From NCBI GenBank assembly GCA_030824575.1, contig JAVBXL010000022.1:1-64000 (forward strand): a stretch of 64,000 bases of DNA. Direction: 5' to 3'. Positions 1 through 64,000 of the stretch are shown here, piece after piece. The position numbers and the translations under genes were made by a program. The notes under the pieces are model-generated. The model made no database searches. It was not told where the DNA came from and was given only the letters and a program-made list of their open reading frames with translations. Origin of the DNA: a bacterium (GTDB taxonomy: Bacteria > Pseudomonadota > Alphaproteobacteria > Sphingomonadales > Sphingomonadaceae). Each line of letters begins with the position of its first letter. Positions within the stretch are counted from its first letter, which is position 1.

Positions 1-106
1 GGCGGGGCGGCTGGCTGTAGACCGCGACGATGTCATGACCCGCCTTCGCCAGCGCGTCGAGCGCCGGAACGGCGAAATCGGGGGTGCCCATATAGATGAT
101 ACGCAT
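1..106 (-). CDS. fmt: Methionyl-tRNA formyltransferase, N-terminal fragment
   Basis: Only the first 35 codons are in the window; the gene runs off the left edge. The reverse-strand translation begins [16 protein letters not shown] and continues to VYSQPPR, the typical N-terminus of Fmt, which formylates initiator methionyl-tRNA with 10-formyl-tetrahydrofolate in the cytoplasm. It is divergent from recR, and def lies just beyond recR, so the usual def/fmt partnership is kept but split onto opposite strands. Start ATG at 106. Identification rests on the N-terminal signature only. Confidence 0.85.
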
Positions 107-214
107 AGTCTGTTTCCAGTTTCCGCACCGGCGCGAAATGCGCGGTACGGCGCATTTCCAAAGAAGCTGCTCAAACCCCTTGTCTCTCCCGGTTGCAACC
201 CCTTATCTCACGAT

Positions 215-811
215 ATGGCTTCACCTGAAATTGAGACGCTGACCCAGGCGCTGTCCCGCCTGCCCGGCCTTGGCCCCCGTTCGGCCCGGCGCGCGGTGCT
301 GCACCTGCTGAAAAAGCGCCAGGGCGCGATGGAGCCGCTGCTGCGCGCGCTGGAGGCGGTGAACGAACGGCTCGTCACCTGCCATGTCTGCGGCAATGTC
401 GATACGGTCGATCCTTGCGGCATCTGCGCCGATCCGCGCCGCGACGCCCGCGCCCTGTGCGTGGTGGAGGATGTCGCGGACCTTTGGGCGCTCGACAAGT
501 CGCGGCTCTTCCCCGGTCGCTTTCACGTGTTGGGCGGGCGGCTGTCCGCGCTGGAAGGGATAAGGCCGGAAGACCTTACCATCGACGCGCTGGTTGCGCG
601 GCTGGAACCGGGCGGCGTGGACGAGGTGGTGTTGGCGATGAACGCGACGCTGGAGGGCCAAACCACCGCCCATTATCTGGCCGAGCGGCTCGAGCGATTT
701 CCCATCCGCCTGACGCAGCTTGCCCATGGCGTGCCGGTCGGCGGCGAACTGGATTATTTGGACGAAGGCACGCTGGCCCAGGCGCTGCGGGCGCGGCGGC
801 CGGTGGGGTAG
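215..811 (+). CDS. recR: Recombination mediator RecR
   Basis: 198 residues, the usual RecR length. RecR works with RecF/RecO in loading RecA at gaps in DNA. An N-terminal helix-hairpin-helix ([20 protein letters not shown]) is followed by a four-cysteine zinc motif (CHVCGN...CGIC) and a Toprim domain with [11 protein letters not shown] and the C-terminal [17 protein letters not shown]. The frame is open back to position 35, but homology to RecR begins at MASPEI, so the ATG at 215 is chosen. The gap to fmt (107-214) must hold both divergent promoters; no convincing consensus box was seen. Confidence 0.95.
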
Positions 812-1030
812 GCGACGTATGGCGCCACGCTGTCCTACAGGATCATTTTCCGTTAAACGATCTGGCGTGCCAATGGGTTTTTGTAGTTTAATTTCCTATT
901 CTTGATCTGGAATTTCAAGATTGGCGGGAAATATGCGAAGTTAAGCGTCCGCCCGGCTGCGGCGGATGCGGACGCGCCTCGGTCTGCCCGCCGTCTTGAA
1001 ATATCGCGCCGTTCCATCTATGTTCGAGCG

Positions 1031-1561
1031 ATGGCAATCCTACCGATCCTTGAGGCGCCCGACCCGCGCCTGCGCACCATTTCGACCCCCGTCGATACGA
1101 TTGACGACGACCTGCAGAGGTTGATCGATGATATGTTCGAGACGATGTATGACGCACCGGGCATTGGCTTGGCTGCGATCCAGGTCGGCGTGCCCAAGCG
1201 GGTGTTGGTGATGGACCTGCAGGAACCCGAATCGGATGAAGAAGACGCCAAGCCGGTCAAGAAGCCGATGGTCTTCATCAATCCGCAGATTTTGAAGGGT
1301 TCGGAAGAACTGTCGGTTTATCAGGAAGGCTGCCTGTCGGTTCCCGACCAATATGCCGAGGTGGAGCGCCCCGCGGTGATCCGCGCCAGCTGGATGGACC
1401 GCGACGGTCGCATCCATGAAGAACAGCTTGAAGGCCTGCTCGCCACCTGCCTCCAGCATGAGATGGATCATCTGGAAGGCGTGTTGTTCATCGACCATCT
1501 GTCGCGTCTGAAACGCGACATGCTACTCAAGAAACTGAACAAGGCCCGCCGCGCGGCCTGA
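1031..1561 (+). CDS. def: Peptide deformylase
   Basis: 176 residues. Removes the N-formyl group from nascent proteins. All three metal/catalytic motifs are visible: [10 protein letters not shown] (motif 1), EGCLS (motif 2, metal-binding Cys) and QHEMDHLEG (motif 3, HExxH-type). The frame is open upstream to 902, but family homology starts at [15 protein letters not shown], so the ATG at 1031 is preferred. The 219 bases between recR and def (812-1030) show no gene; they contain an AT-rich stretch near 880-920 that may hold the promoter. Confidence 0.95.
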
Positions 1562-1577
1562 TCGGATTTGAAGTCAT

Positions 1578-1612
1578 AAAAAACGCCCCAAGTCACCTTG
1601 GGGCGTTTTTTA
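1578..1612. terminator. Bidirectional intrinsic terminator between def and phoB
   Basis: Perfect stem AACGCCCCAAG / CTTGGGGCGTT with loop TCAC, flanked by A-run on the left and T-run on the right, so it can stop transcription from def (+) and from phoB (-). Confidence 0.9.
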
Positions 1613-1632
1613 TGGCCATCGCCGGGGATGGT

Positions 1633-2334
1633 TCAGCCTATCCCGTCGGTATCCAGGGCATAGCCCGCCGACCGCACCGTGCGGATGATGTCCTGATACT
1701 GCCCGTCGCCGTTGATCGCCTTGCGCAGGCGGCGGATATGGACATCCACCGTGCGCAGTTCGATGTCACTGTCCTGGCCCCAGACGCTGTCGAGCAGCCG
1801 CTCGCGCGAGAAGACCCAGCCGGGATGCTCCAGGAAATGCTTGAGCAGGCGAAACTCGGTGGGACCGAGCGGGATCACCTGGCCGCTGCGGCGGACCTTG
1901 TGCCCGACCGTGTCCATCTCCACGTCGGAGAAGGTCAGCGTTTCGCCAGCCAGCGCCGGGCGCACGCGGCGCAGCACCGCGCCGACCCGCGCCACCAGTT
2001 CGCGTGGGGAGAAGGGCTTGGTGACATAATCGTCCGCGCCGGTTTCCAAGCCCCGGACCCGATCCTCTTCCTCACCGCGCGCGGTGAGCATGATGATCGG
2101 AATGTTCGCGGTGCCGTTCATGCGGCGCAGGCGGCGGCACACTTCGATGCCGGACAGGCTTTCGACCATCCAGTCGAGCAGCACGATGTCGGGCACATTT
2201 TCCTGTGCCATCAGCAACGCTTCTTCGCCGTCGACCGTGTGGGCGACCTCGAAATCCTCGCGCTTGAAATGCCAGATGAGGAGTTCGGCCAGTGCCGCAT
2301 CATCCTCGACCAGCAGCATTTTCGCTCGTGCCAT
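1633..2334 (-). CDS. phoB: Phosphate regulon response regulator PhoB
   Basis: 233 residues, OmpR/PhoB type: receiver domain at about 5-120 with acidic pocket EDD (10-12), phospho-acceptor Asp54 in LLDWM and Lys in the KPFSPREL segment, then a winged-helix DNA-binding domain (about 135-230). It binds Pho boxes when phosphorylated by PhoR in low phosphate. It is the last gene of the reverse-strand operon phoR-pstS-pstC-pstA-pstB-phoU-phoB, only 3 nt after phoU, and ends before a strong terminator. The position at the tail of the operon means autoregulation through the pstS Pho box is likely. Confidence 0.95.
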   Translation of the reverse strand: MARAKMLLVEDDAALAELLIWHFKREDFEVAHTVDGEEALLMAQENVPDIVLLDWMVESLSGIEVCRRLRRMNGTANIPIIMLTARGEEEDRVRGLETGADDYVTKPFSPRELVARVGAVLRRVRPALAGETLTFSDVEMDTVGHKVRRSGQVIPLGPTEFRLLKHFLEHPGWVFSRERLLDSVWGQDSDIELRTVDVHIRRLRKAINGDGQYQDIIRTVRSAGYALDTDGIG

Positions 2335-2337
2335 GGT

Positions 2338-3033
2338 CTAGTTCTCCGGCTGCATGTCGGCGCCGCGCTCACGCTCCGGCAGGGTCTGGCCGGTCGCGGC
2401 ATAATAGACCATTTCCGCGACATTGGTCGCATGGTCGCCGATGCGCTCGATATTCTTGGCGATGAACAGCAGATGCGCGCACTCGCTGATCGTCTTGGGG
2501 TTCTCGACCATGAAGGTGACGAGCGTGCGGAACACGCTGTTGTAGAAATCGTCAACCACCGTATCACGCTCGACCACGGCCAGCGCCAGATCGGCGTCAC
2601 GCGCGGCAAAGGCGTTGAGCGCATCATGCACCATCTCGGCCGCGACCTGGCCCATGGAGGGGAGCAGGGAAATGGGTTCGAGGATACGGGTGTTGGTGGC
2701 GATCAGCGGCACGCGCTTGGCGATATTCTTGGCATAGTCGCCGATCCGCTCGACCACGCTGACGATCTTGAGCGCCGCGATGACGTCGCGCAGGTCGTTG
2801 GCCATCGGCGCGCGGAGCGCAATCACCTGGATCACCAGCTTCTCGACTTCCGCCTCGATCGCGTCGATGCGCTTGTCGCCTTCGACCACTTGCGCGGCGA
2901 GTATCTTGTCCTGTCGTTGCAGCGCCAGCATCGCATTTTCGATCGCCGCTTCCGCGCGCCCGCCCATTTCGGCGATCAGCCCGCGCAGCCGGTCGATTTC
3001 CTCGTCAAATGCCTTGATCGTATGTTCAGCCAT
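2338..3033 (-). CDS. phoU: Phosphate signalling protein PhoU
   Basis: 231 residues with the two repeated three-helix PhoU domains; the metal-cluster type motifs are visible as ...VVERIGDYAKNIAKR and NIERIGDHATNVAE. PhoU links the Pst transporter to PhoR and represses the regulon when phosphate is plentiful. The frame stays open far upstream into pstB, but the ATG at 3033 (MAEHTIKAFDEE) follows GGGGGAGAGAC and starts family homology. 17 nt gap from pstB. Confidence 0.95.
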   Translation of the reverse strand: MAEHTIKAFDEEIDRLRGLIAEMGGRAEAAIENAMLALQRQDKILAAQVVEGDKRIDAIEAEVEKLVIQVIALRAPMANDLRDVIAALKIVSVVERIGDYAKNIAKRVPLIATNTRILEPISLLPSMGQVAAEMVHDALNAFAARDADLALAVVERDTVVDDFYNSVFRTLVTFMVENPKTISECAHLLFIAKNIERIGDHATNVAEMVYYAATGQTLPERERGADMQPEN

Positions 3034-3050
3034 TGTCTCTCTCCCCCGGA

Positions 3051-3848
3051 TCAGCCGTAGCGACCGGTGATATAATCCTTGGTCCGCTCCTGGCGGGGAT
3101 TGGTGAAGATGTCGGACGTCACGCCATATTCGACCAGGTCGCCCAGGTGGAAAAAGGCGGTCCGCTGCGACACGCGCGCGGCCTGCTGCATATTGTGCGT
3201 GACGATGACGATCGCGTAGCGGCCGCGCAGTTCGTGGATCAACTCCTCGATCTTTGCGGTCGCGATCGGGTCCAGAGCCGAACAAGGTTCGTCCATCAGG
3301 ATCACTTCGGGTTCGACCGCGATCGCGCGGCCGATGCACAGCCGTTGCTGCTGGCCGCCCGACAGCGCCGTGCCGCTTTCGGTCAGCCGGTCCTTCACCT
3401 CGTCCCACAGGCCCGCGCGACGCAGCGACTTTTCGACGATGACGTCCATGTCCGCCTTGCCCGCGGCCAGGCCGTGGATGCGCGGGCCATAAGCGATATT
3501 TTCGTAGATCGACTTGGGGAAGGGGTTGGGCTTTTGGAACACCATGCCCACCCGCGCGCGCAACTGCACCACGTCCATCGACGCAGCATAGATATTCTCG
3601 CCGTCCAGCGTAATCTCACCCTCCACACGCGCCGATGCGACGGTGTCGTTCATGCGGTTGAGTGTCCGCAGGAAGGTGGATTTGCCGCAGCCCGACGGGC
3701 CGATGAAGGCGGTGACATGGTCCATGCCGACATCGATCGACACGCCCTTGATCGCCTGCTTATCGCCATAAAAAACCTTGACGTCGCGGGCGGACATCTT
3801 CGGGTTTTCAATGGCCAGCTTGGATTGTTCTTCTGTCATGGGTGTCAT
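3051..3848 (-). CDS. pstB: Phosphate ABC transporter ATP-binding protein PstB
   Basis: 265 residues. Cytoplasmic ATPase of the high-affinity phosphate importer. Walker [13 protein letters not shown] signature [14 protein letters not shown], Walker [14 protein letters not shown] and the switch His in VTHNMQQA are all present, as is the PstB-typical [18 protein letters not shown]. Two ATGs compete; the ATG at 3848 overlaps the pstA stop in a TAATG junction, typical of translational coupling, so it is preferred over the one 6 nt upstream. Confidence 0.95.
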
Positions 3849-5089
3849 TACCACCGTGTTTCAAACTTGTTGCGCAGGTAGATGGCGAGGCCGTTCATCG
3901 CGAGCAGAAAGGCCAGCAGAACGATAATCGCGGCGGAGGTCTTTTCGACGAAACCCTTGGAGACTTCGTCGGACCAAAGGAATATCTGCACCGGCAGCAC
4001 GGTCGCAGGGTCAGTGATGCCGCCCGGCGGTGTCGCGATGAAGGCGCGCATGCCGATCATCAGCAGCGGCGCGGTTTCGCCCAGCGCGCGGGCCATGCCG
4101 ATGATCGTGCCGGTCAGGATGCCGGGCAGGGCGAGCGGCAACACGTGCTGGAACACGACCTGCACGGGACTTGCCCCGATGCCGAGCGCCGCGTCGCGGA
4201 TGCTGGGCGGCACCGATTTGATCGCGTTGCGGCCGGCAATGACGATGACTGGCATCGTCATCAGCGCCAGCGTCATGCCGCCGACTAGCGCCGCTGAGCG
4301 GGGCAGATGCGCCAGGTTCAGGAAGATCGACAGTCCCAGCAGGCCGAAGATGATCGAAGGCACCGCCGCCAGATTGTTGATCGACACTTCGATAATGTCG
4401 GTCCACCAGCTTTTGCGGGCATATTCCTCCAGATAGAGCGCCGTGGCGACACCGATCGGGAAGCTGAGCACCAGCGTCACGATCATCGTCAGCAGCGACC
4501 CCTTGAACGCGCCCCAGATACCGACCTGGGTCGGATCAGTGCCGTCGCTGGCCGAGAGGAAGCTCCAGTTGAAGCCGGTCGATAACACGCCTTGCTGCTT
4601 CAGTCGCGCGACCGCGGCCTCCATTTCAGGCGATCCCTGGCTCTTCGCGGCTAGGTCCAGACCGGTCGAGGCAGGCACGCTGATCGTCTCGGTCCGGCTC
4701 AATATCTTGGGATCGGCTTTGATCGCATCGCGAATGCTGATCCAGGCGGTCGGCGACAGCAGCGCGTCGGCATCGGCGCCCAGCAGCTTTTTGGCGACAG
4801 TATCCGTCACCATCGGCAGATTGGCCTGGTTCAGCGATTCATCGGTGATCGCGGCGGGATCGAGCAGCAGCGGCGAGGCCGGGAAGTCGATCTTCAGCGC
4901 GATTTCGGTCCGAGTGAAGCCGCGCAGGCCGTTGCCCATCATGGTGAAAAGCAGGAAGGCCAGGAAGGAGGCAGACAGGACGACCGCGAACAGGCCCGCA
5001 TATTTGAAGCGGCGTTCGGCGGCGTAACGCCCCGCGATCCGCTTTTGCATAATGTCCGACTTCCAGTCGGTGGGGGTGCGAACTGACAT
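3848..5089 (-). CDS. pstA: Phosphate ABC transporter permease PstA
   Basis: 413 residues, longer than the roughly 300-residue enterobacterial PstA. The extra length is an N-terminal membrane segment (about 28-52) plus a soluble loop of around 130 residues (alphaproteobacterial DUF3333-type extension). The C-terminal half has the binding-protein-dependent permease fold with the EAA-type loop [22 protein letters not shown]. Inner membrane. It follows pstC after a 130-nt gap that holds a repeat element and overlaps pstB by one base. Confidence 0.93.
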
Positions 5090-5101
5090 TATTACTTTTC
5101 C

Positions 5102-5202
5102 CCGTTCGGGCTGAGCGAATTCGAAGCCTTCTGCTGAGCGGAGCGAAGCGCAGAGCCTTCGCTCCGCTCAGGCGAGCCCTTCGACAGGCTCAGGGCGAAC
5201 GG
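5102..5202. repeat. REP-like dispersed inverted repeat, copy 1
   Basis: Imperfect palindrome: left end CCGTTCGGGCTGAGC, right end GCTCAGGGCGAACGG, with an inner GCTGAGCGGAGCGAAG / CTTCGCTCCGCTCAG hairpin and a cttcgacaggctcagg segment. Related units occur at 27738-27809 and 53151-53249, all between genes. This copy lies inside the pst operon, between pstC and pstA. Confidence 0.8.
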
Positions 5203-5219
5203 CATGATACTTTGCGCGC

Positions 5220-6614
5220 TCATTCGTAAGCCTCGCGATATTTCTTCACGACCCGCAGGGCCACGATGTTGAGCAACAGGGTGACGATGAACAGCACCAG
5301 CCCCAGCGCGAAGGCGGCCAGCGTCTTGGCGCTGTCGAACTCCTGGTCGCCGGTCAGCAACTGGACGATCTGGGTCGTCACCGTCGTCACGCTGGCAAAG
5401 GGATTGAGCGTCATGTTGGCGGCAAGGCCTGCGGCCATGACCACGATCATCGTTTCACCGATGGCGCGGCTGACGGCCAGCAATACGCCGCCCACGACGC
5501 CGGGTAGCGCGGCGGGGATCAGCACCTTGCGGATCGTCTCGCTCGTCGTCGCGCCCATCGCCAGGCTGCCGTCGCGCATCGATTGCGGCACGGCGGCGAT
5601 GCTGTCGTCGGCCATGGAGGATACGAAGGGAATGATCATCACGCCCATGACGAGGCCGGCGGCCAAGGCGCTTTCGGACGAAGCGCCGTGGATGCCGATC
5701 ATCACCGCGAAATCGCGTAGCGCAGGCGCAATGGTGAGCGCAGCGAAATAGCCATAGACCACCGTGGGAACGCCAGCCAGCATCTCCAGCGTCGGCTTCA
5801 TCCATTTGCGGACCGTCGGGCTGGCATATTGGGTCAGATAGATGGCGCTCATCAGGCCCAGCGGAATGGCGACGATCATGGCGATGATCGCGCCGATGAA
5901 GATGGTACCCCAGAAGAGCGGCACCGCGCCGAAGGCATCGTCATTGCCATAGCCCATGGCGGCCGATTGCGGCGACCATTTGGTGCCGAACAGGAAGTCG
6001 ATGGGATTGACCATCGAGAAGAAGCGGAAGCTTTCCCACAGCAGCGAGGCGACGATGCCCAGCGTGGTGACGATCGCGATCAGCGACGCGATCAGCAGCG
6101 ACGCCATCACCAGCCGCTCGACCCGCGTGCGCGCCCGGAAATCGGGGCGAACGCGGGTGAAGGCATAGGCACCGCCGGCAAAGGCCAGCACCAGCGCCAG
6201 CACACCGCCGGCCACGCCATATTTGTTGAGGGCGGCGCGATAGGGTTCGACCAGGCCCTGCGACAGCGGGTTGAACGCGCCCGCCTGATCGCCGCTGGCG
6301 ATCGCCCGCGCCTCGCCCAGGATGGCGGAGCGGGAGAAGCCGTCGAGGGGCAGGCTTTGCGCAGCCGGATCGGCCAGCACGCTTTGCGTGACGAGGCCCG
6401 GTGCGACATTGGCCCAGACCGCCAGGAAGATGGCGGCCGGGATCAGGGTCCACAGCGCAACATACCAGCCATGATAGCCAGGCAATGAGTGGACGGCGTC
6501 GCGCCGCCCCGTCGCCCGTGCGACGGTCTGGAGCCGCAGGGCGCGGGCGCGGGCGCTGACCCAGGCGATCGCGCCCAGGCCCGCCAGCAGCAGGAGGATG
6601 GCTGGTCCGGTCAT
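5220..6614 (-). CDS. pstC: Phosphate ABC transporter permease PstC
   Basis: 464 residues, against about 320 in enterobacteria. An N-terminal extension carries two extra membrane segments (about 3-22 and 50-72) and a periplasmic loop before a permease domain of six helices (about 165-460) with the EAA-type loop AMGATTSETIRKVLIPAALPGVVGG. Inner membrane, pairs with PstA. Starts 7 nt after pstS. The long form is common in Alphaproteobacteria. Confidence 0.93.
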   Translation of the reverse strand: MTGPAILLLLAGLGAIAWVSARARALRLQTVARATGRRDAVHSLPGYHGWYVALWTLIPAAIFLAVWANVAPGLVTQSVLADPAAQSLPLDGFSRSAILGEARAIASGDQAGAFNPLSQGLVEPYRAALNKYGVAGGVLALVLAFAGGAYAFTRVRPDFRARTRVERLVMASLLIASLIAIVTTLGIVASLLWESFRFFSMVNPIDFLFGTKWSPQSAAMGYGNDDAFGAVPLFWGTIFIGAIIAMIVAIPLGLMSAIYLTQYASPTVRKWMKPTLEMLAGVPTVVYGYFAALTIAPALRDFAVMIGIHGASSESALAAGLVMGVMIIPFVSSMADDSIAAVPQSMRDGSLAMGATTSETIRKVLIPAALPGVVGGVLLAVSRAIGETMIVVMAAGLAANMTLNPFASVTTVTTQIVQLLTGDQEFDSAKTLAAFALGLVLFIVTLLLNIVALRVVKKYREAYE

Positions 6615-6621
6615 GATGCCC

Positions 6622-7677
6622 TTACTTCAGCTGCGAACCGTCAAGGACGGTCAGCGCCTTGACGATCTCGGCGCTTTTCTTGCGCACGTCTTCGGGCGCG
6701 GCAACCATGCCGCGCTTGGTCAGCGGACCATCGGGGTTCCAGTTGGCGGCGAAGGCGTTCAGGAAGCCCTGAAGACCGGGGATGGCCGTCATGTGCGCCT
6801 TCTTGACGTAAATATAAAGCGGACGCGCGCCAGGATATTGGCCTGTCGACACGGTCTCATAGGTCGCCTCGACGCCGTTGATCGACACGTCCTTGAGGGT
6901 ATCCTTATTTTCCTCAAGGAAGCTGTAGCCGAAGACGCCGACCGCATTGGGATTGGCGCCCAGCTTCTGTACGATCAGATTGTCGTTCTCACCGGAGTCG
7001 ACATATTTGCCGTCTTCGCGAACGCGGGTGCAGGTCGCCTTATATTCGTCCTCGTTCTTTTCCTTCATCGCCTTCATCGCCTCGTCCGACTGGCAACCCT
7101 TTTCCAGGATCAGTTCGGCGAGCGAATCGCGCGTGCCGCTGGTCGATGGCGGGCCGAAGACGGAGATGGCGATCGCGGGCAGGCTGGGATCGACATCCTT
7201 CCACGTCTGGGCCTTGTTAGGCCCCTTGCCATAAGGATTGGCGGCCAGCGCCTCATAGACGATCTTGGGGGTTAGCTTCAGGTCGGGGCCATTTTTGGCT
7301 TCGGCAAAGGCGAGGCCATCGACGCCGACCTGGATCTCGATGATGTCCTTCACGCCATTGGCGGCGCACATATCGAATTCGGCCTTCTTCATGCGGCGCG
7401 ATGCGTCGGCGATGTCAGGATGCTGCGCGCCCACGCCAGCGCAGAACAGCTTCATGCCGCCGCCGGTGCCGGTCGATTCGATGATCGGCGACTTCATGCC
7501 GGCGTTGCTCTGCACGAACAGTTCGGCGACCGCAGTCGCGAAAGGATAGACGGTGGAGGAGCCGACCGCGCGAATCTGGTCGCGCGTCTGGCCTGCGCCG
7601 CCACCGGACTGGTCGCCGCAAGCGGCAAGGCTGAGAACGCTCACGGTCGTCGCGGCGAGCAAGGCGAATGTCTTCAC
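6622..7677 (-). CDS. pstS: Phosphate-binding protein PstS (lipoprotein)
   Basis: 351 residues. Periplasmic phosphate receptor of the Pst importer. The chosen start is a GTG at 7677 because GGAGG lies 5 nt before it; an in-frame TTG at 7689 would include the Shine-Dalgarno itself. The N-terminus is a short signal ending in a lipobox LAAC (Cys20), so the protein is probably lipid-anchored. Phosphate-contact motifs VGSSTVYPF, GTGGGMKLFC and SGTRD are present. First gene after phoR, separated by 102 nt that contain the Pho box, so this is where phosphate-starvation transcription is likely to begin. Confidence 0.93.
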   Translation of the reverse strand: MKTFALLAATTVSVLSLAACGDQSGGGAGQTRDQIRAVGSSTVYPFATAVAELFVQSNAGMKSPIIESTGTGGGMKLFCAGVGAQHPDIADASRRMKKAEFDMCAANGVKDIIEIQVGVDGLAFAEAKNGPDLKLTPKIVYEALAANPYGKGPNKAQTWKDVDPSLPAIAISVFGPPSTSGTRDSLAELILEKGCQSDEAMKAMKEKNEDEYKATCTRVREDGKYVDSGENDNLIVQKLGANPNAVGVFGYSFLEENKDTLKDVSINGVEATYETVSTGQYPGARPLYIYVKKAHMTAIPGLQGFLNAFAANWNPDGPLTKRGMVAAPEDVRKKSAEIVKALTVLDGSQLK

Positions 7678-7759
7678 GGGAACCTCCAAACAACAGAGCC
7701 GCGATTCGCTTGTCGCCGCCCCCCTGGGAAGCGCCCTAGTCGCGGACCATCGCGCCTTT

Positions 7760-7788
7760 GTGACAGTCAGGTTTCATTTTCATGACAT
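7760..7788 (-). promoter_or_regulatory. Pho box (PhoB operator) upstream of pstS
   Basis: Read on the reverse strand, three heptamers spaced exactly 11 bp: ATGTCAT, ATGAAAC, CTGTCAC, separated by GAAA and CTGA and followed by AAAG. This matches the known PhoB site (CTGTCAT/CTGTCAC direct repeats with 11-bp phase). It overlaps the last codons of phoR and sits about 80 nt before the pstS GTG. Confidence 0.85.
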
Positions 7789-9063
7789 GGTGCCGGAAAG
7801 CGCTGAGGGACGCCTTTTCTCGTCGCTTTTATTTGGCACGTCTTCCATCGGCGGGGGCAGCAGCACGGTGATGGTGGTGCCCTTGCCTAACGTGCTGGCA
7901 ATGTCGAAGCGCCCGCGATGCCGCTCGACGATATGTTTGACGATGGCCAGGCCCAGGCCCGTGCCGCCCATCGCCCGGCTGCGCCCCGAATCGACGCGGT
8001 AGAATCGCTCGGTCAGGCGGGGCAGGTGGTCCGGGCCGATGCCTTCGCCTTCGTCGGCGACGGTCAGGCGCGTCATGCTACTCGGCCCCTCATTCAGGAT
8101 AACCCGAATCGGCGTGCCGGGGCGGCCATATTTGACCGCATTGCCGATCAGATTATGCAGTAACTGGGATAGCTGCGCCCGGTCGCCCTGGACACTGGGC
8201 AGTTGCGGCGCAATCTCCATCTCCACTTCGCGGCCGCGATCGCCATGGCTGGAGCGAAAAACGCCGACCACTTCGGCCGCCAGTTCGGACAGATCGACCA
8301 GCGTGTCGGGCGCGCGATATTTCTCCGCCTCGATTCGGCTCAATGAAATGAGATCGTCGATCAGCCGTTGCATTCGCCGCGCCTCGCCATCCATGATCTT
8401 CAGGAAGCGCTGGCGGGTTTCATCGTCCTTGCCCAGTTCGGGATCGGCCAGCGTCTCGATAAAGCCCAATATGCCGGCCAGCGGCGTGCGCAGTTCGTGG
8501 CTGGCATTGGCGACGAAATCGACGCGCATCCGCTCGGCCGCATGGGTGCCGCTATGGTCGACGAGATGGACGAGGCGGCGCATGTCGGCGACCTGCCCGA
8601 CCGGCGCGATCCGCATCTGCCAGCGCTGGTCGCGGCTGCCCAGGCCGACCAGTTCGACCATGACCGGTTCGGCCAGCGGCGCGGTGCTGGCCAGCCGTTC
8701 GGCAGCGGCGGGGTGCCGGATCGCGATACGCGCATCCTCGCCCTCGATATGCGTGCCCAGCAGGCGTTGCGCGGCGCGATTGGCGCGGACGATGCGGCTG
8801 CGCTCTACCAGCATCAGCGGGTCGGAAATCCCCTCCAGCAGGCTGGCGAAATCGGGATGGCCGATCAGGTCGGGCACTTCGTGCGGGACCGGGGTGGACT
8901 GCCGCATCGCCACGCCCTGCGCGCAGATCAGCAGGACGAGCAGGCCGCCCAATATCGGCAGGGCGATGGTGATGGGCGACGCGCCCAGCAATAATGCGCC
9001 GCCGGTGCCAAGCAACAGCATGGCGAGGGAGGCGGTGATCTGCGAAGTTGTCAGTCGATTCAT
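7780..9063 (-). CDS. phoR: Phosphate regulon sensor histidine kinase PhoR
   Basis: 427 residues from ATG 9063. Two N-terminal membrane segments (about 7-25 and 28-48), a PAS-like region (about 75-180), a dimerisation box with the phospho-acceptor His in NASHELRTPLAG, then a HATPase domain with N box LLHNLIGNAVKYG, DEGEGIG and GGTGLGLAIVKHI. An in-frame TTG 27 nt upstream is possible but less likely. It phosphorylates PhoB in low phosphate and heads the operon; its 3' end carries the pstS Pho box. Confidence 0.93.
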   Translation of the reverse strand: MNRLTTSQITASLAMLLLGTGGALLLGASPITIALPILGGLLVLLICAQGVAMRQSTPVPHEVPDLIGHPDFASLLEGISDPLMLVERSRIVRANRAAQRLLGTHIEGEDARIAIRHPAAAERLASTAPLAEPVMVELVGLGSRDQRWQMRIAPVGQVADMRRLVHLVDHSGTHAAERMRVDFVANASHELRTPLAGILGFIETLADPELGKDDETRQRFLKIMDGEARRMQRLIDDLISLSRIEAEKYRAPDTLVDLSELAAEVVGVFRSSHGDRGREVEMEIAPQLPSVQGDRAQLSQLLHNLIGNAVKYGRPGTPIRVILNEGPSSMTRLTVADEGEGIGPDHLPRLTERFYRVDSGRSRAMGGTGLGLAIVKHIVERHRGRFDIASTLGKGTTITVLLPPPMEDVPNKSDEKRRPSALSGTMS

Positions 9064-9127
9064 GGTTACCGCGCTGGATTTGTCGCGCAATTGCTGCGAT
9101 GGCTTGTTGCAATAGCGTGCAATCTTT

Positions 9128-9143
9128 ACGCTTTGGCAAGCGT
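9128..9143. promoter_or_regulatory. Short perfect hairpin in leader of the Tat-signal protein gene
   Basis: ACGCTT-TGGC-AAGCGT, 6-bp arms with a 4-nt loop, 20 nt before the ATG at 9164 in the gap divergent from phoR. Could be an operator or a 5'-leader hairpin; function unknown. Confidence 0.35.
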
Positions 9144-9163
9144 GACGAGCGGATCATGACGAT

Positions 9164-9589
9164 ATGAGCGACCCGAAGCCCGAACAGCATAGCCCCGAAG
9201 CCCGCGATGACGCGCCATCGCTGGCCGTCCCGTCGCGTCGTCAATTGCTGATGGGCGGCGCTGCCGCGGCGTCGGCGATCGTGTCGATCCGTCCCGCGCT
9301 GGCCAACACGGCGGCGTCGGTGCTCAACTGCACCATCCCGGTGCCCGACCAGAGCCGGGCGGGCAATTTCATCGCGCCCAACGGCCAACTCGTCCCGGCC
9401 GGCACGCCGGGCGCCTATCCCGGCACCGGCCGCAGCTTCACGGGCGAGCAGGTCAAGCAGGCGCTGCGCGGCCGTCCGCTGCCCGGCACCGGCTACGAGC
9501 AGAATCAGGCCTATCTCAATTATATCCGCCGGCTACAGCGCGGAACGAGCGGATTTACCTGCTACGCCTCGCTGCAAATGCCGCGTTGA
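9164..9589 (+). CDS. Tat-exported small protein of unknown function
   Basis: 141 residues. A 24-residue cytoplasmic lead is followed by a twin-arginine signal SRRQLLMGG, a hydrophobic stretch and a likely AxA-type cleavage near RPALA (about residue 47). The mature part is about 94 residues with two Cys (NCTIP near its start and TCYAS at its end), rich in Gly, Pro and Asn. I do not recognise a named family. It heads a run of same-strand genes (glycosyltransferase, PqqD-like, HprK-like kinase, nucleotidyltransferase), so it may be a substrate or partner of that system; this is inference from position only. Confidence 0.75.
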   Translation: MSDPKPEQHSPEARDDAPSLAVPSRRQLLMGGAAAASAIVSIRPALANTAASVLNCTIPVPDQSRAGNFIAPNGQLVPAGTPGAYPGTGRSFTGEQVKQALRGRPLPGTGYEQNQAYLNYIRRLQRGTSGFTCYASLQMPR

Positions 9590-9643
9590 ACCGATCGTCG
9601 CACCCGTAATGGTTTGAACGGATACGGATTGCCTGCGTTGACG

Positions 9644-9669
9644 ACGTCGAACCTGAAATGGTTCGACGT
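9644..9669. repeat. Perfect inverted repeat before the glycosyltransferase gene
   Basis: ACGTCGAACC-TGAAAT-GGTTCGACGT: 10-bp arms, 6-nt loop, ending 17 nt before the ATG at 9687. No T-run follows, so it is not a standard terminator; it may be an operator or a leader hairpin. Confidence 0.55.
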
Positions 9670-9686
9670 TTGGCGAGGCACATTCC

Positions 9687-10847
9687 ATGTTTCAGTTCGG
9701 CCGCCCTGCGGGGCGTGCTTTTTCGGTGGCGGTCTATCTGTACCAGCCGGATGATGGCGGGCTGGATCGCGTTGCCATATTGCTCGCCAATCATCTGCTC
9801 CAGCGCGGCGTCCCGGTCGAATTGTGGATGGCGCGCACCGATGGCCCCGCCGCGCACCTGATCGATCCTGCGTTGACCGTGCGGCGCGTGCCCGCGCCCG
9901 GCGGCAAGCGTCGCCTGTCGATGATCGCCCAATTCCCGGCGCTGGCCGCGATGGTGCGGCGGTATCGGCCCGACATTCTCTATTCGGCCGGCAACCAAAG
10001 CAATATGCTGGTCGCGCTTGCCGCATTGGGCACCGGTACGAAGGCGGTCGGCCGCATTTCCAATCCCATCGTGCGGCCCGGCCAGCGCGGCCCCGGCACA
10101 TTAGCCCGTCTCATTCGTTTCCGCGCCATCGCGCGGCTGAGCGATCTTACCATCGTCATGGGCGAACATGACCGCGCCCTGCTGGCGCAAAGCGGCGACA
10201 TCCGCCTGCTGCCCCGCCCAACGGTAACGCGCGCCATGGAACAGGCTCGCAATAGGCGGACCGCGCGCGATTTGGGCGATCCTTGCCGGCTGTTGATGGT
10301 CGGGCGACTGACGCCGCAAAAGGATCAGGCGACAGCGCTGGCCGCACTGGCGCGGCTGCCCCATCTCGACTGGCGGCTGACCATCGCCGGTCAGGGGCCG
10401 CTGCGCGCCGATCTGGAGCGGCAATGCGCGGCTTTGGGCATTGCCGATCGCGTGGATTTTGCGGGCTATGTGGGCGACCCCGACGCCCTTGCCGCGCTGA
10501 TGGCCGACGCGGACCTGTTGCTCCAGCCGTCGCGCTGGGAAGGTCTGTGCGCCACCCTGATCGAGGCGCTGGCCTGCGGCGCGGGCGTGGTGGCGACCGA
10601 CAGCACGCCCAATATCCGCCCGCTGCTGGCGGCGGCGGGCCAGCATCCGGCGGTGCGCGTAGGTGACGCGGCGGCCTTCGCCCGCGCGATCGAGCGGACA
10701 TTGGCGCACCCTGCGCCGCCTGCGATGTTGGTGGCGGCCACGCGCGACCATGGCGTCCAGCGCGCGCTCGATCGCTATCTGCGCGCGTTCGAAGGGCTGG
10801 TGGGTGCGCCGGCGCCGCAACCCGTCCGGTCGCCAGCGCTATCCTGA
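9687..10847 (+). CDS. Glycosyltransferase family 4 (GT-B fold)
   Basis: 386 residues. N-terminal acceptor half with GGLDRVAILLANHLLQRG; C-terminal donor half with GRLTPQKDQATALAALARL and the PSRWEGLCATLIEALACG segment (EX7E motif) that marks GT4 enzymes. It should transfer a sugar from a nucleotide donor in the cytoplasm; acceptor unknown. Located between the Tat-signal protein and the PqqD/HprK pair, so it may modify a polysaccharide or the product of this locus. The last residues (APAPQPVRSPALS) look disordered. Confidence 0.88.
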   Translation: MFQFGRPAGRAFSVAVYLYQPDDGGLDRVAILLANHLLQRGVPVELWMARTDGPAAHLIDPALTVRRVPAPGGKRRLSMIAQFPALAAMVRRYRPDILYSAGNQSNMLVALAALGTGTKAVGRISNPIVRPGQRGPGTLARLIRFRAIARLSDLTIVMGEHDRALLAQSGDIRLLPRPTVTRAMEQARNRRTARDLGDPCRLLMVGRLTPQKDQATALAALARLPHLDWRLTIAGQGPLRADLERQCAALGIADRVDFAGYVGDPDALAALMADADLLLQPSRWEGLCATLIEALACGAGVVATDSTPNIRPLLAAAGQHPAVRVGDAAAFARAIERTLAHPAPPAMLVAATRDHGVQRALDRYLRAFEGLVGAPAPQPVRSPALS

Positions 10848-10903
10848 TGCGTTAGGCACTTAGCTACGCCTTCGCGCTACAGCGACATGGACAGTAGTTT
10901 GGG

Positions 10904-11200
10904 ATGCCGGATTTGGACGGAGCGACAGCCTATCGCCGGGACGAGGCGGACGCGGTAACAACCTGCGTCCTCGACGATCTCGTGCTGCTCTACCATCATC
11001 GGTCGGGCCAGACCCATATGGTCATCAGCCCGGTGCCGGAGATATTGGAGCGCATGGCCGACGGCGCGCCGGTGAGCGCGCAGGCGATGCACGACCGGCT
11101 GGCGCGCGACTATGATCTGGGGCCGGTGGACGATGCCGTGGCGGAGATCGACGCGCATCTCGACGCGCTCGTCGCGCTGGGACTGGTGCGTCCGGCATGA
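10904..11200 (+). CDS. PqqD-like protein, HPr-rel-A system type
   Basis: 98 residues. The order of conserved features (LDDLVLLYHHRSGQTHMVISPVPEILERMADGAPVSAQAMHDRL) resembles PqqD, a small peptide-binding chaperone fold that presents precursor peptides to modifying enzymes. It overlaps the following HprK-like gene in an ATGA junction, which indicates tight coupling. Haft-type HPr-rel-A loci pair exactly these two families. No PQQ biosynthesis genes are nearby, so a role in PQQ synthesis is not implied. The 56 bases before it hold no clear promoter. Confidence 0.8.
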   Translation: MPDLDGATAYRRDEADAVTTCVLDDLVLLYHHRSGQTHMVISPVPEILERMADGAPVSAQAMHDRLARDYDLGPVDDAVAEIDAHLDALVALGLVRPA

Positions 11201-12060
11201 GGCACGCCATCACTCTGCGCATCGGCCCGGCGACCTTCCGCATCGGGTCCGCCTGGCAACAGCCGATCGCGGAACTGGCGCGGCTCTATGCCGCCTATCC
11301 CGATATGGGCGGCGCGATCGCCGATTTCACCGTCCGGCTTCAGCCCACCAGCCTGGCCCGGCGATGGGTGCGGCCGTCCATCTTCATCACCGGCGATCAT
11401 GGCCTGGCCGACGCCGCGCCGATGAGCCTGGCCCATGGGCTTCTGGCGGCCGAAATGGGCATGAACCTGCAAATGGCGTTGGGCTGGCGGCGGCACCTGC
11501 TGCTTCATGCGTCGAGCGTCGAGAAGGACGGGCGCGTGCTGGTGATGACCGGCGAATCGGGGTCGGGCAAATCGACCTTGGCGGCGTTGCTGGGCGAGCG
11601 CGGCTGGCGCTTCATGGGTGACGAATTCGCGCTGCTCGACATGGATAGTGGCGCGATCCTGCCATTTCCGCGCCTGGTAAGCCTCAAGAACCGGGCGATC
11701 GAGGTGGTGACGCAGGCGGTCGGCGACGCGCGCATGGGACCGCTGCTGGCCGCGACGGCAAAGGGCGACATCCGCCATATGGTGCCGCGCGCCGACGCGG
11801 TGGCGCGCATGGGCGATGGCGGGATGCCCGCTTTGCTGCTCTTTCCCCGTTTCGGCCATGATGCGGCGGTGCGGCCGCTGGGGCAGGGCGAAATCTTCAT
11901 GCGGCTGACCCAGGCGTCGACCAATTATGTCGCACTGGGCGAGCCGGCCTTCAATGCGCTCACCCGCTTCGTTGCCCATGTTCCGGCGCGGGCGATCGAT
12001 TTCCCTTCCGGCGACGATGCCATCGCCATGGTCGATCGGCTGTGGGAAGAACTGGCATGA
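11197..12060 (+). CDS. HprK-related kinase (HPr-rel-A system)
   Basis: 287 residues. Walker A GESGSGKST at about 119-127, preceded by LLLHASSVEKDG as in HPr kinase/phosphorylase, and a Walker-B-like GDEFALLD about 20 residues later. The N-terminal 100 residues are not like classical HprK, and no HPr gene is nearby, so the target is unknown. It overlaps the PqqD-like gene upstream and the nucleotidyltransferase gene downstream (both ATGA), making the three-gene core one translational unit. Confidence 0.85.
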   Translation: MRHAITLRIGPATFRIGSAWQQPIAELARLYAAYPDMGGAIADFTVRLQPTSLARRWVRPSIFITGDHGLADAAPMSLAHGLLAAEMGMNLQMALGWRRHLLLHASSVEKDGRVLVMTGESGSGKSTLAALLGERGWRFMGDEFALLDMDSGAILPFPRLVSLKNRAIEVVTQAVGDARMGPLLAATAKGDIRHMVPRADAVARMGDGGMPALLLFPRFGHDAAVRPLGQGEIFMRLTQASTNYVALGEPAFNALTRFVAHVPARAIDFPSGDDAIAMVDRLWEELA

Positions 12061-13043
12061 GCGCGGCGCTGCTTGTGCGCACGCTGCGCGATCCGATCTC
12101 GGCCGCGGCGCTCGACGCGGATGGCTGGAACCGCCTGCTCGCTGCGGCGCGGGCGGAACGGCTGATCGGCACGCTCGCCTATCGGCTGGAGGGTGTCGCC
12201 CTGCCGGACGCGGTGCGGCCGATCCTGGACGACGCCCGGCGCGACAGCGGGCGGGAGGCGCAACAGGCGCTGTGGGAGGCGGATCGCGCGGCGCAGGCGT
12301 TGCGTGGCCTGGACGTCAAACTGGTGCTGCTCAAGGGCGCCGCCTATGTGGCGGCGGACCTGCGCGCCGGGCAGGGGCGGTTTATCGGCGATCTGGACAT
12401 ATTGGTGCCGCGCGACGCCATGCCTGCGGTCGAGCGCGCGCTGATCGCGGCGGGATGGGAATGGGTCAAGGAAGACCCCTATGACGACGCCTATTATCGC
12501 CAGTGGATGCACGAACTGCCGCCGATGATCCATGTCGATCGCGACCGGATGATCGACGTGCACCATACTATATTGCCGCTGACCGCGCGCCAGACGCCGG
12601 ATGCGGCGGCGATGATCGCCGACGCGGTTCATATAACCGATGGGCTATATATTCTCTCGGTCGAGGATCGGATCGTCCATTCGGTCGCGCATATGCTGGC
12701 GGATGGGGACATGCAGGGCGGCCTGCGCAATTTGTGGGACATATATTGCCTGCTGCCCGATGCCGATCCTGCGGCGCTGGCCGCGCGCGCGAAACACCAT
12801 GGCCTTGCCCCCCATGTCCGGCAGGCGCAGCGATTGGCAGCCGCGATCTATGGCGCAGGCGCGCGCCTGACCCTGTGGGATCGACTGGTGCGCGCACGGT
12901 TGCTGGCGCGCGACGGCTGGGGCCGGGAAAGCCGCAAGCTGCTGGTCTTCGCCTTCTTCGTGCGGTCGCACTGGCTGCGGATGCCGCCGCTGATGCTGGC
13001 GCGGCACCTGCTGACCAAATGGCGCAAGGGCCATCGCCCGTAA
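12057..13043 (+). CDS. Nucleotidyltransferase-fold protein of the HPr-rel-A locus
   Basis: 328 residues from the ATG in the ATGA overlap with the kinase gene. The motif LLKGAAY...GRFIGDLDILVPRDAM fits the uncharacterised nucleotidyltransferase (NTP_transf_5-like) family, with the DxD metal pair in DLDIL. The C-terminal half is helical with several hydrophobic stretches. Such proteins often accompany HprK-like kinases and PqqD-like proteins in polysaccharide or peptide-modification loci. The reaction and substrate are not known. Confidence 0.82.
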   Translation: MSAALLVRTLRDPISAAALDADGWNRLLAAARAERLIGTLAYRLEGVALPDAVRPILDDARRDSGREAQQALWEADRAAQALRGLDVKLVLLKGAAYVAADLRAGQGRFIGDLDILVPRDAMPAVERALIAAGWEWVKEDPYDDAYYRQWMHELPPMIHVDRDRMIDVHHTILPLTARQTPDAAAMIADAVHITDGLYILSVEDRIVHSVAHMLADGDMQGGLRNLWDIYCLLPDADPAALAARAKHHGLAPHVRQAQRLAAAIYGAGARLTLWDRLVRARLLARDGWGRESRKLLVFAFFVRSHWLRMPPLMLARHLLTKWRKGHRP

Positions 13044-13067
13044 TAGGCGGATCGCCCAGACAGGCGA

Positions 13068-13661
13068 TCAGCCTTCGGTCAGCACGGCCGCGATCGCCAG
13101 CCCCGCCATGTCCGCGACCCCGACCAGTCGATCCGTGGGCGTCCCTGCGCGCGCGTCAGCCGACAGGCCCGACATGACCGTCACCATATAGTCGGCCACG
13201 ACCTGCGCCTTGTCGGCATGGGTCGGGATTAGGAAATCGCGCACCCGCTGCGCGCTCGCCGCCTTCCAGTTGCGGGCGCAGCAGGCGGCGTCGGCGTCCG
13301 CGCCACGCGCGCCCTCCAACACCATGCAGCCGGCCGTCTGCGGATCAGCGGCGTAGATGCGCGCGGCCTCGCGCAGCAGCGCACCCAGCGCCGCCGCAGG
13401 TTCTGCACCCGGCGCGAGCAATGCGTCGATCGGCAGGCCGTTGCGCGCATAGCGGCCCAACACCTCGTCGAACAAAGCGGCCTTGCTCCCAAAGGCGGCG
13501 TAAAGGCTGGGCGGATTGACACCCATCGCCTGCGCCAGCGCGGCCACGCCAACCCCGTCATAGCCCTGCGCATGGAACAGCGCCTGCGCCTGGTCGAGCG
13601 CGGCGTCCCGATCGAACGCCCGAGGACGGCCACGGCCCTTCGATTTTTCTTTAACGGTCAC
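13068..13661 (-). CDS. TetR/AcrR family transcriptional regulator
   Basis: 197 residues. N-terminal helix-turn-helix at about 15-60 (LDQAQALFHAQGYDGVGVAALAQAMGVNPPSLYAAFGSKAALFDEVL, seen as separate helices) and a TetR_C ligand domain. It is divergent from an SDR gene with only a 71-bp gap that has a dyad over the SDR promoter, so it very likely represses that gene. The ligand is unknown. Confidence 0.9.
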   Translation of the reverse strand: MTVKEKSKGRGRPRAFDRDAALDQAQALFHAQGYDGVGVAALAQAMGVNPPSLYAAFGSKAALFDEVLGRYARNGLPIDALLAPGAEPAAALGALLREAARIYAADPQTAGCMVLEGARGADADAACCARNWKAASAQRVRDFLIPTHADKAQVVADYMVTVMSGLSADARAGTPTDRLVGVADMAGLAIAAVLTEG

Positions 13662-13672
13662 TACATAAATCC

Positions 13673-13700
13673 TTGACCCGGCAGATAGTCAATTTATATA
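13673..13700 (+). promoter_or_regulatory. Promoter with overlapping dyad for the SDR gene
   Basis: TTGACC (-35, 13673-13678), 16-nt spacer, TATATA (-10, 13695-13700). A dyad TTGAC-N10-GTCAA (13673-13692) covers the -35 box and may be the TetR-family operator. Confidence 0.5.
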
Positions 13701-13732
13701 GCGATCATTACACAAATACAAGGAAGACGAAG

Positions 13733-14446
13733 ATGACCGATTTCACCTCCAAAAAAGCGCTGGTTCTGGGCGGCAGCCGGGGCATTGGCGCGGCGATCGT
13801 GCGGCGTTTCGCCGCAGACGGCGCGCAGGTTGCCTTCACCTATGCCGGGTCGCATGACGCGGCGCAGGCGCTGGCCGCCGACACCGGAGCCAGCGCGATC
13901 CGCTCCGACGCGGCCGATCGCCAGGCGGTGATCGATGTCGTCGCAGGGCAAGGACCGCTCGACATATTGGTGGTCAATGCCGGCGCAGCGATCCTGGGCG
14001 ATCCGCTGGAGCAGGATGCCGACGCGATCGACCGGATGATCGACATCAATGTTCGCGCGCCCTATCATGCCGCGGTCGAAGCGGCGCGGCAGATGCCGGA
14101 TGGTGGCCGCATCATCGTCATCGGATCGGTCAATGGCGACCGGATGCCGTTCGAAGGCGGCGCGGCCTATGCGCTCACGAAGTCGGCGTTGCAGGGTATG
14201 GCCCGCGGTCTGGCCCGCGATTTTGGGGCGCGCGGCATCACCGTCAATATCATCCAGCCCGGCCCTACCGACACCGACATGAACCCGGCCGATGGCCCGA
14301 TGAGCGGCATGATGCACGGTTTCATGGCGATCAAGCGCCATGCCACGGGGGAAGAGATTGCCGGCTTGGCCGCCTATCTGGCGGGACCGGAAGCCGGCAT
14401 CATCACCGGCGCGATGCACACGATCGACGGTGGCTTCGGCGCCTGA
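13733..14446 (+). CDS. SDR family oxidoreductase
   Basis: 237 residues. Classical short-chain dehydrogenase: cofactor motif GGSRGIGAAI near the N-terminus, NAG in VVNAGAAI, the catalytic Ser in VIGSVNG and YALTK (YxxxK). It would use NAD(P)H on an unknown carbonyl or hydroxyl substrate. The ATG at 13733 follows AAGGAAG; open frame continues upstream to 13673 but would run through the promoter. Likely controlled by the divergent TetR protein, an arrangement often seen for xenobiotic-responsive reductases. Confidence 0.9.
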   Translation: MTDFTSKKALVLGGSRGIGAAIVRRFAADGAQVAFTYAGSHDAAQALAADTGASAIRSDAADRQAVIDVVAGQGPLDILVVNAGAAILGDPLEQDADAIDRMIDINVRAPYHAAVEAARQMPDGGRIIVIGSVNGDRMPFEGGAAYALTKSALQGMARGLARDFGARGITVNIIQPGPTDTDMNPADGPMSGMMHGFMAIKRHATGEEIAGLAAYLAGPEAGIITGAMHTIDGGFGA

Positions 14447-14456
14447 CGTTTCGCGA

Positions 14457-14846
14457 TCAGGCGGCGACGATGCCTGGCGGCTGCAAGTCGTCGGACATCA
14501 GCCACATTTCTGCGGGCAGTTGCGAGGAAAAGGCCGCAACGATCGCCTTGCCCAGTCGGGCGCGGACATAGAGCTTGTCCGCGACATTGGCGACCAGGAT
14601 CGCGACCCGGTCGGTGGGCCGATAGGTGCGATCCATATGCCACAGGATGCGCGCCTCGATATCGGGCGTTTGCCGTTCCGCCTCCGTCACGTCGGACAGG
14701 ATGCGGATCGGCAACCCCTTGCGACGCCGGTCGTCCAATATGAGGGTGAGATGGCTATAATGACGATCGACATCGGCGATCGTCCATACGCCGGTGGCGT
14801 GCACGAAGATGATCCCGTCAGGATCGTCCAGTTCGCATGCAATCAT
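14457..14846 (-). CDS. Conserved hypothetical protein (STAS/SpoIIAA-like fold possible)
   Basis: 129 residues from the ATG at 14846; a TTG start at 14882 would add 12 residues. The pattern of alternating beta strands and helices (GIIFVHATGVWTIADVDRHYSHL, LPIRILSDVTE, RVAILVANVADKLYVRARLG) resembles small SpoIIAA/STAS-like proteins found in Proteobacteria, but no catalytic motif is visible. Converges on the SDR gene with a 10-nt gap. Function unknown. Confidence 0.7.
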   Translation of the reverse strand: MIACELDDPDGIIFVHATGVWTIADVDRHYSHLTLILDDRRRKGLPIRILSDVTEAERQTPDIEARILWHMDRTYRPTDRVAILVANVADKLYVRARLGKAIVAAFSSQLPAEMWLMSDDLQPPGIVAA

Positions 14847-14936
14847 CCTATGAATATAAGACGCAGCGCGTTGCGTTAGCAAATGACTTTCGCAATATGA
14901 TCGCGGAAATGTCTTCCGCGATCGTTTGTCTTAGAT

Positions 14937-16286
14937 TCATTGCTTCTTCAATATGTCCAGCCCCAACACAGTCATGGCTTCGCTGGCGGTGGCGATCACC
15001 TTGTCGGCTTCCGGCGCCCAGAAAGGACTGTGTAGCGACGGCAGGCTGGTCTGGCCCGCCTGCGCCGCCGCCAGCTTTTCCGCTGGCACACCTCCGACCC
15101 AGAAGATGAAGCTGTTGATGCTCTTGTCAGCACGATAGAAACGGCTGAAATCTTCGCCGCCCATTACTGCGCTTGTCTTGATGACCCGGCCATCGGGGAA
15201 ATGGCTTTTGAGCAGGCCCGCCATCTGTTCGGCAAATTCGGGCGGGTTGAAGGTGGAGGGGGTGAATTCGTCTTTCACGCTCACCACCGGCATCTTGTCC
15301 TCCGGCACGCCCGCCGCGATCGCCTCTCCCCGGCTGATCCGCCTGATCCCCTCGATCAGCTTTTCGCGCGTCTCGTCCGAATAGCTGCGGATGGTCAGCA
15401 GCAACTTCGCCTCGTCGGGAATGATATTATGCTTGGCCCCGGCCTGGAAGCTGCCGACGGTGACGACGGCGGGATCTTGCGGATCTTGTTCGCGGCTGAC
15501 GAGGGTCTGCAAGGAGGTGACGATGCGCGCGCCAAGCACGATCGGGTCGCGGGTCGTCTGCGGATAGGCGCCATGACCGCCTAGGCCTTTCACCAAAATA
15601 TCGACGCTATCGACATTGGCCAGCGCATAGCCGGGGGTATAGCCGATCTGCCCAGCCGCCATATTGGCCGCGTCGTGGAAGGCGATGGCGTGGGTCGGCT
15701 TGGGGAAGCGGGTGTAAAGCCCGTCCTCCAGCATCATCCGCGCGCCCTTGCCGACTTCTTCGGCCGGTTGCAGGATCATGACCAGCGTACCCTTCCACGC
15801 GTCCTTGCGGGCCGCGAGCAGCTTGGCCGTCTCGATAAAGGCGGTCATGTGGGTATCATGGCCGCAAGCGTGCATGACGCCGGTTTCGACGCCTTCGGGC
15901 GTCTTGGTGCGGACCTTGGACGCAAAGGCCAGGCCCGTCTGTTCGACCACCGGCAGTCCGTCCATGTCGGCGCGGATCAGCAGCGTGGGGCCGGACCCGT
16001 TCTTCATCACCGCGACGACGCCGGTGCCGCCGACCTTCTCGGTCACGTCGAATTTGAGCGCTTTCAACCGCTTGGCGAGCTTGGCCGCGGTGTTGACTTC
16101 TTGCAACGACAGTTCGGGATTGGCGTGCAGATCGCGATACAGCGTCATCAAACCGTCCATATCCTTGGCGACCGCCGCGCCGAGGGCGCTGTGCGCGGTC
16201 GGCGTGGCCGGGGCGGGCGCGGTTTGGGCGGTGGCGATGGACGAAAGGCTGGCGGCGGCCAGAACGGCCGTGAGCGCATGGCGCAT
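14937..16286 (-). CDS. M20-family amidohydrolase, exported
   Basis: 449 residues with a Sec signal (MRHALTAVLAAASLSSIATAQ, cleavage after ATA-Q or nearby). The mature protein follows the M20D amidohydrolase family (hippurate / N-acyl amino acid hydrolases): ADMDGLPVVE, the metal-binding GVMHACGHDTHMT, HPAEEVGKGAR-like QPAEEVGKGA, and the dimerisation domain around GHGAYPQTTRDPI. It should cut amide bonds of acylated amino acids in the periplasm. The C-terminal motif MGGEDFSRF supplies the last metal ligand. Monocistronic by position. Confidence 0.9.
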   Translation of the reverse strand: MRHALTAVLAAASLSSIATAQTAPAPATPTAHSALGAAVAKDMDGLMTLYRDLHANPELSLQEVNTAAKLAKRLKALKFDVTEKVGGTGVVAVMKNGSGPTLLIRADMDGLPVVEQTGLAFASKVRTKTPEGVETGVMHACGHDTHMTAFIETAKLLAARKDAWKGTLVMILQPAEEVGKGARMMLEDGLYTRFPKPTHAIAFHDAANMAAGQIGYTPGYALANVDSVDILVKGLGGHGAYPQTTRDPIVLGARIVTSLQTLVSREQDPQDPAVVTVGSFQAGAKHNIIPDEAKLLLTIRSYSDETREKLIEGIRRISRGEAIAAGVPEDKMPVVSVKDEFTPSTFNPPEFAEQMAGLLKSHFPDGRVIKTSAVMGGEDFSRFYRADKSINSFIFWVGGVPAEKLAAAQAGQTSLPSLHSPFWAPEADKVIATASEAMTVLGLDILKKQ

Positions 16287-16589
16287 GTTGATAATCTCCC
16301 TTGCTGGGCATCAGCATAAGGGGATTTTACTACTGTTAAAGGGGGAGTTTCGCCAACCGCAGGGTGCAGCGGCCGCAAAACGCCTGCCGCCACATAGCGA
16401 CGGCATGGCGCGTCCTTGCAAATTTGCCGCCGCGACACTATTTCGCAAGTGAAAGGAACAATCTGGCGCGTCATGCGTCTTTATGATTGTCCGCCTAAGT
16501 TGCGCCATGGCTTCGTCTGCGCTGATCCTCACGCGCCTCCCTGCCGCCGCTCCGTTCTTATCCCTCGTTCGAAAAAAGGAGCCTGTCCC
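16287..16589. other. Intergenic region without a recognisable gene
   Basis: About 300 bases between the divergent amidohydrolase gene and the first small ORF. I see no conserved small ORF, tRNA or hairpin with T-run. It must contain the promoters for both directions; no confident boxes were found. A strong ribosome site (AAAAAAGGAG) ends the region just before 16590. Confidence 0.5.
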
Positions 16590-16829
16590 ATGGCCCAGAC
16601 ATCCGCATTCTGCCTTGCGCAGCAATCGTTGCATCAGGCGCGCGCATCGTCCGAAACCCTGCCCAATGCGCGCCAGATCGCGCAGCGGGCGGCCAATGCC
16701 TGGGGACGGGAGGCAGAATTGGCCGCCGGCGCCGAACGCCGCCGTGCCACCCGCGCGGTCCTGTCGGAAGACGAAGCGATCGTCGCCGAATTCCGCGCCG
16801 AGGACGCTGCCCTACTCGCCGCGCGCTGA
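16590..16829 (+). CDS. Small hypothetical protein
   Basis: 79 residues, beginning MAQTSAFCLAQQSLHQ; strongly helical and rich in Ala, Arg and Glu (RAANAWGREAELAAGAERRRATRAV). A good Shine-Dalgarno AAAGGAG lies 9 nt before the ATG. It precedes two further small same-strand genes. No known family recognised; the good ribosome site and codon use support it being real. Confidence 0.6.
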   Translation: MAQTSAFCLAQQSLHQARASSETLPNARQIAQRAANAWGREAELAAGAERRRATRAVLSEDEAIVAEFRAEDAALLAAR

Positions 16830-16857
16830 TATTGCTGATTTTCAGGAAGGACTGACC

Positions 16858-16986
16858 ATGGCCAAGAGCCAGAAGAAATCGAACCGTGAAGTGCGCAAGC
16901 CCAAGGCGGAAAAGCCGCCCAAGGGCAATGCATCCAACCCGTCGTCCAAGCCCGGCGTGGTCGGCATCGTGACGTTGAAGAGCTGA
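16858..16986 (+). CDS. Very small basic protein
   Basis: 42 residues: Lys-rich start MAKSQKKSNREVRKPKAEK, then PPKGNASNPSSKPG and a hydrophobic tail VVGIVTLKS. AGGAAGG lies 8 nt before the ATG. Sphingomonad genomes carry comparable tiny Lys/Pro-rich ORFs, but I cannot name a function. Only 2 nt separate its stop from the next gene, which suggests co-transcription. Confidence 0.6.
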   Translation: MAKSQKKSNREVRKPKAEKPPKGNASNPSSKPGVVGIVTLKS

Positions 16987-16988
16987 GC

Positions 16989-17276
16989 ATGGCGGACGAT
17001 ATACCTGCCGATCCAACCCAGTCCCCTTCCACCGGCGGGCGCAGCATGTCCGGGCGGCGCTTCACCCCGCGCAATGCCGTGCGCTTGGCCCCCGATGCCG
17101 CCGAACGGCAGGGGCGCATCACGCGCATGGCGATCGAGACGCTGGGCGCGTCGGACGCCATCCTGTTCCTCAACAGCCAGCATGACGGCTTGGCCGATCG
17201 TCCGCTGGCGCTCGCGACGACCAGCGAGGACGGGTTGCAATCGGTGCTGCGCCTGCTGACGCCGACGGCGACCTGA
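16989..17276 (+). CDS. Small protein with MbcA/ParS/Xre-type toxin-binding domain
   Basis: 95 residues. The C-terminal 50 residues (MAIETLGASDAILFLNSQHDG then LADRPLALATTSEDGLQSVLRLL) match the pattern of the antitoxin Xre/MbcA/ParS toxin-binding domain (DUF2384: helix, WLN-like turn, L-x-P-L-x-L-A-T-x-x-G). The usual N-terminal DNA-binding domain is missing and replaced by a Pro/Ser-rich tail, and no RES-domain toxin is adjacent. It is the third gene of a small operon. Domain call is from pattern memory, not a search. Confidence 0.55.
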   Translation: MADDIPADPTQSPSTGGRSMSGRRFTPRNAVRLAPDAAERQGRITRMAIETLGASDAILFLNSQHDGLADRPLALATTSEDGLQSVLRLLTPTAT

Positions 17277-17286
17277 CAGCTATGAA

Positions 17287-17315
17287 GCCCATCGGCCGGT
17301 CAACGGCCGATGGGC
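17287..17315. terminator. Hairpin between convergent genes
   Basis: Perfect 12-bp stem GCCCATCGGCCG / CGGCCGATGGGC with loop GTCAA, directly after the toxin-binding-domain gene and before the end of the reverse-strand dehydrogenase gene. No T-run follows, so it is a hairpin terminator candidate rather than a textbook one. Confidence 0.6.
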
Positions 17316-17324
17316 ATGTCTATG

Positions 17325-18116
17325 TTACTGCGCGGTCCAGCCGCCATCGATGCTGAGATTCGCGCCGGTGATGTTGGCCGCGGCATCGCTGCACAGGAAC
17401 AGGGCGGTGGCCGCGACCTGCTCGGCCGTCACGAACTCTTTGGTCGGCTGACCCGCCAGCAGCACATCGTTCATCACCTGGTCGCGCGTCATGTTCCGCG
17501 CCTTCATCGTGTCGGGGATCTGATTTTCGACCAGCGGCGTCCAGACATAGCCTGGCGAAATGCAGTTGGCGGTGATGCCGTCGGTCGCCACTTCCAGCGC
17601 CACCGTCTTGGTAAAGCCGGCCAGCCCGTGCTTGGCGGTGACATAGGCGCTCTTGAACGGTGACGCGACCAGCGAATGGGCCGACGCGGTCTGGATGATG
17701 CGCCCCCATTTTTTTGATTTCATGTAGGGAATTGCCAGCCGGCTGGTGTGGAAGGCCGCGTTCAAATTGAGCGCGATGATGAGGTCCCATTTGTCGATCG
17801 GGAATTCCTCGACCGGCGCGACATGTTGCATCCCGGCATTGTTGATGAGGATATCGACCCCGCCGAACATGTCGGCGGCTTGCTTCATCATCGCCTCGAT
17901 CTGGTCGACCTTAGTCAGGTCGTGGCCGCAATAGAGCGCCTTGGCACCGCTGAGCGCCTCCAGCCCGACGCGCTCCGTCTCGATCGCGTCAGGGTCGCCG
18001 AAACCGTTGATGACGATATTGGCGCCTTCGCCGGCCAGCGCCTTGGCATAGGCAAGGCCGATGCCGGATGTGGACCCGGTGATCAGCGCGGTCTTGCCTG
18101 ACAAGCTCTTGCTCAT
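17325..18116 (-). CDS. bdhA: 3-hydroxybutyrate dehydrogenase
   Basis: 263 residues, SDR family. TGSTSGIG cofactor motif, NNAG, catalytic Ser in QTASAHSLVASPFKSAYVTAKHG and YVTAK (YxxxK). The segment GFGDPDAIETER and the C-terminal GANLSIDGGWTAQ are typical of D-3-hydroxybutyrate dehydrogenase, which makes acetoacetate from the monomer released from poly-3-hydroxybutyrate. It is the second gene of a reverse-strand pair with a patatin-like protein, overlapping it by ATGA, which supports a PHB use role. Confidence 0.88.
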   Translation of the reverse strand: MSKSLSGKTALITGSTSGIGLAYAKALAGEGANIVINGFGDPDAIETERVGLEALSGAKALYCGHDLTKVDQIEAMMKQAADMFGGVDILINNAGMQHVAPVEEFPIDKWDLIIALNLNAAFHTSRLAIPYMKSKKWGRIIQTASAHSLVASPFKSAYVTAKHGLAGFTKTVALEVATDGITANCISPGYVWTPLVENQIPDTMKARNMTRDQVMNDVLLAGQPTKEFVTAEQVAATALFLCSDAAANITGANLSIDGGWTAQ

Positions 18117-19336
18117 GCCTTTTTCTCCTTGAGATGATCCGGTTCGTCGAGGTCGAACGTCGCGCTCTTGCCGTCGAGGATGTTGCGCGCGATCAGATCG
18201 CCCTTGTGCATGACTTCCTCCACCGCCTCGCGGCCCTGGCTCCAATGGTCGAGCATGGTCGAACGGGAAAATTCGAAATCCTTCGCGCCGCTTTCCCAGG
18301 CGCGTGACCTGTAGATCAGGTGGACGATGTTGACCGATCCGCCATCCAGCATTGCGCGCAGCTTTTGCGCTTCGGCATTGTCGCACAGTTCGGGTGGCAG
18401 CTTGTCGAGCAACGCCTTGATCGCGCCATGCTCGCGCCGCAGCTGTAGATACTGGTCCGTCACCTGGCGGGTACGGCTGCTATACTGGATGTCCTTCATG
18501 CGCGAATAGACATCGGTCATCTGCCGCGGCATCGGCCCTTCGGCGGGGAAGAGGTCGACCTGGAACACCAGCATGTCTTCCGTCTGGCGGCTGAGCACAT
18601 GGGACAGTGGCGTGTTGGACACCAGGCCGCCGTCCCAATACCAGCGCCCGTCAATCTCGACCGGCGGCAGGCCAGGGGGCAGCGCGCCCGACGCCATGAT
18701 GTGGCGCGCGTCGATCCGCGTGTTGCCGCCGGGACCGCGCGTATCCCAATAGGCAAAGTTGCCAGACTCCACGTCAACCGCGCCCACGGACAGGCGGACT
18801 GGACCATCGTTGAGAAGATCCCAGTCGATGCAGGCGTCCAGCGTCTCCTTCAACGGCGCGCTGTCGTAGAAGCTGATCGCGCCCTGCGAGCCTTCGGGCA
18901 TCATCATCGCGGGCCACAGGCGCGGGCGAAACATGCCGGGCACGCCGAAGGTCGCGACCGTGCCCGCAGCGGCCAGATGCACCGCCTCGCGCACATGATC
19001 GATATCGGGCAGCAAGATATTGGGCATGCCGCCCGAAACGGTGTACCAGAATTTCTTGAGACGGCTGATCCGGCGATGCGGCAGGTTGCCGGCGATGATG
19101 GCGGCGTTGATCGCGCCGATGGATATGCCCGCGACCCAGCTGACATCGACCCCCAGCTCATCGAGCCGTTCATAGACGCCGGACTGGAACGATCCCAACG
19201 CCCCGCCGCCCTGCAGCAACAACGCGACTTCACGGGGGAGGGGGAGGGGTGTGCGGGCGCGGCGAAGCGGTTTCGCTTCCTGCGCCTTGGGTTCCATATC
19301 TGCCATGTCGCAGTGCAATATAGTCTTTGGCGTCAT
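18113..19336 (-). CDS. Patatin-like phospholipase (DUF3734 type)
   Basis: 407 residues. Patatin domain with oxyanion loop LLLQGGGALGSFQSG, nucleophile Ser in GISIG, and catalytic Asp in DGGL. The C-terminal 130 residues match the DUF3734 extension found in patatins that sit beside 3-hydroxybutyrate dehydrogenase. It is probably a cytoplasmic lipase or depolymerase acting with PHB granules. First gene of the pair with bdhA; ATG at 19336. Confidence 0.88.
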   Translation of the reverse strand: MTPKTILHCDMADMEPKAQEAKPLRRARTPLPLPREVALLLQGGGALGSFQSGVYERLDELGVDVSWVAGISIGAINAAIIAGNLPHRRISRLKKFWYTVSGGMPNILLPDIDHVREAVHLAAAGTVATFGVPGMFRPRLWPAMMMPEGSQGAISFYDSAPLKETLDACIDWDLLNDGPVRLSVGAVDVESGNFAYWDTRGPGGNTRIDARHIMASGALPPGLPPVEIDGRWYWDGGLVSNTPLSHVLSRQTEDMLVFQVDLFPAEGPMPRQMTDVYSRMKDIQYSSRTRQVTDQYLQLRREHGAIKALLDKLPPELCDNAEAQKLRAMLDGGSVNIVHLIYRSRAWESGAKDFEFSRSTMLDHWSQGREAVEEVMHKGDLIARNILDGKSATFDLDEPDHLKEKKA

Positions 19337-19452
19337 GATTCCAACTTAATGTATCGTAACAAATCACCTGTCGCCGCAACCTTCGTGTTGGCTGACTGTT
19401 CCCCGAACGCATTGAATCGCGTAGGCAACGATCAAGAGAAAGGGAGGGCGTC

Positions 19453-20328
19453 ATGCGGCTCGACGACGAACAGGAAAGCAGTCATTACGAGGTGCAGGAC
19501 GGCCGTGGCGGCGGCGGTGGTGGCCTGGGCGGCGGCCTTGGCATGTTGCTGCCGCTGATCGGCAGCCGTTTCGGGTGCGGCGGGATCGCCGTGGTGCTGA
19601 TCATCATGGTGGTGATGGGTATGAACCCGTTGAGCCTGATCGGCGGCGGCGGCGGTGGACAGCAGGTTCAGACCGAACGCCCGGCGACCGGCGAACTCAG
19701 CGCGGTTCAGCGCACCTCGCTCAAGGTGCTGGGATCGACCGAACGCCGCTGGACCGACATTTTCAAGGCGGAGGGGCAGCAATATCCGCCGCCGACCCTG
19801 GTCTTCTTCAGCCAGAATGGCCAGTCGGGCTGCGGCGCGGCGCAATCGGCGATGGGGCCATTTTACTGCCCGGCCGACCAGCGCATCTATATCGACACCG
19901 ATTTCTTCAACGAGATGGAAAGCCGCTTCAACGCGCCTGGCGATTTCCCGATCGGCTATATCATCGCGCATGAGGTCGGCCATCACATCCAGACCATCAC
20001 TGGTGAGGCGGACAAGATCCGCAAGGCGCAGCAGCGCGCCAGTGAGGCGGAGGGTAACGCGCTACAGGTGAAGATGGAATTGCAGGCCGACTGCTATGCC
20101 GGGGTCTGGGCCGCGCGCGACACCAATTTGATGGAGGCGGGCGACCTGGAGGAAGGGATGCGCGCGGCGCAGGCGATCGGCGACGACACGCTTCAGAAAT
20201 CGGCCGGGCGGCGGCCTGTACCCGAAAGTTTCACCCACGGCACTGGCGCGCAACGGATGGAATGGCTGCGCAAGGGGCTGTCCACCGGCGATCCTGCCCA
20301 GTGCGACACGTTCCAGGGCGCGATCTGA
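19453..20328 (+). CDS. Neutral zinc metallopeptidase (YpfJ family)
   Basis: 291 residues. Short cytoplasmic start with a Gly-rich run (GRGGGGGGLGGGLG), one membrane helix (about 36-58), then a periplasmic domain with the zinc motif HEVGHH and the downstream QADCYAGVWA that completes the active site. This is the widespread YpfJ / putative neutral zinc metallopeptidase family of unknown substrate. Divergent from the patatin gene across 116 bases. Confidence 0.9.
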   Translation: MRLDDEQESSHYEVQDGRGGGGGGLGGGLGMLLPLIGSRFGCGGIAVVLIIMVVMGMNPLSLIGGGGGGQQVQTERPATGELSAVQRTSLKVLGSTERRWTDIFKAEGQQYPPPTLVFFSQNGQSGCGAAQSAMGPFYCPADQRIYIDTDFFNEMESRFNAPGDFPIGYIIAHEVGHHIQTITGEADKIRKAQQRASEAEGNALQVKMELQADCYAGVWAARDTNLMEAGDLEEGMRAAQAIGDDTLQKSAGRRPVPESFTHGTGAQRMEWLRKGLSTGDPAQCDTFQGAI

Positions 20329-20331
20329 CCC

Positions 20332-20682
20332 TTATTCCGAATTGGGCGATCCGGCGGGGGCGTCCTGCGGCGAAAAGCCGGCGGCCATGCCCCCGGTCAT
20401 CGGCGGCGCGGATGTGTCGGGCAGGCCGGCGTCGGGCACCATCGCCGGTTGGTCGGCCCCGACCATCGGCTGACCGAAGGCGGATGGGGCATCGACCGAT
20501 GGCGCGCCGGGCGTCACCACCGGTGCGACTGGCATGGGTGGCGGCGGGGGCGGTACATCGGGCTTGATGGCCGGTTCGCCCTGTTGCTGCGGGGTGCCGG
20601 GTTTGGGCAGCAGAGCCTGAGTCGCCATCACGATCAACGGCGCGGCCAGCAGCGTGGCGATGGCGAAATTGCGATACATCAT
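20332..20682 (-). CDS. Membrane-anchored proline-rich hypothetical protein
   Basis: 116 residues from the double ATG at 20682/20679. One N-terminal membrane helix (FAIATLLAAPLIVMA) followed by a low-complexity Pro/Ala/Gly tail (IKPDVPPPPPPMPVAPVV and more). Could span the periplasm like a small TonB-type or structural protein, but no TonB C-terminal domain is present. Converges on the metallopeptidase gene with a 3-nt gap. Confidence 0.55.
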   Translation of the reverse strand: MMYRNFAIATLLAAPLIVMATQALLPKPGTPQQQGEPAIKPDVPPPPPPMPVAPVVTPGAPSVDAPSAFGQPMVGADQPAMVPDAGLPDTSAPPMTGGMAAGFSPQDAPAGSPNSE

Positions 20683-20781
20683 AAATGTGCGACTTTTCTG
20701 GAACGATAATCGCCGACTTTTATCCGAAATGGGTAAATAAAGCCCTGCCATGCCCTCACCCTGGACGGCTGGTCGCTCCCG

Positions 20782-20973
20782 TCAATGGCGGTCGAGCTTC
20801 GCCAGCAGCGCCATCATGTCATCCGGCACGCCATCGCGTCCTGGCGCATAAGTAGCGCGCAAGGCGTTGCCAACGCCTTCATAAGGCTCTGGCAAAGCGA
20901 CGGTGACGATGCGGCTGCCGCCGCCATCGCGTCCCGGTGCCGATCGGCCATAGGCTTTGCGCGGGATATCCAT
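20782..20973 (-). CDS. NepR-like small protein (possible anti-sigma factor)
   Basis: 63 residues from the ATG at 20973. The C-terminal half (VGNALRATY, then GVPDDMMALLAKLDRH) fits the NepR pattern (G-x-x-LR-x-x-Y ... VPD-x-x-x-x-LL-x-x-LD), the anti-sigma factor of the alphaproteobacterial general stress response that binds sigma EcfG and is titrated by PhyR. Neither phyR nor ecfG is nearby, so this would be an orphan copy. Divergent from glnE. The assignment is by eye and needs a profile search. Confidence 0.5.
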   Translation of the reverse strand: MDIPRKAYGRSAPGRDGGGSRIVTVALPEPYEGVGNALRATYAPGRDGVPDDMMALLAKLDRH

Positions 20974-21059
20974 GCAACCTGAACGGCCGGCGAGGCCAAA
21001 AGTTTCTGGCATTCGTCGCAAGCCCAAGCGATAGCGCCCGGACATAAGGGAGAGCAGAC

Positions 21060-23747
21060 GTGACCGACTGGCTGGAAACGCAGGCCCGGATCAGGGGCCA
21101 TTCGCCTTTTTTGACACGCGCGCTGGATCGTTTTCCGGCCGTGACCGAAAGGCTGGCGGCCGGTGACCATGACGGCGCGCTGGCCGCGGCGCAGGCGGCG
21201 GGCAGCCCGGAAGACGGCGTGGCCCGGTCGCTGCGCCGCCGTCGCGGGGCGATCGCGCTGGCGGTGGCCGCCGCTGACCTGGCGGGCGTCTGGGACATGG
21301 ATCGCGTCACCCGTATCCTCTCCGACTTCGCCGACCAGGCGTTGGAGGAAGCGCTCGCCGCGGCAATGCAGGAACGCTATCCCGACGCCGAGCATCGCGG
21401 CTTCGTTGTGCTCGCGCTGGGCAAGCATGGCAGTCGCGAGCTGAATTACTCGTCGGATATCGACCCGATCCTGCTCTACGACCCCGCCACCCTGCCGCAT
21501 CGCGAGCGGGAAGATGTGGCCGACGCCGCTGTGCGTATCGGCCGCCGGATGAGCGAGTTGCTCAGCGCCCGCGATGGCGATGGCTATGTGTTCCGCGTCG
21601 ACCTGCGCCTGCGGCCCTCGCCCGAAGCCACGCCGATAGCGTTGCCGGTAGAGGCGGCGATCGGCTATTATGAATCGACCGCGATGGGATGGGAGCAGGC
21701 CGCCTTCATCCGCGCGCGTCCTGCCGCGGGCGACATGGCGCTCGGCGACTATTTCATGCGGCAGATCCGCCCCTTCGTCTGGCGGCGCAGCCTGGATTTC
21801 GGCGCGATCGACGCGATCGTCGATATCAGCCGCCGCATCCGCGACCATTATGCGCAGGGGCAGGCGTTCGGGCCAGGCTATGACCTCAAACGTGGACGCG
21901 GCGGTATCCGCGAGGTGGAATTTTTCGCCCAGGTTCACCAGCTCATCCATGGCGGCCGCGACCCGTCGCTGCGATCGGGTAACACGCGCGAGGCGCTGGC
22001 GGCGCTCGCCGCGGCGAACGTGATCGAGGGCGAAGTCGCCGCGCGGCTGGACGAGGCCTATATCCTGTTCCGCACGATCGAACATCGGCTCCAGATGGTG
22101 GAGGACCACCAGACACATGAGCTGCCAAAGTCGCCCGCCAGCCTCGACAATGTCGCCCGCTTGCATGGCCTGCCGGACGCGGCGGCGCTGCTCGATCTGT
22201 TGCGCCCGCATGTGGAATGGGTCGGCCGCAACTATGATCGCCTCAGTCCGCAAAAGGACGATGCCGGGCTCTCCCAGGACGAGGAGCGGTTGAAGGCGCA
22301 ACTGATCGAGATCGGCTTTGCGGACCCCGAAACCCCGCTCGCCCGCATCGCCCACTGGCGCGGCGGCACGATCCGGGCGCTGCGCAGCGCGCCGTCGCGC
22401 GAGGCGCTGGAGGCGCTGATGCCCGGCCTGATGCGCGCGCTGGCCAAGGCGCCCGATCCCAGCCGCGCGCTCAACCGGCTGGACGACATGATCGGCCGCC
22501 TGCCCAGCGCGATCAACTTCTTCAAACTGCTTGTCGCACGCCCTGCTTTGGTCGAATTGCTGGCCGAAATATTGAGCCATGCCCCGACCCTGGCCGATGC
22601 GCTGGGGCGCCGGGCGGAACTGATCGACGGCCTGATCGACGCCACCGCCTTCGACCCGCCACCGTCCGTGCCGCAACTGGCGCGGCAACTGGGGGCGCTG
22701 GAGCCGGGCGAGGATTATCAGGCGCTGCTCGACCGGGTGCGACAGCGGGTCGGCGACCGCCGCTTCGCATTGGGCGCGCAGATTATCCGCGGGGGCGATC
22801 CGCTGGAGGCGGGTAGGGGCTATGGCCGTGTTGCCGAAGCCGCGATCGAGGCGCTGGCCGCCGCCACCGTCGCCGAATTTGAAATCGCCCATGGCGAGGT
22901 GCCGGGCGGCGAGATGGTGATCCTGGCGCTGGGCCGCATGGGCGGTGGGATACTCACCCACGCTTCCGACCTTGATCTCGTCTATCTTTTCACCGGTGAT
23001 TTTTCAACCGAATCCGATGGTCGCAAGCCGCTCGGCGCGACCCAATATTTCAACCGCCTGGCGCAGCGCGTCACCAACGCCCTGTCGGTCGCCACGGCGT
23101 TCGGCCCGCTCTATGAGGTCGACACGCGGCTGCGCCCGTCCGGCGCGCAGGGACTACTGGCGGTCAGCCTCGACAGTTTCGCCAAATATCAGCGGGAGGA
23201 CGCCTGGACCTGGGAGCATCTGGCGCTCACCCGCGCCCGTCCTGTCTTCGGATCGCCCCATGCGCGCGCCGCGATCGACGCGGTGCTGACCGAAACCTTC
23301 CAGCGTCCGCGCGATTTCGACGATCTGGCGCGGCAAGCGGTGAAGATGCGCGGCGATATCGCCAAGCACAAGCCGCCGGCCAGCGCCCTCGATGTCAAAC
23401 TGGTGCCGGGCGGCCTGGTCGACCTGGAATTTCTGATCCATGTGAACCAGTTCCATTATCGCATGGCCTTCGACCCGGATCTGGGTCAGGCGCTGGCCGA
23501 ATTGGTCGCGGCTGGCCATCTGCCTGCCGGCCTTATCGCCGCGCATGACCTCATCACCCGCTATCTGGTGGTGTCGCGTTTGGTTTCGCCCAAATCGATC
23601 GAGCCGGCGGAGGCCACCCGGCCCCTGGTCGCCCGCGCCTGCGGCATGAACGATTGGGATGGGCTGCTTGCAAGCTATGCCAAGGCGCGGCAATGCGTAG
23701 GCGAGGCCTGGGCCGCGCTTGCCGCGCCCTATCAGGAGGAAATATGA
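21060..23747 (+). CDS. glnE: Glutamine synthetase adenylyltransferase/deadenylylase
   Basis: 895 residues, slightly shorter than enteric GlnE (about 945). Two nucleotidyltransferase domains: an N-terminal deadenylylase with SDIDPILLYDP (about 135-145) and a C-terminal adenylylase with GRMGGGILTHASDLDLVYLF (about 630-650), joined by helical regulatory regions. It sets glutamine synthetase activity in response to nitrogen status through PII. The start is GTG at 21060 with AAGGGAGAG upstream. Its ATGA overlap with bcp suggests co-transcription. This locus is the only nitrogen regulator gene in the window. Confidence 0.95.
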   Translation: MTDWLETQARIRGHSPFLTRALDRFPAVTERLAAGDHDGALAAAQAAGSPEDGVARSLRRRRGAIALAVAAADLAGVWDMDRVTRILSDFADQALEEALAAAMQERYPDAEHRGFVVLALGKHGSRELNYSSDIDPILLYDPATLPHREREDVADAAVRIGRRMSELLSARDGDGYVFRVDLRLRPSPEATPIALPVEAAIGYYESTAMGWEQAAFIRARPAAGDMALGDYFMRQIRPFVWRRSLDFGAIDAIVDISRRIRDHYAQGQAFGPGYDLKRGRGGIREVEFFAQVHQLIHGGRDPSLRSGNTREALAALAAANVIEGEVAARLDEAYILFRTIEHRLQMVEDHQTHELPKSPASLDNVARLHGLPDAAALLDLLRPHVEWVGRNYDRLSPQKDDAGLSQDEERLKAQLIEIGFADPETPLARIAHWRGGTIRALRSAPSREALEALMPGLMRALAKAPDPSRALNRLDDMIGRLPSAINFFKLLVARPALVELLAEILSHAPTLADALGRRAELIDGLIDATAFDPPPSVPQLARQLGALEPGEDYQALLDRVRQRVGDRRFALGAQIIRGGDPLEAGRGYGRVAEAAIEALAAATVAEFEIAHGEVPGGEMVILALGRMGGGILTHASDLDLVYLFTGDFSTESDGRKPLGATQYFNRLAQRVTNALSVATAFGPLYEVDTRLRPSGAQGLLAVSLDSFAKYQREDAWTWEHLALTRARPVFGSPHARAAIDAVLTETFQRPRDFDDLARQAVKMRGDIAKHKPPASALDVKLVPGGLVDLEFLIHVNQFHYRMAFDPDLGQALAELVAAGHLPAGLIAAHDLITRYLVVSRLVSPKSIEPAEATRPLVARACGMNDWDGLLASYAKARQCVGEAWAALAAPYQEEI

Positions 23748-24208
23748 TGCTGGAACAGGGTGAATCCGTCCCCGCCGTGACGCTGACCGACGCCGATGGC
23801 GTGGACTTTGCGCTGGACGTCTATCAGGGCAAGCCGCTGGTCGTCTATTTCTATCCCAAGGCGGACACGCCCGGCTGCACCAACCAGGCGAAGGATTTCA
23901 CCGCGCTGGCCGATGATTTCGCCGCCGCGGGCGTGCCGATCGTAGGCATTTCCAAGGACAAGCCGGCCAAGCTCAAGAAATTCGCCGACAAATATGGCCT
24001 GCGCGTCATTCTGGCGTCCGACGAATCGGGCGCAGCGTGCGAGGCGTTCGGCACTTGGGTCGAAAAGTCGCTCTATGGCCGCAAATATATGGGGATCGAG
24101 CGTGCGACCTTCCTGATCGGGGCGGATGGCGCGATTTTGCGGGTCTGGCCAAAGGTGAAGGTCAAGGGCCACGCCGCAGAGGTGCTGGAGGCGGTGCAGG
24201 GGCTTTGA
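23744..24208 (+). CDS. bcp: Thioredoxin-dependent peroxiredoxin (Bcp/PrxQ)
   Basis: 154 residues. Peroxidatic Cys in the FYPKADTPGCTNQAKDF motif. The resolving Cys that PrxQ proteins often have five residues later is absent (Lys instead); another Cys in SGAACEAFG could serve or the enzyme may be 1-Cys. Reduces peroxides in the cytoplasm. AGGAGG lies just before two close ATGs; the first, at 23744, overlaps the glnE stop. Confidence 0.93.
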   Translation: MMLEQGESVPAVTLTDADGVDFALDVYQGKPLVVYFYPKADTPGCTNQAKDFTALADDFAAAGVPIVGISKDKPAKLKKFADKYGLRVILASDESGAACEAFGTWVEKSLYGRKYMGIERATFLIGADGAILRVWPKVKVKGHAAEVLEAVQGL

Positions 24209-25014
24209 CCCTGCCCGGCGCGGTGACCAGCGTGGGTGCGGGGTGCGCCCATGTCCTGCTGACGCCCGATCCGCGCGCTAAGGTCATGGCGTCGCGCGCG
24301 GTGGCGCGGGCCTGGCGGCAGGGGCGGCTGGCGCATCGGTTCGACGTCGCCTTGCCGGATCGCCCCGCGCGACCCGCCACGCCCGCATTGTTGCCGCCCG
24401 GCCAGATGCCCCGGCGCGGCAAGATCGGTTCGGAGCGGGCGCGGATCGCCATGCTCCACGCGATCGCCCATATCGAATGCGTCGCGATCGATCTTGCCTT
24501 CGACATGATCGGCCGTTTTGGTGGGCAGTTTCCCGCGGCCTTTACCGACGAATGGATGCAGGTCGGCGCGGAGGAGGCGATGCATTTCGCGCTGCTGGAA
24601 CGCCGCCTGCGCCAGATGGGCAGCCATTATGGAGCGCTGCCCGCCCATGATGGCCTGTGGCAGGCGGCGGAGGAGACGGCGGGCGACGCGCTCGCCCGGC
24701 TTGCCATCGTGCCCATGGTGCTGGAGGCGCGCGCGCTCGACATCACGCCCGCCACGATCGACCGGTTCGAAGCGGTGGGTGACATGGCATCCGGCCGCAT
24801 GCTGCGACGCATCATGACGGACGAGATTCGCCATGTTGCGGCGGGGACGAAATGGTTTGTCGCGGCGACGAACAGATTGGGCGTTGATGCGGCCAACCAT
24901 TACCAAATGCTTGTGAAACGCCATTTTAGGGGCAGCGTTAAGCCACCGTTCAACGACTCGGCGCGTCGACAGGCCGGTCTGACGGAAGATTTCTACGTTG
25001 CGCTTGCAACATGA
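24205..25014 (+). CDS. Ferritin-like DUF455 family protein
   Basis: 269 residues from a TTG start that overlaps the bcp stop (TTGA). The ferritin-like four-helix domain with di-metal ligand motifs is visible: HAIAHIECVAIDLAFD, GAEEAMHFALLERRLRQ, MVLEARALD and DEIRHVAAG. Members of the DUF455 family are uncharacterised; some link to tRNA or metal oxidation chemistry. A GTG 18 nt further on is an alternative start. Same operon as glnE and bcp. Confidence 0.82.
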   Translation: MTLPGAVTSVGAGCAHVLLTPDPRAKVMASRAVARAWRQGRLAHRFDVALPDRPARPATPALLPPGQMPRRGKIGSERARIAMLHAIAHIECVAIDLAFDMIGRFGGQFPAAFTDEWMQVGAEEAMHFALLERRLRQMGSHYGALPAHDGLWQAAEETAGDALARLAIVPMVLEARALDITPATIDRFEAVGDMASGRMLRRIMTDEIRHVAAGTKWFVAATNRLGVDAANHYQMLVKRHFRGSVKPPFNDSARRQAGLTEDFYVALAT

Positions 25015-25122
25015 CCGGCGATTTGCAGTCTGCATCCGGCGGGGGCGATCCAGGTCGCCAATAAATTAAACACGGGAAGCGCCGAGGGGCATAAAGCCTC
25101 CGGTGACATAGTCGGGGTCTGC

Positions 25123-25848
25123 ATGTCGGTTCTTCATACGGTAAATGCTCGCGGTTCGCGTTGGTTCCAAACCAGCAAGGTTAAGACAATTTTAGCCAGT
25201 TTCGGGATTGTCGGCGCGCTCTGCGCAACCGCCCCGGTTCACGCCACCGAAGGTGACGACCCCTATGGCGACGCCTCGGAAATCAACACCAGCGCGCTCG
25301 GCCCGTCCGATGTGGGCTTCTCCAACCTCTTTTCCAGCCTGCAACGCCTCGACGGCAATGCCAAGACCGCGGCCTACATCCCGTCGGGCCGCCCGGTCGA
25401 AAAGCTGATCCTGACCTCGAACTTCGGCGTCCGTTCCGACCCGTTCAACCGCGCTGCCCGGATGCACAAGGGCATCGACATTCCCGGCCCGATCGGCACG
25501 CCGATCCACGCCACGGCCGACGGCATCATCAGCCGCGCCGGCTGGGCCAGCGGCTATGGCAATCTCGTTCAGATCTCGCACGGCAGCGGCATGGAAACGC
25601 GCTACGGCCATATGTCGAAGCTGCTGGTCGCTGAAAATAGCTATGTGAAGCGCGGCCAGATCATCGGTCTGATGGGCTCGACCGGCCGCTCGACCGGCAG
25701 CCACCTCCATTATGAAGTCCGCGTCGATGGCGCCGCGATCAACCCGCTACCTTTCGTTGCCGGCCCTGATTATCTGGTCGCGATGAACACCAAGCCGCCG
25801 CTCGCCATGGGTGGCCCGACCAAGGCGCAGGAAAAGGCCGCCGACTGA
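25123..25848 (+). CDS. M23 family metallopeptidase (LytM domain), exported
   Basis: 241 residues. A long n-region and hydrophobic helix (about 22-40, IVGALCATAPVHA) act as signal. The M23 domain has HKGIDIPGPIGTPI (zinc His and Asp) and GSHLHYEVRVDG (HxH). Active-site residues are complete, so it may be a real D,D-endopeptidase of peptidoglycan rather than an activator such as EnvC. Monocistronic, followed by a strong terminator. Confidence 0.9.
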   Translation: MSVLHTVNARGSRWFQTSKVKTILASFGIVGALCATAPVHATEGDDPYGDASEINTSALGPSDVGFSNLFSSLQRLDGNAKTAAYIPSGRPVEKLILTSNFGVRSDPFNRAARMHKGIDIPGPIGTPIHATADGIISRAGWASGYGNLVQISHGSGMETRYGHMSKLLVAENSYVKRGQIIGLMGSTGRSTGSHLHYEVRVDGAAINPLPFVAGPDYLVAMNTKPPLAMGGPTKAQEKAAD

Positions 25849-25872
25849 GGTCCACTTTGCCGACATTCGTAC

Positions 25873-25906
25873 AAGGCCCGGCACCCTATGGGTTGCCGGG
25901 CCTTTT
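25873..25906 (+). terminator. Intrinsic terminator after the M23 peptidase gene
   Basis: Stem AAGGCCCGGCA / TGCCGGGCCTT with a 10-nt loop, followed by TTTT. Confidence 0.85.
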
Positions 25907-25927
25907 GCTTGACCCTATCTAGGCACC

Positions 25928-26254
25928 ATGGCCGACATTGATCTCACCCCTTCCGCTGCCGCGCGTGTCGCTGCGATCGCCGCAAAGCAGGGCAAGCCCG
26001 CGATCCTGCGATTGGCCGTGGAGGGCGGCGGCTGTTCCGGCTTCCAATATCGCTTCGGCCTGGCTGATGCGGTGGAGGCCGAAGACCTGTCGGTCGAGCG
26101 CGACGGCGTGACCCTGGTGGTCGATGACGTCAGCCTGGACCTGGTGCGCGGCTCCGCCGTCGATTTCGTTTCCGACCTGGGTGGGCAGGCCTTCAAGGTG
26201 ACCAATCCCAACGCGACCGCTGGCTGCGGTTGTGGGACCAGTTTCTCGGTCTGA
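25928..26254 (+). CDS. erpA: Iron-sulfur cluster insertion protein ErpA
   Basis: 108 residues, A-type carrier. Conserved Cys36 in EGGGCSGFQY and Cys100/Cys102 in GCGCGTSF bind the cluster for delivery to apoproteins in the cytoplasm. Short ISCA-type with no extensions. Located between an intrinsic terminator and a long inverted repeat, so it is probably a single-gene unit. Confidence 0.93.
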   Translation: MADIDLTPSAAARVAAIAAKQGKPAILRLAVEGGGCSGFQYRFGLADAVEAEDLSVERDGVTLVVDDVSLDLVRGSAVDFVSDLGGQAFKVTNPNATAGCGCGTSFSV

Positions 26255-26274
26255 ATCCTTCCGTTTGAAAATCC

Positions 26275-26344
26275 GCGTGCGCCTGCGTAGGCAGGAGCCC
26301 AGACCGAACCTTGGAACTGGGCTCTTGCCTGCGCAGGAGCACGC
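26275..26344. repeat. Long imperfect inverted repeat after erpA
   Basis: 28-nt arms (26275-26302 and 26317-26344) pairing at 25 of 28 positions around a 14-nt loop; core GGAGCCCAG / CTGGGCTCTT. It is a different family from the cttcgacaggctcagg repeats. Lies between erpA and xthA and may also terminate erpA transcription. Confidence 0.7.
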
Positions 26345-26367
26345 ATAGATTGAACGGATTGCCAGCC

Positions 26368-27144
26368 ATGCGCATCGCCACCTTCAACATCAACGGCATC
26401 AAGGCGCGCTTGCCCCGCCTGCTGGAATGGCTGGGCGAAACGCAGCCCGACATCGCCTGCCTTCAGGAAATCAAGACCAGCGACGAAACCTTCCCGGTCA
26501 AGGATATCGAGGCGGCCGGTTACGGCGTGATCTGGCACGGGCAGAAGGGGTTCAACGGCGTCGCCATCCTGGCGCGGGGCGAAACCCCGGTCGAGGTGCG
26601 CCGCGGCCTGGAGGGCGAGCCGGAAGACGAGCATAGTCGCTATCTGGAAGCCAATGTGAAGGGCGTGCGCGTCGCGTCCATCTACCTGCCTAACGGCAAT
26701 CCGCAGCCCGGCCCCAAATTCGATTACAAATTGCGCTGGATGAAGCGCCTGCGCGACCGCGCGACGCAAATCTGGGCGGAGGAAATCCCCGCGATCCTGG
26801 CGGGCGATTATAATGTCATCCCGCGTGACGTGGATACCTTCTCGGTCAAGGCGATGCAGGACGACGCGCTGATGCAGCCGGAAAGCCGCGAGGCCTATCG
26901 CCGGCTGCTGGGCGACGGCTGGACAGATGCGCTGCTGACCCGCCATCCCGCAGGCGGCGTGTGGACCTTCTGGGACTATCAGGCGAACAGCTGGCCGCGC
27001 GACGCGGGCTTTCGCATCGATCATCTGCTGCTCAGCCCCGCCGCCGCCGACCGCCTGGTCGATGCGCAGGTCGACAAGGAATTTCGCGGCCGGGAAAAGG
27101 CCAGCGACCACGCGCCGACCTGGGTCGAATTGCGCGCCGAATAA
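26368..27144 (+). CDS. xthA: Exodeoxyribonuclease III
   Basis: 258 residues. AP endonuclease / 3'-5' exonuclease for DNA repair. Motifs NINGIKARL, CLQEIKT (catalytic Glu), LAGDYNVIPRDVD and the terminal SDHAPTWVEL (catalytic His) are all present. ATG at 26368 starts the family homology (MRIATFNINGI); the frame open further upstream runs into the inverted repeat. Confidence 0.95.
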   Translation: MRIATFNINGIKARLPRLLEWLGETQPDIACLQEIKTSDETFPVKDIEAAGYGVIWHGQKGFNGVAILARGETPVEVRRGLEGEPEDEHSRYLEANVKGVRVASIYLPNGNPQPGPKFDYKLRWMKRLRDRATQIWAEEIPAILAGDYNVIPRDVDTFSVKAMQDDALMQPESREAYRRLLGDGWTDALLTRHPAGGVWTFWDYQANSWPRDAGFRIDHLLLSPAAADRLVDAQVDKEFRGREKASDHAPTWVELRAE

Positions 27145-27187
27145 TTACCCGGATAATATTGACTCAATTAAATCCGGGTAATAATAG
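27144..27187 (+). promoter_or_regulatory. Promoter with flanking inverted repeat upstream of the DUF2239 gene
   Basis: Perfect dyad ATTACCCGGAT (27144-27154) / ATCCGGGTAAT (27172-27182) around TTGACT (27159-27164); with a 17-nt spacer TAATAG (27182-27187) gives a plausible promoter. The left arm begins at the last base of xthA. The layout looks like an operator bracketing the -35 box. Regulator unknown. Confidence 0.6.
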
Positions 27188-27208
27188 CCGTACCGAAGGA
27201 GATTCGGT

Positions 27209-27727
27209 ATGGAACGCACTTTGACGGCTTTTTCAGGTGATCTGTGGATCGCCACTGGCGACGAAGCGGAGGTGCGGGAGGCTTTACGCGCCCTGGGGGA
27301 CGATGCGCAGGCCGTCCTGCTGTTCGACGACGCCACCGGCCGTCAGGTCGATATCGACCTGCGCGCCGGATCGGCAGACGCGCCACGGGGCAGGGGCCGT
27401 CCGAAGCTGGGCGTGCAGCCGCGCGAGATCACGCTATTGCCGCGTCATTGGGACTGGCTCGCTACCCAGTCGGGCGGCGCATCCGCCACCGTGCGGCGAC
27501 TGGTGGACGCGGCGCGCAAGGCCGACCCGGACAAGCCCAGCCCGCGGGCCGCCATGGACGCGGCCTATCATTTCATGACGGCGATAGCGGGTGACCGGCC
27601 GGGCTATGAAGCGGCGATCCGAGCGCTCTATGCAAAGGACGAACAACTGTTCAACTCGCTGTCTCAGGACTGGCCATCAGGCATTCGCGACCACGCCCGC
27701 GCGCTGGCGGGACCGGCGTTCCTGTAG
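27209..27727 (+). CDS. DUF2239 family protein
   Basis: 172 residues. Matches the DUF2239 pattern: TAFSGDLWIATGD at the N-terminus, GRGRPKLGVQPREITLLPRHWDWLA in the middle and a C-terminal helical part ending FNSLSQDWPSGIRDHARAL. GRPKLG and VQPREITLLPRHWDWL are reminiscent of DNA-associated small proteins, but function is unknown. Preceded by a strong Shine-Dalgarno GAAGGAGAT and a promoter with a dyad operator. Confidence 0.88.
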   Translation: MERTLTAFSGDLWIATGDEAEVREALRALGDDAQAVLLFDDATGRQVDIDLRAGSADAPRGRGRPKLGVQPREITLLPRHWDWLATQSGGASATVRRLVDAARKADPDKPSPRAAMDAAYHFMTAIAGDRPGYEAAIRALYAKDEQLFNSLSQDWPSGIRDHARALAGPAFL

Positions 27728-27737
27728 GCCTTCCAAA

Positions 27738-27809
27738 CCGTCGGGCTGAGCCTGTCGAAGCCATGGTCTTTTTTAAGAAACGGCGCTTCGACAGGCTCAG
27801 GGCGAACGG
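27738..27809. repeat. REP-like dispersed inverted repeat, copy 2
   Basis: Left arm CCGTCGGGCTGAGCC...CTGTCGAAGC, right arm GCTTCGACAGGCTCAGGG with CGAACGG, around an AT-rich loop. Between convergent DUF2239 and lipid kinase genes, so it may act as a two-way terminator as well. Confidence 0.8.
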
Positions 27810-27828
27810 ATGTAGGCTGTATAGAAAC

Positions 27829-28797
27829 CTAAGCCGCCAGTCGCAGGAACGGCACCGGCTGGGTCGATCGCAGCACGATCGGCTTGCCCTCCGACGCTTC
27901 GAACAATTCGCCGTCCAGGATGACGCTGCTGCGGTCGCCCTCGATACGGATGGTGTCGCCCTGTTCCAGATGGATGCCCTGCATCTTGTGCTTGCCGACC
28001 CGCTTGAACAGGCTGGCCCATACCAGCCGCAGCAAGGATGGCAGATTCTGGTCCACCGCCATCAGTTTCATATTGCCGCTGCGGCTGTCACCGGGGTCCA
28101 CGCCCAGCAGCAGCCGTTCCAATGTGGTCACGATCAGCACGGCGAAGCGCCCGACCAACTGGCCGTCGCGAATCAGGGAAATCCGCACCGGATTGCCCGA
28201 TGGCGGCAGAAACTTGGCGCTGATGCCAAACAGCAGCGAAAAGACCACCGCCAGTGCGGTGATGACATGGCTCAGGCCATTGGACAGGCCCAGCGGATAG
28301 ATCTGGTTGCGGCAATAGAGCATATAGTCGGCGAGGCCCGCGCCGCCCAGGAACATGCCGAGCACCGGACGGCTGCCGACCGCGCCGTCGGACAAGGCGA
28401 TCAGTTCGCGCGCGACGACATGATCGTCCACGCCCGCCTTGGCGATGGCCACGATCCGCTCCAGCGCCTTGATCGGGTCGCCATGGATGCCCAGGTCCAG
28501 GGCGATCAGGTTGGTCTTGCCATTGGGCAGCACCGCGATCGGCGGCACCCGGCCCTTGAAATGCTCACCCTGATAGAGTTCGGTCAGCGATGCCTGCACC
28601 GTCCCGTCGCCGCCGTTGATGACGATGACGACCGGATCGACGCGGGCGATCGTCTGGAACGCCCGGCCGATCTGATCGACCTGCTCCACTTCATAATGGA
28701 AGATGTCGGGGTTGCTGGCGCAATAGCTGCGCACGAGGGGAAGGGTCTGCCGGTTGCCCGTGGACTTCGGATTGGACAGGAGCGCGACGCAGACCAT
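27829..28797 (-). CDS. Diacylglycerol/lipid kinase family protein
   Basis: 322 residues. DAGK catalytic domain with the hallmark NGGDGTVQASLTEL and the PNGKTNLIALDLGI motif that binds ATP and lipid (the usual GTAND replaced by GKTNL). It probably phosphorylates a diacylglycerol or a related lipid at the inner membrane. Second gene after DUF2141, with a 9-nt gap. The replaced GTxNxxA motif (PNGKTNLIA) hints at an altered substrate. Confidence 0.85.
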   Translation of the reverse strand: MVCVALLSNPKSTGNRQTLPLVRSYCASNPDIFHYEVEQVDQIGRAFQTIARVDPVVIVINGGDGTVQASLTELYQGEHFKGRVPPIAVLPNGKTNLIALDLGIHGDPIKALERIVAIAKAGVDDHVVARELIALSDGAVGSRPVLGMFLGGAGLADYMLYCRNQIYPLGLSNGLSHVITALAVVFSLLFGISAKFLPPSGNPVRISLIRDGQLVGRFAVLIVTTLERLLLGVDPGDSRSGNMKLMAVDQNLPSLLRLVWASLFKRVGKHKMQGIHLEQGDTIRIEGDRSSVILDGELFEASEGKPIVLRSTQPVPFLRLAA

Positions 28798-28806
28798 GGC
28801 TTTGGA

Positions 28807-29301
28807 TCACATATATTTGAGGTTGATCGTGATTTTCGTCACGCCCGGTCCAACATGGAAGGCCGCCTTCTCCACGCCTGGTTTTCCCAGGTTGAAGATG
28901 CTGATCGATGGATTGTTGGAAAATCCACCGCCGTCGCGCGAAATATCCGTCTTGCCATTGCCGTCGCGGTCATGCCGCACGGCGATGCCATATTCGCCTG
29001 CCTTGGGCACCGGGACGCAAAAGCGCATCGCGCCATTGGCCGGCCGTACCGCCGTGTCGATGCGGTTGATCCATTCACCCTTGGCCAGCCAAGCGGCCCT
29101 GGTGGCGGGATAGGATTGAACGCGCACCTTGCCGGTGGCGGCGGTGAAACCGCGCACATCGACCAGCACGGCCGGGCCTTTGGCGCTGCTCTCGCACCGC
29201 CCCAGATCGTTCGCGATTTCCTCGCCATGGGCCATGGCCGGGACCGCCGCGATCATCGCTGCACCCGCCATCACACCCATTGCAACTTTTACCATGACCA
29301 T
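28807..29301 (-). CDS. DUF2141 family periplasmic protein
   Basis: 164 residues from the ATG at 29301 (AGGAG 4 nt before it). Sec signal MVMVKVAMGVMAGAAMIAAVPAMA. The mature beta-rich domain has VDVRGFTAATGKVRVQSYPA, a middle FCVPVPKAGEYGIAVRHDRDGNGKTD and FSNNPSIS, as in DUF2141. The DRDGNGKTD loop looks like a calcium-binding site. Leads the pair with the lipid kinase. Function unknown. Confidence 0.85.
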   Translation of the reverse strand: MVMVKVAMGVMAGAAMIAAVPAMAHGEEIANDLGRCESSAKGPAVLVDVRGFTAATGKVRVQSYPATRAAWLAKGEWINRIDTAVRPANGAMRFCVPVPKAGEYGIAVRHDRDGNGKTDISRDGGGFSNNPSISIFNLGKPGVEKAAFHVGPGVTKITINLKYM

Positions 29302-29430
29302 CAGACTCCTGGAAGCTATAGCCGCCGATATGGACCGGCGGACAAACCCCTGTTCGCCCCGCTTTTTACCTGACTCGCATATGAGATGGGTTTGCGGCCA
29401 AAACATGGTGATGGGACGACGACTTAGAGA

Positions 29431-30639
29431 ATGCTGACCGCCACCGACCGTTATCTCGCCCGCCTGATCGCGGTGCCCATGCTGGGTACGCTTGTGATCG
29501 CCGCGATGCTGCTGGTGCTCGACAAGATGCTCAGCCTGTTCGATTTCGTCGCGGCGGAAGGAGGGCCAGTCAGCGTCGTGTGGCGGATGCTCGCGAATAT
29601 GCTGCCCGAATATCTCTCGCTCGGCATCCCGATCGGCCTGATGCTCGGCATCCTGCTCGCCTTCCGCAAGCTGGCCCTGTCGTCGGAACTGGACGTGATG
29701 CGCGCGGTCGGCCTGTCCTACGGACGGCTGCTGCGCGTTCCCTATATGTACGCCATTGCGCTGGCGCTGCTCAATTTCGGGATCGTCGGTTTCGTTCAGC
29801 CGCTCTCGCGCCACGCCTATGAAGCGCTGCGATTCGAACTGCGATCGGGCGCGCTCGGCGCGTCGATCAAGGTCGGCGAGTTCACCAACCTGGGCAAGCG
29901 CATGACCCTGCGGATCGAGCGCAGCCTAGACGAAGGCCGCAATCTCCAGGGCATCTTCGTCCGCGCGGTGAGCCGCGATGGCCAGTCGGTCGCGGTCACG
30001 GCGGCGCAGGGCACGTTCCTGGCCACCGACGATCCCGACGTCATCATCTTCCGCCTGCGCAACGGCGTGCTGGTGAACGACGCGCCCAAGTACAAGACGC
30101 CGCGCATCCTCTCCTTCTCCAGCCATGACCTGCCGATCGACCTGCCGCAGATCGAAAATTTCCGTGGCCGCGACGTCGACAGGGAAAAGACGATTCCCGA
30201 ATTGATGGTGATCGGCAAAAATCCCGCCACGCCGGAAAAATTGAAGGATGAAGTGCGCGCCAATTTCCATTTCCGCATGGTCGAGGTGGTGTTCATGTTC
30301 CTGCTGCCGCTCGCCGCGCTGGCGTTCGCCATCCCGCCCAAGCGATCGACCTCGGCGCTCGGCGTCTTCCTCTCGATCGTGTTCATCGTCACCTATCATA
30401 AGGTGAACCAATATGGCGAAGGCATCGGCGCATTGGGGAAAGTGGACCCGATCATCGCGTTGTGGGGGCCTTTCCTGCTCGCGTCGGGTCTGGTGCTGTG
30501 GATGTATCATGTGATCGCCAACCGACCCGGCGGCCAGCCGATCGGCGCACTGGAAGTGGCCTTCTCCAAGCTTGGCAAGCAGATCGTCCGGCTGCTGCGC
30601 TTCGGGCGGCGACGTCCCGTTGCGCAAGGAGCGGCCTGA
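29431..30639 (+). CDS. lptF: LPS export ABC transporter permease LptF
   Basis: 402 residues, YjgP/YjgQ family. N-terminal helices (about 8-120 and 280-380 flank a large periplasmic jellyroll domain), as expected for the LptB2FG machine that pulls LPS from the inner membrane. LGIPIGLMLGILLAFRKL and the coupling-helix region are typical. The start ATG at 29431 is the first codon after AGAGA; it is followed 3 nt after its stop by lptG. Confidence 0.93.
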   Translation: MLTATDRYLARLIAVPMLGTLVIAAMLLVLDKMLSLFDFVAAEGGPVSVVWRMLANMLPEYLSLGIPIGLMLGILLAFRKLALSSELDVMRAVGLSYGRLLRVPYMYAIALALLNFGIVGFVQPLSRHAYEALRFELRSGALGASIKVGEFTNLGKRMTLRIERSLDEGRNLQGIFVRAVSRDGQSVAVTAAQGTFLATDDPDVIIFRLRNGVLVNDAPKYKTPRILSFSSHDLPIDLPQIENFRGRDVDREKTIPELMVIGKNPATPEKLKDEVRANFHFRMVEVVFMFLLPLAALAFAIPPKRSTSALGVFLSIVFIVTYHKVNQYGEGIGALGKVDPIIALWGPFLLASGLVLWMYHVIANRPGGQPIGALEVAFSKLGKQIVRLLRFGRRRPVAQGAA

Positions 30640-30642
30640 CCC

Positions 30643-31743
30643 ATGCAGTTCAATTTCTTCCCGTCGCGTCAGATCAGCTGGTATATGGCGCGCCTGTTCC
30701 TGACCCGGACCTTCGCCGTGCTGATGCTGCTGGTGGTCGTCCTCCAGACGCTCGACCTGCTGGGCAATTCGGGTGACGTATTGTCCTATCCCGGCAATGG
30801 CGACCCGGAACTATGGCATTATGTCGGCCTGCGCGCGCCGCAGATCGTCGCGCGCTTCCTGCCATTCTCCGTGCTGCTGGGTACGCTGGTCATGCTGGCG
30901 ACGCTCAACCAGAATAGCGAAATCATCTCGATGAAGGCGGCGGGCCTGTCCGCGCACCAGATACTCGCCCCGTTGATCGCTACGGCGCTCGGCGTATCGG
31001 TCATCAGCTTCGTCTTCAACGAACGGATCGTCGCCCGCTCGACCGCGGCGCTCAGCGCCTGGCAGGCGGTCGATTATGGCCCGATCCCGCGCGACAGCGG
31101 GGTCAAGAGCAACCCCTGGGTGCGTGACGGCAACAATCTGGTCAACGCCGCCATCGTCGCGGGGCGCGGCAATGAAGTGCAACTGCGCAAGGTACAGATC
31201 TACAATCGCATCAACAACAGCCTGACGACCATCGTCCAGGCACCCAAGGGCCGTTACGACGCCGCCAGCAAAAGCTGGCTGCTGGAAGGCGCGCGCCAGT
31301 TCGATGTAGCGCGCGGCACGGTCCGCAATGTCGGCACCGTCCGCTTCGGCCGCGACATCCGCCCGGACCAGTTCACCTTGGCGAAGGTCGATCCCGACGC
31401 GCTGACCTTCCACGAACTGGAAGCAGCGATCTCCGACCTGCATGACGCTGGCCGTCCCACCGCGGAGTTGGAGGGTAGTTTGTGGCACAAATTGTCGGGT
31501 CCGCTCTCCGCGTTGCTGATGCCGATCCTGGGATCGGTCGCGGCGTTCGGTCTGGCGCGATCGGGCCAATTGTTCATGCGGGCGGTGCTGGGCATGGCGC
31601 TCGGCTTTGCTTATTTCGTCGCCGACAATTTCTCGCTCGCGATGGGCAGCCTTGGTGCCTATCCGCCGGTGCTCGCCGCCTGGGCGCCGTTCTTCCTGTT
31701 CCTGCTGGTCGGCGAGACGGTGCTTTTCCGAACGGAAGAATAG
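30643..31743 (+). CDS. lptG: LPS export ABC transporter permease LptG
   Basis: 366 residues, partner of LptF in the same operon. N-terminal helices, central beta-jellyroll (about 135-270) and C-terminal helices with GPLSALLMPILGSVAAFGLARSG. Acts in the inner membrane with LptB, not encoded here. The gene ends before an intrinsic terminator. Confidence 0.93.
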   Translation: MQFNFFPSRQISWYMARLFLTRTFAVLMLLVVVLQTLDLLGNSGDVLSYPGNGDPELWHYVGLRAPQIVARFLPFSVLLGTLVMLATLNQNSEIISMKAAGLSAHQILAPLIATALGVSVISFVFNERIVARSTAALSAWQAVDYGPIPRDSGVKSNPWVRDGNNLVNAAIVAGRGNEVQLRKVQIYNRINNSLTTIVQAPKGRYDAASKSWLLEGARQFDVARGTVRNVGTVRFGRDIRPDQFTLAKVDPDALTFHELEAAISDLHDAGRPTAELEGSLWHKLSGPLSALLMPILGSVAAFGLARSGQLFMRAVLGMALGFAYFVADNFSLAMGSLGAYPPVLAAWAPFFLFLLVGETVLFRTEE

Positions 31744-31754
31744 AGAGAAATAAA

Positions 31755-31791
31755 AAGGCCCCGGCGACCAAGGGACGTCGCACGGGGCCTT
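31755..31791 (+). terminator. Intrinsic terminator after lptG
   Basis: Nested stem AAGGCCCCG / CGGGGCCTT with an inner GCGAC / GTCGC; an A-run precedes it on the + strand. Lies 11 nt after the lptG stop and can also serve sppA transcription from the other side. Confidence 0.8.
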
Positions 31792-31914
31792 CCAGAGGGG
31801 GCGTTCCGATCCTCATAGGGGGAGGGAAAGAGACCGGAACAACCTCGATATAGGTCGGGTGAAATCAGGTTTCAACAGGCAACTGAAATAATATGTAGGC
31901 CTGTTCCCAGCCTC

Positions 31915-33798
31915 TTACCGCCACAACCTGGCAAGCGTCGCCAGCAGGCCAGCCTCATCCGCGCCGTTGCCCGCTCTTGGAGCGCCATAGCCGCGACATT
32001 CCAGGCAGTCGGCGCGGACGCCTGCGCCCATGACCAGCGCCCTGACGTCCGACACCGCCTGCGTCGCCCAGCCGCGCTGGATCAGCGCCTGGCGCGCGAG
32101 CATGTCGCGCGAGGCGCTGGCGTCGCCCTGTTCGCGGTCGGCGATCGACTGGACGAAGGCGGCGAAGCTGTCGGGCTGCTTTTCGATATAATAGGCTTTC
32201 GCCTTGGCGGGATCGAGTTTCGCCCGGCGCGCGGCTTCGGCGATGGCGTCCTCTAGCCCGCCGAACCGATCCACCAGGCCGATCTGGCGCGCGGTGCCAC
32301 CGTCCCAGACGCGGCCCTGCGCGATGGCGTCGATCGCTTGCGGAGACTTTTTGCGTGATCGCGCGACGAGGCCCACGAAGCGGCGGTAGATATCCTCGAC
32401 GCCCAGTTGCATGATCTGGTCGAATTCCGGCGTGGTGCCACCTGCGACGTCGGGCTGGCCGGACAGTGGCGTGGTGCGCACGCCGTCGGTGGTGACACCG
32501 ATCTTCGCCAGCGTCCCTTCGAAGCTGGGCAAGATGCCAAACACGCCGATTGATCCGGTGATCGTGTCCGGCTCTGCGAAGATGACGTCGGCCGGGGTCG
32601 ATACCCAGTAGCCGCCGCTGGCCGCGACATTGGCCATGGAAACGACCACGGGCAGCCCATCAGCCTTGGCCTTCAGGATCGCGCCGCGGATCTTCTCCGA
32701 AGCCATGACGGAGCCGCCGGGCGAATCGACGCGCACGACGAGCGCCTTCAATTCCTTTTCATCGAGCGCGGTCAGCAGCAGGTCGGATATGGTGTCGCCC
32801 GCCGCCGTGCCGGGACCGGCTTCGCCATCGACAATGTCGCCTGCGATGGTCAGCACGCCGATCTGGCCGTCATTGGCGGGTTTATGCGCTTTCACATAGG
32901 CGGCTAGGTCAATCGTGGCGAAACTGCCCGCCTTGGCGCTGGCCGCTTCGCCTGCGATTCGGGCGACATGTTCGCCGAAGGCGGCTTCGTCGCCCAGCTT
33001 GTCGACCAACCCGTTGGCCAGCGCTGCCTTGCCCATGTCGCCCCCGACCGCCTGCGCGGCGGCCAGCGGGTTGGCGGCATAGGCGGCGATCTTCGCCTTG
33101 GGCCGCGCTTTCGCGACATCGTCCTGCCAGTTCTGCCACAGCGCCCCGGCCAGCGCCTGGTTCGCCTGCTTCGCTTCGGGCGATTGTTCGGTGCGGGTGA
33201 AGGGTTCGACGAAGCTCTTGTAGGTGCCGACGCGATAGACATGGGTGTTGATGCCCAGCCTGTCGATCAGCCCCTTATAATAAAGGTTCGATCCGCCCCG
33301 ACCCATGATCGCGACGCCGCCCAGCGGGTCGCTCCACACTTCGCTGGCATGGGCGGCGATCTGGTAGCCATCATCACTATAGAGAGTGGCATAGGCCAGC
33401 ACCGGCTTTTTAGCGGCGCGCACCGCGTCCAGCGCCTTGCCCACGCGCGCCATCGCGACCTGACCGCCGCCCATGAAACCGTCAACGTTCAGCACGACCG
33501 CCTTGACCTTGTCGTCGCCCTTGGCTGCGTCGAGCGCGGCGACGATGTCGGATAGGCGATATTCCTTCGCGTCCGGGCCGGAGCCGGAAAGCAGGGCCAT
33601 CGCGCCGACTTGCGCGGGCTGCTCGACGATGCTGCCGTCCAGGTCGAGCAGCAGAGCGCCCGACGATACTGTCTTGCCGGGCTTTGGCGAGTAGGAAAGG
33701 GCGGCATAAAGCGCACCGAAGAAGAGCAGCAGGAAGAGGAGGACGAGGCCGTCCTTGATCGCGACCAATATGCGCCAGGCGCCCTTCACAAATGCCAA
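31915..33798 (-). CDS. sppA: Signal peptide peptidase SppA (67K type)
   Basis: 627 residues. One N-terminal membrane helix (about 14-36), then two tandem S49 domains in the periplasm. The Lys general base lies in GTYKSFVEP of the first domain and the Ser nucleophile in the second, in DSPGGSVMASEKI...NVAASGGYW. It degrades signal peptide remnants in the membrane. Monocistronic, divergent from gpmA across 152 bases. Confidence 0.93.
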   Translation of the reverse strand: MAFVKGAWRILVAIKDGLVLLFLLLFFGALYAALSYSPKPGKTVSSGALLLDLDGSIVEQPAQVGAMALLSGSGPDAKEYRLSDIVAALDAAKGDDKVKAVVLNVDGFMGGGQVAMARVGKALDAVRAAKKPVLAYATLYSDDGYQIAAHASEVWSDPLGGVAIMGRGGSNLYYKGLIDRLGINTHVYRVGTYKSFVEPFTRTEQSPEAKQANQALAGALWQNWQDDVAKARPKAKIAAYAANPLAAAQAVGGDMGKAALANGLVDKLGDEAAFGEHVARIAGEAASAKAGSFATIDLAAYVKAHKPANDGQIGVLTIAGDIVDGEAGPGTAAGDTISDLLLTALDEKELKALVVRVDSPGGSVMASEKIRGAILKAKADGLPVVVSMANVAASGGYWVSTPADVIFAEPDTITGSIGVFGILPSFEGTLAKIGVTTDGVRTTPLSGQPDVAGGTTPEFDQIMQLGVEDIYRRFVGLVARSRKKSPQAIDAIAQGRVWDGGTARQIGLVDRFGGLEDAIAEAARRAKLDPAKAKAYYIEKQPDSFAAFVQSIADREQGDASASRDMLARQALIQRGWATQAVSDVRALVMGAGVRADCLECRGYGAPRAGNGADEAGLLATLARLWR

Positions 33799-33950
33799 TT
33801 GCTGCTCCTGTTGTTATACCCTGCCGGGCTATCGTAACGCCGCGCCGACTGCAATGTGGGGGGCGTAGATGGGGCGACAAGCTTGCGCGCGCGATTTAGC
33901 GCGTTATGGGAAGGCGATCATTCGCCGTTATCGTGCAGGAGACGCGCCCA

Positions 33951-34637
33951 ATGCCCACTCTCGTCCTCATCCGCCATGGCCAGTCGTCGTGGAACCTGGA
34001 AAACCGCTTCACCGGATGGTGGGACGTGGACGTGACCGAGAAGGGCGCGGAAGAAGCGCGAGCCGCCGGTCGCCTGATGGCGGAGAAGGGGCTGGATTTC
34101 GACCAATGCTATACCAGTTTCCAAACCCGCGCGATCAAGACGCTCAATCTGGCGCTGGAGGAAATGGGGCGGCTGTGGCTTCCGGTCGAAAAGGACTGGC
34201 GCCTGAACGAGCGCCATTATGGCGGCCTGACCGGCCTAAACAAGGCGGAGACAGCGGCCAAGCATGGCGACGACCAGGTCAAGATCTGGCGCCGCAGCTT
34301 CGACATTCCGCCGCCGGTGCTGGAAGCGGGCAGCGAATTCGACCTGTCGACGGACCGCCGCTATGCCGGCATCGCCATCCCCTCGACCGAAAGCCTGAAG
34401 GACACGATCGCGCGCGTTCTGCCCTATTGGGAGGCAACGATCGCGCCCGACCTGAAGGCGGGCAAGCGCGTGCTGATTTCCGCGCACGGCAATTCGCTCC
34501 GCGCGCTGGTCAAGCATCTGTCCAACATCCCCGACGACGAGATCACCCATCTGGAAATCCCGACCGGCCAGCCGATCGTCTATGAACTGGCGGACGATCT
34601 GAGCGCGACCGATCGCTATTATCTGTCGGAACGCTAA
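33951..34637 (+). CDS. gpmA: 2,3-bisphosphoglycerate-dependent phosphoglycerate mutase
   Basis: 228 residues. Histidine-phosphatase fold with the phospho-His motif [18 protein letters not shown], catalytic region [12 protein letters not shown] and [12 protein letters not shown]. Interconverts 3- and 2-phosphoglycerate. The ATG at 33951 begins family homology; a longer frame to 33906 is open but unsupported. Followed by an intrinsic terminator that faces the convergent TonB receptor gene. Confidence 0.95.
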
Positions 34638-34672
34638 GCCGTTCAGCAGACCGCAGCTGCCGGGAAGATGAT

Positions 34673-34709
34673 AAAAAGGCGCCCTTCCTGTCGGAAGAGC
34701 GCCTTTTTT
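34673..34709. terminator. Intrinsic terminator between gpmA and the TonB receptor gene
   Basis: AAAAAGGCGC ... GCGCCTTTTT stem with an inner TTCC-TGTC-GGAA hairpin; A/T runs on both sides make it suitable for both directions. Confidence 0.88.
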
Positions 34710-34725
34710 CATGTCTGTTATCGGT

Positions 34726-37107
34726 TCAGAACTTCAGGCGGCTTTCCACGCCGATCACGCGCGGCTGCGCGACCGACTGGGCGTAGCCGCGATAGATGAC
34801 GCCATCATTGACCTGGCCATAGCGGGTCAGGTCGTTGCCGATGCCGGTGATCGCATATTTGTCGAAGATGTTGTTGGCGAACACCCCGATTTCATAAGCG
34901 TCAGTCTTGTAGCTGATGTTCGCGCGGCTCATCGTATAGGCCGGGATGCGCTCGCCGCCGCCACGCAGGCCGGCGCGGCTGTAGATGCCCCCGGTGTAGG
35001 TGGTGGTCCAGCCCAGTACGACCGCATTGTCACCCATGGGGATGTCATAGGTGATGCCGATCGCGCCGCTGTTCTTGGTCGAACCGGGCAGGCGATCGCC
35101 CGCGAAGGCACCAACCAGATCGCCACCGGCGACGGACAGCAAGGCAGGGACGTCTTCGGTCAGCTTCGCGTCGAGGTAGCTATAGTTGCCGCGGATGGAG
35201 AGGCCCTGGATCGGGCGCGCATCGAAGGAGAATTCGATGCCCTTCGATTCCGCCGCGCCGCCATTGGTGATGATGCCGATCGCGCCATTGACGGTCTGGC
35301 CGTCCAGCTGGATGCCGTCCCATTTGATCTTGAACGCCGACAGGCTCATCGACAGTTTGCGGTCGAACAATTGGGCGCGAACGCCGATTTCCGCATTTTT
35401 CACCTTGTCCGGGCCGTAGGATAGTTCGTTATCCAATGCGCAGAGATTCTGGCCTGCCGGGAGCGGCAGGACGCACGGCGCGACGCGGTTTACGCCGCCG
35501 ATGCGATAGCCCTTCGAATAGGTGCCCCACACCATCAGATCAGGCGTGATGTTGTAGGAAGTGTTGAATTTCCAAACCGTGCCGTCCTTGCCGGTCGAAC
35601 CGGCGCGCGAACGGAAATTGATGGCGGGGAAGGTCTGGAACAGCGGCAGGGCGGTGCCGCCCAGCACGTCGGCGGCATATTTGAAATAGCGGATACCGGC
35701 CGTAACCTGCCATTGCGGCGTGATCTTGAAGCTGCCTTCGCCGAAGATCGCCTTTTCGTCGAGCTTGGTCTTCACATAAGACGCATATTCGACTTCGTCT
35801 GGCCGGTTGATGCCCGCATAGGCCGGGTAGCCCGGTACGATCTCACGATAGTCGGAGTTAGTGTTCTGGCGATTCCAGAAGCCGCCTAAGACCCAGCTGA
35901 ACGGTCCGCCATGGGTGGAAACCAGCCGCACTTCCTGATTATATTGTTCGTCCGTACCACGCGATTGGGTGTAGCCGGAGAAGGCCGGGAACAGCTCATA
36001 ATCATAGTCGAGGTCGAGCAGCAGATCGGTGACGTCGATCGAGCTGCGGCGCTTCTTGTTAGTGTAAGCCGACACGAATATCGCCTGCGCCACGTCGGCG
36101 ATATTGCCCTGCACTTCGAGCGAGACGAGCTGCGAAGTACGCTTGGACGGCTCGGCGGAGCGCCATGGCGCTTCATATTTGCCTTCGCCAATCACGTTGC
36201 CGCCAGTTGCCTGACGACCCTGGGTCTTGGTCTGCTGGAAAGCGTAAGTGAAATAGGCCTGGAAATCTTCGCCCGTAAAACCGAGCTGGTTGCGGCTGGT
36301 GAAGGTCTTTTCGGAGTTGAGATCCTTGCGGCCTGCAAAGTTTGCCGCCTTGTCGGCGTCGGTGCCGGTGGGGTTGGCGACGCTGCCTGGCTGGGGCAGG
36401 GACGTGCCGGGCGACTTCAGGATAAAGGGATAATCGATGAAGCCGGGATCGTAATAGTAGCCGGTGACGGTGCGGAACGCGATCACGTCCTTGACGATCG
36501 GGATGTTGAGGACGCCGTAACCGACATAGCCGATACCCTTGCTATGGGCGACGTCGTAAGCGCGACCATAGACTTCGCCGCTGAACTGGGTCGGATCGGG
36601 ACGGTTGGGGATGTAACGGATCGCGCCCGCCAGCGTGCCCAGGCCGTAAAGCGTACCTTGTGGCCCCAGCAGCGTTTCGACGCGCTCCAGATCGATCAGC
36701 TTGTAATCGACATAGAGCGGCACATCGCCCAGATAGATGCCGATCGCGGTGTCGCTGTTGCCGCCGGTCGAACTGGTGTCGCTGGCCGACAGGCCGCGCA
36801 TCACGATGTTGGCCGCGCCATAGGGGCCGGTATCGGTGATGGTGATGCCTGGCGTGAAGGCGGCGATGTCGCGAATGTCATCGATCTGCTGGCTGGCCAG
36901 CTGTTCGGCGCCCACGGCCGAAATATTGATCGGCGTTTCCATCAGCGTGGTGCTGCGGCGGGTGCCGGTGACGACGATGACGTCGCCGTCCGCTTCGGCC
37001 GCTGCCTGCGCGGGCGCGGTCTGGGCCATGGCGGGCATGGCCGCCGCAGCGCTGGATATGATCGTCGCGGACAATAGTCCCAGCTTGAGCTTTGCGCGAT
37101 ACGACAT
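34726..37107 (-). CDS. TonB-dependent outer-membrane receptor
   Basis: 793 residues from the ATG at 37107 (AAGGGG 7 nt upstream). Sec signal MSYRAKLKLGLLSATIISSAAAAMPAMA, a TonB-box/plug region (VIVVTGTRRSTTLMETPINIS, IDDIRDIAAFTPGITITD), then a 22-strand barrel ending in aromatic Phe (IGVESRLKF). Ligand unknown. It is divergent from three arginase-fold genes across a 326-base region with a 17-bp inverted repeat motif, so a guanidino compound or amine is a reasonable but unproven substrate. The next genes in this direction are housekeeping, so the receptor belongs with the cluster to its right. Confidence 0.9.
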   Translation of the reverse strand: MSYRAKLKLGLLSATIISSAAAAMPAMAQTAPAQAAAEADGDVIVVTGTRRSTTLMETPINISAVGAEQLASQQIDDIRDIAAFTPGITITDTGPYGAANIVMRGLSASDTSSTGGNSDTAIGIYLGDVPLYVDYKLIDLERVETLLGPQGTLYGLGTLAGAIRYIPNRPDPTQFSGEVYGRAYDVAHSKGIGYVGYGVLNIPIVKDVIAFRTVTGYYYDPGFIDYPFILKSPGTSLPQPGSVANPTGTDADKAANFAGRKDLNSEKTFTSRNQLGFTGEDFQAYFTYAFQQTKTQGRQATGGNVIGEGKYEAPWRSAEPSKRTSQLVSLEVQGNIADVAQAIFVSAYTNKKRRSSIDVTDLLLDLDYDYELFPAFSGYTQSRGTDEQYNQEVRLVSTHGGPFSWVLGGFWNRQNTNSDYREIVPGYPAYAGINRPDEVEYASYVKTKLDEKAIFGEGSFKITPQWQVTAGIRYFKYAADVLGGTALPLFQTFPAINFRSRAGSTGKDGTVWKFNTSYNITPDLMVWGTYSKGYRIGGVNRVAPCVLPLPAGQNLCALDNELSYGPDKVKNAEIGVRAQLFDRKLSMSLSAFKIKWDGIQLDGQTVNGAIGIITNGGAAESKGIEFSFDARPIQGLSIRGNYSYLDAKLTEDVPALLSVAGGDLVGAFAGDRLPGSTKNSGAIGITYDIPMGDNAVVLGWTTTYTGGIYSRAGLRGGGERIPAYTMSRANISYKTDAYEIGVFANNIFDKYAITGIGNDLTRYGQVNDGVIYRGYAQSVAQPRVIGVESRLKF

Positions 37108-37433
37108 GGTGTTCCCCTTCATTTGCAATATTCTTCCCCGGTCGTAATCCTCTGCCTCGATCGGCCATCGCGCGCAGGTGACGCATCAATGGCACGGCGG
37201 GTGGCATGGACTGCCGCCTCTTGGTCTTTTGGCTCGGGAGGAAGTTATGGAGCGCGCAGGCGCACAAACATGGGGCATTTGACGTAGCATCGCCGCCTCT
37301 CCCGCCATGGGGGTGGTCCTACGTCAAACGCCCCATTGGGATGGCAGGGCTGGTCCGCCTACCCATCGGGTCGAAGGCGGATTTTCCGTCCCTTATTTGA
37401 CGCCTATGCCCGGTTGCGGGGCTGGAGAATGAC
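37108..37433. other. Intergenic control region between TonB receptor and arginase-like genes
   Basis: 326 bases without a gene. It holds the inverted TACGTCAAA-type motif described separately and both divergent promoters. No canonical sigma-70 boxes are placed at the right distance from the motif. Nothing else recognised. Confidence 0.6.
37271..37335. promoter_or_regulatory. Inverted 17-bp operator candidate in the TonB/arginase-like divergent region
   Basis: TGGGGCATTTGACGTAG (37271-37287) and CTACGTCAAACGCCCCA (37319-37335) are reverse complements at 16 of 17 positions with a 31-nt spacer. The same core CTACGTCAAA occurs before urtA (51816) and a shorter TACGTCA before qhpA (41781). Candidate binding site for a regulator of the cluster. 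Confidence 0.65.
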
Positions 37434-38903
37434 ATGCCGTCAATGACCGCCATCACCGGATGGAGCATGGCCGGGATCGCGGCGATCGGCGCTGTGGTCG
37501 CCGGAACGCCCGACCGGAACGCCGGCACCCCCGCGATGCAGACGCCGCTGGAAGACGATATGGGCCGGCCCAAGCCGCTGGAACTGCCCAAGGATGTCGA
37601 GGCCAAGCTGACGGGCGTCGACCAAGCGAAGATCGATTTCCTCAAGAGCGGCGTCACTGGCCGCTATGTCGAAAAGGACGCATTGTTCGACCGCATCCGC
37701 AAGGGCAAGCCGGAAGAGATCAGCGCCTATATCGACGCGATGCAGGCGCTGCATGCGCAGGTCGAATATAAGGCCGGGCGCGATCTGGCCGCCATTCCGC
37801 TGGATACCAAATCTCCCTGGTTCAACGACTGGAAGGCGAAGCGGTCGGGTGCGCTCGATCCCAAGCGGGCGGCAGGCCCGATCGAACTGACCCGTTATGT
37901 GGGTGGTTGGGGCGGCGGCTTCGCGACTTTTGCGGGGGCGCCGGTGGCGATGACGCCTGAAGACCTGAAAGCGGGCAAGGTCGATGTCGCAATCGTCGGC
38001 GCGCCGCTGGACATGGGATCGGGCTGGCGTAATGCGATAGACGGGCCGCGCGCCATGCGGATGACCGGCGGCGCGGCGGGCAACGACATGTATTCCATGA
38101 TCAACCCCAATGCCGCGCTCAAGATCGTGGACTATGGCGACATTGCCATCGACCAGAACAGCACCGAACGCAGCGTCGATCATGTCCGCGAGATGGTGGC
38201 GGAAATCGCGAAGACCGGCGCTATTCCGATCGTGATCGGCGGCGACCACAGCCTGGAATATCCCAATGTCGCCGCAGCGGCCGACGTGCATGGCAAGGGG
38301 AATGTCAGCGTCATCCACTTCGACAGCCATTATGACATCGGGCGCGGGCGCGTGCATCTGCTCGACCATGGCCAGCCCGTCTATCGCGTCATCAGCGAAG
38401 GCCATGTCCGCGGCAGCGACTATATCCAGGTCGGACTGCGCGCCCGCGGTCCCGACCTCGAAACCTTTGGCTGGATGCGCAACAAGGGGATGCGTTATCA
38501 CACCATGGTCGAAGTCGAAAAATGGGGCTGGGACAAGGTGATGGCCCGCGCGCTGAAAGAAGCGCGGGAAAAAACAAAGAAGCTGTGGATCAGCTTCGAC
38601 GTCGACGTGCTCGATCCCGCCTTCATGCCCGGCACTGGCACGCCTGTTCCCGGCGGCCTGACGATGCGCGAGGCGCAACCGATCATGCGCAACCTGTGTG
38701 CCCAGAATGACATTGCCGGCATCGATATCGTCGAAGTCGCGCCCTATCTCGACACCAGTTACAAAACGGCGCTCAACAGCAATTTCCTGCTGAACGCCTG
38801 CCTTGCGGGCATCGCCATGCGCAAGAAGGGGCTGAAGCCCGGCTATCTCAACCCTGTTTCGGTCGATCACGGGCTGGACGCTTATTATGGGAAGAAGAAC
38901 TGA
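37434..38903 (+). CDS. Arginase/agmatinase-family hydrolase, long form (copy 1)
   Basis: 489 residues, 150 or more longer than usual arginases. The C-terminal ureohydrolase fold (about 180-480) keeps the di-metal ligands: His272 (IGGDHS), Asp297/His299/Asp301 (FDSHYD), Asp389/Asp391 (FDVDVLDP) and Glu434 (IVEVAPYLD). The N-terminal extension (about 43-160) is shared with the next two genes. A conserved hydrophobic lead MPSMTAITGWSMAGIAAIG precedes it, without the positive charges of a classic signal. Expected product is urea from a guanidino compound; the substrate is unknown. First gene of the tandem triplet and followed by a TGATG overlap. Confidence 0.85.
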   Translation: MPSMTAITGWSMAGIAAIGAVVAGTPDRNAGTPAMQTPLEDDMGRPKPLELPKDVEAKLTGVDQAKIDFLKSGVTGRYVEKDALFDRIRKGKPEEISAYIDAMQALHAQVEYKAGRDLAAIPLDTKSPWFNDWKAKRSGALDPKRAAGPIELTRYVGGWGGGFATFAGAPVAMTPEDLKAGKVDVAIVGAPLDMGSGWRNAIDGPRAMRMTGGAAGNDMYSMINPNAALKIVDYGDIAIDQNSTERSVDHVREMVAEIAKTGAIPIVIGGDHSLEYPNVAAAADVHGKGNVSVIHFDSHYDIGRGRVHLLDHGQPVYRVISEGHVRGSDYIQVGLRARGPDLETFGWMRNKGMRYHTMVEVEKWGWDKVMARALKEAREKTKKLWISFDVDVLDPAFMPGTGTPVPGGLTMREAQPIMRNLCAQNDIAGIDIVEVAPYLDTSYKTALNSNFLLNACLAGIAMRKKGLKPGYLNPVSVDHGLDAYYGKKN

Positions 38904-40252
38904 TGGCACGCTCCACCTTGCTGGCGCGGTGCGCCGCCGCCTGCCTGACCCTTGCAACGCTGTCCGCACCCGCATTCGCGCAGAGCGATCCGCTCGCCAG
39001 CCTCTCGCCGGAGAAGAAAGCGTTCCTCTCCGACCCCGCGACGCTGGAGCGCTTCGGCCTGACGCCGGAGAAATTGCAGATCGCGCTTGCCGGTCGCCCG
39101 GCCGCGGATGTGGACGCTTATGCGACCGCGCTGATGACGGTTGTGGAGGACAGCAAATATAAGGCCGGGCGCGACCCGGCGGAAATCGCGCTCAATCCGC
39201 AGGCGCGCGGCTGGAACGCCAGCACCGTCGTCCGTCCTAAGATGTTCGACAAGCTCAAGCGTGACGACGGCCCGTTCAGCCTGAAACGCTATATGTTCCA
39301 GAAGGGCGGCATCCCGACCTTCGCCGATGCCCCGGTCGCGATCCGCAAGGAAGATCTGGTCGCGGGCAAGGTGGAGGTCGCCTTCGTAGGCGTGCCGCTC
39401 GATTTCTCGTCGGGCTGGCGTGACGCGAAACATGCGCCGATGGCGCTACGCGGCATGGACGGCCTGGTCGGTGCGGATGCCGATGGTGGGATCGATCCGG
39501 GCCTTGTCCTCTCGATCGCCGACTATGGCGACCTGACGCCCGACTATATGGCGCCCGACCGGGGCCTCGACCATATCCGCGCCATGATCGCCGAAATGGC
39601 GAGCGTGGGCGTGGTGCCCTTCATCGTCGGCGGCGATCATACGATCATGTTCCCCGATGTCGCCGCGATGGTCGACATCTATGGCGCGGGCAAAGTCGCA
39701 CTGGTGCAGTTCAACGCCCATGCCGACGCTGAGTTGAACGGCGATCACCTGATTTCCGACAATCAGACGCTTACCCGCCTGCTGGAGCAGAACTTGCTGC
39801 GCGGCAGCGACGTAACGCTGGTCGGCCTGCACGGCCGCGATGCTGGCCCCGCCACGCAGAAGCGACTGACCGATGCAGGCGCGAAGATCGTCCCGACCAC
39901 GGCGTTTCAGGAAATGGGCTGGCAGGCGGTTACGACCGATCTGATCGCAGGCCTCAAGATGGGACCGGAGAATGTGTTCGTCTCCTTCGACATGAGCGTG
40001 CTCGATCCGGGTGATGCGCCCGCGTCCGGTCGCCCGGTGCCCGGCGGTATCACGATGCGCGAAGCGATCCCGATGATCCGCCAGCTATGCGCCCAGACCA
40101 AGGTGGTCGGCTTCGACCTGCTTGACGCCGCGCCGATCCTGGACCCGACCTACGTCAGCCGGATGAGCGCCAACTATATCTTGCACGCCTGCCTCAGCGG
40201 CATCGCGATGCGCAAGACGGGCGCGCCGCCGGTCCAGGCCGCCAAGCGCTGA
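38903..40252 (+). CDS. Secreted arginase-fold protein lacking key metal ligands
   Basis: 449 residues. Clear Sec signal MARSTLLARCAAACLTLATL..PAFA-Q, so periplasmic. The arginase fold is retained with His246 (VGGDHT), His273, Asp275 and Asp363, but the first Asp of the DxHxD motif is Asn271 (FNAHAD), the second Asp of the DxD motif is Ser365 (FDMSVLD) and the conserved active-site Glu is Asp408. It is therefore probably not a normal di-manganese hydrolase but a structural or regulatory partner of the flanking enzymes. The N-terminal extension (about 35-130) matches its neighbours. It starts in the stop of the upstream gene (TGATG). Confidence 0.85.
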   Translation: MARSTLLARCAAACLTLATLSAPAFAQSDPLASLSPEKKAFLSDPATLERFGLTPEKLQIALAGRPAADVDAYATALMTVVEDSKYKAGRDPAEIALNPQARGWNASTVVRPKMFDKLKRDDGPFSLKRYMFQKGGIPTFADAPVAIRKEDLVAGKVEVAFVGVPLDFSSGWRDAKHAPMALRGMDGLVGADADGGIDPGLVLSIADYGDLTPDYMAPDRGLDHIRAMIAEMASVGVVPFIVGGDHTIMFPDVAAMVDIYGAGKVALVQFNAHADAELNGDHLISDNQTLTRLLEQNLLRGSDVTLVGLHGRDAGPATQKRLTDAGAKIVPTTAFQEMGWQAVTTDLIAGLKMGPENVFVSFDMSVLDPGDAPASGRPVPGGITMREAIPMIRQLCAQTKVVGFDLLDAAPILDPTYVSRMSANYILHACLSGIAMRKTGAPPVQAAKR

Positions 40253-40268
40253 ACCGGGGAGAACCGCC

Positions 40269-41741
40269 ATGCCATCGATCAATGCGATAAGCGGATGGGG
40301 CATGGCGGCGGCCGCGGCAGCCTCCGCCGTGGTGGCGGGCAACAGCTTCGACACGCCCAACCCGCCGCCGCCCCTGCCGCAGGAAGATATTATGGGCGAA
40401 CCCAAGCCCATCGATCTGCCTGCCGATGTCGCGGCAAAGTTGACGGGCATCGCGCCGGAAAAGGTCGCGCTGATTAAGGAGGGGCGCACCGGCCGCTATG
40501 TCGAGAAGGATGCGCTGTTCGACCGCATCCGCACCATGCCTGCCGCCGAACTCACTGCCTATATCGACGCGATCGCGGCGCTCCACGCGCAGGTCGAATA
40601 TAAGGAAGGGCGCGACGCCAAGACGATCCCGCTCGACACCCGATCCGCCTGGTTTAACGCCTGGAAGGCGAAGCGGCCGCTGGTGATGGACCCCAAGCGC
40701 GATGCCGGGCCAATGGACCTGGGCCGCTATATCGGCGGGCGGCGCGGGGGCTTCGCGACCTTTGCGGGCGCGCCCGTCGCGATGACGCCGGAAGATTTGA
40801 AGGCAGGCAAGGTGGATGTCGCGATCGTCGGCGCACCGCTGGACATGGGATCGGGCTGGCGCAACGCGATCGACGGGCCGCGCGCCATGCGGATGACGGG
40901 CGGCGCGGGCGGCAACGACATGTACGCGATGATCAACCCCAGCTCCGCGCTGGAGATCGTCGATTATGGCGACATCGCCATCGATCAGAACAGCACCGAA
41001 CGTAGCGTCGCGCACGTCCGCGAGATGGTCCGTGAAATCGCCCAGACCGGCGCGATCCCGATCGTCATTGGCGGCGACCACAGCCTGGAATATCCCAATG
41101 TGGCGGCGGCCGCAGACGTGCATGGCAAGGGCAATGTCAGCGTCGTCCACTTCGACAGCCATTATGATGTCGGCCGCAATGGCGTCCACTGGATCACCCA
41201 TGGATCGCCCGTCTATCGCGTGCTGCACGAAGGGCATGTGCGGCCGCAGGATTATATCCAGGTCGGCCTGCGCGCGCGCGGCCCCGACCTCGAAACCTTC
41301 GGCTGGATGCGCAACAAGGGGATGCGCTACCACACCATGGTCGAGGTGGAGAAATATGGCTGGGACAAGGTGATGGACCGCGCCATCGCCGAAGCGCGGC
41401 AGAATGCCAAGAAACTGTGGATCAGCTTCGACGTCGATGTGCTGGACCCCGCCTTCATGCCCGGCACTGGCACGCCGGTTCCCGGCGGCCTGACGATGCG
41501 CGAAGCGCAACCGATCATGCGGCGGCTGTGCGCGGAAAACGACATTGCGGGCATCGATATCGTCGAAGTCGCGCCCTATCTCGACACCAGCTACAAGACT
41601 GCGCTCAACAGCAATTATCTGCTGAACGCCTGCCTGACCGGCATCGCGATGCGCAAGAAGGGCCTGCCGCCCCGCTACTGGAGTCCGGTGTCGTCCGAAC
41701 ATGGGCAGGATGGTTATTACGGTGCAAAAAAGAAATCCTGA
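40269..41741 (+). CDS. Arginase/agmatinase-family hydrolase, long form (copy 2)
   Basis: 490 residues, close paralogue of the gene at 37434: residues 160-213 match residues 161-214 of that protein exactly. Metal ligands are intact: His271, Asp296/His298/Asp300, Asp388/Asp390. The leader MPSINAISGWGMAAAAAASA has the same MPS-AI-GW-MA pattern and no basic residues, followed by a Pro-rich linker. SD GGGGAG. Duplication with the secreted variant between the copies points to ancient tandem duplication and divergence. Substrate unknown. Confidence 0.85.
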   Translation: MPSINAISGWGMAAAAAASAVVAGNSFDTPNPPPPLPQEDIMGEPKPIDLPADVAAKLTGIAPEKVALIKEGRTGRYVEKDALFDRIRTMPAAELTAYIDAIAALHAQVEYKEGRDAKTIPLDTRSAWFNAWKAKRPLVMDPKRDAGPMDLGRYIGGRRGGFATFAGAPVAMTPEDLKAGKVDVAIVGAPLDMGSGWRNAIDGPRAMRMTGGAGGNDMYAMINPSSALEIVDYGDIAIDQNSTERSVAHVREMVREIAQTGAIPIVIGGDHSLEYPNVAAAADVHGKGNVSVVHFDSHYDVGRNGVHWITHGSPVYRVLHEGHVRPQDYIQVGLRARGPDLETFGWMRNKGMRYHTMVEVEKYGWDKVMDRAIAEARQNAKKLWISFDVDVLDPAFMPGTGTPVPGGLTMREAQPIMRRLCAENDIAGIDIVEVAPYLDTSYKTALNSNYLLNACLTGIAMRKKGLPPRYWSPVSSEHGQDGYYGAKKKS

Positions 41742-41778
41742 CACTCGTCAAGATTCTGATGGCGGATTGCGCAGCCGC

Positions 41779-41794
41779 CATACGTCATTTGGGC
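41779..41794 (+). promoter_or_regulatory. TACGTCA motif upstream of qhpA
   Basis: CATACGTCATTTGGGC shares the TACGTCA core of the motif found in the TonB/arginase and urtA control regions, about 80 nt before the qhpA start. Weaker match (no following AAA), so low confidence. The 132-base gap suggests a promoter for the qhp genes. Confidence 0.35.
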
Positions 41795-41873
41795 AATAGC
41801 GCCATTCGAGCGCCTGCTTAGGCTTCGACATGCGCCCAGGGCAAATGGCCGGGCGTGAAGGGGGACATACAGG

Positions 41874-43598
41874 GTGAAGCGGCTTCCCGTCACGAAATTT
41901 GGCTTGGCTGCGCTGTTTTCCGCGTCGGTCGTGTTCGCCCAGGCCGATGGCGCCCCGAATGGCGCGACGCTGAAGGAAACGGAGGCGGGCATCCCTGTCA
42001 CCGATCCGCTCGTCACCGAAAAATGCAGCGCCTGCCATGCCGCCGATGCCAAGGGCAATTTGTCGCGGATCAGTTGGGTCCGCACCACGCCGGAGGGCTG
42101 GGCGCAGGCGATCAAGCGCATGGTGCGGCTGAACGGCCTCGCAATCACCCCGCAGGAAAGCCGGGCGATCGTGAAGTCGCTCTCCGCCTCGCACGGCCTA
42201 GCACCCGAAGAGGCCCGCACGGTCATGTATCTGCCCGAAAAGCGGATGCTCGATGAGGTGCTTCCCAACGAAACCATGCGCGGGGCCTGCGCCAGCTGCC
42301 ACAGCTTTGCCCAGCCCCTATCCTGGCGCCGGTCGAAGCTGGAATGGAAGACGTTGCAGGACTTGCACGTCGCCCTTTATTCGCAGGCCGATGCCCAATA
42401 TCGCCGCCCGGCCGAGGACAGCGAGCAGCCGGTCGGCCACGATCCCAAGGACAAGCTGACCCGCGGCGACTATGCGCTGACCTACATGCCCAAGGTTGCC
42501 CCGCTCCACACGCCCGAATGGGCCGCCTGGAGCGCGCGCCAGCGCAATCCGCGCCTGGCCGGCGAATGGCTGGTTGTCGCATGGGTGCCAGGCAAGGGCC
42601 GTTATGTCGGCGAACTTATCGTGGCACCGGGCAAGCAAACGGACGAGTTCACCACTAGCGCGACGCTGCGATCGCTGACGGACGGCGGCACGATCGGGCG
42701 GATCGGCACCGGCATCGTCTATGCCGGCTATAGCTGGCGCGGGTCGTCCACCGGCGCAGCCGCGGCCAAGCCAGATGACCTTAGCAGCGCCGCGCGCGAA
42801 GCGATGTGGTTCGCGCCCGACCAGCAAAGCGCTCAGGGTCGCTGGTTCTGGGGCGACTATCAGGAATTTGGCTATGACGTGAAACTGGTCCGCGCGACCG
42901 CTGCGCCTGCGATCCTTGCGGTGATGCCGGGGCCGGTGAAGGCTGGAACGAAGGGCGTGCAACTGCGCATCCTGGGCCATAATCTGCCTGCCTCGCTCAG
43001 CGCCGCCGATGTCGATCTGGGCGCAGGCGTGACGGTTACAAAGATCGTGTCCGCCAGCCCCAAGGAGCTTGTCGTTACCGCCGATGTCGCACCCGGCGCC
43101 TCGTCCGGCCAGCGCGACGTCGCCATAGCGGGCGCGGTGCTGGAGCAGGCCTTCCCGATCTTCCACAAGATCGACTATATCAAGGCGACGCCCGAAACCG
43201 CATTGTCGCGGTTGGGCGGTATCAAATTCCCCAAGGGCTATCAGCAATTCGAAGCGATCGGCTATGAAAACGGCCTCGACGGCAAGCCCAATACGTCCGA
43301 CGACATCGCCGTGGGTCCGGTCGCCGCCGACTGGACGATGCAGGAATTTCTGTCGGTCTTTTACGACGACGACACCAAATATGTCGGCGCGCTTAGTCCC
43401 ACCGCCTTCTTCACGCCCGCAGAAGAAGGCCCGAACCCGGCCCGCCGCTTCGGCCGCAACAATTATGGCGAAGTCTGGGTCGTCGCGACCGCGAAGACGG
43501 AGAAGGACAAGTTCGGCAAGCCGCTGAGCGCCCGATCCTACATGGTCGTGACCGTGCCTGCCTATCAGAAATGGGATCAACCGGAGGTGTCGCGATGA
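41874..43598 (+). CDS. qhpA: Quinohemoprotein amine dehydrogenase alpha subunit (diheme)
   Basis: 574 residues. Periplasmic: signal MKRLPVTKFGLAALFSASVVFAQA. Two c-type heme sites, CSACH (51-55) and CASCH (139-143), in an N-terminal cytochrome domain, followed by beta-sandwich domains with the heme chain passing electrons from the CTQ cofactor of the gamma subunit to cytochrome c. Oxidises primary amines to aldehyde and ammonia. Starts with GTG at 41874 after AAGGGGG. Same-strand, 132 nt downstream of the last arginase-like gene, so it may share transcription. qhpD overlaps its end by ATGA. Confidence 0.9.
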   Translation: MKRLPVTKFGLAALFSASVVFAQADGAPNGATLKETEAGIPVTDPLVTEKCSACHAADAKGNLSRISWVRTTPEGWAQAIKRMVRLNGLAITPQESRAIVKSLSASHGLAPEEARTVMYLPEKRMLDEVLPNETMRGACASCHSFAQPLSWRRSKLEWKTLQDLHVALYSQADAQYRRPAEDSEQPVGHDPKDKLTRGDYALTYMPKVAPLHTPEWAAWSARQRNPRLAGEWLVVAWVPGKGRYVGELIVAPGKQTDEFTTSATLRSLTDGGTIGRIGTGIVYAGYSWRGSSTGAAAAKPDDLSSAAREAMWFAPDQQSAQGRWFWGDYQEFGYDVKLVRATAAPAILAVMPGPVKAGTKGVQLRILGHNLPASLSAADVDLGAGVTVTKIVSASPKELVVTADVAPGASSGQRDVAIAGAVLEQAFPIFHKIDYIKATPETALSRLGGIKFPKGYQQFEAIGYENGLDGKPNTSDDIAVGPVAADWTMQEFLSVFYDDDTKYVGALSPTAFFTPAEEGPNPARRFGRNNYGEVWVVATAKTEKDKFGKPLSARSYMVVTVPAYQKWDQPEVSR

Positions 43599-45043
43599 CC
43601 GTCATGCAGGCACCCGCCTATCGCCGGGCCGAATATCACGGCTTCCAGGCCGGTGGCAGCCACTTTGTCTATCTGGTGAGCGCCGGCGCGATCTTCGAGA
43701 TCGACGCGGATGTCCGCGCGGTGTTGACCCGATTGGATGGGCAGGAACTGTCCCATGCTGCGCTGGTGCGCGAATTGTCGAGCGACGGGACCGATCCGGC
43801 CGATGCCGAAGCGCTGGTCCGCGAACTGCGCGCCGCCCGGCTGATCCAGCTTGGCGCGGCCGCGCCGGTGATGCCACAGGCGCCGCCCGCCGATTTCCCG
43901 CTCCAGGCGTTGGTGCTGAACGTCACCAACCAGTGCAACCTCGCTTGCACCTATTGCTACGAGTTCGGCGCGGACAAGATCGCGACGCCGGCCGGCAAGC
44001 CCAAATATATGACGCTGGAAACGGCGCAGGCTTCGGTGGATCTGCTCATCAGAGAAGCCGTCGGCCGCAAGGCGGTGCATATCACCTTCTTCGGCGGCGA
44101 AACGCTGATGAATTTCAAGCTGCTGCGCGATGTAGTGGACTATGCCAACACGGCCACTGCCGCGGCGGGGAAGGGGATCACCTACAGCCTCACCACCAAC
44201 GCGACGCTGCTGACGCCGGAGATCGTGACCTTCCTGTCCGACAACCGGATCGGCGTGACCGTATCGATGGACGGCCCGCCCGAATTGCAGGACAAGCATC
44301 GCGTCTATAAAAATGGCAAGGGCAGCTATGCGGTGATCGAACCGCGCCTGCGCACGCTGATCGCCCATCACAAGACCCGCGCCATCACCGCGCGCGTAAC
44401 GCTGACCGAAGGCGTCACCGACGTCGTGCGCATCTTCCGCCATTTGAAGGACGATCTGGGCTTCCACGAAGTCGGCTTTGCGCCAGTGACGACGGGGGAA
44501 GAGCGGGCTTATTCGCTCGACGATAATGGCATGGACAGCGTGCTGGCGCAGTTCAGCTTGCTGGCGGACGAATGGCTGGAATATGCGCTGCGCGGCGAAT
44601 CGCATGGCTTCACCAATGTCAGCGAGACGATCAGCGAGCTGATATCGGGCGTCAACAAATCGCATCCCTGCGGCGCGGGATTGGGCCTGATGGGCGTCAG
44701 CCCGTCGGGCGACCTGTCCCCCTGCCACCGCTTTACCGACGCCGACACGCACAGCATGGGCCATGTCTCCAGCGGCATCGACCGCGCCAAACAGGGCGCG
44801 TTCCTGAAAAAAGGTCATGTCGAGGCCAAATATGACTGCCAGAGCTGCTGGGCGCGGCCGCTCTGCGCGGGCGGATGCCATCATGAAGCGTTCGTGCGCT
44901 ATGGCGACACCGGCCACGCCAACCTCCATTATTGCGACTGGATAAGGCAATGGACCGACACCTGCCTGCGCATCTACGGCGTGCTGGCGGTGCAGAATCC
45001 CGGCTTCCTCGAACGCTTCGCTGAACGAAAGGGCCTGTCATGA
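43595..45043 (+). CDS. qhpD: Radical SAM/SPASM peptide-modifying enzyme QhpD
   Basis: 482 residues from the ATG at 43595 (GGAGG just before). Radical SAM motif CNLACTYC with Cys114, Cys118 and Cys121 (CX3CX2C), and a C-terminal SPASM region with CQSCWARPLCAGGC. The N-terminal 90 residues are PqqD-like. In Paracoccus, QhpD forms the thioether crosslinks (Cys to Asp/Glu) in the gamma subunit. Its ATGA overlap with both qhpA and qhpC supports this role. Confidence 0.93.
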   Translation: MTVMQAPAYRRAEYHGFQAGGSHFVYLVSAGAIFEIDADVRAVLTRLDGQELSHAALVRELSSDGTDPADAEALVRELRAARLIQLGAAAPVMPQAPPADFPLQALVLNVTNQCNLACTYCYEFGADKIATPAGKPKYMTLETAQASVDLLIREAVGRKAVHITFFGGETLMNFKLLRDVVDYANTATAAAGKGITYSLTTNATLLTPEIVTFLSDNRIGVTVSMDGPPELQDKHRVYKNGKGSYAVIEPRLRTLIAHHKTRAITARVTLTEGVTDVVRIFRHLKDDLGFHEVGFAPVTTGEERAYSLDDNGMDSVLAQFSLLADEWLEYALRGESHGFTNVSETISELISGVNKSHPCGAGLGLMGVSPSGDLSPCHRFTDADTHSMGHVSSGIDRAKQGAFLKKGHVEAKYDCQSCWARPLCAGGCHHEAFVRYGDTGHANLHYCDWIRQWTDTCLRIYGVLAVQNPGFLERFAERKGLS

Positions 45044-45402
45044 AGCATCTTCGTGCCATCAATAAAAAGGCGCGCGCGATCGGCGAAGCAGTGGCCGAGA
45101 TTGAAGCTGCGTCGGCCGGAACACCTGCGGACATGGAGGAGGATGTCGTCGCCCTCCAGCAGCAACCGCGGCCCCATGTGCCGATGGGCTGCACCCTGTC
45201 CTTCTCGCCCGGCTGGGAAGTGGATGCCGGCGGCGGCACGGCGGGTCTGTGCCAGCCGGTCGAGCGCGACATCTACGACTGCTACGTCACCTGCTTCTGG
45301 CCCGTTCAGGTGCCCGACCATGTGAATTATTCGCCCGACTGGGCCAGCAACTGCGCTACAGCCACCAAGGACTGGCGCAGTCTCGATCTCGTTTTTCCAT
45401 GA
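45040..45402 (+). CDS. qhpC: Quinohemoprotein amine dehydrogenase gamma subunit (CTQ precursor peptide)
   Basis: 120 residues: a long leader (about 44) and a mature core. All crosslink partners of the Paracoccus mature chain are present at exactly the same spacing: Cys51-Glu60 (+9), Cys71-Asp77 (+6), Cys85-Asp93 (+8) and the CTQ pair Cys81-Trp87 (+6), corresponding to Cys7-Glu16, Cys27-Asp33, Cys41-Asp49 and Cys37-Trp43. QhpD makes the thioethers, QhpG oxidises the Trp, QhpE is expected to remove the leader and QhpF to export it. The start overlaps the qhpD stop (ATGA). Confidence 0.95.
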   Translation: MKHLRAINKKARAIGEAVAEIEAASAGTPADMEEDVVALQQQPRPHVPMGCTLSFSPGWEVDAGGGTAGLCQPVERDIYDCYVTCFWPVQVPDHVNYSPDWASNCATATKDWRSLDLVFP

Positions 45403-46502
45403 GGCGCGCCATGTCGACATTCCGCACCATCGTCGCTGCGGGGCTTGCAGCGCTCACCGCGCTTCCGGCGTCCGCCGCCACCCTGTTCATGGGGTCCTAT
45501 CCCGACGAATTGCTGGTCTTCGACGAAGGCAAGGCGGCGGTCACGGGCAAGATCAAGCTCGACACCGGCCTGCCGACATCGATGCTGCTGTCGGACGACG
45601 GCAAGCGCATCTATGTCACCACCATCACCACCAGCGGGATCGAAGTGATCGACACCGCGACGCGCAAGGTCATCAACAAGTTCAGCCTGAACGATGGCGC
45701 CACCCGTTATCGCTTCTGGGGCGGGACGGCGGACCCGACCGGCCGCTATTTCTACACGGTCATCAGCCGCTTCGACAAGGAAATCGACCGCTATAAGGTC
45801 AGCAAGCCGATGTACGGCGTGATCGACCTGAAGCTGCAAAAGGTCGTGCGCACTGTCGATATCGACAAGGAAGACGAGAAGGCGGGCGGGGGATATCGCG
45901 CCGCCTATAAAGTGTCGCAGGACGGCAAATATCTCTACATCTTCGGCGACAAGGTGCTGATCCTGACCGTTGCGGACATGAAGGTCATCGATCGCATCGA
46001 CCTGGCCAAGCCCGAAGGGACGGGGCTGGAAAATGTCGGCTTCGGCGGCGCGATCGATACGATCCGCACGCCCGGCCAGTTCGTGTCGCTGTTCAACGCG
46101 GCCGACCCCTATATCCACAACAAGATGTTCGGGCTCGCCCGTTTCGACCTGAACAGCCGCCAGTTCGATTTCACCCCGATCGGCCCCGCGCCGGACAATA
46201 TGGCCGGCCTGCAAATGACACCCGACGGCAGCCAGGCCTATACCGTCGTGACCAACGGGAAGCTCGGCAACAAGCGCTGCGAATTCTGGCACATGGACAT
46301 GAAGACCAACGCGGTCGTGGACAAGGCGGAGTTTCAGTGCCGCTCCCGCTTTCGCTTCGGCATGTCGATGGATGGGAAAAAGCTCTATATCTATGGCGCC
46401 AGCTATGACGTGGAAGTCTATGACGCCAAGACGCTGAAGCTGGAAGCGACCTGGGATCTGGGCAACGACACCACTGGCGCCGGCATGGTCGCGGTAGAAT
46501 GA
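45399..46502 (+). CDS. qhpB: Quinohemoprotein amine dehydrogenase beta subunit
   Basis: 367 residues. Sec signal (MRRAMSTFRTIVAAGLAALT, ASA cleavage). The mature part is a seven-bladed propeller of the YVTN/QHNDH beta family: repeated blade segments such as GKIKLDTGLPTSMLLSDDGKR, LFMGSYPDELLVFDE, MAGLQMTPDGSQAYTV, FGMSMDGKKLYIYGASYDVEVYDAK. Two starts compete: ATG 45399 in an ATGA overlap with qhpC, or ATG 45411 with GAGG before it; the first gives a basic n-region. Followed by a 112-nt gap with no gene. Confidence 0.9.
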   Translation: MRRAMSTFRTIVAAGLAALTALPASAATLFMGSYPDELLVFDEGKAAVTGKIKLDTGLPTSMLLSDDGKRIYVTTITTSGIEVIDTATRKVINKFSLNDGATRYRFWGGTADPTGRYFYTVISRFDKEIDRYKVSKPMYGVIDLKLQKVVRTVDIDKEDEKAGGGYRAAYKVSQDGKYLYIFGDKVLILTVADMKVIDRIDLAKPEGTGLENVGFGGAIDTIRTPGQFVSLFNAADPYIHNKMFGLARFDLNSRQFDFTPIGPAPDNMAGLQMTPDGSQAYTVVTNGKLGNKRCEFWHMDMKTNAVVDKAEFQCRSRFRFGMSMDGKKLYIYGASYDVEVYDAKTLKLEATWDLGNDTTGAGMVAVE

Positions 46503-46614
46503 ATCCGCCAGGGAATATGGGTAAATTACGCGATCATCTCGACTTTGGTCGAAGAACAAGAACTATTTATCATCCGCGTCTGGACTTGATCCGCAACGAA
46601 CGGCACGGCGGCAG

Positions 46615-47607
46615 ATGAAGACTATCGCCATCCGGGGCAGCGGCATCGCCGCCAAAGGATGCGCGCATATATTGGCTGGCGCGGGCTTTCGGGTCGCAAT
46701 CGAAGAACGCCGCCGCCCGTCCGTGCCGACGATCATGCTGAGCGATCCGGCCCTGCGCCTGATCCGCGGCGTGTTCGATCGACCGGACCTGTTTGCCGAC
46801 CGGCCGCGCGTAAAGCAGCGGCTGGTCGCTTGGGGTGGGGCACAAGTGACGGTGCCCCATGACGCGGCGCTGGCGTCGGAGGATCAGGTTCAGGCGGCCT
46901 TGCCATCCATCCCAGCGTCCGAAACAGGCCCGGTTGACTTCACGATCCATGCCGCGCCGCCCGTGCCGCTGGGCGAGATGCACATCTTTGGCGAACGCCA
47001 TGCCGTCGCGGCCAAGGTGAAATTGCGTGACCCCGCCTGCATCGAAGAGGCGCGGATCGAAGCCGTGGCGGCAGGTTGGCTCTATCTAGTGCCGGCAGAA
47101 ACGGGTTTTGGCTGGCTTTTGGGCGTAGGCGGCTTGCTCGACAAGCTGTTGGGGCAGAGCGCGCTAATCGCGCCGGTCGTGGATGCGGTCGGCGCGACAT
47201 CCACGCCCTTTCCGGCTGCGCCGCGCCTGCAATTGCCGCTTTATGGCGATAACTGGCTGGCCTGTGGCACGGCGGCTGTGGGCTTCGACCCGATTTGCGG
47301 CGACGGCACCGCGCAGTCGGTGCGGGAGGCGATATTGGCGACGGCGGTCGTGATGTCCATGGCAGATGGCGGCGATCGCGCCGCGATGCTCACCCATTAT
47401 CAATCAATGCTGATTGCGGCGATGCGCCGCCATCTGCTGCTCTGCGCGCAATTTTACGCAAATGGCGGGCGGGGCGATTGGTGGCGCGCGCAGCATGACG
47501 CGCTGATGGAGGGGCATCATATGTGCACCGGTTTGCTGGCTAGGCTGCCCGAACCACGCTTTATGCTGGACGGTTTCAGGCTGGTGCCGCGGCAGGCGGC
47601 GGCATGA
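46615..47607 (+). CDS. qhpG: FAD-dependent monooxygenase QhpG (CTQ Trp oxidation)
   Basis: 330 residues. Dinucleotide-binding start TIAIRGSGIAAKGCAHILAGAGF with a GxGxxG-like turn and a distal GFDPICGDGTAQSVREAI (GD motif that contacts FAD), as in tryptophan-halogenase-like monooxygenases. In Paracoccus, QhpG hydroxylates the gamma-subunit Trp to begin CTQ formation. Overlaps qhpF by ATGA. Confidence 0.88.
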   Translation: MKTIAIRGSGIAAKGCAHILAGAGFRVAIEERRRPSVPTIMLSDPALRLIRGVFDRPDLFADRPRVKQRLVAWGGAQVTVPHDAALASEDQVQAALPSIPASETGPVDFTIHAAPPVPLGEMHIFGERHAVAAKVKLRDPACIEEARIEAVAAGWLYLVPAETGFGWLLGVGGLLDKLLGQSALIAPVVDAVGATSTPFPAAPRLQLPLYGDNWLACGTAAVGFDPICGDGTAQSVREAILATAVVMSMADGGDRAAMLTHYQSMLIAAMRRHLLLCAQFYANGGRGDWWRAQHDALMEGHHMCTGLLARLPEPRFMLDGFRLVPRQAAA

Positions 47608-49307
47608 GCGGCCAGCCCCCACCCCCCATCGCCGATTGGGGCACCTACAAACGCCTCACTCCATTTTTGCGACCCTATCGCGGCGCACTGCTGGTCGTGC
47701 TCGCAATCAGCCTCGTTTCGACCATGCTCGGCCTCGCCCAGCCCTATCTCTCCAAGCTGATGATCGACCAGGCGCTGCTCAAGCGCGACATGACCGCGCT
47801 GGTCGACATCGCCGCGATCATGATCGCCGTCACCATAGCGGGCTTCGCCGTCAATATCCTCGCCAGCTATCGTTATGTCTCCCTTTCCGCCGCGATGCTC
47901 TACGACATTCGCGCCGCGCTGCTCCGCCATCTTCAGACCCTGTCGCCCCGTTTCTACGGCAGCTTTCGGCTAGGCGACCTCGTGTCCCGCATGAACAGCG
48001 ACGTCAGCGACGTGCAGCGCATCGCCTCCGACACTTTGCTGTCGGTGGTCAGCAACCTGCTGTTCTTCGTCGGCTGCGTAGCGATGATGCTCTGGCTCGA
48101 CTGGCGGCTCTTCCTAGTGAGCGTCGTGCTGGTCCCGGCCAGCCTGGCGACGTTCAGCTATTATCAACGCCGCCTGACCGCACTGACCCGCGACATGCGG
48201 GAGCGGGGGGCGGACCTGGGCAGCCTGTTGGTCGATACCGTCATGGGCATGCGCGTCGTCGCCTCGCTGCGCGCGGGCGAGCATGAGGTGGGTCGGTTCA
48301 AGACCAAAAACGACGCCTTCGTCGCGTCGATGCTGCGGATGCAGGTCGCGTCCTTCATGACCGGTGCGCTGCCCGGCACGCTGATGACGGCGGCGACTTC
48401 TGCGGTGATCCTCTATGGCGGCTGGCGGATCATTCATGACGGGATGAGCATCGGTACGCTCGTCGCGTTCATGACCTATCATATGCGGCTGCTCTCACCG
48501 ATCCAGACGCTGATGGGGCTGACATCCGGCCTAGCGTCGGCGCGGGTGTCGCTGGGGCGCATCTTCGAACTGTTCGACACGAAGCCCGATGTCGTGGAGC
48601 GCAGCGAGGCCCTGCCCATGGCACGCGCGGGCGAGATGCGCTTCGAGCAGGTCGCGATGCGCTATGATCGCGATGCCGTACTGCGCGACATCGACCTGAC
48701 GATCCCGGCGGGCAGCCTAAGCGCCATCCTTGGTCCCAGCGGCGTCGGCAAATCGACCATGGCCGATCTGATGGTCCGCTATCTCGATCCCGACAGCGGC
48801 CGCATCACGGTCGATGGCCGCGACCTGCGCGACTACGCCCTCGATGATCTGCGGCGGGAGATCATCCTGGTCGATCAGGCCCCCTATCTGTTCAACGACA
48901 CGATCGCGGCGAATATCGGGTTCGCCATGGTGGATGTGTCTCAAGAGGCGATCGCGGCGGCTGCCCACGCCGCCGGGCTGGACGGCTTCATCGAAAAACT
49001 GCCCGAAGGCTATGAAACGCGCGCGGGTGAGCGCGGCATGGCGTTATCGGCGGGCGAGCGGCAACGGGTGGTGCTGGCCCGCGCCTTACTACGCCAGCCC
49101 AGCATCCTGATCCTTGACGAACCGACATCGGCGCTGGACGGCGACACCGAACAACTGGTGGCGGGACGCTTGCGCGATGCGCTGCCCCACGCCACGATCA
49201 TCGTCATCACCCACAAGCCTGCACTGGCGCGCATGGCCGACCATATCATCACGCTGGCGCAGGGACGGGCGCAGATGACGGCGCGCGCAGAGCCTGTCGA
49301 TGCCTGA
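47604..49307 (+). CDS. qhpF: ABC transporter with fused permease and ATPase, exporter QhpF
   Basis: 567 residues. N-terminal six-helix exporter domain (about 25-310), C-terminal ATPase with GPSGVGKST, signature LSAGERQRVVLARALLRQ, Walker B ILILDEPTSALDG and switch His in VITHKPA. Half-transporter that should work as a dimer to move the modified gamma subunit (after leader removal) to the periplasm. Context in the qhp operon, between qhpG and qhpE, gives its role. Confidence 0.88.
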   Translation: MSGQPPPPIADWGTYKRLTPFLRPYRGALLVVLAISLVSTMLGLAQPYLSKLMIDQALLKRDMTALVDIAAIMIAVTIAGFAVNILASYRYVSLSAAMLYDIRAALLRHLQTLSPRFYGSFRLGDLVSRMNSDVSDVQRIASDTLLSVVSNLLFFVGCVAMMLWLDWRLFLVSVVLVPASLATFSYYQRRLTALTRDMRERGADLGSLLVDTVMGMRVVASLRAGEHEVGRFKTKNDAFVASMLRMQVASFMTGALPGTLMTAATSAVILYGGWRIIHDGMSIGTLVAFMTYHMRLLSPIQTLMGLTSGLASARVSLGRIFELFDTKPDVVERSEALPMARAGEMRFEQVAMRYDRDAVLRDIDLTIPAGSLSAILGPSGVGKSTMADLMVRYLDPDSGRITVDGRDLRDYALDDLRREIILVDQAPYLFNDTIAANIGFAMVDVSQEAIAAAAHAAGLDGFIEKLPEGYETRAGERGMALSAGERQRVVLARALLRQPSILILDEPTSALDGDTEQLVAGRLRDALPHATIIVITHKPALARMADHIITLAQGRAQMTARAEPVDA

Positions 49308-50001
49308 TCCGATCCGTATCGCCATCATCGACAGTGGCGTGCATCCCGAACATCCGCATATCGACGCAACCCGTCTGTTGCCCGGCATCGCCATAGCGGG
49401 CGACGGTGCGATCAACGAGTGCGACACCATCGACGCCCTTGGCCATGGCACCGCCGTCACCGCCGCCATACAGGGGCAGGCACCCGACGCGCTATGCCTG
49501 CCGATCCGCGTGTTCCATGATGCCTTGCGCACCACCGCGCGCGCCTTGGTGATCGCGATCGATTGGGCCGTGGCGGCCAAGGTGGACATCATCAACCTTA
49601 GCCTTGGTACGGTGAACCCGGCGCATCGCGACCTGTTTGCGGCGGTCGCCGATAGGGCGCTGGCGGCGGGCGTGCTGATCGTCGCCGCGCGGGAGGCGGA
49701 AGGTACACCCTGCTATCCGGGCAGCCTGGCCCAGGTGCTGGGCGTATCGCTCGACTGGGACTGCCCGCGCGAAGACCATGTCGTGCGCGATGGGATCATC
49801 TTTGCATCCGGCCATCCCCGGCCGATCCCTGGCGTGCCGCAGCGGCGCAACCTCCATGGTGTCTCGTTCGCTGTCGCGAATATGAGTGGCATCGTGGCGC
49901 GGGGCGGGCGAGCGGCGATCGCCCGCTATCGCGATCAGGCGACGCCGAACCCCGCGACCCGCTCGACCATCCAGAAGCAGCCGATCGCGCCGACTGCATA
50001 A
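49300..50001 (+). CDS. qhpE: Subtilisin-like leader protease QhpE
   Basis: 233 residues, no signal peptide, so cytoplasmic. Catalytic Asp in IIDSGVHPEH, His in ALGHGTAVTAAI and Ser in HGVSFAVANMSGIVA complete the S8 triad. In Paracoccus QhpE cuts the leader from the crosslinked gamma subunit. Overlaps qhpF by 8 nt. Its last 67 bases overlap in antisense the end of the reverse-strand hupE-like gene. Confidence 0.88.
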   Translation: MPDPIRIAIIDSGVHPEHPHIDATRLLPGIAIAGDGAINECDTIDALGHGTAVTAAIQGQAPDALCLPIRVFHDALRTTARALVIAIDWAVAAKVDIINLSLGTVNPAHRDLFAAVADRALAAGVLIVAAREAEGTPCYPGSLAQVLGVSLDWDCPREDHVVRDGIIFASGHPRPIPGVPQRRNLHGVSFAVANMSGIVARGGRAAIARYRDQATPNPATRSTIQKQPIAPTA

Positions 50002-50930
50002 AGCGCGGCGACCCGCACTGGCGTCGCCAGCGATACTGCGCGCAATCCGGCCAGCGCCGCCAGGATCGCACCAACGAACAGCAATTGTCCTGCCTCCACA
50101 CCGATGTTGAAGAAGACCAGCGCCGGCAGCTTCTCGCCAGCCTGCACGCCCAGTTCGCCCAGCGCCGTCGCAAAGCCCAATCCATGCAGCAGGCCGAACA
50201 GCGATACGACGATCGCCTGCCGCCGGAACGCAAAGGCCTGTCCCTTGCCCACTAATAATGCTTCCCGCGCCATGAAGGCGATGGACAGGGCGATGGCGGC
50301 CTCGACCGGCGGCACGGGCACGCGCACCAATTCGAAGAAGGCGATGGCCAGCGATATGGAGTGGCCCGCGGTAAAGGCGCTCACCAGCCAGAGCAGGTCG
50401 CGCCCGCGCGCCAGCAGCGCCAGGCACAGGACGAAGGCGAGGTGATCCCAGCCCAGCCAGATATGCCAAACGCCCTGCGCCAGAAATTCCGGTGCAATCT
50501 GGTCGATCGGCCGCGCCGTCGCGGCGGTTTCGCCGACCGGTACGGTAATGCCTTGCGCGTCGCCGGTCAGGCTGCGATCGACCTGCCCGCCCATGACATT
50601 GGTGACGAAGCGGCCGCCATCGGCCTTCCACGGCGTCTGGATGGTATCGCCAGCGGCAAAGGGCCGGTCGCACGCCAGCTCAAACGCATATTGCGCCCGT
50701 CCGCTGCCGGTCTGGCGGCTCATGCCGGTCTGGCGACAGCCGTCGGGCAGGGTCAGCGGCGCGGGCTGGCCCACCGCTTCGGGCACGGCGGCGGTGAATT
50801 CATATGTGTTCGGGTCTTCGCCGCGGGTCAGGGCGAAGTCGGCGGACAGGAAGATATCGGCCATCGCCGTGCCTGGCGCCAGCGCCGCCAGCGCGAGCAG
50901 CAGCAGGGCGAACAGCTTATTCCTCGACAT
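49935..50930 (-). CDS. HupE/UreJ-like membrane protein
   Basis: 331 residues. Sec signal MSRNKLFALLLLALAALAPG with TAMA cleavage, a periplasmic domain of about 130 residues, then 5-6 membrane helices with WLGWDHLAFVLCLALL and FTAGHSISLAIAFFEL, the conserved metal-binding HupE/UreJ motifs. Relatives are proposed nickel or metal permeases; the arginase-type enzymes nearby need Mn or Ni, so metal supply is a fair guess. It is the second gene of a reverse-strand pair with the parvulin gene. Confidence 0.82.
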   Translation of the reverse strand: MSRNKLFALLLLALAALAPGTAMADIFLSADFALTRGEDPNTYEFTAAVPEAVGQPAPLTLPDGCRQTGMSRQTGSGRAQYAFELACDRPFAAGDTIQTPWKADGGRFVTNVMGGQVDRSLTGDAQGITVPVGETAATARPIDQIAPEFLAQGVWHIWLGWDHLAFVLCLALLARGRDLLWLVSAFTAGHSISLAIAFFELVRVPVPPVEAAIALSIAFMAREALLVGKGQAFAFRRQAIVVSLFGLLHGLGFATALGELGVQAGEKLPALVFFNIGVEAGQLLFVGAILAALAGLRAVSLATPVRVAALYAVGAIGCFWMVERVAGFGVA

Positions 50931-51780
50931 CGAACTTCTCCTTGAGGCCCGCCAGCGCCTGTTGAATGGCGGCATTGCTGTGGGCGATCATATAATCCTG
51001 CCGCACCTGGTCCTTGATCGCGGGAAAGGGGATCATGGCGGACGCGATGCTCTCACTCTTCTTCACGAAATGCCAGCCACGCGGGGATGGGATCGGGCCG
51101 ATCCACCGGCCTTCCGGCGCGCTCTTGAGCGTATCGACGAAGGGCTGGCCGAAAATGCCGCGGACCATGGAATCGCCATAACGGGGAAAGTCGCGGCCCA
51201 GCCAGAAATCCTCGCCGCCGATCGTCTCGCCCGCATTGAGCTGCGCCAGCAGGACGCCCGCGTCGGCGGGCTTTTGTTGCCGGAAAATCTGGGTGAAGCT
51301 GGTGCGCGGTTCCGCGCGATACAGGTTCAGATGCGCCGAATAATGATCGACCAACTGCTCCTCGCTCGGTTCGGGCGGCGCACCGGCGATCAGGTAGCGT
51401 ACCTTGTCGACCAGCCGCCTGCGCGTCTCGCCATCGGTCAGGTGCATGTTGCGGTCGATCGCTTCGCGGAACAGCAATTCGTCGGCCAGATATTCGGCCT
51501 TCAGCCGAGCGCGGTCCTGCGCCGTCGCCTTGCGCCCGGTCAGCGTCTCCAGGTCGGCGACCTGCGCCTGCTCGATCTCCGGTGTGAAGATGACGGGCGG
51601 CTTTTCGAAATGCTGCACGATCTGATAACCGCCGAACAGCGCAACGCCGGCCAGCAGAAAGGCGAAGAGCGGATCGCGCGCCACCCGGCCGATCCCCTGC
51701 ATCGGATTGCGCCATGGACGCGGCAACGTCGCCGCCTCGCCCGTCGCCATAATATCCATGGATTCCGCCCCGTTCGCCAT
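50917..51780 (-). CDS. Membrane-anchored peptidyl-prolyl isomerase (parvulin type)
   Basis: 287 residues from the ATG at 51780. A single membrane helix (about residues 35-56, PLFAFLLAGVALFGGYQIV), then an SurA/PrsA-like helical region and a parvulin rotamase domain (GEDFWLGRDFPRYGDSM...GPIPSPRGWHFVKK). It should help folding of exported proteins. Divergent from urtA across a 140-base region that holds the TACGTCAAA motif; it leads the pair with hupE. Confidence 0.85.
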   Translation of the reverse strand: MANGAESMDIMATGEAATLPRPWRNPMQGIGRVARDPLFAFLLAGVALFGGYQIVQHFEKPPVIFTPEIEQAQVADLETLTGRKATAQDRARLKAEYLADELLFREAIDRNMHLTDGETRRRLVDKVRYLIAGAPPEPSEEQLVDHYSAHLNLYRAEPRTSFTQIFRQQKPADAGVLLAQLNAGETIGGEDFWLGRDFPRYGDSMVRGIFGQPFVDTLKSAPEGRWIGPIPSPRGWHFVKKSESIASAMIPFPAIKDQVRQDYMIAHSNAAIQQALAGLKEKFDVEE

Positions 51781-51815
51781 GTCCGCAATATTAGAGGGAA
51801 GCGGTGCGGCCAAGC

Positions 51816-51832
51816 CTACGTCAAATGACGCA
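51816..51832 (+). promoter_or_regulatory. TACGTCAAA operator candidate upstream of urtA
   Basis: CTACGTCAAATGACGCA, 14 of 17 positions identical to the right arm of the motif at 37319, 89 nt before the urtA ATG and 36 nt before the divergent parvulin start. Supports joint control with the TonB/arginase genes. Confidence 0.6.
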
Positions 51833-51920
51833 TACGGGGGCTAGGCGGCTTTCCATAGCCTTTAGGCACCAGATTGCTGCGGTGCCGCATTCGGTCCTGC
51901 CCCAGGGAGACCTTCACATC

Positions 51921-53135
51921 ATGATCCGTTCCAGGCTGCTTTTGCTTGCCACTTCCGCCTGCGCCCTGGCGCTGACCGCCTGTTCGGGCGGCGGCGGCAA
52001 CGCCAGCGCGCCTGCGGGCGATACTGTCTCGGTCGGTGTTCTCCAGTCGCTGACCGGCACGATGGCGATCAGCGAGATCACCGTGAAAAATGCCGAGATG
52101 CTGGCGATCGAAGAGATCAACGCGGCCGGCGGCGTGATGGGTAAGCAGATCAACGCCTTGGTCGAGGATGGCGCGTCCGACCCATCCACTTTCGCGCAGA
52201 AGGCGTCCAAGCTGATAGAGAGTGACGGCGTTTCGACCGTCTTCGGCGGCTGGACGTCCGCCAGCCGCAAGGCGATGCTGCCGGTGTTCGAACGGACCAA
52301 AAACCTGCTCTGGTATCCGGTGCAGTTCGAGGGCAATGAATGTTCGCCCAACATCATGTATTCGGGCGCACAGCCCAACCAGCAGGCGCTGCCCGCGCTG
52401 GAATGGGCCGTGGCGCAAGGACATAAGAGCTTTTTCCTCGTCGGCTCCGACTATGTCTATCCCCGCACCGCCAATTTGATCCTGAAAAAGCATATCGAAA
52501 AGGGCGGGATGCAGGTGCTGGGCGAAGCCTATGTGCCTTTGGGCGGCACGGACTTTTCCGGCGTCATCGCGAAGATCGCGCAGGCCAAGCCCGCGATGAT
52601 CATCAACACGCTGAACGGCGACAGCAATGTGGCCTTCTTCAAGCAGTTGCAGGCCGCGGGCATCAATACCAAGACCATGCCGGTCATGTCCTTCTCCATC
52701 GGCGAGCAGGAAGCGCAGGCGATGGGCGCAGGCCTGGTCGAGGGTAGCTATGCCGCCTGGAATTATTTCCAGAGCCTGCCGAGCGAAGCCAACAGCAAGT
52801 TCATTGCGGCCTATAAGGCGAAGTTCGGCAAGGACGCGGCGATTACCGACCCGATGGTCCATGGCTATCTGGACGTCTATGCCTGGAAGGCGGCGGTGGA
52901 GAAGGCCAAGAGCTTCGACCCGCAAGCGGTGCGCAGGGCTGCGGCGTCGCTCGGCGGTTTCGACACGCCGATGGGCAAGGTCAGCTTCGCGGCCAACCAG
53001 AGCCTTGTACAGAAAGCCTATATCGGCAAGCTGAAGGCCGACGGGCAGTTCGAGATCATCGCCGACAGCGGCAAGGACATTGCGCCGGAGCCGTATGACG
53101 CGCTCGCCTTCCCGGGCAAGACCTGCAAGCTTTGA
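51921..53135 (+). CDS. urtA: Urea ABC transporter substrate-binding protein UrtA (lipoprotein)
   Basis: 404 residues. Lipobox LTAC with Cys21 makes it a lipid-anchored receptor. The ligand-binding domains follow UrtA/FmdD: VGVLQSLTGTMAISE, WYPVQFEGNECSPNIMYSGAQPN and the C-terminal part with AYKAKFGKDAAITDPMVHGY. The segment YPVQFEGNECSPN is characteristic of urea and short-amide receptors. First gene of the urt operon. A repeat element (53151-53249) separates it from urtB. Confidence 0.88.
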   Translation: MIRSRLLLLATSACALALTACSGGGGNASAPAGDTVSVGVLQSLTGTMAISEITVKNAEMLAIEEINAAGGVMGKQINALVEDGASDPSTFAQKASKLIESDGVSTVFGGWTSASRKAMLPVFERTKNLLWYPVQFEGNECSPNIMYSGAQPNQQALPALEWAVAQGHKSFFLVGSDYVYPRTANLILKKHIEKGGMQVLGEAYVPLGGTDFSGVIAKIAQAKPAMIINTLNGDSNVAFFKQLQAAGINTKTMPVMSFSIGEQEAQAMGAGLVEGSYAAWNYFQSLPSEANSKFIAAYKAKFGKDAAITDPMVHGYLDVYAWKAAVEKAKSFDPQAVRRAAASLGGFDTPMGKVSFAANQSLVQKAYIGKLKADGQFEIIADSGKDIAPEPYDALAFPGKTCKL

Positions 53136-53150
53136 GGGACACACCGCCTT

Positions 53151-53249
53151 CCGATCGCCCTGAGCGACGTCGAAGGGCTTTGCTGAGCGAAGGCGAAGCA
53201 TATTTCGCCTCGCTCAATGGAAGGCTTCGACTTCGCTCAGCCCGTACGG
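53151..53249. repeat. REP-like dispersed inverted repeat, copy 3
   Basis: Left CCGATCGCCCTGAGCGACGT, right CTTCGCTCAGCCCGTACGG, imperfect palindrome of the same family as 5102-5202 and 27738-27809. It is inside the urt operon, between urtA and urtB. Confidence 0.8.
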
Positions 53250-53259
53250 ATGTTGGATA

Positions 53260-54147
53260 ATGGACGCGCTTTTCCTCAACCAACTGTTCAACGGCGCCTC
53301 GCTGGCCTCGCTCTATCTGCTCGCCGCGCTGGGCCTTGCGCTCTCATTCGGCCTGATGCGCGTCATTAACATGGCGCATGGCGAAATGCTGATGCTGGGT
53401 GGCTATCTCGCCTGGATGACACTGCTCGTCGTGCCGGGCGCGCTTGGGATCATCCTGGCCATTCCGGTCGCTTTTGTCGGCGCGGCGGCGATGGGCGGCC
53501 TTATCCAGTCCACACTGATCCGTCGCCTTTCCGCTCGGCCGCTCGACACGCTGCTTGCGACCTGGGGCGTCAGCCTGATCCTGCAACAGGGCGCACGCGA
53601 CCTGTTCGGCGCGGTCGGCGTGGAGGTGCGTGCGCCTGAGTGGCTGACCGGCAGCTTCACCCTGGCAGGCGTGACCCTGCCATCGGCGCGCCTGTTCATC
53701 ATCCTGATCGCAGTGCTTGTGCTGGGCGGCCTTGCGCTGCTGCTGCTCAAGACCCGGATCGGCCTGCTGGTCCGCGCCGTCAATCAGGACCGGATGATGG
53801 CCTCCGCATCCGGCATCGACGTCAAGCGCGTGGATTTCACTATCTTCTGCCTCGGTTCGGGCGTGGCGGGCCTGGCCGGCGTCATGCTGGCGCTGCTCGG
53901 CCCGGTGACGCCCAATGTCGGGCAAAGCTATATCATCCCCGCCTTCCTCGTCGTGGTGATGGGCGGCCTGGGCAGCATCGTCGGCACCACGGCTTCGGCC
54001 ATCATCCTTGGCCTGTTCGCCGCGCTCGCCCAGATCTTCGTCGATGTCAGCGTCGCACAGATGCTGCTGCTCGTCTTCGTCATCCTCTTCATCCAGGTCC
54101 GCCCGCAAGGGGTGATCGCCGTAAAGACCCGCCAGCTCGATGCCTGA
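53260..54147 (+). CDS. urtB: Urea ABC transporter permease UrtB
   Basis: 295 residues. Multi-helix branched-chain-permease-type protein (LivH/UrtB family) with GLALSFGLMRVINMAHGEMLMLGGYLAW and the conserved GLGSIVGTTASAIILGL. Inner membrane. Overlaps urtC by 8 nt. Confidence 0.9.
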   Translation: MDALFLNQLFNGASLASLYLLAALGLALSFGLMRVINMAHGEMLMLGGYLAWMTLLVVPGALGIILAIPVAFVGAAAMGGLIQSTLIRRLSARPLDTLLATWGVSLILQQGARDLFGAVGVEVRAPEWLTGSFTLAGVTLPSARLFIILIAVLVLGGLALLLLKTRIGLLVRAVNQDRMMASASGIDVKRVDFTIFCLGSGVAGLAGVMLALLGPVTPNVGQSYIIPAFLVVVMGGLGSIVGTTASAIILGLFAALAQIFVDVSVAQMLLLVFVILFIQVRPQGVIAVKTRQLDA

Positions 54148-55168
54148 CCTGTCCCGCCTTGATCCGCTGAAACCGGTCCTACCCTGGCTATTGCTGGCGC
54201 TGGGATTGGTGGCGCCCTTTGCGCTGTCGGCCTATGACCTCAACCTGCTCGCCCGCTTCATGGCGATGGGCATCCTTGCGCTCGGCCTCGTCCTCATCTG
54301 GGGCCATGGTGGGATATTGAGCCTGGGGCAGGGGGTCTTTTTCGGCTTGGGCGGCTATGCCATCGCCCTGCATATGAAGCTCGCCGATCTGCCGGACGGC
54401 GAAATCCCCGATTTCATGGTCTGGAGCGGCCGGGACAGCCTGCCCCTCTGGTGGGCGCCCTTTGCCAGCCCCGCCTTCACCATCGCCGCGATCTTGATCG
54501 TACCGACGCTAGTGGGCGCGCTCTTTTCCTGGGCGGTCTTTCACCGGCGCGTTGGCGGCACCTATTTCGCGCTGATCACGCAGGCGCTGGCGCTGGCCTT
54601 CTCCACCCTTATCATCAGCCGGCAGGATGTGACCGGCGGCTTCAACGGTCTCACCGACTTCTACTCCGTCTTCGGCTTCGGCCTCGCCAGCCCCGGAACC
54701 GGATTGGGCCTCTACTGGGTGACACTGGCGATCCTGTGCGTCGCTTTCGTGGCGCTGCGCTGGCTGCTGGCCTCGCGCTTTGGCATATTGCTGCGCGCGG
54801 CGCGCGACGGGGAGAATCGCGTGCGCTTCCTCGGCTACAGCCCTACGCCCTTCAAGGTCGTTGCCTTCGCCATCGCCGCGATGCTGGCCGGGGTCGGCGG
54901 CGCGCTTTTCACCCTCCACGCGGGCGTGGTGTCGCCAGCCTTGATCGGCGTCGTGCCCTCGATCGAAATGGTCGTCTGGGTCGCGATCGGTGGCCGATAC
55001 AGCCTGGCCGGGGCGATCGTCGGCGCGCTGCTGGTCAATCTTGCACGCGACGCCGTGTCCAGCGCCTTCCCCGAATTGTGGCTTTATCTCATGGGCGCAC
55101 TCTTCATCTTCGTCGTCACGCTGCTGCCACGTGGCCTTGCCGGTCTGGTCAAGAGGAAGGCGGCATGA
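54140..55168 (+). CDS. urtC: Urea ABC transporter permease UrtC
   Basis: 342 residues. LivM/UrtC-type permease with about ten helices; GHGGILSLGQGVFFGLGGYAIALHM is typical. Pairs with UrtB to form the channel. ATGA overlap with urtD. Confidence 0.9.
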   Translation: MPDLSRLDPLKPVLPWLLLALGLVAPFALSAYDLNLLARFMAMGILALGLVLIWGHGGILSLGQGVFFGLGGYAIALHMKLADLPDGEIPDFMVWSGRDSLPLWWAPFASPAFTIAAILIVPTLVGALFSWAVFHRRVGGTYFALITQALALAFSTLIISRQDVTGGFNGLTDFYSVFGFGLASPGTGLGLYWVTLAILCVAFVALRWLLASRFGILLRAARDGENRVRFLGYSPTPFKVVAFAIAAMLAGVGGALFTLHAGVVSPALIGVVPSIEMVVWVAIGGRYSLAGAIVGALLVNLARDAVSSAFPELWLYLMGALFIFVVTLLPRGLAGLVKRKAA

Positions 55169-55923
55169 GCGGGTCAGCCATTTCCGATCTGCTGCTCAGT
55201 GTCGATGGCGTCACCATCGACTATAGCGGTTTCAAGGCGCTCGACAATTTCAGCATGACGCTCAACCGCGGCGAAACCCGCGTGGTGATCGGTCCCAATG
55301 GCGCGGGCAAGTCGACGCTCTGCGATACGATCATCGGCCGCGTCCGCCCCAGCCAAGGGCGCGTCCTGTTCAAGGGTGAAGAAATCCAGCGCCTGCCTGA
55401 GCAACAGATCGTCGCGCGCGGAATCTGTCGCAAATTCCAGGCGCCCGGCGTCCTGCCGACGCTCAGCGTGCGGGATAATCTGGCGCTCGCGGCCCGCAAG
55501 GACAGGCGCTGGTGGAAGAGTTTCGGCACCGGTATCCCGGCGGACGAAAAGCTGGCGGTGGAAGAAGCGCTGGAAAGCGTTGGCCTGACCCATCGGGCTG
55601 CCGTAGAGGCCGGGACGCTCGCCCATGGCGAGAAGCAATGGCTGGAGATTGCGATGGTGATGGCGACCGGGGCGGAATTGCTGCTGCTGGACGAGCCAAC
55701 CGCGGGCATGGGGCCGGCCGAAACCAGCCGCACCGCGCAACTGATCCTGGGTCTGGGCGACAGCCGCACCGTGCTGGTCATCGATCATGATATGAGCTTT
55801 GTCGAACAACTCGCCGCGCCCGTCACCGTCATGCACCAGGGCAAGTTCTTGAAACAGGGCAGCATCGCCGAAGTCCGCGCCGATGCAGAAGTCGCCGCCG
55901 TCTATCTTGGCCACACAGCATGA
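55165..55923 (+). CDS. urtD: Urea ABC transporter ATP-binding protein UrtD
   Basis: 252 residues from the ATG in the urtC stop. Walker A GPNGAGKST, ABC signature in the UrtD form LAHGEKQWLEIAMVMA, Walker B LLLLDEPTAGMGP, switch His VIDHDMSFVE. This signature distinguishes urea from amino-acid transporters. ATGA overlap with urtE. Confidence 0.92.
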   Translation: MSGSAISDLLLSVDGVTIDYSGFKALDNFSMTLNRGETRVVIGPNGAGKSTLCDTIIGRVRPSQGRVLFKGEEIQRLPEQQIVARGICRKFQAPGVLPTLSVRDNLALAARKDRRWWKSFGTGIPADEKLAVEEALESVGLTHRAAVEAGTLAHGEKQWLEIAMVMATGAELLLLDEPTAGMGPAETSRTAQLILGLGDSRTVLVIDHDMSFVEQLAAPVTVMHQGKFLKQGSIAEVRADAEVAAVYLGHTA

Positions 55924-56636
55924 GCGCGCCGCTGATCGAAATCACTGCCCTATCGAGCGCCTATGGCCAGAGCCAGGTTCTGTGGGACGTGGACCTGACG
56001 CTGGAGCGGGGGCAGGTGATGGCTTTGATCGGCCGCAACGGCGTGGGTAAGACGACGCTGCTGCACGCGATCATGGGCACGCGCCCGTCGGCGGGCGGCA
56101 CGATCCGTTTCGACGGGCAGGAGATTACGAAGCTGCCCGCGCACAAGCGCTCGCGCGCCGGCATCGGCTTCGTGCCGCAGGGGCGACATATCTTCCCGCA
56201 ACTGACCGTCATGGAAAATCTGGAGACGGGCCTGTCCGCGCTCGCTGGCCGGGGTAAAGGCGCGGCAAAAGTGCCGCAACATATCTTCGACCTGTTTCCC
56301 AAGCTGTACGATATCCGCTCCCGCGCCGCCGGTTTCCTGTCCGGCGGCGAGCAGCAGCAATTGGCCATTGGTCGCGCGCTCGCCGGGGAGCCGAGCCTGC
56401 TGCTGCTCGACGAACCGACCGAGGGTATCCAGCCGAATGTCGTGCAGCAGATCGAGGCGGCGCTCGTCCATGTCCGCGACGAACTGGGCATGACCGTGCT
56501 GGTGGTCGAACAATATCTCGACTTCGTCTGGCGCTTCGCCGACCGATACTGCGCGATGCAGAACGGCCGGATCATTCGCCAAGGCAGCATTGCCGAAGAA
56601 AGCGCGAAGGATGTCGCGCACTTGGTCCAGATTTAG
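55920..56636 (+). CDS. urtE: Urea ABC transporter ATP-binding protein UrtE
   Basis: 238 residues. Walker A GRNGVGKTT, signature LSGGEQQQLAIGRALAG, Walker B LLLLDEPTEGIQP. Second ATPase of the importer. The frame ends in the stop region of the convergent DUF2147 gene. No urease genes are in the window, so the fate of imported urea depends on genes elsewhere. Confidence 0.92.
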   Translation: MSAPLIEITALSSAYGQSQVLWDVDLTLERGQVMALIGRNGVGKTTLLHAIMGTRPSAGGTIRFDGQEITKLPAHKRSRAGIGFVPQGRHIFPQLTVMENLETGLSALAGRGKGAAKVPQHIFDLFPKLYDIRSRAAGFLSGGEQQQLAIGRALAGEPSLLLLDEPTEGIQPNVVQQIEAALVHVRDELGMTVLVVEQYLDFVWRFADRYCAMQNGRIIRQGSIAEESAKDVAHLVQI

Positions 56637-57055
56637 CGCACCGGCGTCCAGGTCTGGGTCTTGCACAGGAAGGATGCGATGCAGCCCTGCACCTTCAGCG
56701 TGCCATTGCCGTTGCGGGTCAGCTTGGACATATAGCTTTTGCCGCCTTCGGGATCGTAGATCGTCCCTTTCCAATGTTCGCCGGCATCCTCGAAGCCGGT
56801 GAGCAGGGCGAGGCCGACGAGCGGTTTCGAGCGCAGCGCGGCATCGGGGTTCTTGATGTCTGTCTGCGGGCGACCGGGCGTCGGTTTCACGATCTTTTCG
56901 ATCTTCCCGCACAGATGCCTGCCGCATGGCGCAATCTGGACGATCGCCTTGCCATCGACGGTCGCCCAGCGGCCGGTGACGGGCTGGGCCGCCTGCGCGG
57001 GCAGGCTGGCAAAGGCGGCGGTCAGGGTTGCAATGGCGAAAACGGCCGGCTTCAT
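56633..57055 (-). CDS. DUF2147 family exported protein
   Basis: 140 residues from the ATG at 57055 (AGGAG upstream). Sec signal MKPAVFAIATLTAAFASLPAQA. Beta-barrel-like DUF2147 domain: VTGRWATVDGKAIVQIAPCGRHLCGKI, GTIYDPEGGKSYMSKL and the final QGCIASFLCKTQTWTPV. Two Cys pairs could form disulfides. Function unknown. Converges on urtE with a 4-base overlap. Confidence 0.88.
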   Translation of the reverse strand: MKPAVFAIATLTAAFASLPAQAAQPVTGRWATVDGKAIVQIAPCGRHLCGKIEKIVKPTPGRPQTDIKNPDAALRSKPLVGLALLTGFEDAGEHWKGTIYDPEGGKSYMSKLTRNGNGTLKVQGCIASFLCKTQTWTPVR

Positions 57056-57093
57056 GCGATCGACTCCTTGTGTTTGACGCAAGGATAGCCACG

Positions 57094-57138
57094 AAAAATC
57101 CCGCCCGCCACCGCCTTTTTGAGGCGGGGCGGGCGGGT
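57094..57138 (-). terminator. Intrinsic terminator of the cpa/tad operon
   Basis: On the reverse strand a GC-rich stem (ACCCGCCCGCC with CCGCC / GGCGG and GGCGGGCGGG) with one bulge and a TTTTT-type loop ends in a T-run. It lies after tadC and before the DUF2147 start. Confidence 0.75.
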
Positions 57139-57184
57139 CTTTCGGGCGACGCTACGGCAGCGCCAGTCCCGCTCTCCAACTTTT

Positions 57185-58174
57185 TTAGAAGGCGGTGCTG
57201 ATCGAACAGGCCGCCGGGCCCAAGATGACGACGAACAAGGTCGGCAGGATGAACAGAATCAGCGGCACCGTCATGATTGCGGGCAGGCGCGCGGCCTTTT
57301 CCTCGGCGCGCATCATGCGTTCATGGCGGAATTCGGCGGACAGTACGCGCAACGCGGAGGCGAGCGGCGTGCCATATTTTTCGGTCTGGATCATGGTCGT
57401 GACCACGCCCTTGACCGCATCCAGCTTCACGCGCGTCGCCAGATTTTCGAACGCCATGCGGCGTTCGGTGAGGAAGCTCAGCTCGATCGCGGTCAACTGG
57501 AATTCGTCGCCCAGTTCCGGGTAGGCCTTGCCCAGTTCGCGCGACACGCGGTTGAAGGCGGCGTCGACGGTCAGGCCCGCCTCAGCGCAGATGACCAGCA
57601 GGTCGAGCGCGTCCGGCAGCCCCTTGCGGATTGCGGCGGACCGCTTTTGGACCTTGTTGTCGATATAGATGTCGGGCGCTTTGTAGGCGAGCAGCAGCGC
57701 TACGGCGAAGGCGAAGAAGCGCTTCAATGGGCCCCATTCGGGTTCGATGCCGACGCCATAGAGCAGGACCGCAGCCAGCCCGCCGATCGCGATCGGCAGG
57801 ATCATCCGGCCAAAGATGACCGCGACGGCCCAGTCCTTGGACCGGATGCCGGCCTGCGCCAGGCGAATCTGGGCGTCTTTCAACTGATCGTCCTGCAAGA
57901 CCTTCAGGCTCGACAGGAAAGACCGCATATTGTCGGTGGTCTGGTTGCGAGTGACCAATTTGGCGCGGCGCTTGGCGGTCGATGCGGTGATGCCCGCCTT
58001 CAACTGTTCGCGCCGGTCGTTGAGCGCCTTGACGCGCTTGGCCATGGGGTCGCGCACGGTCATGACCGCATAGAGCGCGAACAATATGGCAAGGGTGGCG
58101 AGCGCGGCGAGCAGCGTGCCAAAATCGGTCGCTGTCAGGCCAAAAAGCGTGCCGGCTGGGGTAGGGGCGTCCAT
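57185..58174 (-). CDS. tadC: Tad/cpa type II secretion F-family protein TadC
   Basis: 329 residues with an N-terminal membrane helix and the paired T2SSF domain (helices about 105-150 and 270-325). GFQAEAGLTVDAAFNRV is replaced by AEAGLTVDAAFNRVSREL typical of TadC. Inner-membrane platform of the Flp pilus. Last gene of the reverse-strand cluster; 19 nt after tadB. Confidence 0.9.
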   Translation of the reverse strand: MDAPTPAGTLFGLTATDFGTLLAALATLAILFALYAVMTVRDPMAKRVKALNDRREQLKAGITASTAKRRAKLVTRNQTTDNMRSFLSSLKVLQDDQLKDAQIRLAQAGIRSKDWAVAVIFGRMILPIAIGGLAAVLLYGVGIEPEWGPLKRFFAFAVALLLAYKAPDIYIDNKVQKRSAAIRKGLPDALDLLVICAEAGLTVDAAFNRVSRELGKAYPELGDEFQLTAIELSFLTERRMAFENLATRVKLDAVKGVVTTMIQTEKYGTPLASALRVLSAEFRHERMMRAEEKAARLPAIMTVPLILFILPTLFVVILGPAACSISTAF

Positions 58175-58193
58175 ATCTTTTATCCCTTCCCGA

Positions 58194-59192
58194 TCAGATT
58201 TCGAAGTTGACCATCTGGGCCATGATGAACGCGCCGATGCCCATCCAACATGCGCCGCCGATGCCGATCACCTGCATCGTGCTGAGCCCGAACAAACCGG
58301 CCGGGTCCGGCGTGAAGAAGGGGGTCATGTAATTGAAGTTGATGTAGCAGATCATGCCGAACACCAATGGCGGCAGCGCACCGATGATATAGGCGGACGC
58401 TTTGGATTCCGATGACATGGCGCGGATTTTCAACTTCATCTGGGCACGCTGGCGCAGCACGGTGGCGAGGTTGGAGAGGGTTTCGGCCAGGTTGCCGCCC
58501 GTTTCCCGCTGGATCGACAGGGTGATGACGAAGAACTGGAATTCGGCCGTGCCCAGCCGGTCGGCCGTTTCCTGCAGCGCCTGCTCCATGGTTCGGCCGA
58601 TCTTGATGCGTTCGGTGATCAGCTTGAATTCTTCGCCCACCGGACCAGGGATTTCGGTCGATACGATACCCAGCGTTTCGGCGATCGGCAGGCCCGACCG
58701 CAAACCGCGCGTCAGCAGTTCCAGCGCATCGGGAAATTTGGAGTTGAATTTCTGAACACGCTTGCCGATCAGCCGCCCGACCCACCAGTGCGGCAGGCCA
58801 AGCCCGGCGGCGAGGCCGAACATCATCGCGAACAGGAAGGGGAAGCCACGGACCATCAGCAATGCCGACAGCAGCAGGAATATGCCGGAGCTGGCCGTCA
58901 TATACTGGCTGAGCGTCCACTTCTTGCCGGTCATTTTCAGACGCTTGGTCAGATTTTCCGGGTTGGGGATGAGCGACACCAGCATCTTGGCTTCGACGCC
59001 GGTCGCGCGATTGGAAATGACCTTGCGCATCCGCGCTTCCAGCAGGGCTTCGGCGGACTCGCTGTGGCGGCCACGGATCATCGCGACGCGCCGCTTGCGC
59101 GCCTTGTCCGGCGACGGACCGGCGAACGCGATCACGCCCAGCCCCAGCAGGGTTGCGATCAGCACCGTTATCAGGATGAAATTGCCGTCCAT
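58194..59192 (-). CDS. tadB: Tad/cpa type II secretion F-family protein TadB
   Basis: 332 residues. N-terminal helix, a cytoplasmic stretch and a T2SSF domain with GLRSGLPIAETLGIVSTEIPGPVGEEFKL and QRETGGNLAETLSNLATVLRQR, the conserved TadB motif. Inner-membrane partner of TadC. Follows cpaE after 55 nt that hold a strong hairpin rather than a cpaF gene. Confidence 0.92.
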   Translation of the reverse strand: MDGNFILITVLIATLLGLGVIAFAGPSPDKARKRRVAMIRGRHSESAEALLEARMRKVISNRATGVEAKMLVSLIPNPENLTKRLKMTGKKWTLSQYMTASSGIFLLLSALLMVRGFPFLFAMMFGLAAGLGLPHWWVGRLIGKRVQKFNSKFPDALELLTRGLRSGLPIAETLGIVSTEIPGPVGEEFKLITERIKIGRTMEQALQETADRLGTAEFQFFVITLSIQRETGGNLAETLSNLATVLRQRAQMKLKIRAMSSESKASAYIIGALPPLVFGMICYINFNYMTPFFTPDPAGLFGLSTMQVIGIGGACWMGIGAFIMAQMVNFEI

Positions 59193-59219
59193 CTCGTCGC
59201 CTGTCTTGTAAGATGCAGC

Positions 59220-59239
59220 GCCGCCCCTGTCGGGGCGGC
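59220..59239. terminator. GC-rich hairpin between cpaE and tadB
   Basis: GCCGCCCC-TGTC-GGGGCGGC, perfect 8-bp arms, 4-nt loop, no T-run. Sits where cpaF would be expected. It may weaken transcription into tadB/tadC or stabilise the mRNA. Confidence 0.55.
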
Positions 59240-59247
59240 GGATGCGA

Positions 59248-60540
59248 TCAATTGTCCAGCGCTGCCTTGTCCTTGCGGCGCGATGGCATCATCGAGCGGA
59301 AGTCGCCGATCTTGCCGAGCAGGGAGTCGCCCTTTTTGCGTGCGCCCTTCGGCGCTGCGACCTCATCCTCGCGGTCGGCGGCGCCCAGCACCTCGTCCAG
59401 CAAGCTGGCGCAGGCCGCGCCGACCTTGCTGCCCTTGGCGGTCTCGGCCAGCGTCTTGCCCAGCTTCGCGGCCTGCGATGCGATCCGCAGGTCGAACGGT
59501 ATGATGACGTCGACCTTGCGCTCGATCGATTGCTCGAAATCCTTGCGGCTGATCTCCGGCGCGCCGGGATGGACGCGGTTGGCGATCACCAGCGGGCGGG
59601 TCTGCGGCGCATTGCTCTTGAGCCAGGACAGGATGCGAATGGTGTCGCGGGCCGAAGCCAGTGTCAGTTCCGTCACGACCAGCGTCACATTGACGTCGGT
59701 CATCAAGTGCGGATGCTGGATCAGCATGTTCCGCGGCAGATCGATGACGCTACATTCGAAGGCGAGGCGGAATTCTTCCAACAACTGGTAGAAAGCCCCG
59801 CCATCGGTCATCATCGGCTGGCTGATCGGCGCTTCGGCCGACAGGATCGCCAGCGTGTCGCTCGCCCGCACCATGGCGCGTTCGATGAACAGCCCGTCGA
59901 TGCGGCTGGGATTGTCGATCGCGTCGGTCAGGCCGCGGCCCGGTTCCAGGTCCATCGCCAGCGCATTGGTGCCGAAATGCACGTCGAGGTCGAGCAGCGC
60001 GGTCGGGCGCTTCTTCTTTTCCGACAACATCCAGGCGAGCGAGGTCGCGATGCTGGACGCGCCCACGCCGCCACGGGTGCCGATCACGGCCATCGTCGCG
60101 TGCGGGCGTTCGGGTGCGGCGTCGCGCGGGGCCATGAAGACGGCCTGTGCCTGCGCCAGCGCGTCGCGCAACTGATCCGCGCCGAAGGGCTTGAGCAGAT
60201 AATCCTGAATGCCGCTGGCGACGAGATCGCGATACAGGCGCACGTCATTGACCTGCCCCGAAGCGATGACAACCGTGCCCGGTTCGCAGACTTCCGCCAA
60301 GCTGTTGATATCGTTCAGAGGATCACCGCTTTCGGACATATCGACGAACAGAATCTGTGGACTGGCGGTGATCGACAGGCTCTGCACCGCGTTGCGCATG
60401 CCACCCTTGTTCACCTTTTCCGGCGCCCAACCCAGTTCGGCGGCGACGGCGCGCAGCATGTCGAAGCTATGATCGTCACAGACGAAGGCATGGAAGGGGT
60501 CGCGTGGCCCGGTCGCGCCGGGTTTCCAGGGTGCGTTCAT
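59248..60540 (-). CDS. cpaE: Pilus assembly protein CpaE/TadZ
   Basis: 430 residues. N-terminal receiver-like domain (about 15-130, ILFVDMSE, LLKPFGADQL), then a ParA/MinD-type ATPase with a deviant Walker A TRGGVGASSIATSLAW. TadZ localises the pilus machine to a pole. 1 nt gap from cpaD. Followed by a hairpin and directly by tadB. Confidence 0.92.
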   Translation of the reverse strand: MNAPWKPGATGPRDPFHAFVCDDHSFDMLRAVAAELGWAPEKVNKGGMRNAVQSLSITASPQILFVDMSESGDPLNDINSLAEVCEPGTVVIASGQVNDVRLYRDLVASGIQDYLLKPFGADQLRDALAQAQAVFMAPRDAAPERPHATMAVIGTRGGVGASSIATSLAWMLSEKKKRPTALLDLDVHFGTNALAMDLEPGRGLTDAIDNPSRIDGLFIERAMVRASDTLAILSAEAPISQPMMTDGGAFYQLLEEFRLAFECSVIDLPRNMLIQHPHLMTDVNVTLVVTELTLASARDTIRILSWLKSNAPQTRPLVIANRVHPGAPEISRKDFEQSIERKVDVIIPFDLRIASQAAKLGKTLAETAKGSKVGAACASLLDEVLGAADREDEVAAPKGARKKGDSLLGKIGDFRSMMPSRRKDKAALDN

Positions 60541-60541
60541 C

Positions 60542-61189
60542 TTATTGCCCTCCCGCCGTCATCTGCTTCAGCTCGCCAGCGCCGGTCGGCGCCTTGTCAC
60601 GATAGGTGGAAATGGCGCGGTTCGACGTCGCCGTGCGCAGGTCGCTATCAGTGCCCTGGCCACGAACCAGATCTTCGGGATTGGCGACCATGGCTGCCAG
60701 GTTGCTGTTGACGCCACAGCCGAAATTAGAGCTGGTGCCGAGGTTCATGTCGGTTTCCTGCTTTCCGTGCCAATCCGGGCAGCTGGGAACGCTGGCGGTG
60801 GCGCGACGCACGATCAGGCGCACGCTGCCAACGGGTGCCTGGCCGGCTTCGGCCGAACTGTCGGTCGCGACCAGTAGCCCATAGCGGGCCACGACATTGT
60901 CGATATCTTCCCGCAGGACGGGGCTGAAATAGCCGCCATCGGTAACGACAGCGATATTGTCGCCATAGCCCAGGGCGATCGAGGTGAACCAGTCGTTGAG
61001 CCGGATGGCTTCGTTCGGGGTCAAGCCGCCATTCGATCCTGCCTGCACGTCGAAGGTGTAGGCGCTATGCCCCACCACCGGCTGGTGGATGGAATCCACG
61101 GTGCGATTGGAACGGGGCAGCGCCTGGGCCGTCATGGGCAGAGCAAGGATCGCGATGGTCGCGAACGCTTTGATGGACAGAGAGGTCAT
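60542..61189 (-). CDS. cpaD: Pilus assembly protein CpaD
   Basis: 215 residues with Sec signal (MTSLSIKAFATIAILALPMT). The CpaD region has CPDWHGKQETDMNLG...NFGCGVNSNLAAMVANPEDLVRG, the signature of the family. It lacks the lipobox found in many CpaD proteins, so it may be a soluble periplasmic partner of the secretin. Confidence 0.9.
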   Translation of the reverse strand: MTSLSIKAFATIAILALPMTAQALPRSNRTVDSIHQPVVGHSAYTFDVQAGSNGGLTPNEAIRLNDWFTSIALGYGDNIAVVTDGGYFSPVLREDIDNVVARYGLLVATDSSAEAGQAPVGSVRLIVRRATASVPSCPDWHGKQETDMNLGTSSNFGCGVNSNLAAMVANPEDLVRGQGTDSDLRTATSNRAISTYRDKAPTGAGELKQMTAGGQ

Positions 61190-61204
61190 GTCTTATTCCT
61201 TCCG

Positions 61205-62731
61205 TCAGAAGCTGAAGCCGGGCGCGACGGCCCCGGACTTTGCCTTGTTGTCGCTGCGCACGGTCGCTGCGGCTTGCGGGCCTACGGGCGTCGGAGAACC
61301 CGGCGCGCGCGTTGGGCCTTGGCCGCGTGCGCCGCTGATGCCGTCATTGCCCTGCTGCAACAGCAGCCCCTGCGCCTGGGTGGCGTTGCGGAAGCCATCG
61401 GTCGGCAGGCGCACGTCCGACGCATTCATCGGTTTCGCCAGATAAGGCGTGACGATGATGACCAGTTCGGTTTCGGACCGCTGGAAGGAACGCGACTTGA
61501 ACAGGCTGCCCAGGATCGGGATGTCGCCCAGGCCCGGCACCTTGTTGATGGTGTTGCCCGTTTCATTGTTGAGCAAGCCCGCGATCATGAAGGCCTGGCC
61601 CGAACCCAGTTCCACCGTCGTTTCGGCGGTGCGGCTTTTGAGCGCAGGAACGCTGGCATTGAGCGTGAAATCCAGGCTCGACACCGTCGGGCGGACGCGC
61701 AGCGAGATGCGGCCATCGGCCAGCACCGTCGGCGTAAACGCCAACTGCACGCCATATTGCTTGAATTCGATGCTGTTGCCCTGCGTCCCGTTGCTCACGG
61801 TGTAGGGATATTCGCCGCCGGCCAGGAAGCTGGCGGTTTCACCCGACAGGGCAGTCAGGTTCGGCTGCGCCAATGTCGTGGACAGGCCGCTCGATTCGGC
61901 CAGGTCCAGCGCCGCAGCGACGTCGATGCCCAAAAGCTTTGCAACGCCACCGATGCTGTAGCCGCCGTTGATGATGTTGTTGAAGGTCCAGTAGCTGGGC
62001 GTGCCAGTGACCGTCGAGGTGCCGTCCGAATTGGCCGTCACCGTGGTTTCGCCGCGGGTATAATTCGCAAAATTGCGCGTACCGCCGCCGATATAGCCCG
62101 CCGTTCCCGACCCACGATCCACCGATGCCAGGTTCACGCCGATCTTGTGGCCCAGATCCCTGCTGACTTCGGCGATCTTGACCTGCAACATCACCTGTAA
62201 CGGGGTCGCCATCCGCAGGCGGCTGACCACGGTCACATCCTTGCCCACGAAGGCCTGCGTCAGCCGTTCGGCTTCCGCTGCGTCCTCTGGTGCCTGGATC
62301 GTACCGGTCAGCAGGACCATGCCGTTCATCTTGTTGACCGCGATTTCCGCGCCCGGCATCGCCAGATCGAGCATGTCGTCTATGCTGGTCAGGTTGGTGC
62401 CGACCCGGACGGTGCCGGAAAACAGCACCTTGCCGTTGGGCGCGGTGGCGAACACGGTGGTTTCACCGGCCTTCTTCGCGATCAGGTAGAGCTGGTTCTG
62501 CGAACGGACATGAACGTCGACCACATCGGGGTTGGCGATCACCACGTCCGACATCTTGGCCGGCAGGTTGACGACCCGGCTGCCACCCACCGACATCAGG
62601 ATCGCATTGTCCTGATTGCTGGCAGGGGCGGCGTTGAGGGCCGTCGTGGGCGCTGCGATCGTGGCGATGGCAAGGCCGAGGGCAATTGCCGGAGCGGCAA
62701 GCCGTGGAGCGCGATTGTGCAAGCTCTTCAT
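61205..62731 (-). CDS. cpaC: Type II/IV secretin CpaC/RcpA
   Basis: 508 residues. Sec signal, BON/N0-like N-terminal domains (SDVVIANPDVVDVHVRSQNQLYLI), then the secretin domain with GGEYPYTVSNG..SIEFKQYGVQLAFTPTVL and the terminal VPGLGDIPILGSLFKSRSFQRSETELVIIVTPYL, which forms the outer-membrane ring. 15 nt before cpaD, 1 nt after cpaB. Confidence 0.95.
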   Translation of the reverse strand: MKSLHNRAPRLAAPAIALGLAIATIAAPTTALNAAPASNQDNAILMSVGGSRVVNLPAKMSDVVIANPDVVDVHVRSQNQLYLIAKKAGETTVFATAPNGKVLFSGTVRVGTNLTSIDDMLDLAMPGAEIAVNKMNGMVLLTGTIQAPEDAAEAERLTQAFVGKDVTVVSRLRMATPLQVMLQVKIAEVSRDLGHKIGVNLASVDRGSGTAGYIGGGTRNFANYTRGETTVTANSDGTSTVTGTPSYWTFNNIINGGYSIGGVAKLLGIDVAAALDLAESSGLSTTLAQPNLTALSGETASFLAGGEYPYTVSNGTQGNSIEFKQYGVQLAFTPTVLADGRISLRVRPTVSSLDFTLNASVPALKSRTAETTVELGSGQAFMIAGLLNNETGNTINKVPGLGDIPILGSLFKSRSFQRSETELVIIVTPYLAKPMNASDVRLPTDGFRNATQAQGLLLQQGNDGISGARGQGPTRAPGSPTPVGPQAAATVRSDNKAKSGAVAPGFSF

Positions 62732-62732
62732 C

Positions 62733-63746
62733 TTACTTCCCCCCGACCGGAACTTCGGTCACGTTGGTTCCGCGGGCCACGCGGATCACCGGCCCCTTGA
62801 AGGCGACGGTGCCCATGGGCGCACCATTGGCGATGGCCATCGGCGGCAAGGGCGCTTCGGCCTTGGCCGGGACCGAGCTGCGCTGGTAGCGCGACACGTC
62901 AGCACCGGTAGAATAGGTTGACCCGCGATCGACCGGGCGTGAGGCAAGCTTCGCGATGATCGACTTTTCGGCGTTCGGATTGGCACCGTCGGGCAGGTCG
63001 ACGTCAGTACCCGCAATGGCGGCGTCCAGATCCGACGCGGTGTCCGCGATCGACCGGAGCGACATGGACAGCGACCCGATGGTCTGCGAAACCGCGATCT
63101 TCTCGGCGATCTTGGGCGTCACTTCGATCGTGACGTTGGAATAGGTGCGGACCTCCGGCTTGCCGTCGGCGCCCATCGCATCCATGCGCTGGTCAGTGGC
63201 GAGCACCCGCAGGTTGCGCAGGATGGTTTCGGATACCTTGAGCGGGTCGCCTTCGCCGCCGCCATTGACGCTCTGCGTCAGGACGAGGTCGATGCGGTCG
63301 CCGGGGAAGACAAAGCCTGCGACCGAGCTTTGCGCCGATACCGGCACCGTCACGGCGCGCATGCCAGGGCCAAGCGCCGCAGCGAGGAAGCCGCGATCGC
63401 CGGGCTTGACGATGCCGCCCTGCGTCAGCGGCTGCCCGGCCGTGATGGCGGAGCGCACGACGCTGCCAGCCAGCTTGGCGGGGTCGGCCTGACCCTTGAG
63501 ATAATAGACCTGTTCGATCAGATCCTTGGGCCAGGGCTGGAAGCGGAAGCTTTCCGCGTCCAATATGGTGCCCACGGGCAGAGCTTTGGTTGCCACCAGC
63601 ACATGCGGCTGGTCCGCTTCGTTCGGCATCGCCGCAGCGTTCACCTGTGGTGCGCCCGACGAACTCAACATGCTGCGCGCAAGCAAGGCTGTAGTGACCG
63701 CTATGATAAGCGCCCCCACCAGCAGCACGATCTTCTTAGCATCCAT
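62733..63746 (-). CDS. cpaB: Flp pilus assembly protein CpaB/RcpC
   Basis: 337 residues from the ATG at 63746. N-terminal membrane helix (IVLLVGALIIAVTTALLARSML), an SAF/CBM-like domain (VLVATKALPVGTILDAESFRFQPWP, VVRSAITAGQPLTQGGIV) and a pilus-assembly part with GDRIDLVLTQSVNGG. Periplasmic. A farther upstream start is possible but gives an odd hydrophilic N-terminus. Confidence 0.93.
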   Translation of the reverse strand: MDAKKIVLLVGALIIAVTTALLARSMLSSSGAPQVNAAAMPNEADQPHVLVATKALPVGTILDAESFRFQPWPKDLIEQVYYLKGQADPAKLAGSVVRSAITAGQPLTQGGIVKPGDRGFLAAALGPGMRAVTVPVSAQSSVAGFVFPGDRIDLVLTQSVNGGGEGDPLKVSETILRNLRVLATDQRMDAMGADGKPEVRTYSNVTIEVTPKIAEKIAVSQTIGSLSMSLRSIADTASDLDAAIAGTDVDLPDGANPNAEKSIIAKLASRPVDRGSTYSTGADVSRYQRSSVPAKAEAPLPPMAIANGAPMGTVAFKGPVIRVARGTNVTEVPVGGK

Positions 63747-63797
63747 GACGAAATTCGCCTCCCTCAAACGGGTGCACTGCCCCCAGTGCCCCACTCA

Positions 63798-64000
63798 TCA
63801 CGCAAAATGGTTAAAATATCGTTCGCCAAGCAACCACAGGGCTGCGATCGAGATGGCGACGCCATAAGGTATTTCAGGCTGTCCGAGCCTTTTTGTCATC
63901 CGATGGTGGATGACCGTGACGATGGTGACCAGGCCGCCCAGGATCGCCATCAGGACGATCATCGATAGTACGGCCTGCCATGGAAACCACAGCGCCAGCG
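63798..64000 (-). CDS. cpaA: Prepilin peptidase CpaA, C-terminal fragment
   Basis: Only the last 66 codons lie in the window; the gene continues past the right edge. The visible helices LSMIVLMAILGGLVTIVTVIH and the motif IPYGVAISIAALWLLGERY match the C-terminus of CpaA/TadV, the aspartic protease that cleaves Flp pre-pilins. Immediately precedes cpaB in the direction of transcription, as usual for this cluster. Confidence 0.8.
   Translation of the reverse strand, partial: LALWFPWQAVLSMIVLMAILGGLVTIVTVIHHRMTKRLGQPEIPYGVAISIAALWLLGERYFNHFA

Follow-up and report, generated by a model that had tools for sequence, protein, structure and literature searches.

The gene block at positions 34726..56636 of the 64,000-nt stretch analysed here (contig JAVBXL010000022.1 of assembly GCA_030824575.1, from a Sphingobium-like member of the Sphingomonadaceae with a genome of 4.94 Mb; the whole stretch is called the window below) appears to be the principal site of a regulon for nitrogen from guanidino compounds, which is built around an exported two-subunit ureohydrolase and includes the recovery of both urea and amine. 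We assign this reading a probability of roughly 0.58; its basis consists of the gene content, the pattern of metal ligands, the signal-like N-termini of the protein family, co-inheritance and a shared sequence motif. To our knowledge, ureohydrolases are regarded as cytoplasmic enzymes. If the reading is true, guanidine chemistry would be relocated to the periplasm by a family whose members bear signals and which includes a conserved partner subunit that is probably inactive, a role would be supplied for genes likely to carry agmatinase annotations, and metal loading outside the cytoplasm would become a testable problem. A likely physiological origin of the amines used by quinone-cofactor amine dehydrogenases would also be indicated.

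Organization of the locus

The original prediction described five parts lying side by side, and profile matches to Pfam and NCBIfam models confirm this gene order, with every part in the place given for it: a TonB receptor, three arginase-fold genes, a divergent QHNDH locus, a HupE/parvulin pair and UrtABCDE. The TonB-dependent receptor (34726..37107, minus strand; Pfam barrel domain at 123 bits, plus a plug domain) is oriented divergently from the arginase operon, which encodes P0001 (37434..38903), P0002 (38903..40252) and P0003 (40269..41741) on the plus strand, matching the Pfam Arginase profile with 241, 161 and 243 bits, respectively. The QHNDH genes on the same strand comprise qhpA for the alpha subunit (41874..43598; TIGR03908, 563.6 bits versus a cut-off of 274), which carries the two CxxCH haem motifs CSACH and CASCH, qhpD for the radical SAM maturase (43571..45043; TIGR03906, 653.7 versus 453), qhpC for the gamma subunit (45040..45402; NF037958, 135.9 versus 50), qhpB for a divergent beta subunit (45399..46502; TIGR03907), a gene for a short, divergent qhpG-like flavoprotein (46615..47607; NF049967), a qhpF-like ABC exporter gene (47604..49307; Pfam ABC, named from its position only) and qhpE for a subtilisin-like protease (49300..50001; NF049966, 206 versus 165). 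In the qhp operon of Paracoccus and Pseudomonas, the genes for the alpha, beta and gamma subunits, QhpD, QhpE, an ABC exporter and a QhpG-like protein likewise follow one another (PMC7876137). The operon of the window differs from it in its position behind the arginase operon, in the absence of an AraC-type qhpR from the 20 ORFs that were scanned in the 30.6-58.2 kb region, and in its beta subunit and QhpG, which are recognisable, but score far under their equivalog cut-offs (63.7 versus 223 and 53.9 versus 240 bits). The locus had been called complete, which holds for its set of genes, but not for a typical sequence of all its products.

The HupE/UreJ-type membrane protein (49935..50975, minus strand; HupE_UreJ_2, PF13795, 147 bits) has a signal-like N-terminus, and the parvulin (50917..51813, minus strand; PPIase of the Rotamase_2 type, PF13145, 41 bits) a single N-terminal membrane segment, both as judged by eye. 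All five subunits of the urea transporter score above their NCBIfam cut-offs, with a margin of 0.6 bit for UrtD; their genes are located on the plus strand at 51921..53135 (urtA; TIGR03407, 522 versus 493 bits), 53260..54147 (urtB; TIGR03409), 54140..55168 (urtC; TIGR03408), 55174..55914 (urtD; TIGR03411, 304.7 versus 304.1 bits) and 55920..56636 (urtE; TIGR03410).

Catalytic and ligand-poor chains of the ureohydrolase family

The arginase-fold proteins of the window belong to a family reaching well past the sphingomonads into other Alpha- and Gammaproteobacteria, and no description of such a long, largely signal-bearing family was found in the opened part of the open PMC literature. The relatives were taken from the best 80 matches of a genome scan (75 loci), so the sample favours close relatives. 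From the resulting alignment of 151 rows, eight matches were excluded as incomplete or below 440 aa in length, including a short ureohydrolase of the host genome on contig C42, whereas two proteins of 432 aa were kept; a few genes are present twice, and 103 alpha and 43 beta chains are distinct by their last 380 residues. All six metal ligands as well as His311, Thr402 and Glu412 are kept in 107 of the 151 members, here termed alpha chains. The remaining 44, termed beta chains, all carry the exchanges D390S and H311D, and 43 of them also T402R. These 44 chains are likely pseudoenzymes as judged from their residues; one to four of the six ligands are changed, and some metal binding by certain beta chains is possible, because seven of the 44 lose just a single ligand. 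The arginine and aspartate introduced by T402R and H311D might, as judged from the sequences, occupy the dead pocket as a built-in substrate mimic. The beta group forms one side of a single branch with an SH-aLRT value of 100, in a tree that is effectively unrooted because the outgroups sit on very long branches, and each of the 43 beta genes at the loci from the best 80 matches lies within 300 bp of an alpha gene on the same strand.

P0001 and P0003 represent two catalytic alpha chains with the full arginase-fold ligand set (H, D, H, D, D, D), and the catalytic His and Glu are present in P0001. Both remain below all NCBIfam cut-offs for agmatinase, arginase and formimidoylglutamase, the best scores being 192 versus 302 and 142 versus 174 bits (both agmatinase), 124 versus 228 and 152 versus 229. 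P0002 falls into the beta group of the tree and lacks two of the metal ligands (HNHDDS) and the catalytic His, which is replaced by Asp (H311D, in addition to T402R), so it does not show the ligand pattern of a ureohydrolase. The arginase-fold protein with a Sec signal that was singled out in the original prediction does have this signal, but it is a conserved, probably dead partner subunit rather than the exported hydrolase.

The best solved relatives are guanidinobutyrase and guanidinopropionase, 3nio by sequence, and 3nip and 3niq by fold. An AlphaFold model of P0003 (mean pLDDT 86.8) matches all three structures. The enzymes of 3nio and 3nip share the Thr at position 402 with the alpha chains, but consist of only 319-326 aa without the N-terminal extension, and we know of no export of either enzyme. 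The guanidinases GdmH of Synechocystis and Nitrospira inopinata also resemble the alpha chains in their arginase fold, six ligands and catalytic His and Glu (PMC11410670), whereas their active-site Trp (W313 in N. inopinata) corresponds to Thr402 in 107 of 107 alpha chains, and the P0003 model contains a longer helical N-terminal extension. An identity as guanidinase was rejected because of this exchange, and guanidine itself appears disfavoured as a substrate.

The tandem arrangement of catalytic and ligand-poor genes is that of the heteromeric metformin-hydrolase type. The metformin hydrolases MefH, MetCaCb and MfmAB are likewise encoded by two tandem ureohydrolase genes, one with six ligands and one ligand-poor (PMC11399263; PMC11271267), with a HupE gene downstream (PMC11399263), urea genes in the Aminobacter operon and flanking hypA/hypB genes (PMC11399263; PMC11271267); the word "periplasm" is absent from both texts, and "signal peptide" from PMC11399263. 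The metformin hydrolases differ from the long family in their size (348-378 aa for the PDB chains versus medians of 490 and 463 aa), in the ligand changes of MetCb (five of six versus one to four in the long-family beta chains) and in their scores in the PDB profile search (111-120 bits versus 213 for guanidinobutyrase).

N-terminal signals and localization of the catalytic chains

The prediction of signal-bearing ureohydrolases is supported for the family as a whole: all 42 beta chains counted, and 81 of the 105 alpha chains, have a hydrophobic N-terminus with a basic n-region. These counts refer to 147 rows, without the fused beta frame of locus L022 and the three window proteins, and they lean towards signals, because the start codons were picked by a home-made score rewarding hydrophobic N-termini and upstream Shine-Dalgarno-like bases. 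A further 18 of the 105 alpha chains lack the basic n-region, 16 of which belong to the clade of the window, and another six lack any hydrophobic start. In one published study, an agmatinase is listed as lacking a signal peptide.

P0001, P0003 and their orthologues belong to those alpha chains whose N-terminus is hydrophobic without a basic n-region, which renders their export uncertain, and this atypical signal region is the main weakness of the periplasmic reading. It is also an argument for the alternative that the catalytic chains of this clade are cytoplasmic and act on an imported substrate, with QHNDH serving separately for environmental amines and the beta chain alone being exported for some other role; in addition, translation from a Met inside the reading frame (position 43 of P0001 and 42 of P0003) could yield a form without the hydrophobic stretch. 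We consider this alternative unlikely, although it is the strongest of those discussed here: the first 43 codons are constrained (pN 0.01-0.18 versus pS 0.22-0.57 in ten comparisons) with the hydrophobic stretch retained, most of the family possesses ordinary-looking signals, and there is a tight coupling of alpha with beta genes. Export of the two catalytic chains of the window is regarded as probable, not certain.

A shared motif and a second locus

The claim of shared control motifs has held up. The motif TACGTCAWAYRNCNYAT was drawn from the sites of the window and its relatives, and matches exactly at six positions in the 4.94 Mb genome, three in the block and the other three at a second locus with arginase and urease genes. 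The pattern was built on these very sites; what is informative is the lack of any additional exact match in the rest of this genome. Within the 64 kb window, the core TACGTCAAA of the motif has three exact matches, at 37286(-), 37320(+) and 51817(+), corresponding to TACGTCAAATGCCCCAT on the TonB side (37270..37286, minus strand), TACGTCAAACGCCCCAT on the arginase side (37320..37336, plus strand) and TACGTCAAATGACGCAT between the parvulin gene and urtA (51817..51833, plus strand). The degenerate sequence TACGTCATTTGGGCAAT before qhpA (41781..41797, plus strand) may be a further site; it is unchanged in seven of nine compared sequences, with one change in L030 and four in L031, and its flanking bases are also partly conserved. 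The window and the loci L018-L101 together contain 74 matches (65 distinct), compared to none for the reversed pattern in the 1.48 Mb of L018-L101. At the second motif-bearing locus, on contig C42, the arginase gene is accompanied by urease genes and a hybrid kinase/LuxR pair. Control by a guanidine riboswitch was rejected, as no Rfam match was found in the window; the only Rfam match in seven partner loci was 5_ureB_sRNA, overlying ureC.

Amine dehydrogenases and co-inheritance

Genes similar to mauB and mauA adjoin the arginase genes in Pacificimonas, Alteromonas and genome G030. The motif core is located between the divergent mauB-like and arginase genes in Pacificimonas, and 36 bases past the arginase start in G030, within the called mauB-like frame and upstream of its first ATG; the TTQ operon of the host genome contains no exact motif match. 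The linked operons elsewhere remain under the equivalog cut-offs for methylamine dehydrogenase, with 177-196 versus 197 bits for four small subunits and 137-169 versus 454 bits for three large subunits. As judged from these scores, they code for TTQ-type enzymes that are not firmly assignable to methylamine, and methylamine was accordingly rejected as a proven product. Among 49 arginase genomes, which represent 50 of the 75 loci picked for variety (L071 left out) and include several close Sphingobium relatives, a TTQ light chain is present in 30, QHNDH in 16, either of them in 31 and neither in 18. QHNDH is an add-on in the clade of the window and one of two alternative amine-oxidation modules. 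A plasmid of Novosphingobium RL4 contains the same block without QHNDH at that place, its 37 kb stretch carrying the core and six motif matches and no qhp genes. Two further Sphingobium strains, S. psychrophilum and Sphingobium sp. TCM1, possess the part of the block that extends from TonB to parvulin. Spread of the family by plasmids is weakened as an explanation, with a single match at E 1e-50 among 72,556 plasmid records, on a Novosphingobium megaplasmid.

Co-inheritance in other sphingomonads had been suggested as a check, and proved to be strong for urt, HupE and the TTQ amine dehydrogenase, but only modest for qhp. Five of 199 genomes of the host's family contain the long arginase (not counting G078, whose match is 34% identical with E 8e-36 and a stop in frame), and the same five are the only ones with the HupE subfamily. 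UrtA is present in all five versus nine of 199 overall, the TTQ light chain in all five versus 20 of 199, and QHNDH in two of the five versus one of the 194 others (p 0.04 without the host genome). The HupE/parvulin pair is regarded as a core part of the block that tracks the hydrolases. The expected association of ureohydrolases with urea uptake and with amine dehydrogenases of the periplasm is supported. A sample of 299 genomes of the phylum was rejected as a co-occurrence test, because the long arginase occurs there only in the host genome; it provides the base rate alone, with a TTQ light chain above the cut-off in 10 of the 299 (host genome included). The block is more than a chance neighbourhood. 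At the 75 loci from the best 80 matches, a TonB receptor homologue is found in 20 cases and none of seven partners in 30, which weighs against the main reading; half of the latter (15 of 30) are on stretches of at least 18 kb, so that short stretches do not account for them.

Proposed pathway and alternatives

In the pathway proposed here, the alpha chains P0001 and P0003 would pair in the periplasm with the metal-ligand-poor beta chain P0002, and the resulting enzyme, presumed to contain Ni or Mn, would cleave a substituted guanidine to urea and a primary amine. The urea would enter via UrtABCDE, to be hydrolysed in the cytoplasm by the urease encoded at the second locus with the motif, and the amine would be oxidised in the periplasm, here by the divergent QHNDH and elsewhere by a TTQ amine dehydrogenase, yielding electrons and ammonium. 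The most likely task of the HupE protein and the anchored parvulin is to provide the exported enzyme with metal and to help it fold, with the cargo and direction of HupE and the cargo of the TonB receptor being presumed, and the hybrid kinase/LuxR pair beside the urease is a likely regulator acting via the motif. The further-reaching view, that these proteins constitute a class of their own among the ureohydrolases, with two subunits that are assembled and loaded with metal in the periplasm with the aid of a dedicated HupE/parvulin pair, and that their pathway supplies electrons to the respiratory chain via quinone-cofactor amine dehydrogenases and nitrogen to the cell in the form of urea and ammonium, is offered tentatively, at somewhat less than even odds.

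Some of these observations would also agree with a metal regulon, in which a need for nickel, or a service to its supply, is the reason for the common control of the arginase-fold enzymes, the urease, HupE/parvulin and the TonB receptor, and the amine dehydrogenases are passengers. The HupE whose gene immediately follows those of the Ni-dependent metformin hydrolase is termed a nickel uptake transporter in PMC11399263, a urease is encoded at the second motif locus, and the HupE subfamily follows the arginases exactly; yet UrtA and the TTQ light chain, which are not metal genes, follow them as well, and the motif core lies near the mauB-like and arginase starts in Pacificimonas and G030. We consider this explanation unlikely, and slightly less probable than cytoplasmic catalytic chains. 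A loose neighbourhood of arginase, urea and amine genes that all answer nitrogen limitation without a common substrate would account for the many loci lacking QHNDH, TTQ enzymes, urease or Urt and for those without partners, but is improbable in view of the closed set of six motif sites in the host genome and the two types of periplasmic amine dehydrogenases found beside arginases in different genera.

Gene Block and Host Genome

The block comprising a TonB receptor, arginase-fold genes (P0001, P0002, P0003), a quinohemoprotein amine dehydrogenase (QHNDH, qhp), HupE with a parvulin, and UrtABCDE lies where the original prediction placed it in the window (G000:C48:1-64000), and its named parts are backed by Pfam and NCBIfam, with QHNDH beta and QhpG being divergent. 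The proposed logic of an integrated guanidino-compound and amine nitrogen system holds with three corrections: the arginase-fold set is present, but should be regarded as an alpha/beta enzyme including a probable pseudoenzyme; QHNDH is present, but is an alternative to a second oxidation module, the TTQ operon of a methylamine-dehydrogenase-like enzyme; and HupE/parvulin turns out to be a core part. We infer the location of the enzyme in this strain, its substrate, metal, and regulator.

The host assembly (4.94 Mb, 223 contigs) carries a contamination flag of 8.93%. Despite this flag, a chimera at the block is argued against by named genomes showing the same order: the contig of Sphingobium psychrophilum, the nearest named relative among the matches listed (P0003 99% identical), retains the window's gene order across the stretch fetched (TonB through parvulin).

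Alpha and Beta Chains

P0001 and P0003 share 79% identity and have all six metal ligands intact, whereas P0002 has lost two ligands and the catalytic His. A family sample of the best 75 loci listed from a genome-collection scan, nine fetched stretches, and the window gave 151 aligned proteins (103 distinct alpha, 43 distinct beta). All of the conserved active-site residues (HDHDDD ligands, His311, Thr402, and Glu412 in P0003 numbering) are found in 107 of them; His311 and Glu412 correspond by alignment to arginase His141 and Glu277. The remaining 44 chains all carry D390S and H311D, 43 also T402R (Gln in the other one), and seven have lost Glu412 as well; one of the six ligands is missing in seven chains, and two, three, or four in the others. 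They fall on one side of a single branch (SH-aLRT 100); the tree is a quick one, with outgroups too distant to place its root. All 43 beta genes of the fetched loci lie at most 300 bp from a same-strand alpha gene, and alpha occurs alone at 43 of 83 loci. A sphingomonad-like alpha gene (62%) in a Candidatus Marinimicrobia MAG (L035) is likely bin contamination.

Among proteins of solved structure, the best matches are guanidinobutyrase, guanidinases, and guanidinopropionase, and neither P0001 nor P0003 reaches the cut-off of the NCBIfam models for agmatinase, arginase, or formimidoylglutamase. The guanidinase of N. inopinata contains Trp at 313 (PMC11410670), where all 107 alpha chains align a Thr. 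Taken together, these features favor, and do no more than favor, a substituted guanidine over guanidine itself as predicted substrate.

Predicted Export and Structure

With start codons picked by a home-made score that itself rewards hydrophobic N-termini and so favors signals, a hydrophobic segment occurs close to the N-terminus in all 42 beta chains and in 99 of 105 alpha chains, preceded by Lys or Arg in 42 and 81, respectively; the basic n-region is lacking in 18 alpha chains, 16 of them from the window's clade. In this clade, pN is below pS over the first 43 alpha codons in ten of ten comparisons, indicating a constraint and hence that the long alpha form is translated. Seven beta chains (L039, L041, L046, L059, L062, L067, L070) look like lipoproteins; the lipoprotein-pattern matches of two more beta and three alpha chains look like ordinary signals. 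In the AlphaFold prediction for P0003 (mean pLDDT 86.8), a low-confidence helix (10-21) and a poorly modelled stretch precede a confident helical extension that begins near residue 50 and is followed by the arginase fold; the beta chain is modelled with less certainty (81.5).

Partner Genes and Co-inheritance

Among the 75 loci listed, partners are parvulin (36), HupE (33), TonB (20), TPR-sulfotransferase (20), urease alpha (13), UrtA (12), QHNDH (9), and the TTQ operon (2). None of these seven parts, sulfotransferase excluded, occurs at 30 loci, 15 of them on stretches of at least 18 kb. The sulfotransferase gene (L018:1813-3378) often lies between HupE and the TonB receptor.

Among 199 Sphingomonadaceae genomes, five from five genera contain the long arginase. 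In tests ignoring phylogeny, the expected co-inheritance with urt is borne out (UrtA over cut-off in 5/5 versus 4/194 others, p 5e-8), and the TTQ light chain (5/5 versus 15/194, p 6e-6) and HupE at 50% identity or more (5/5 versus 0/194, p 4e-10) behave alike; HupE relatives of any strength (E 1e-20) occur in 73 of the 199. Co-inheritance with qhp, likewise tested without phylogeny, is found (2/5 versus 1/194, p 0.0015), but falls to p 0.04 once the own genome is removed. Of 49 arginase genomes chosen from the loci listed, the TTQ light chain is present in 30, QHNDH in 16, either in 31, and neither in 18; the light chain exceeds the cut-off in 10 of 299 genomes of a phylum sample.

About 40 kb of one S. 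spermidinifaciens contig holds a TTQ operon, a kinase/LuxR pair, urease, two arginase groups, TonB, and QHNDH. The TTQ operon adjoins the arginase run in Alteromonas confluentis, and in a 37 kb stretch of Novosphingobium RL4 the core block includes neither qhp nor the second alpha gene. The second locus of the own genome (contig C42) combines parvulin-HupE with a molybdenum-enzyme pair, an arginase of the alpha type, urease, a hybrid kinase, and a LuxR-type regulator; domains of these last two proteins were read on Pacificimonas homologues.

Shared Motif

The pattern TACGTCAWAYRNCNYAT has six exact matches in the own genome, three in the window and three on C42; one mismatch adds a single site, and the reversed control also has one at this stringency. 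Matches over the window and L018-L101 number 74 (65 distinct), a total inflated by overlapping loci and by near-identical ones, and the reversed pattern has no match in L018-L101 (1.48 Mb). The P0003-qhpA gap contains a degenerate copy of the motif, which 7 of 9 sequences share unchanged, and no terminator-like site on the + strand. In Pacificimonas (L020), the motif core separates a mauB-like gene from a divergent alpha arginase; in G030 (L026), where these genes likewise stand head to head, it falls a short way into the mauB-like frame as called, ahead of the first ATG. The TTQ operon of the own genome (L112, G000:C108:4000-22000) is close to another TonB receptor and TPR-sulfotransferase and lacks the motif.

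Additional Observations

A molybdenum-hydroxylase pair (MoCoBD large, 2Fe-2S small subunit) lies between arginase and parvulin at L018:5368-8903, with motif matches at 5262 and 8737 and homologues in L032, L048, L051, L055, L076, and L121; an orphan gene (about 270 aa) accompanies it at most of these seven loci, and the pair possibly represents the aldehyde-oxidising step. Rfam 5_ureB_sRNA matches over the ureC coding sequence in L018, L020, L026, and L039 may reflect coding similarity, not sRNA. A T2SSF (type II secretion F) gene (57185-58174, minus strand) lies just downstream of urtE in the window, and our guess from the layout is that the minus-strand ORFs after it, in a run spanning 57185-63794 with this gene included, are more type II secretion genes. 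The urtA-urtB gap (53140-53250) contains a stretch that by eye appears palindromic and resembles an intergenic repeat element.
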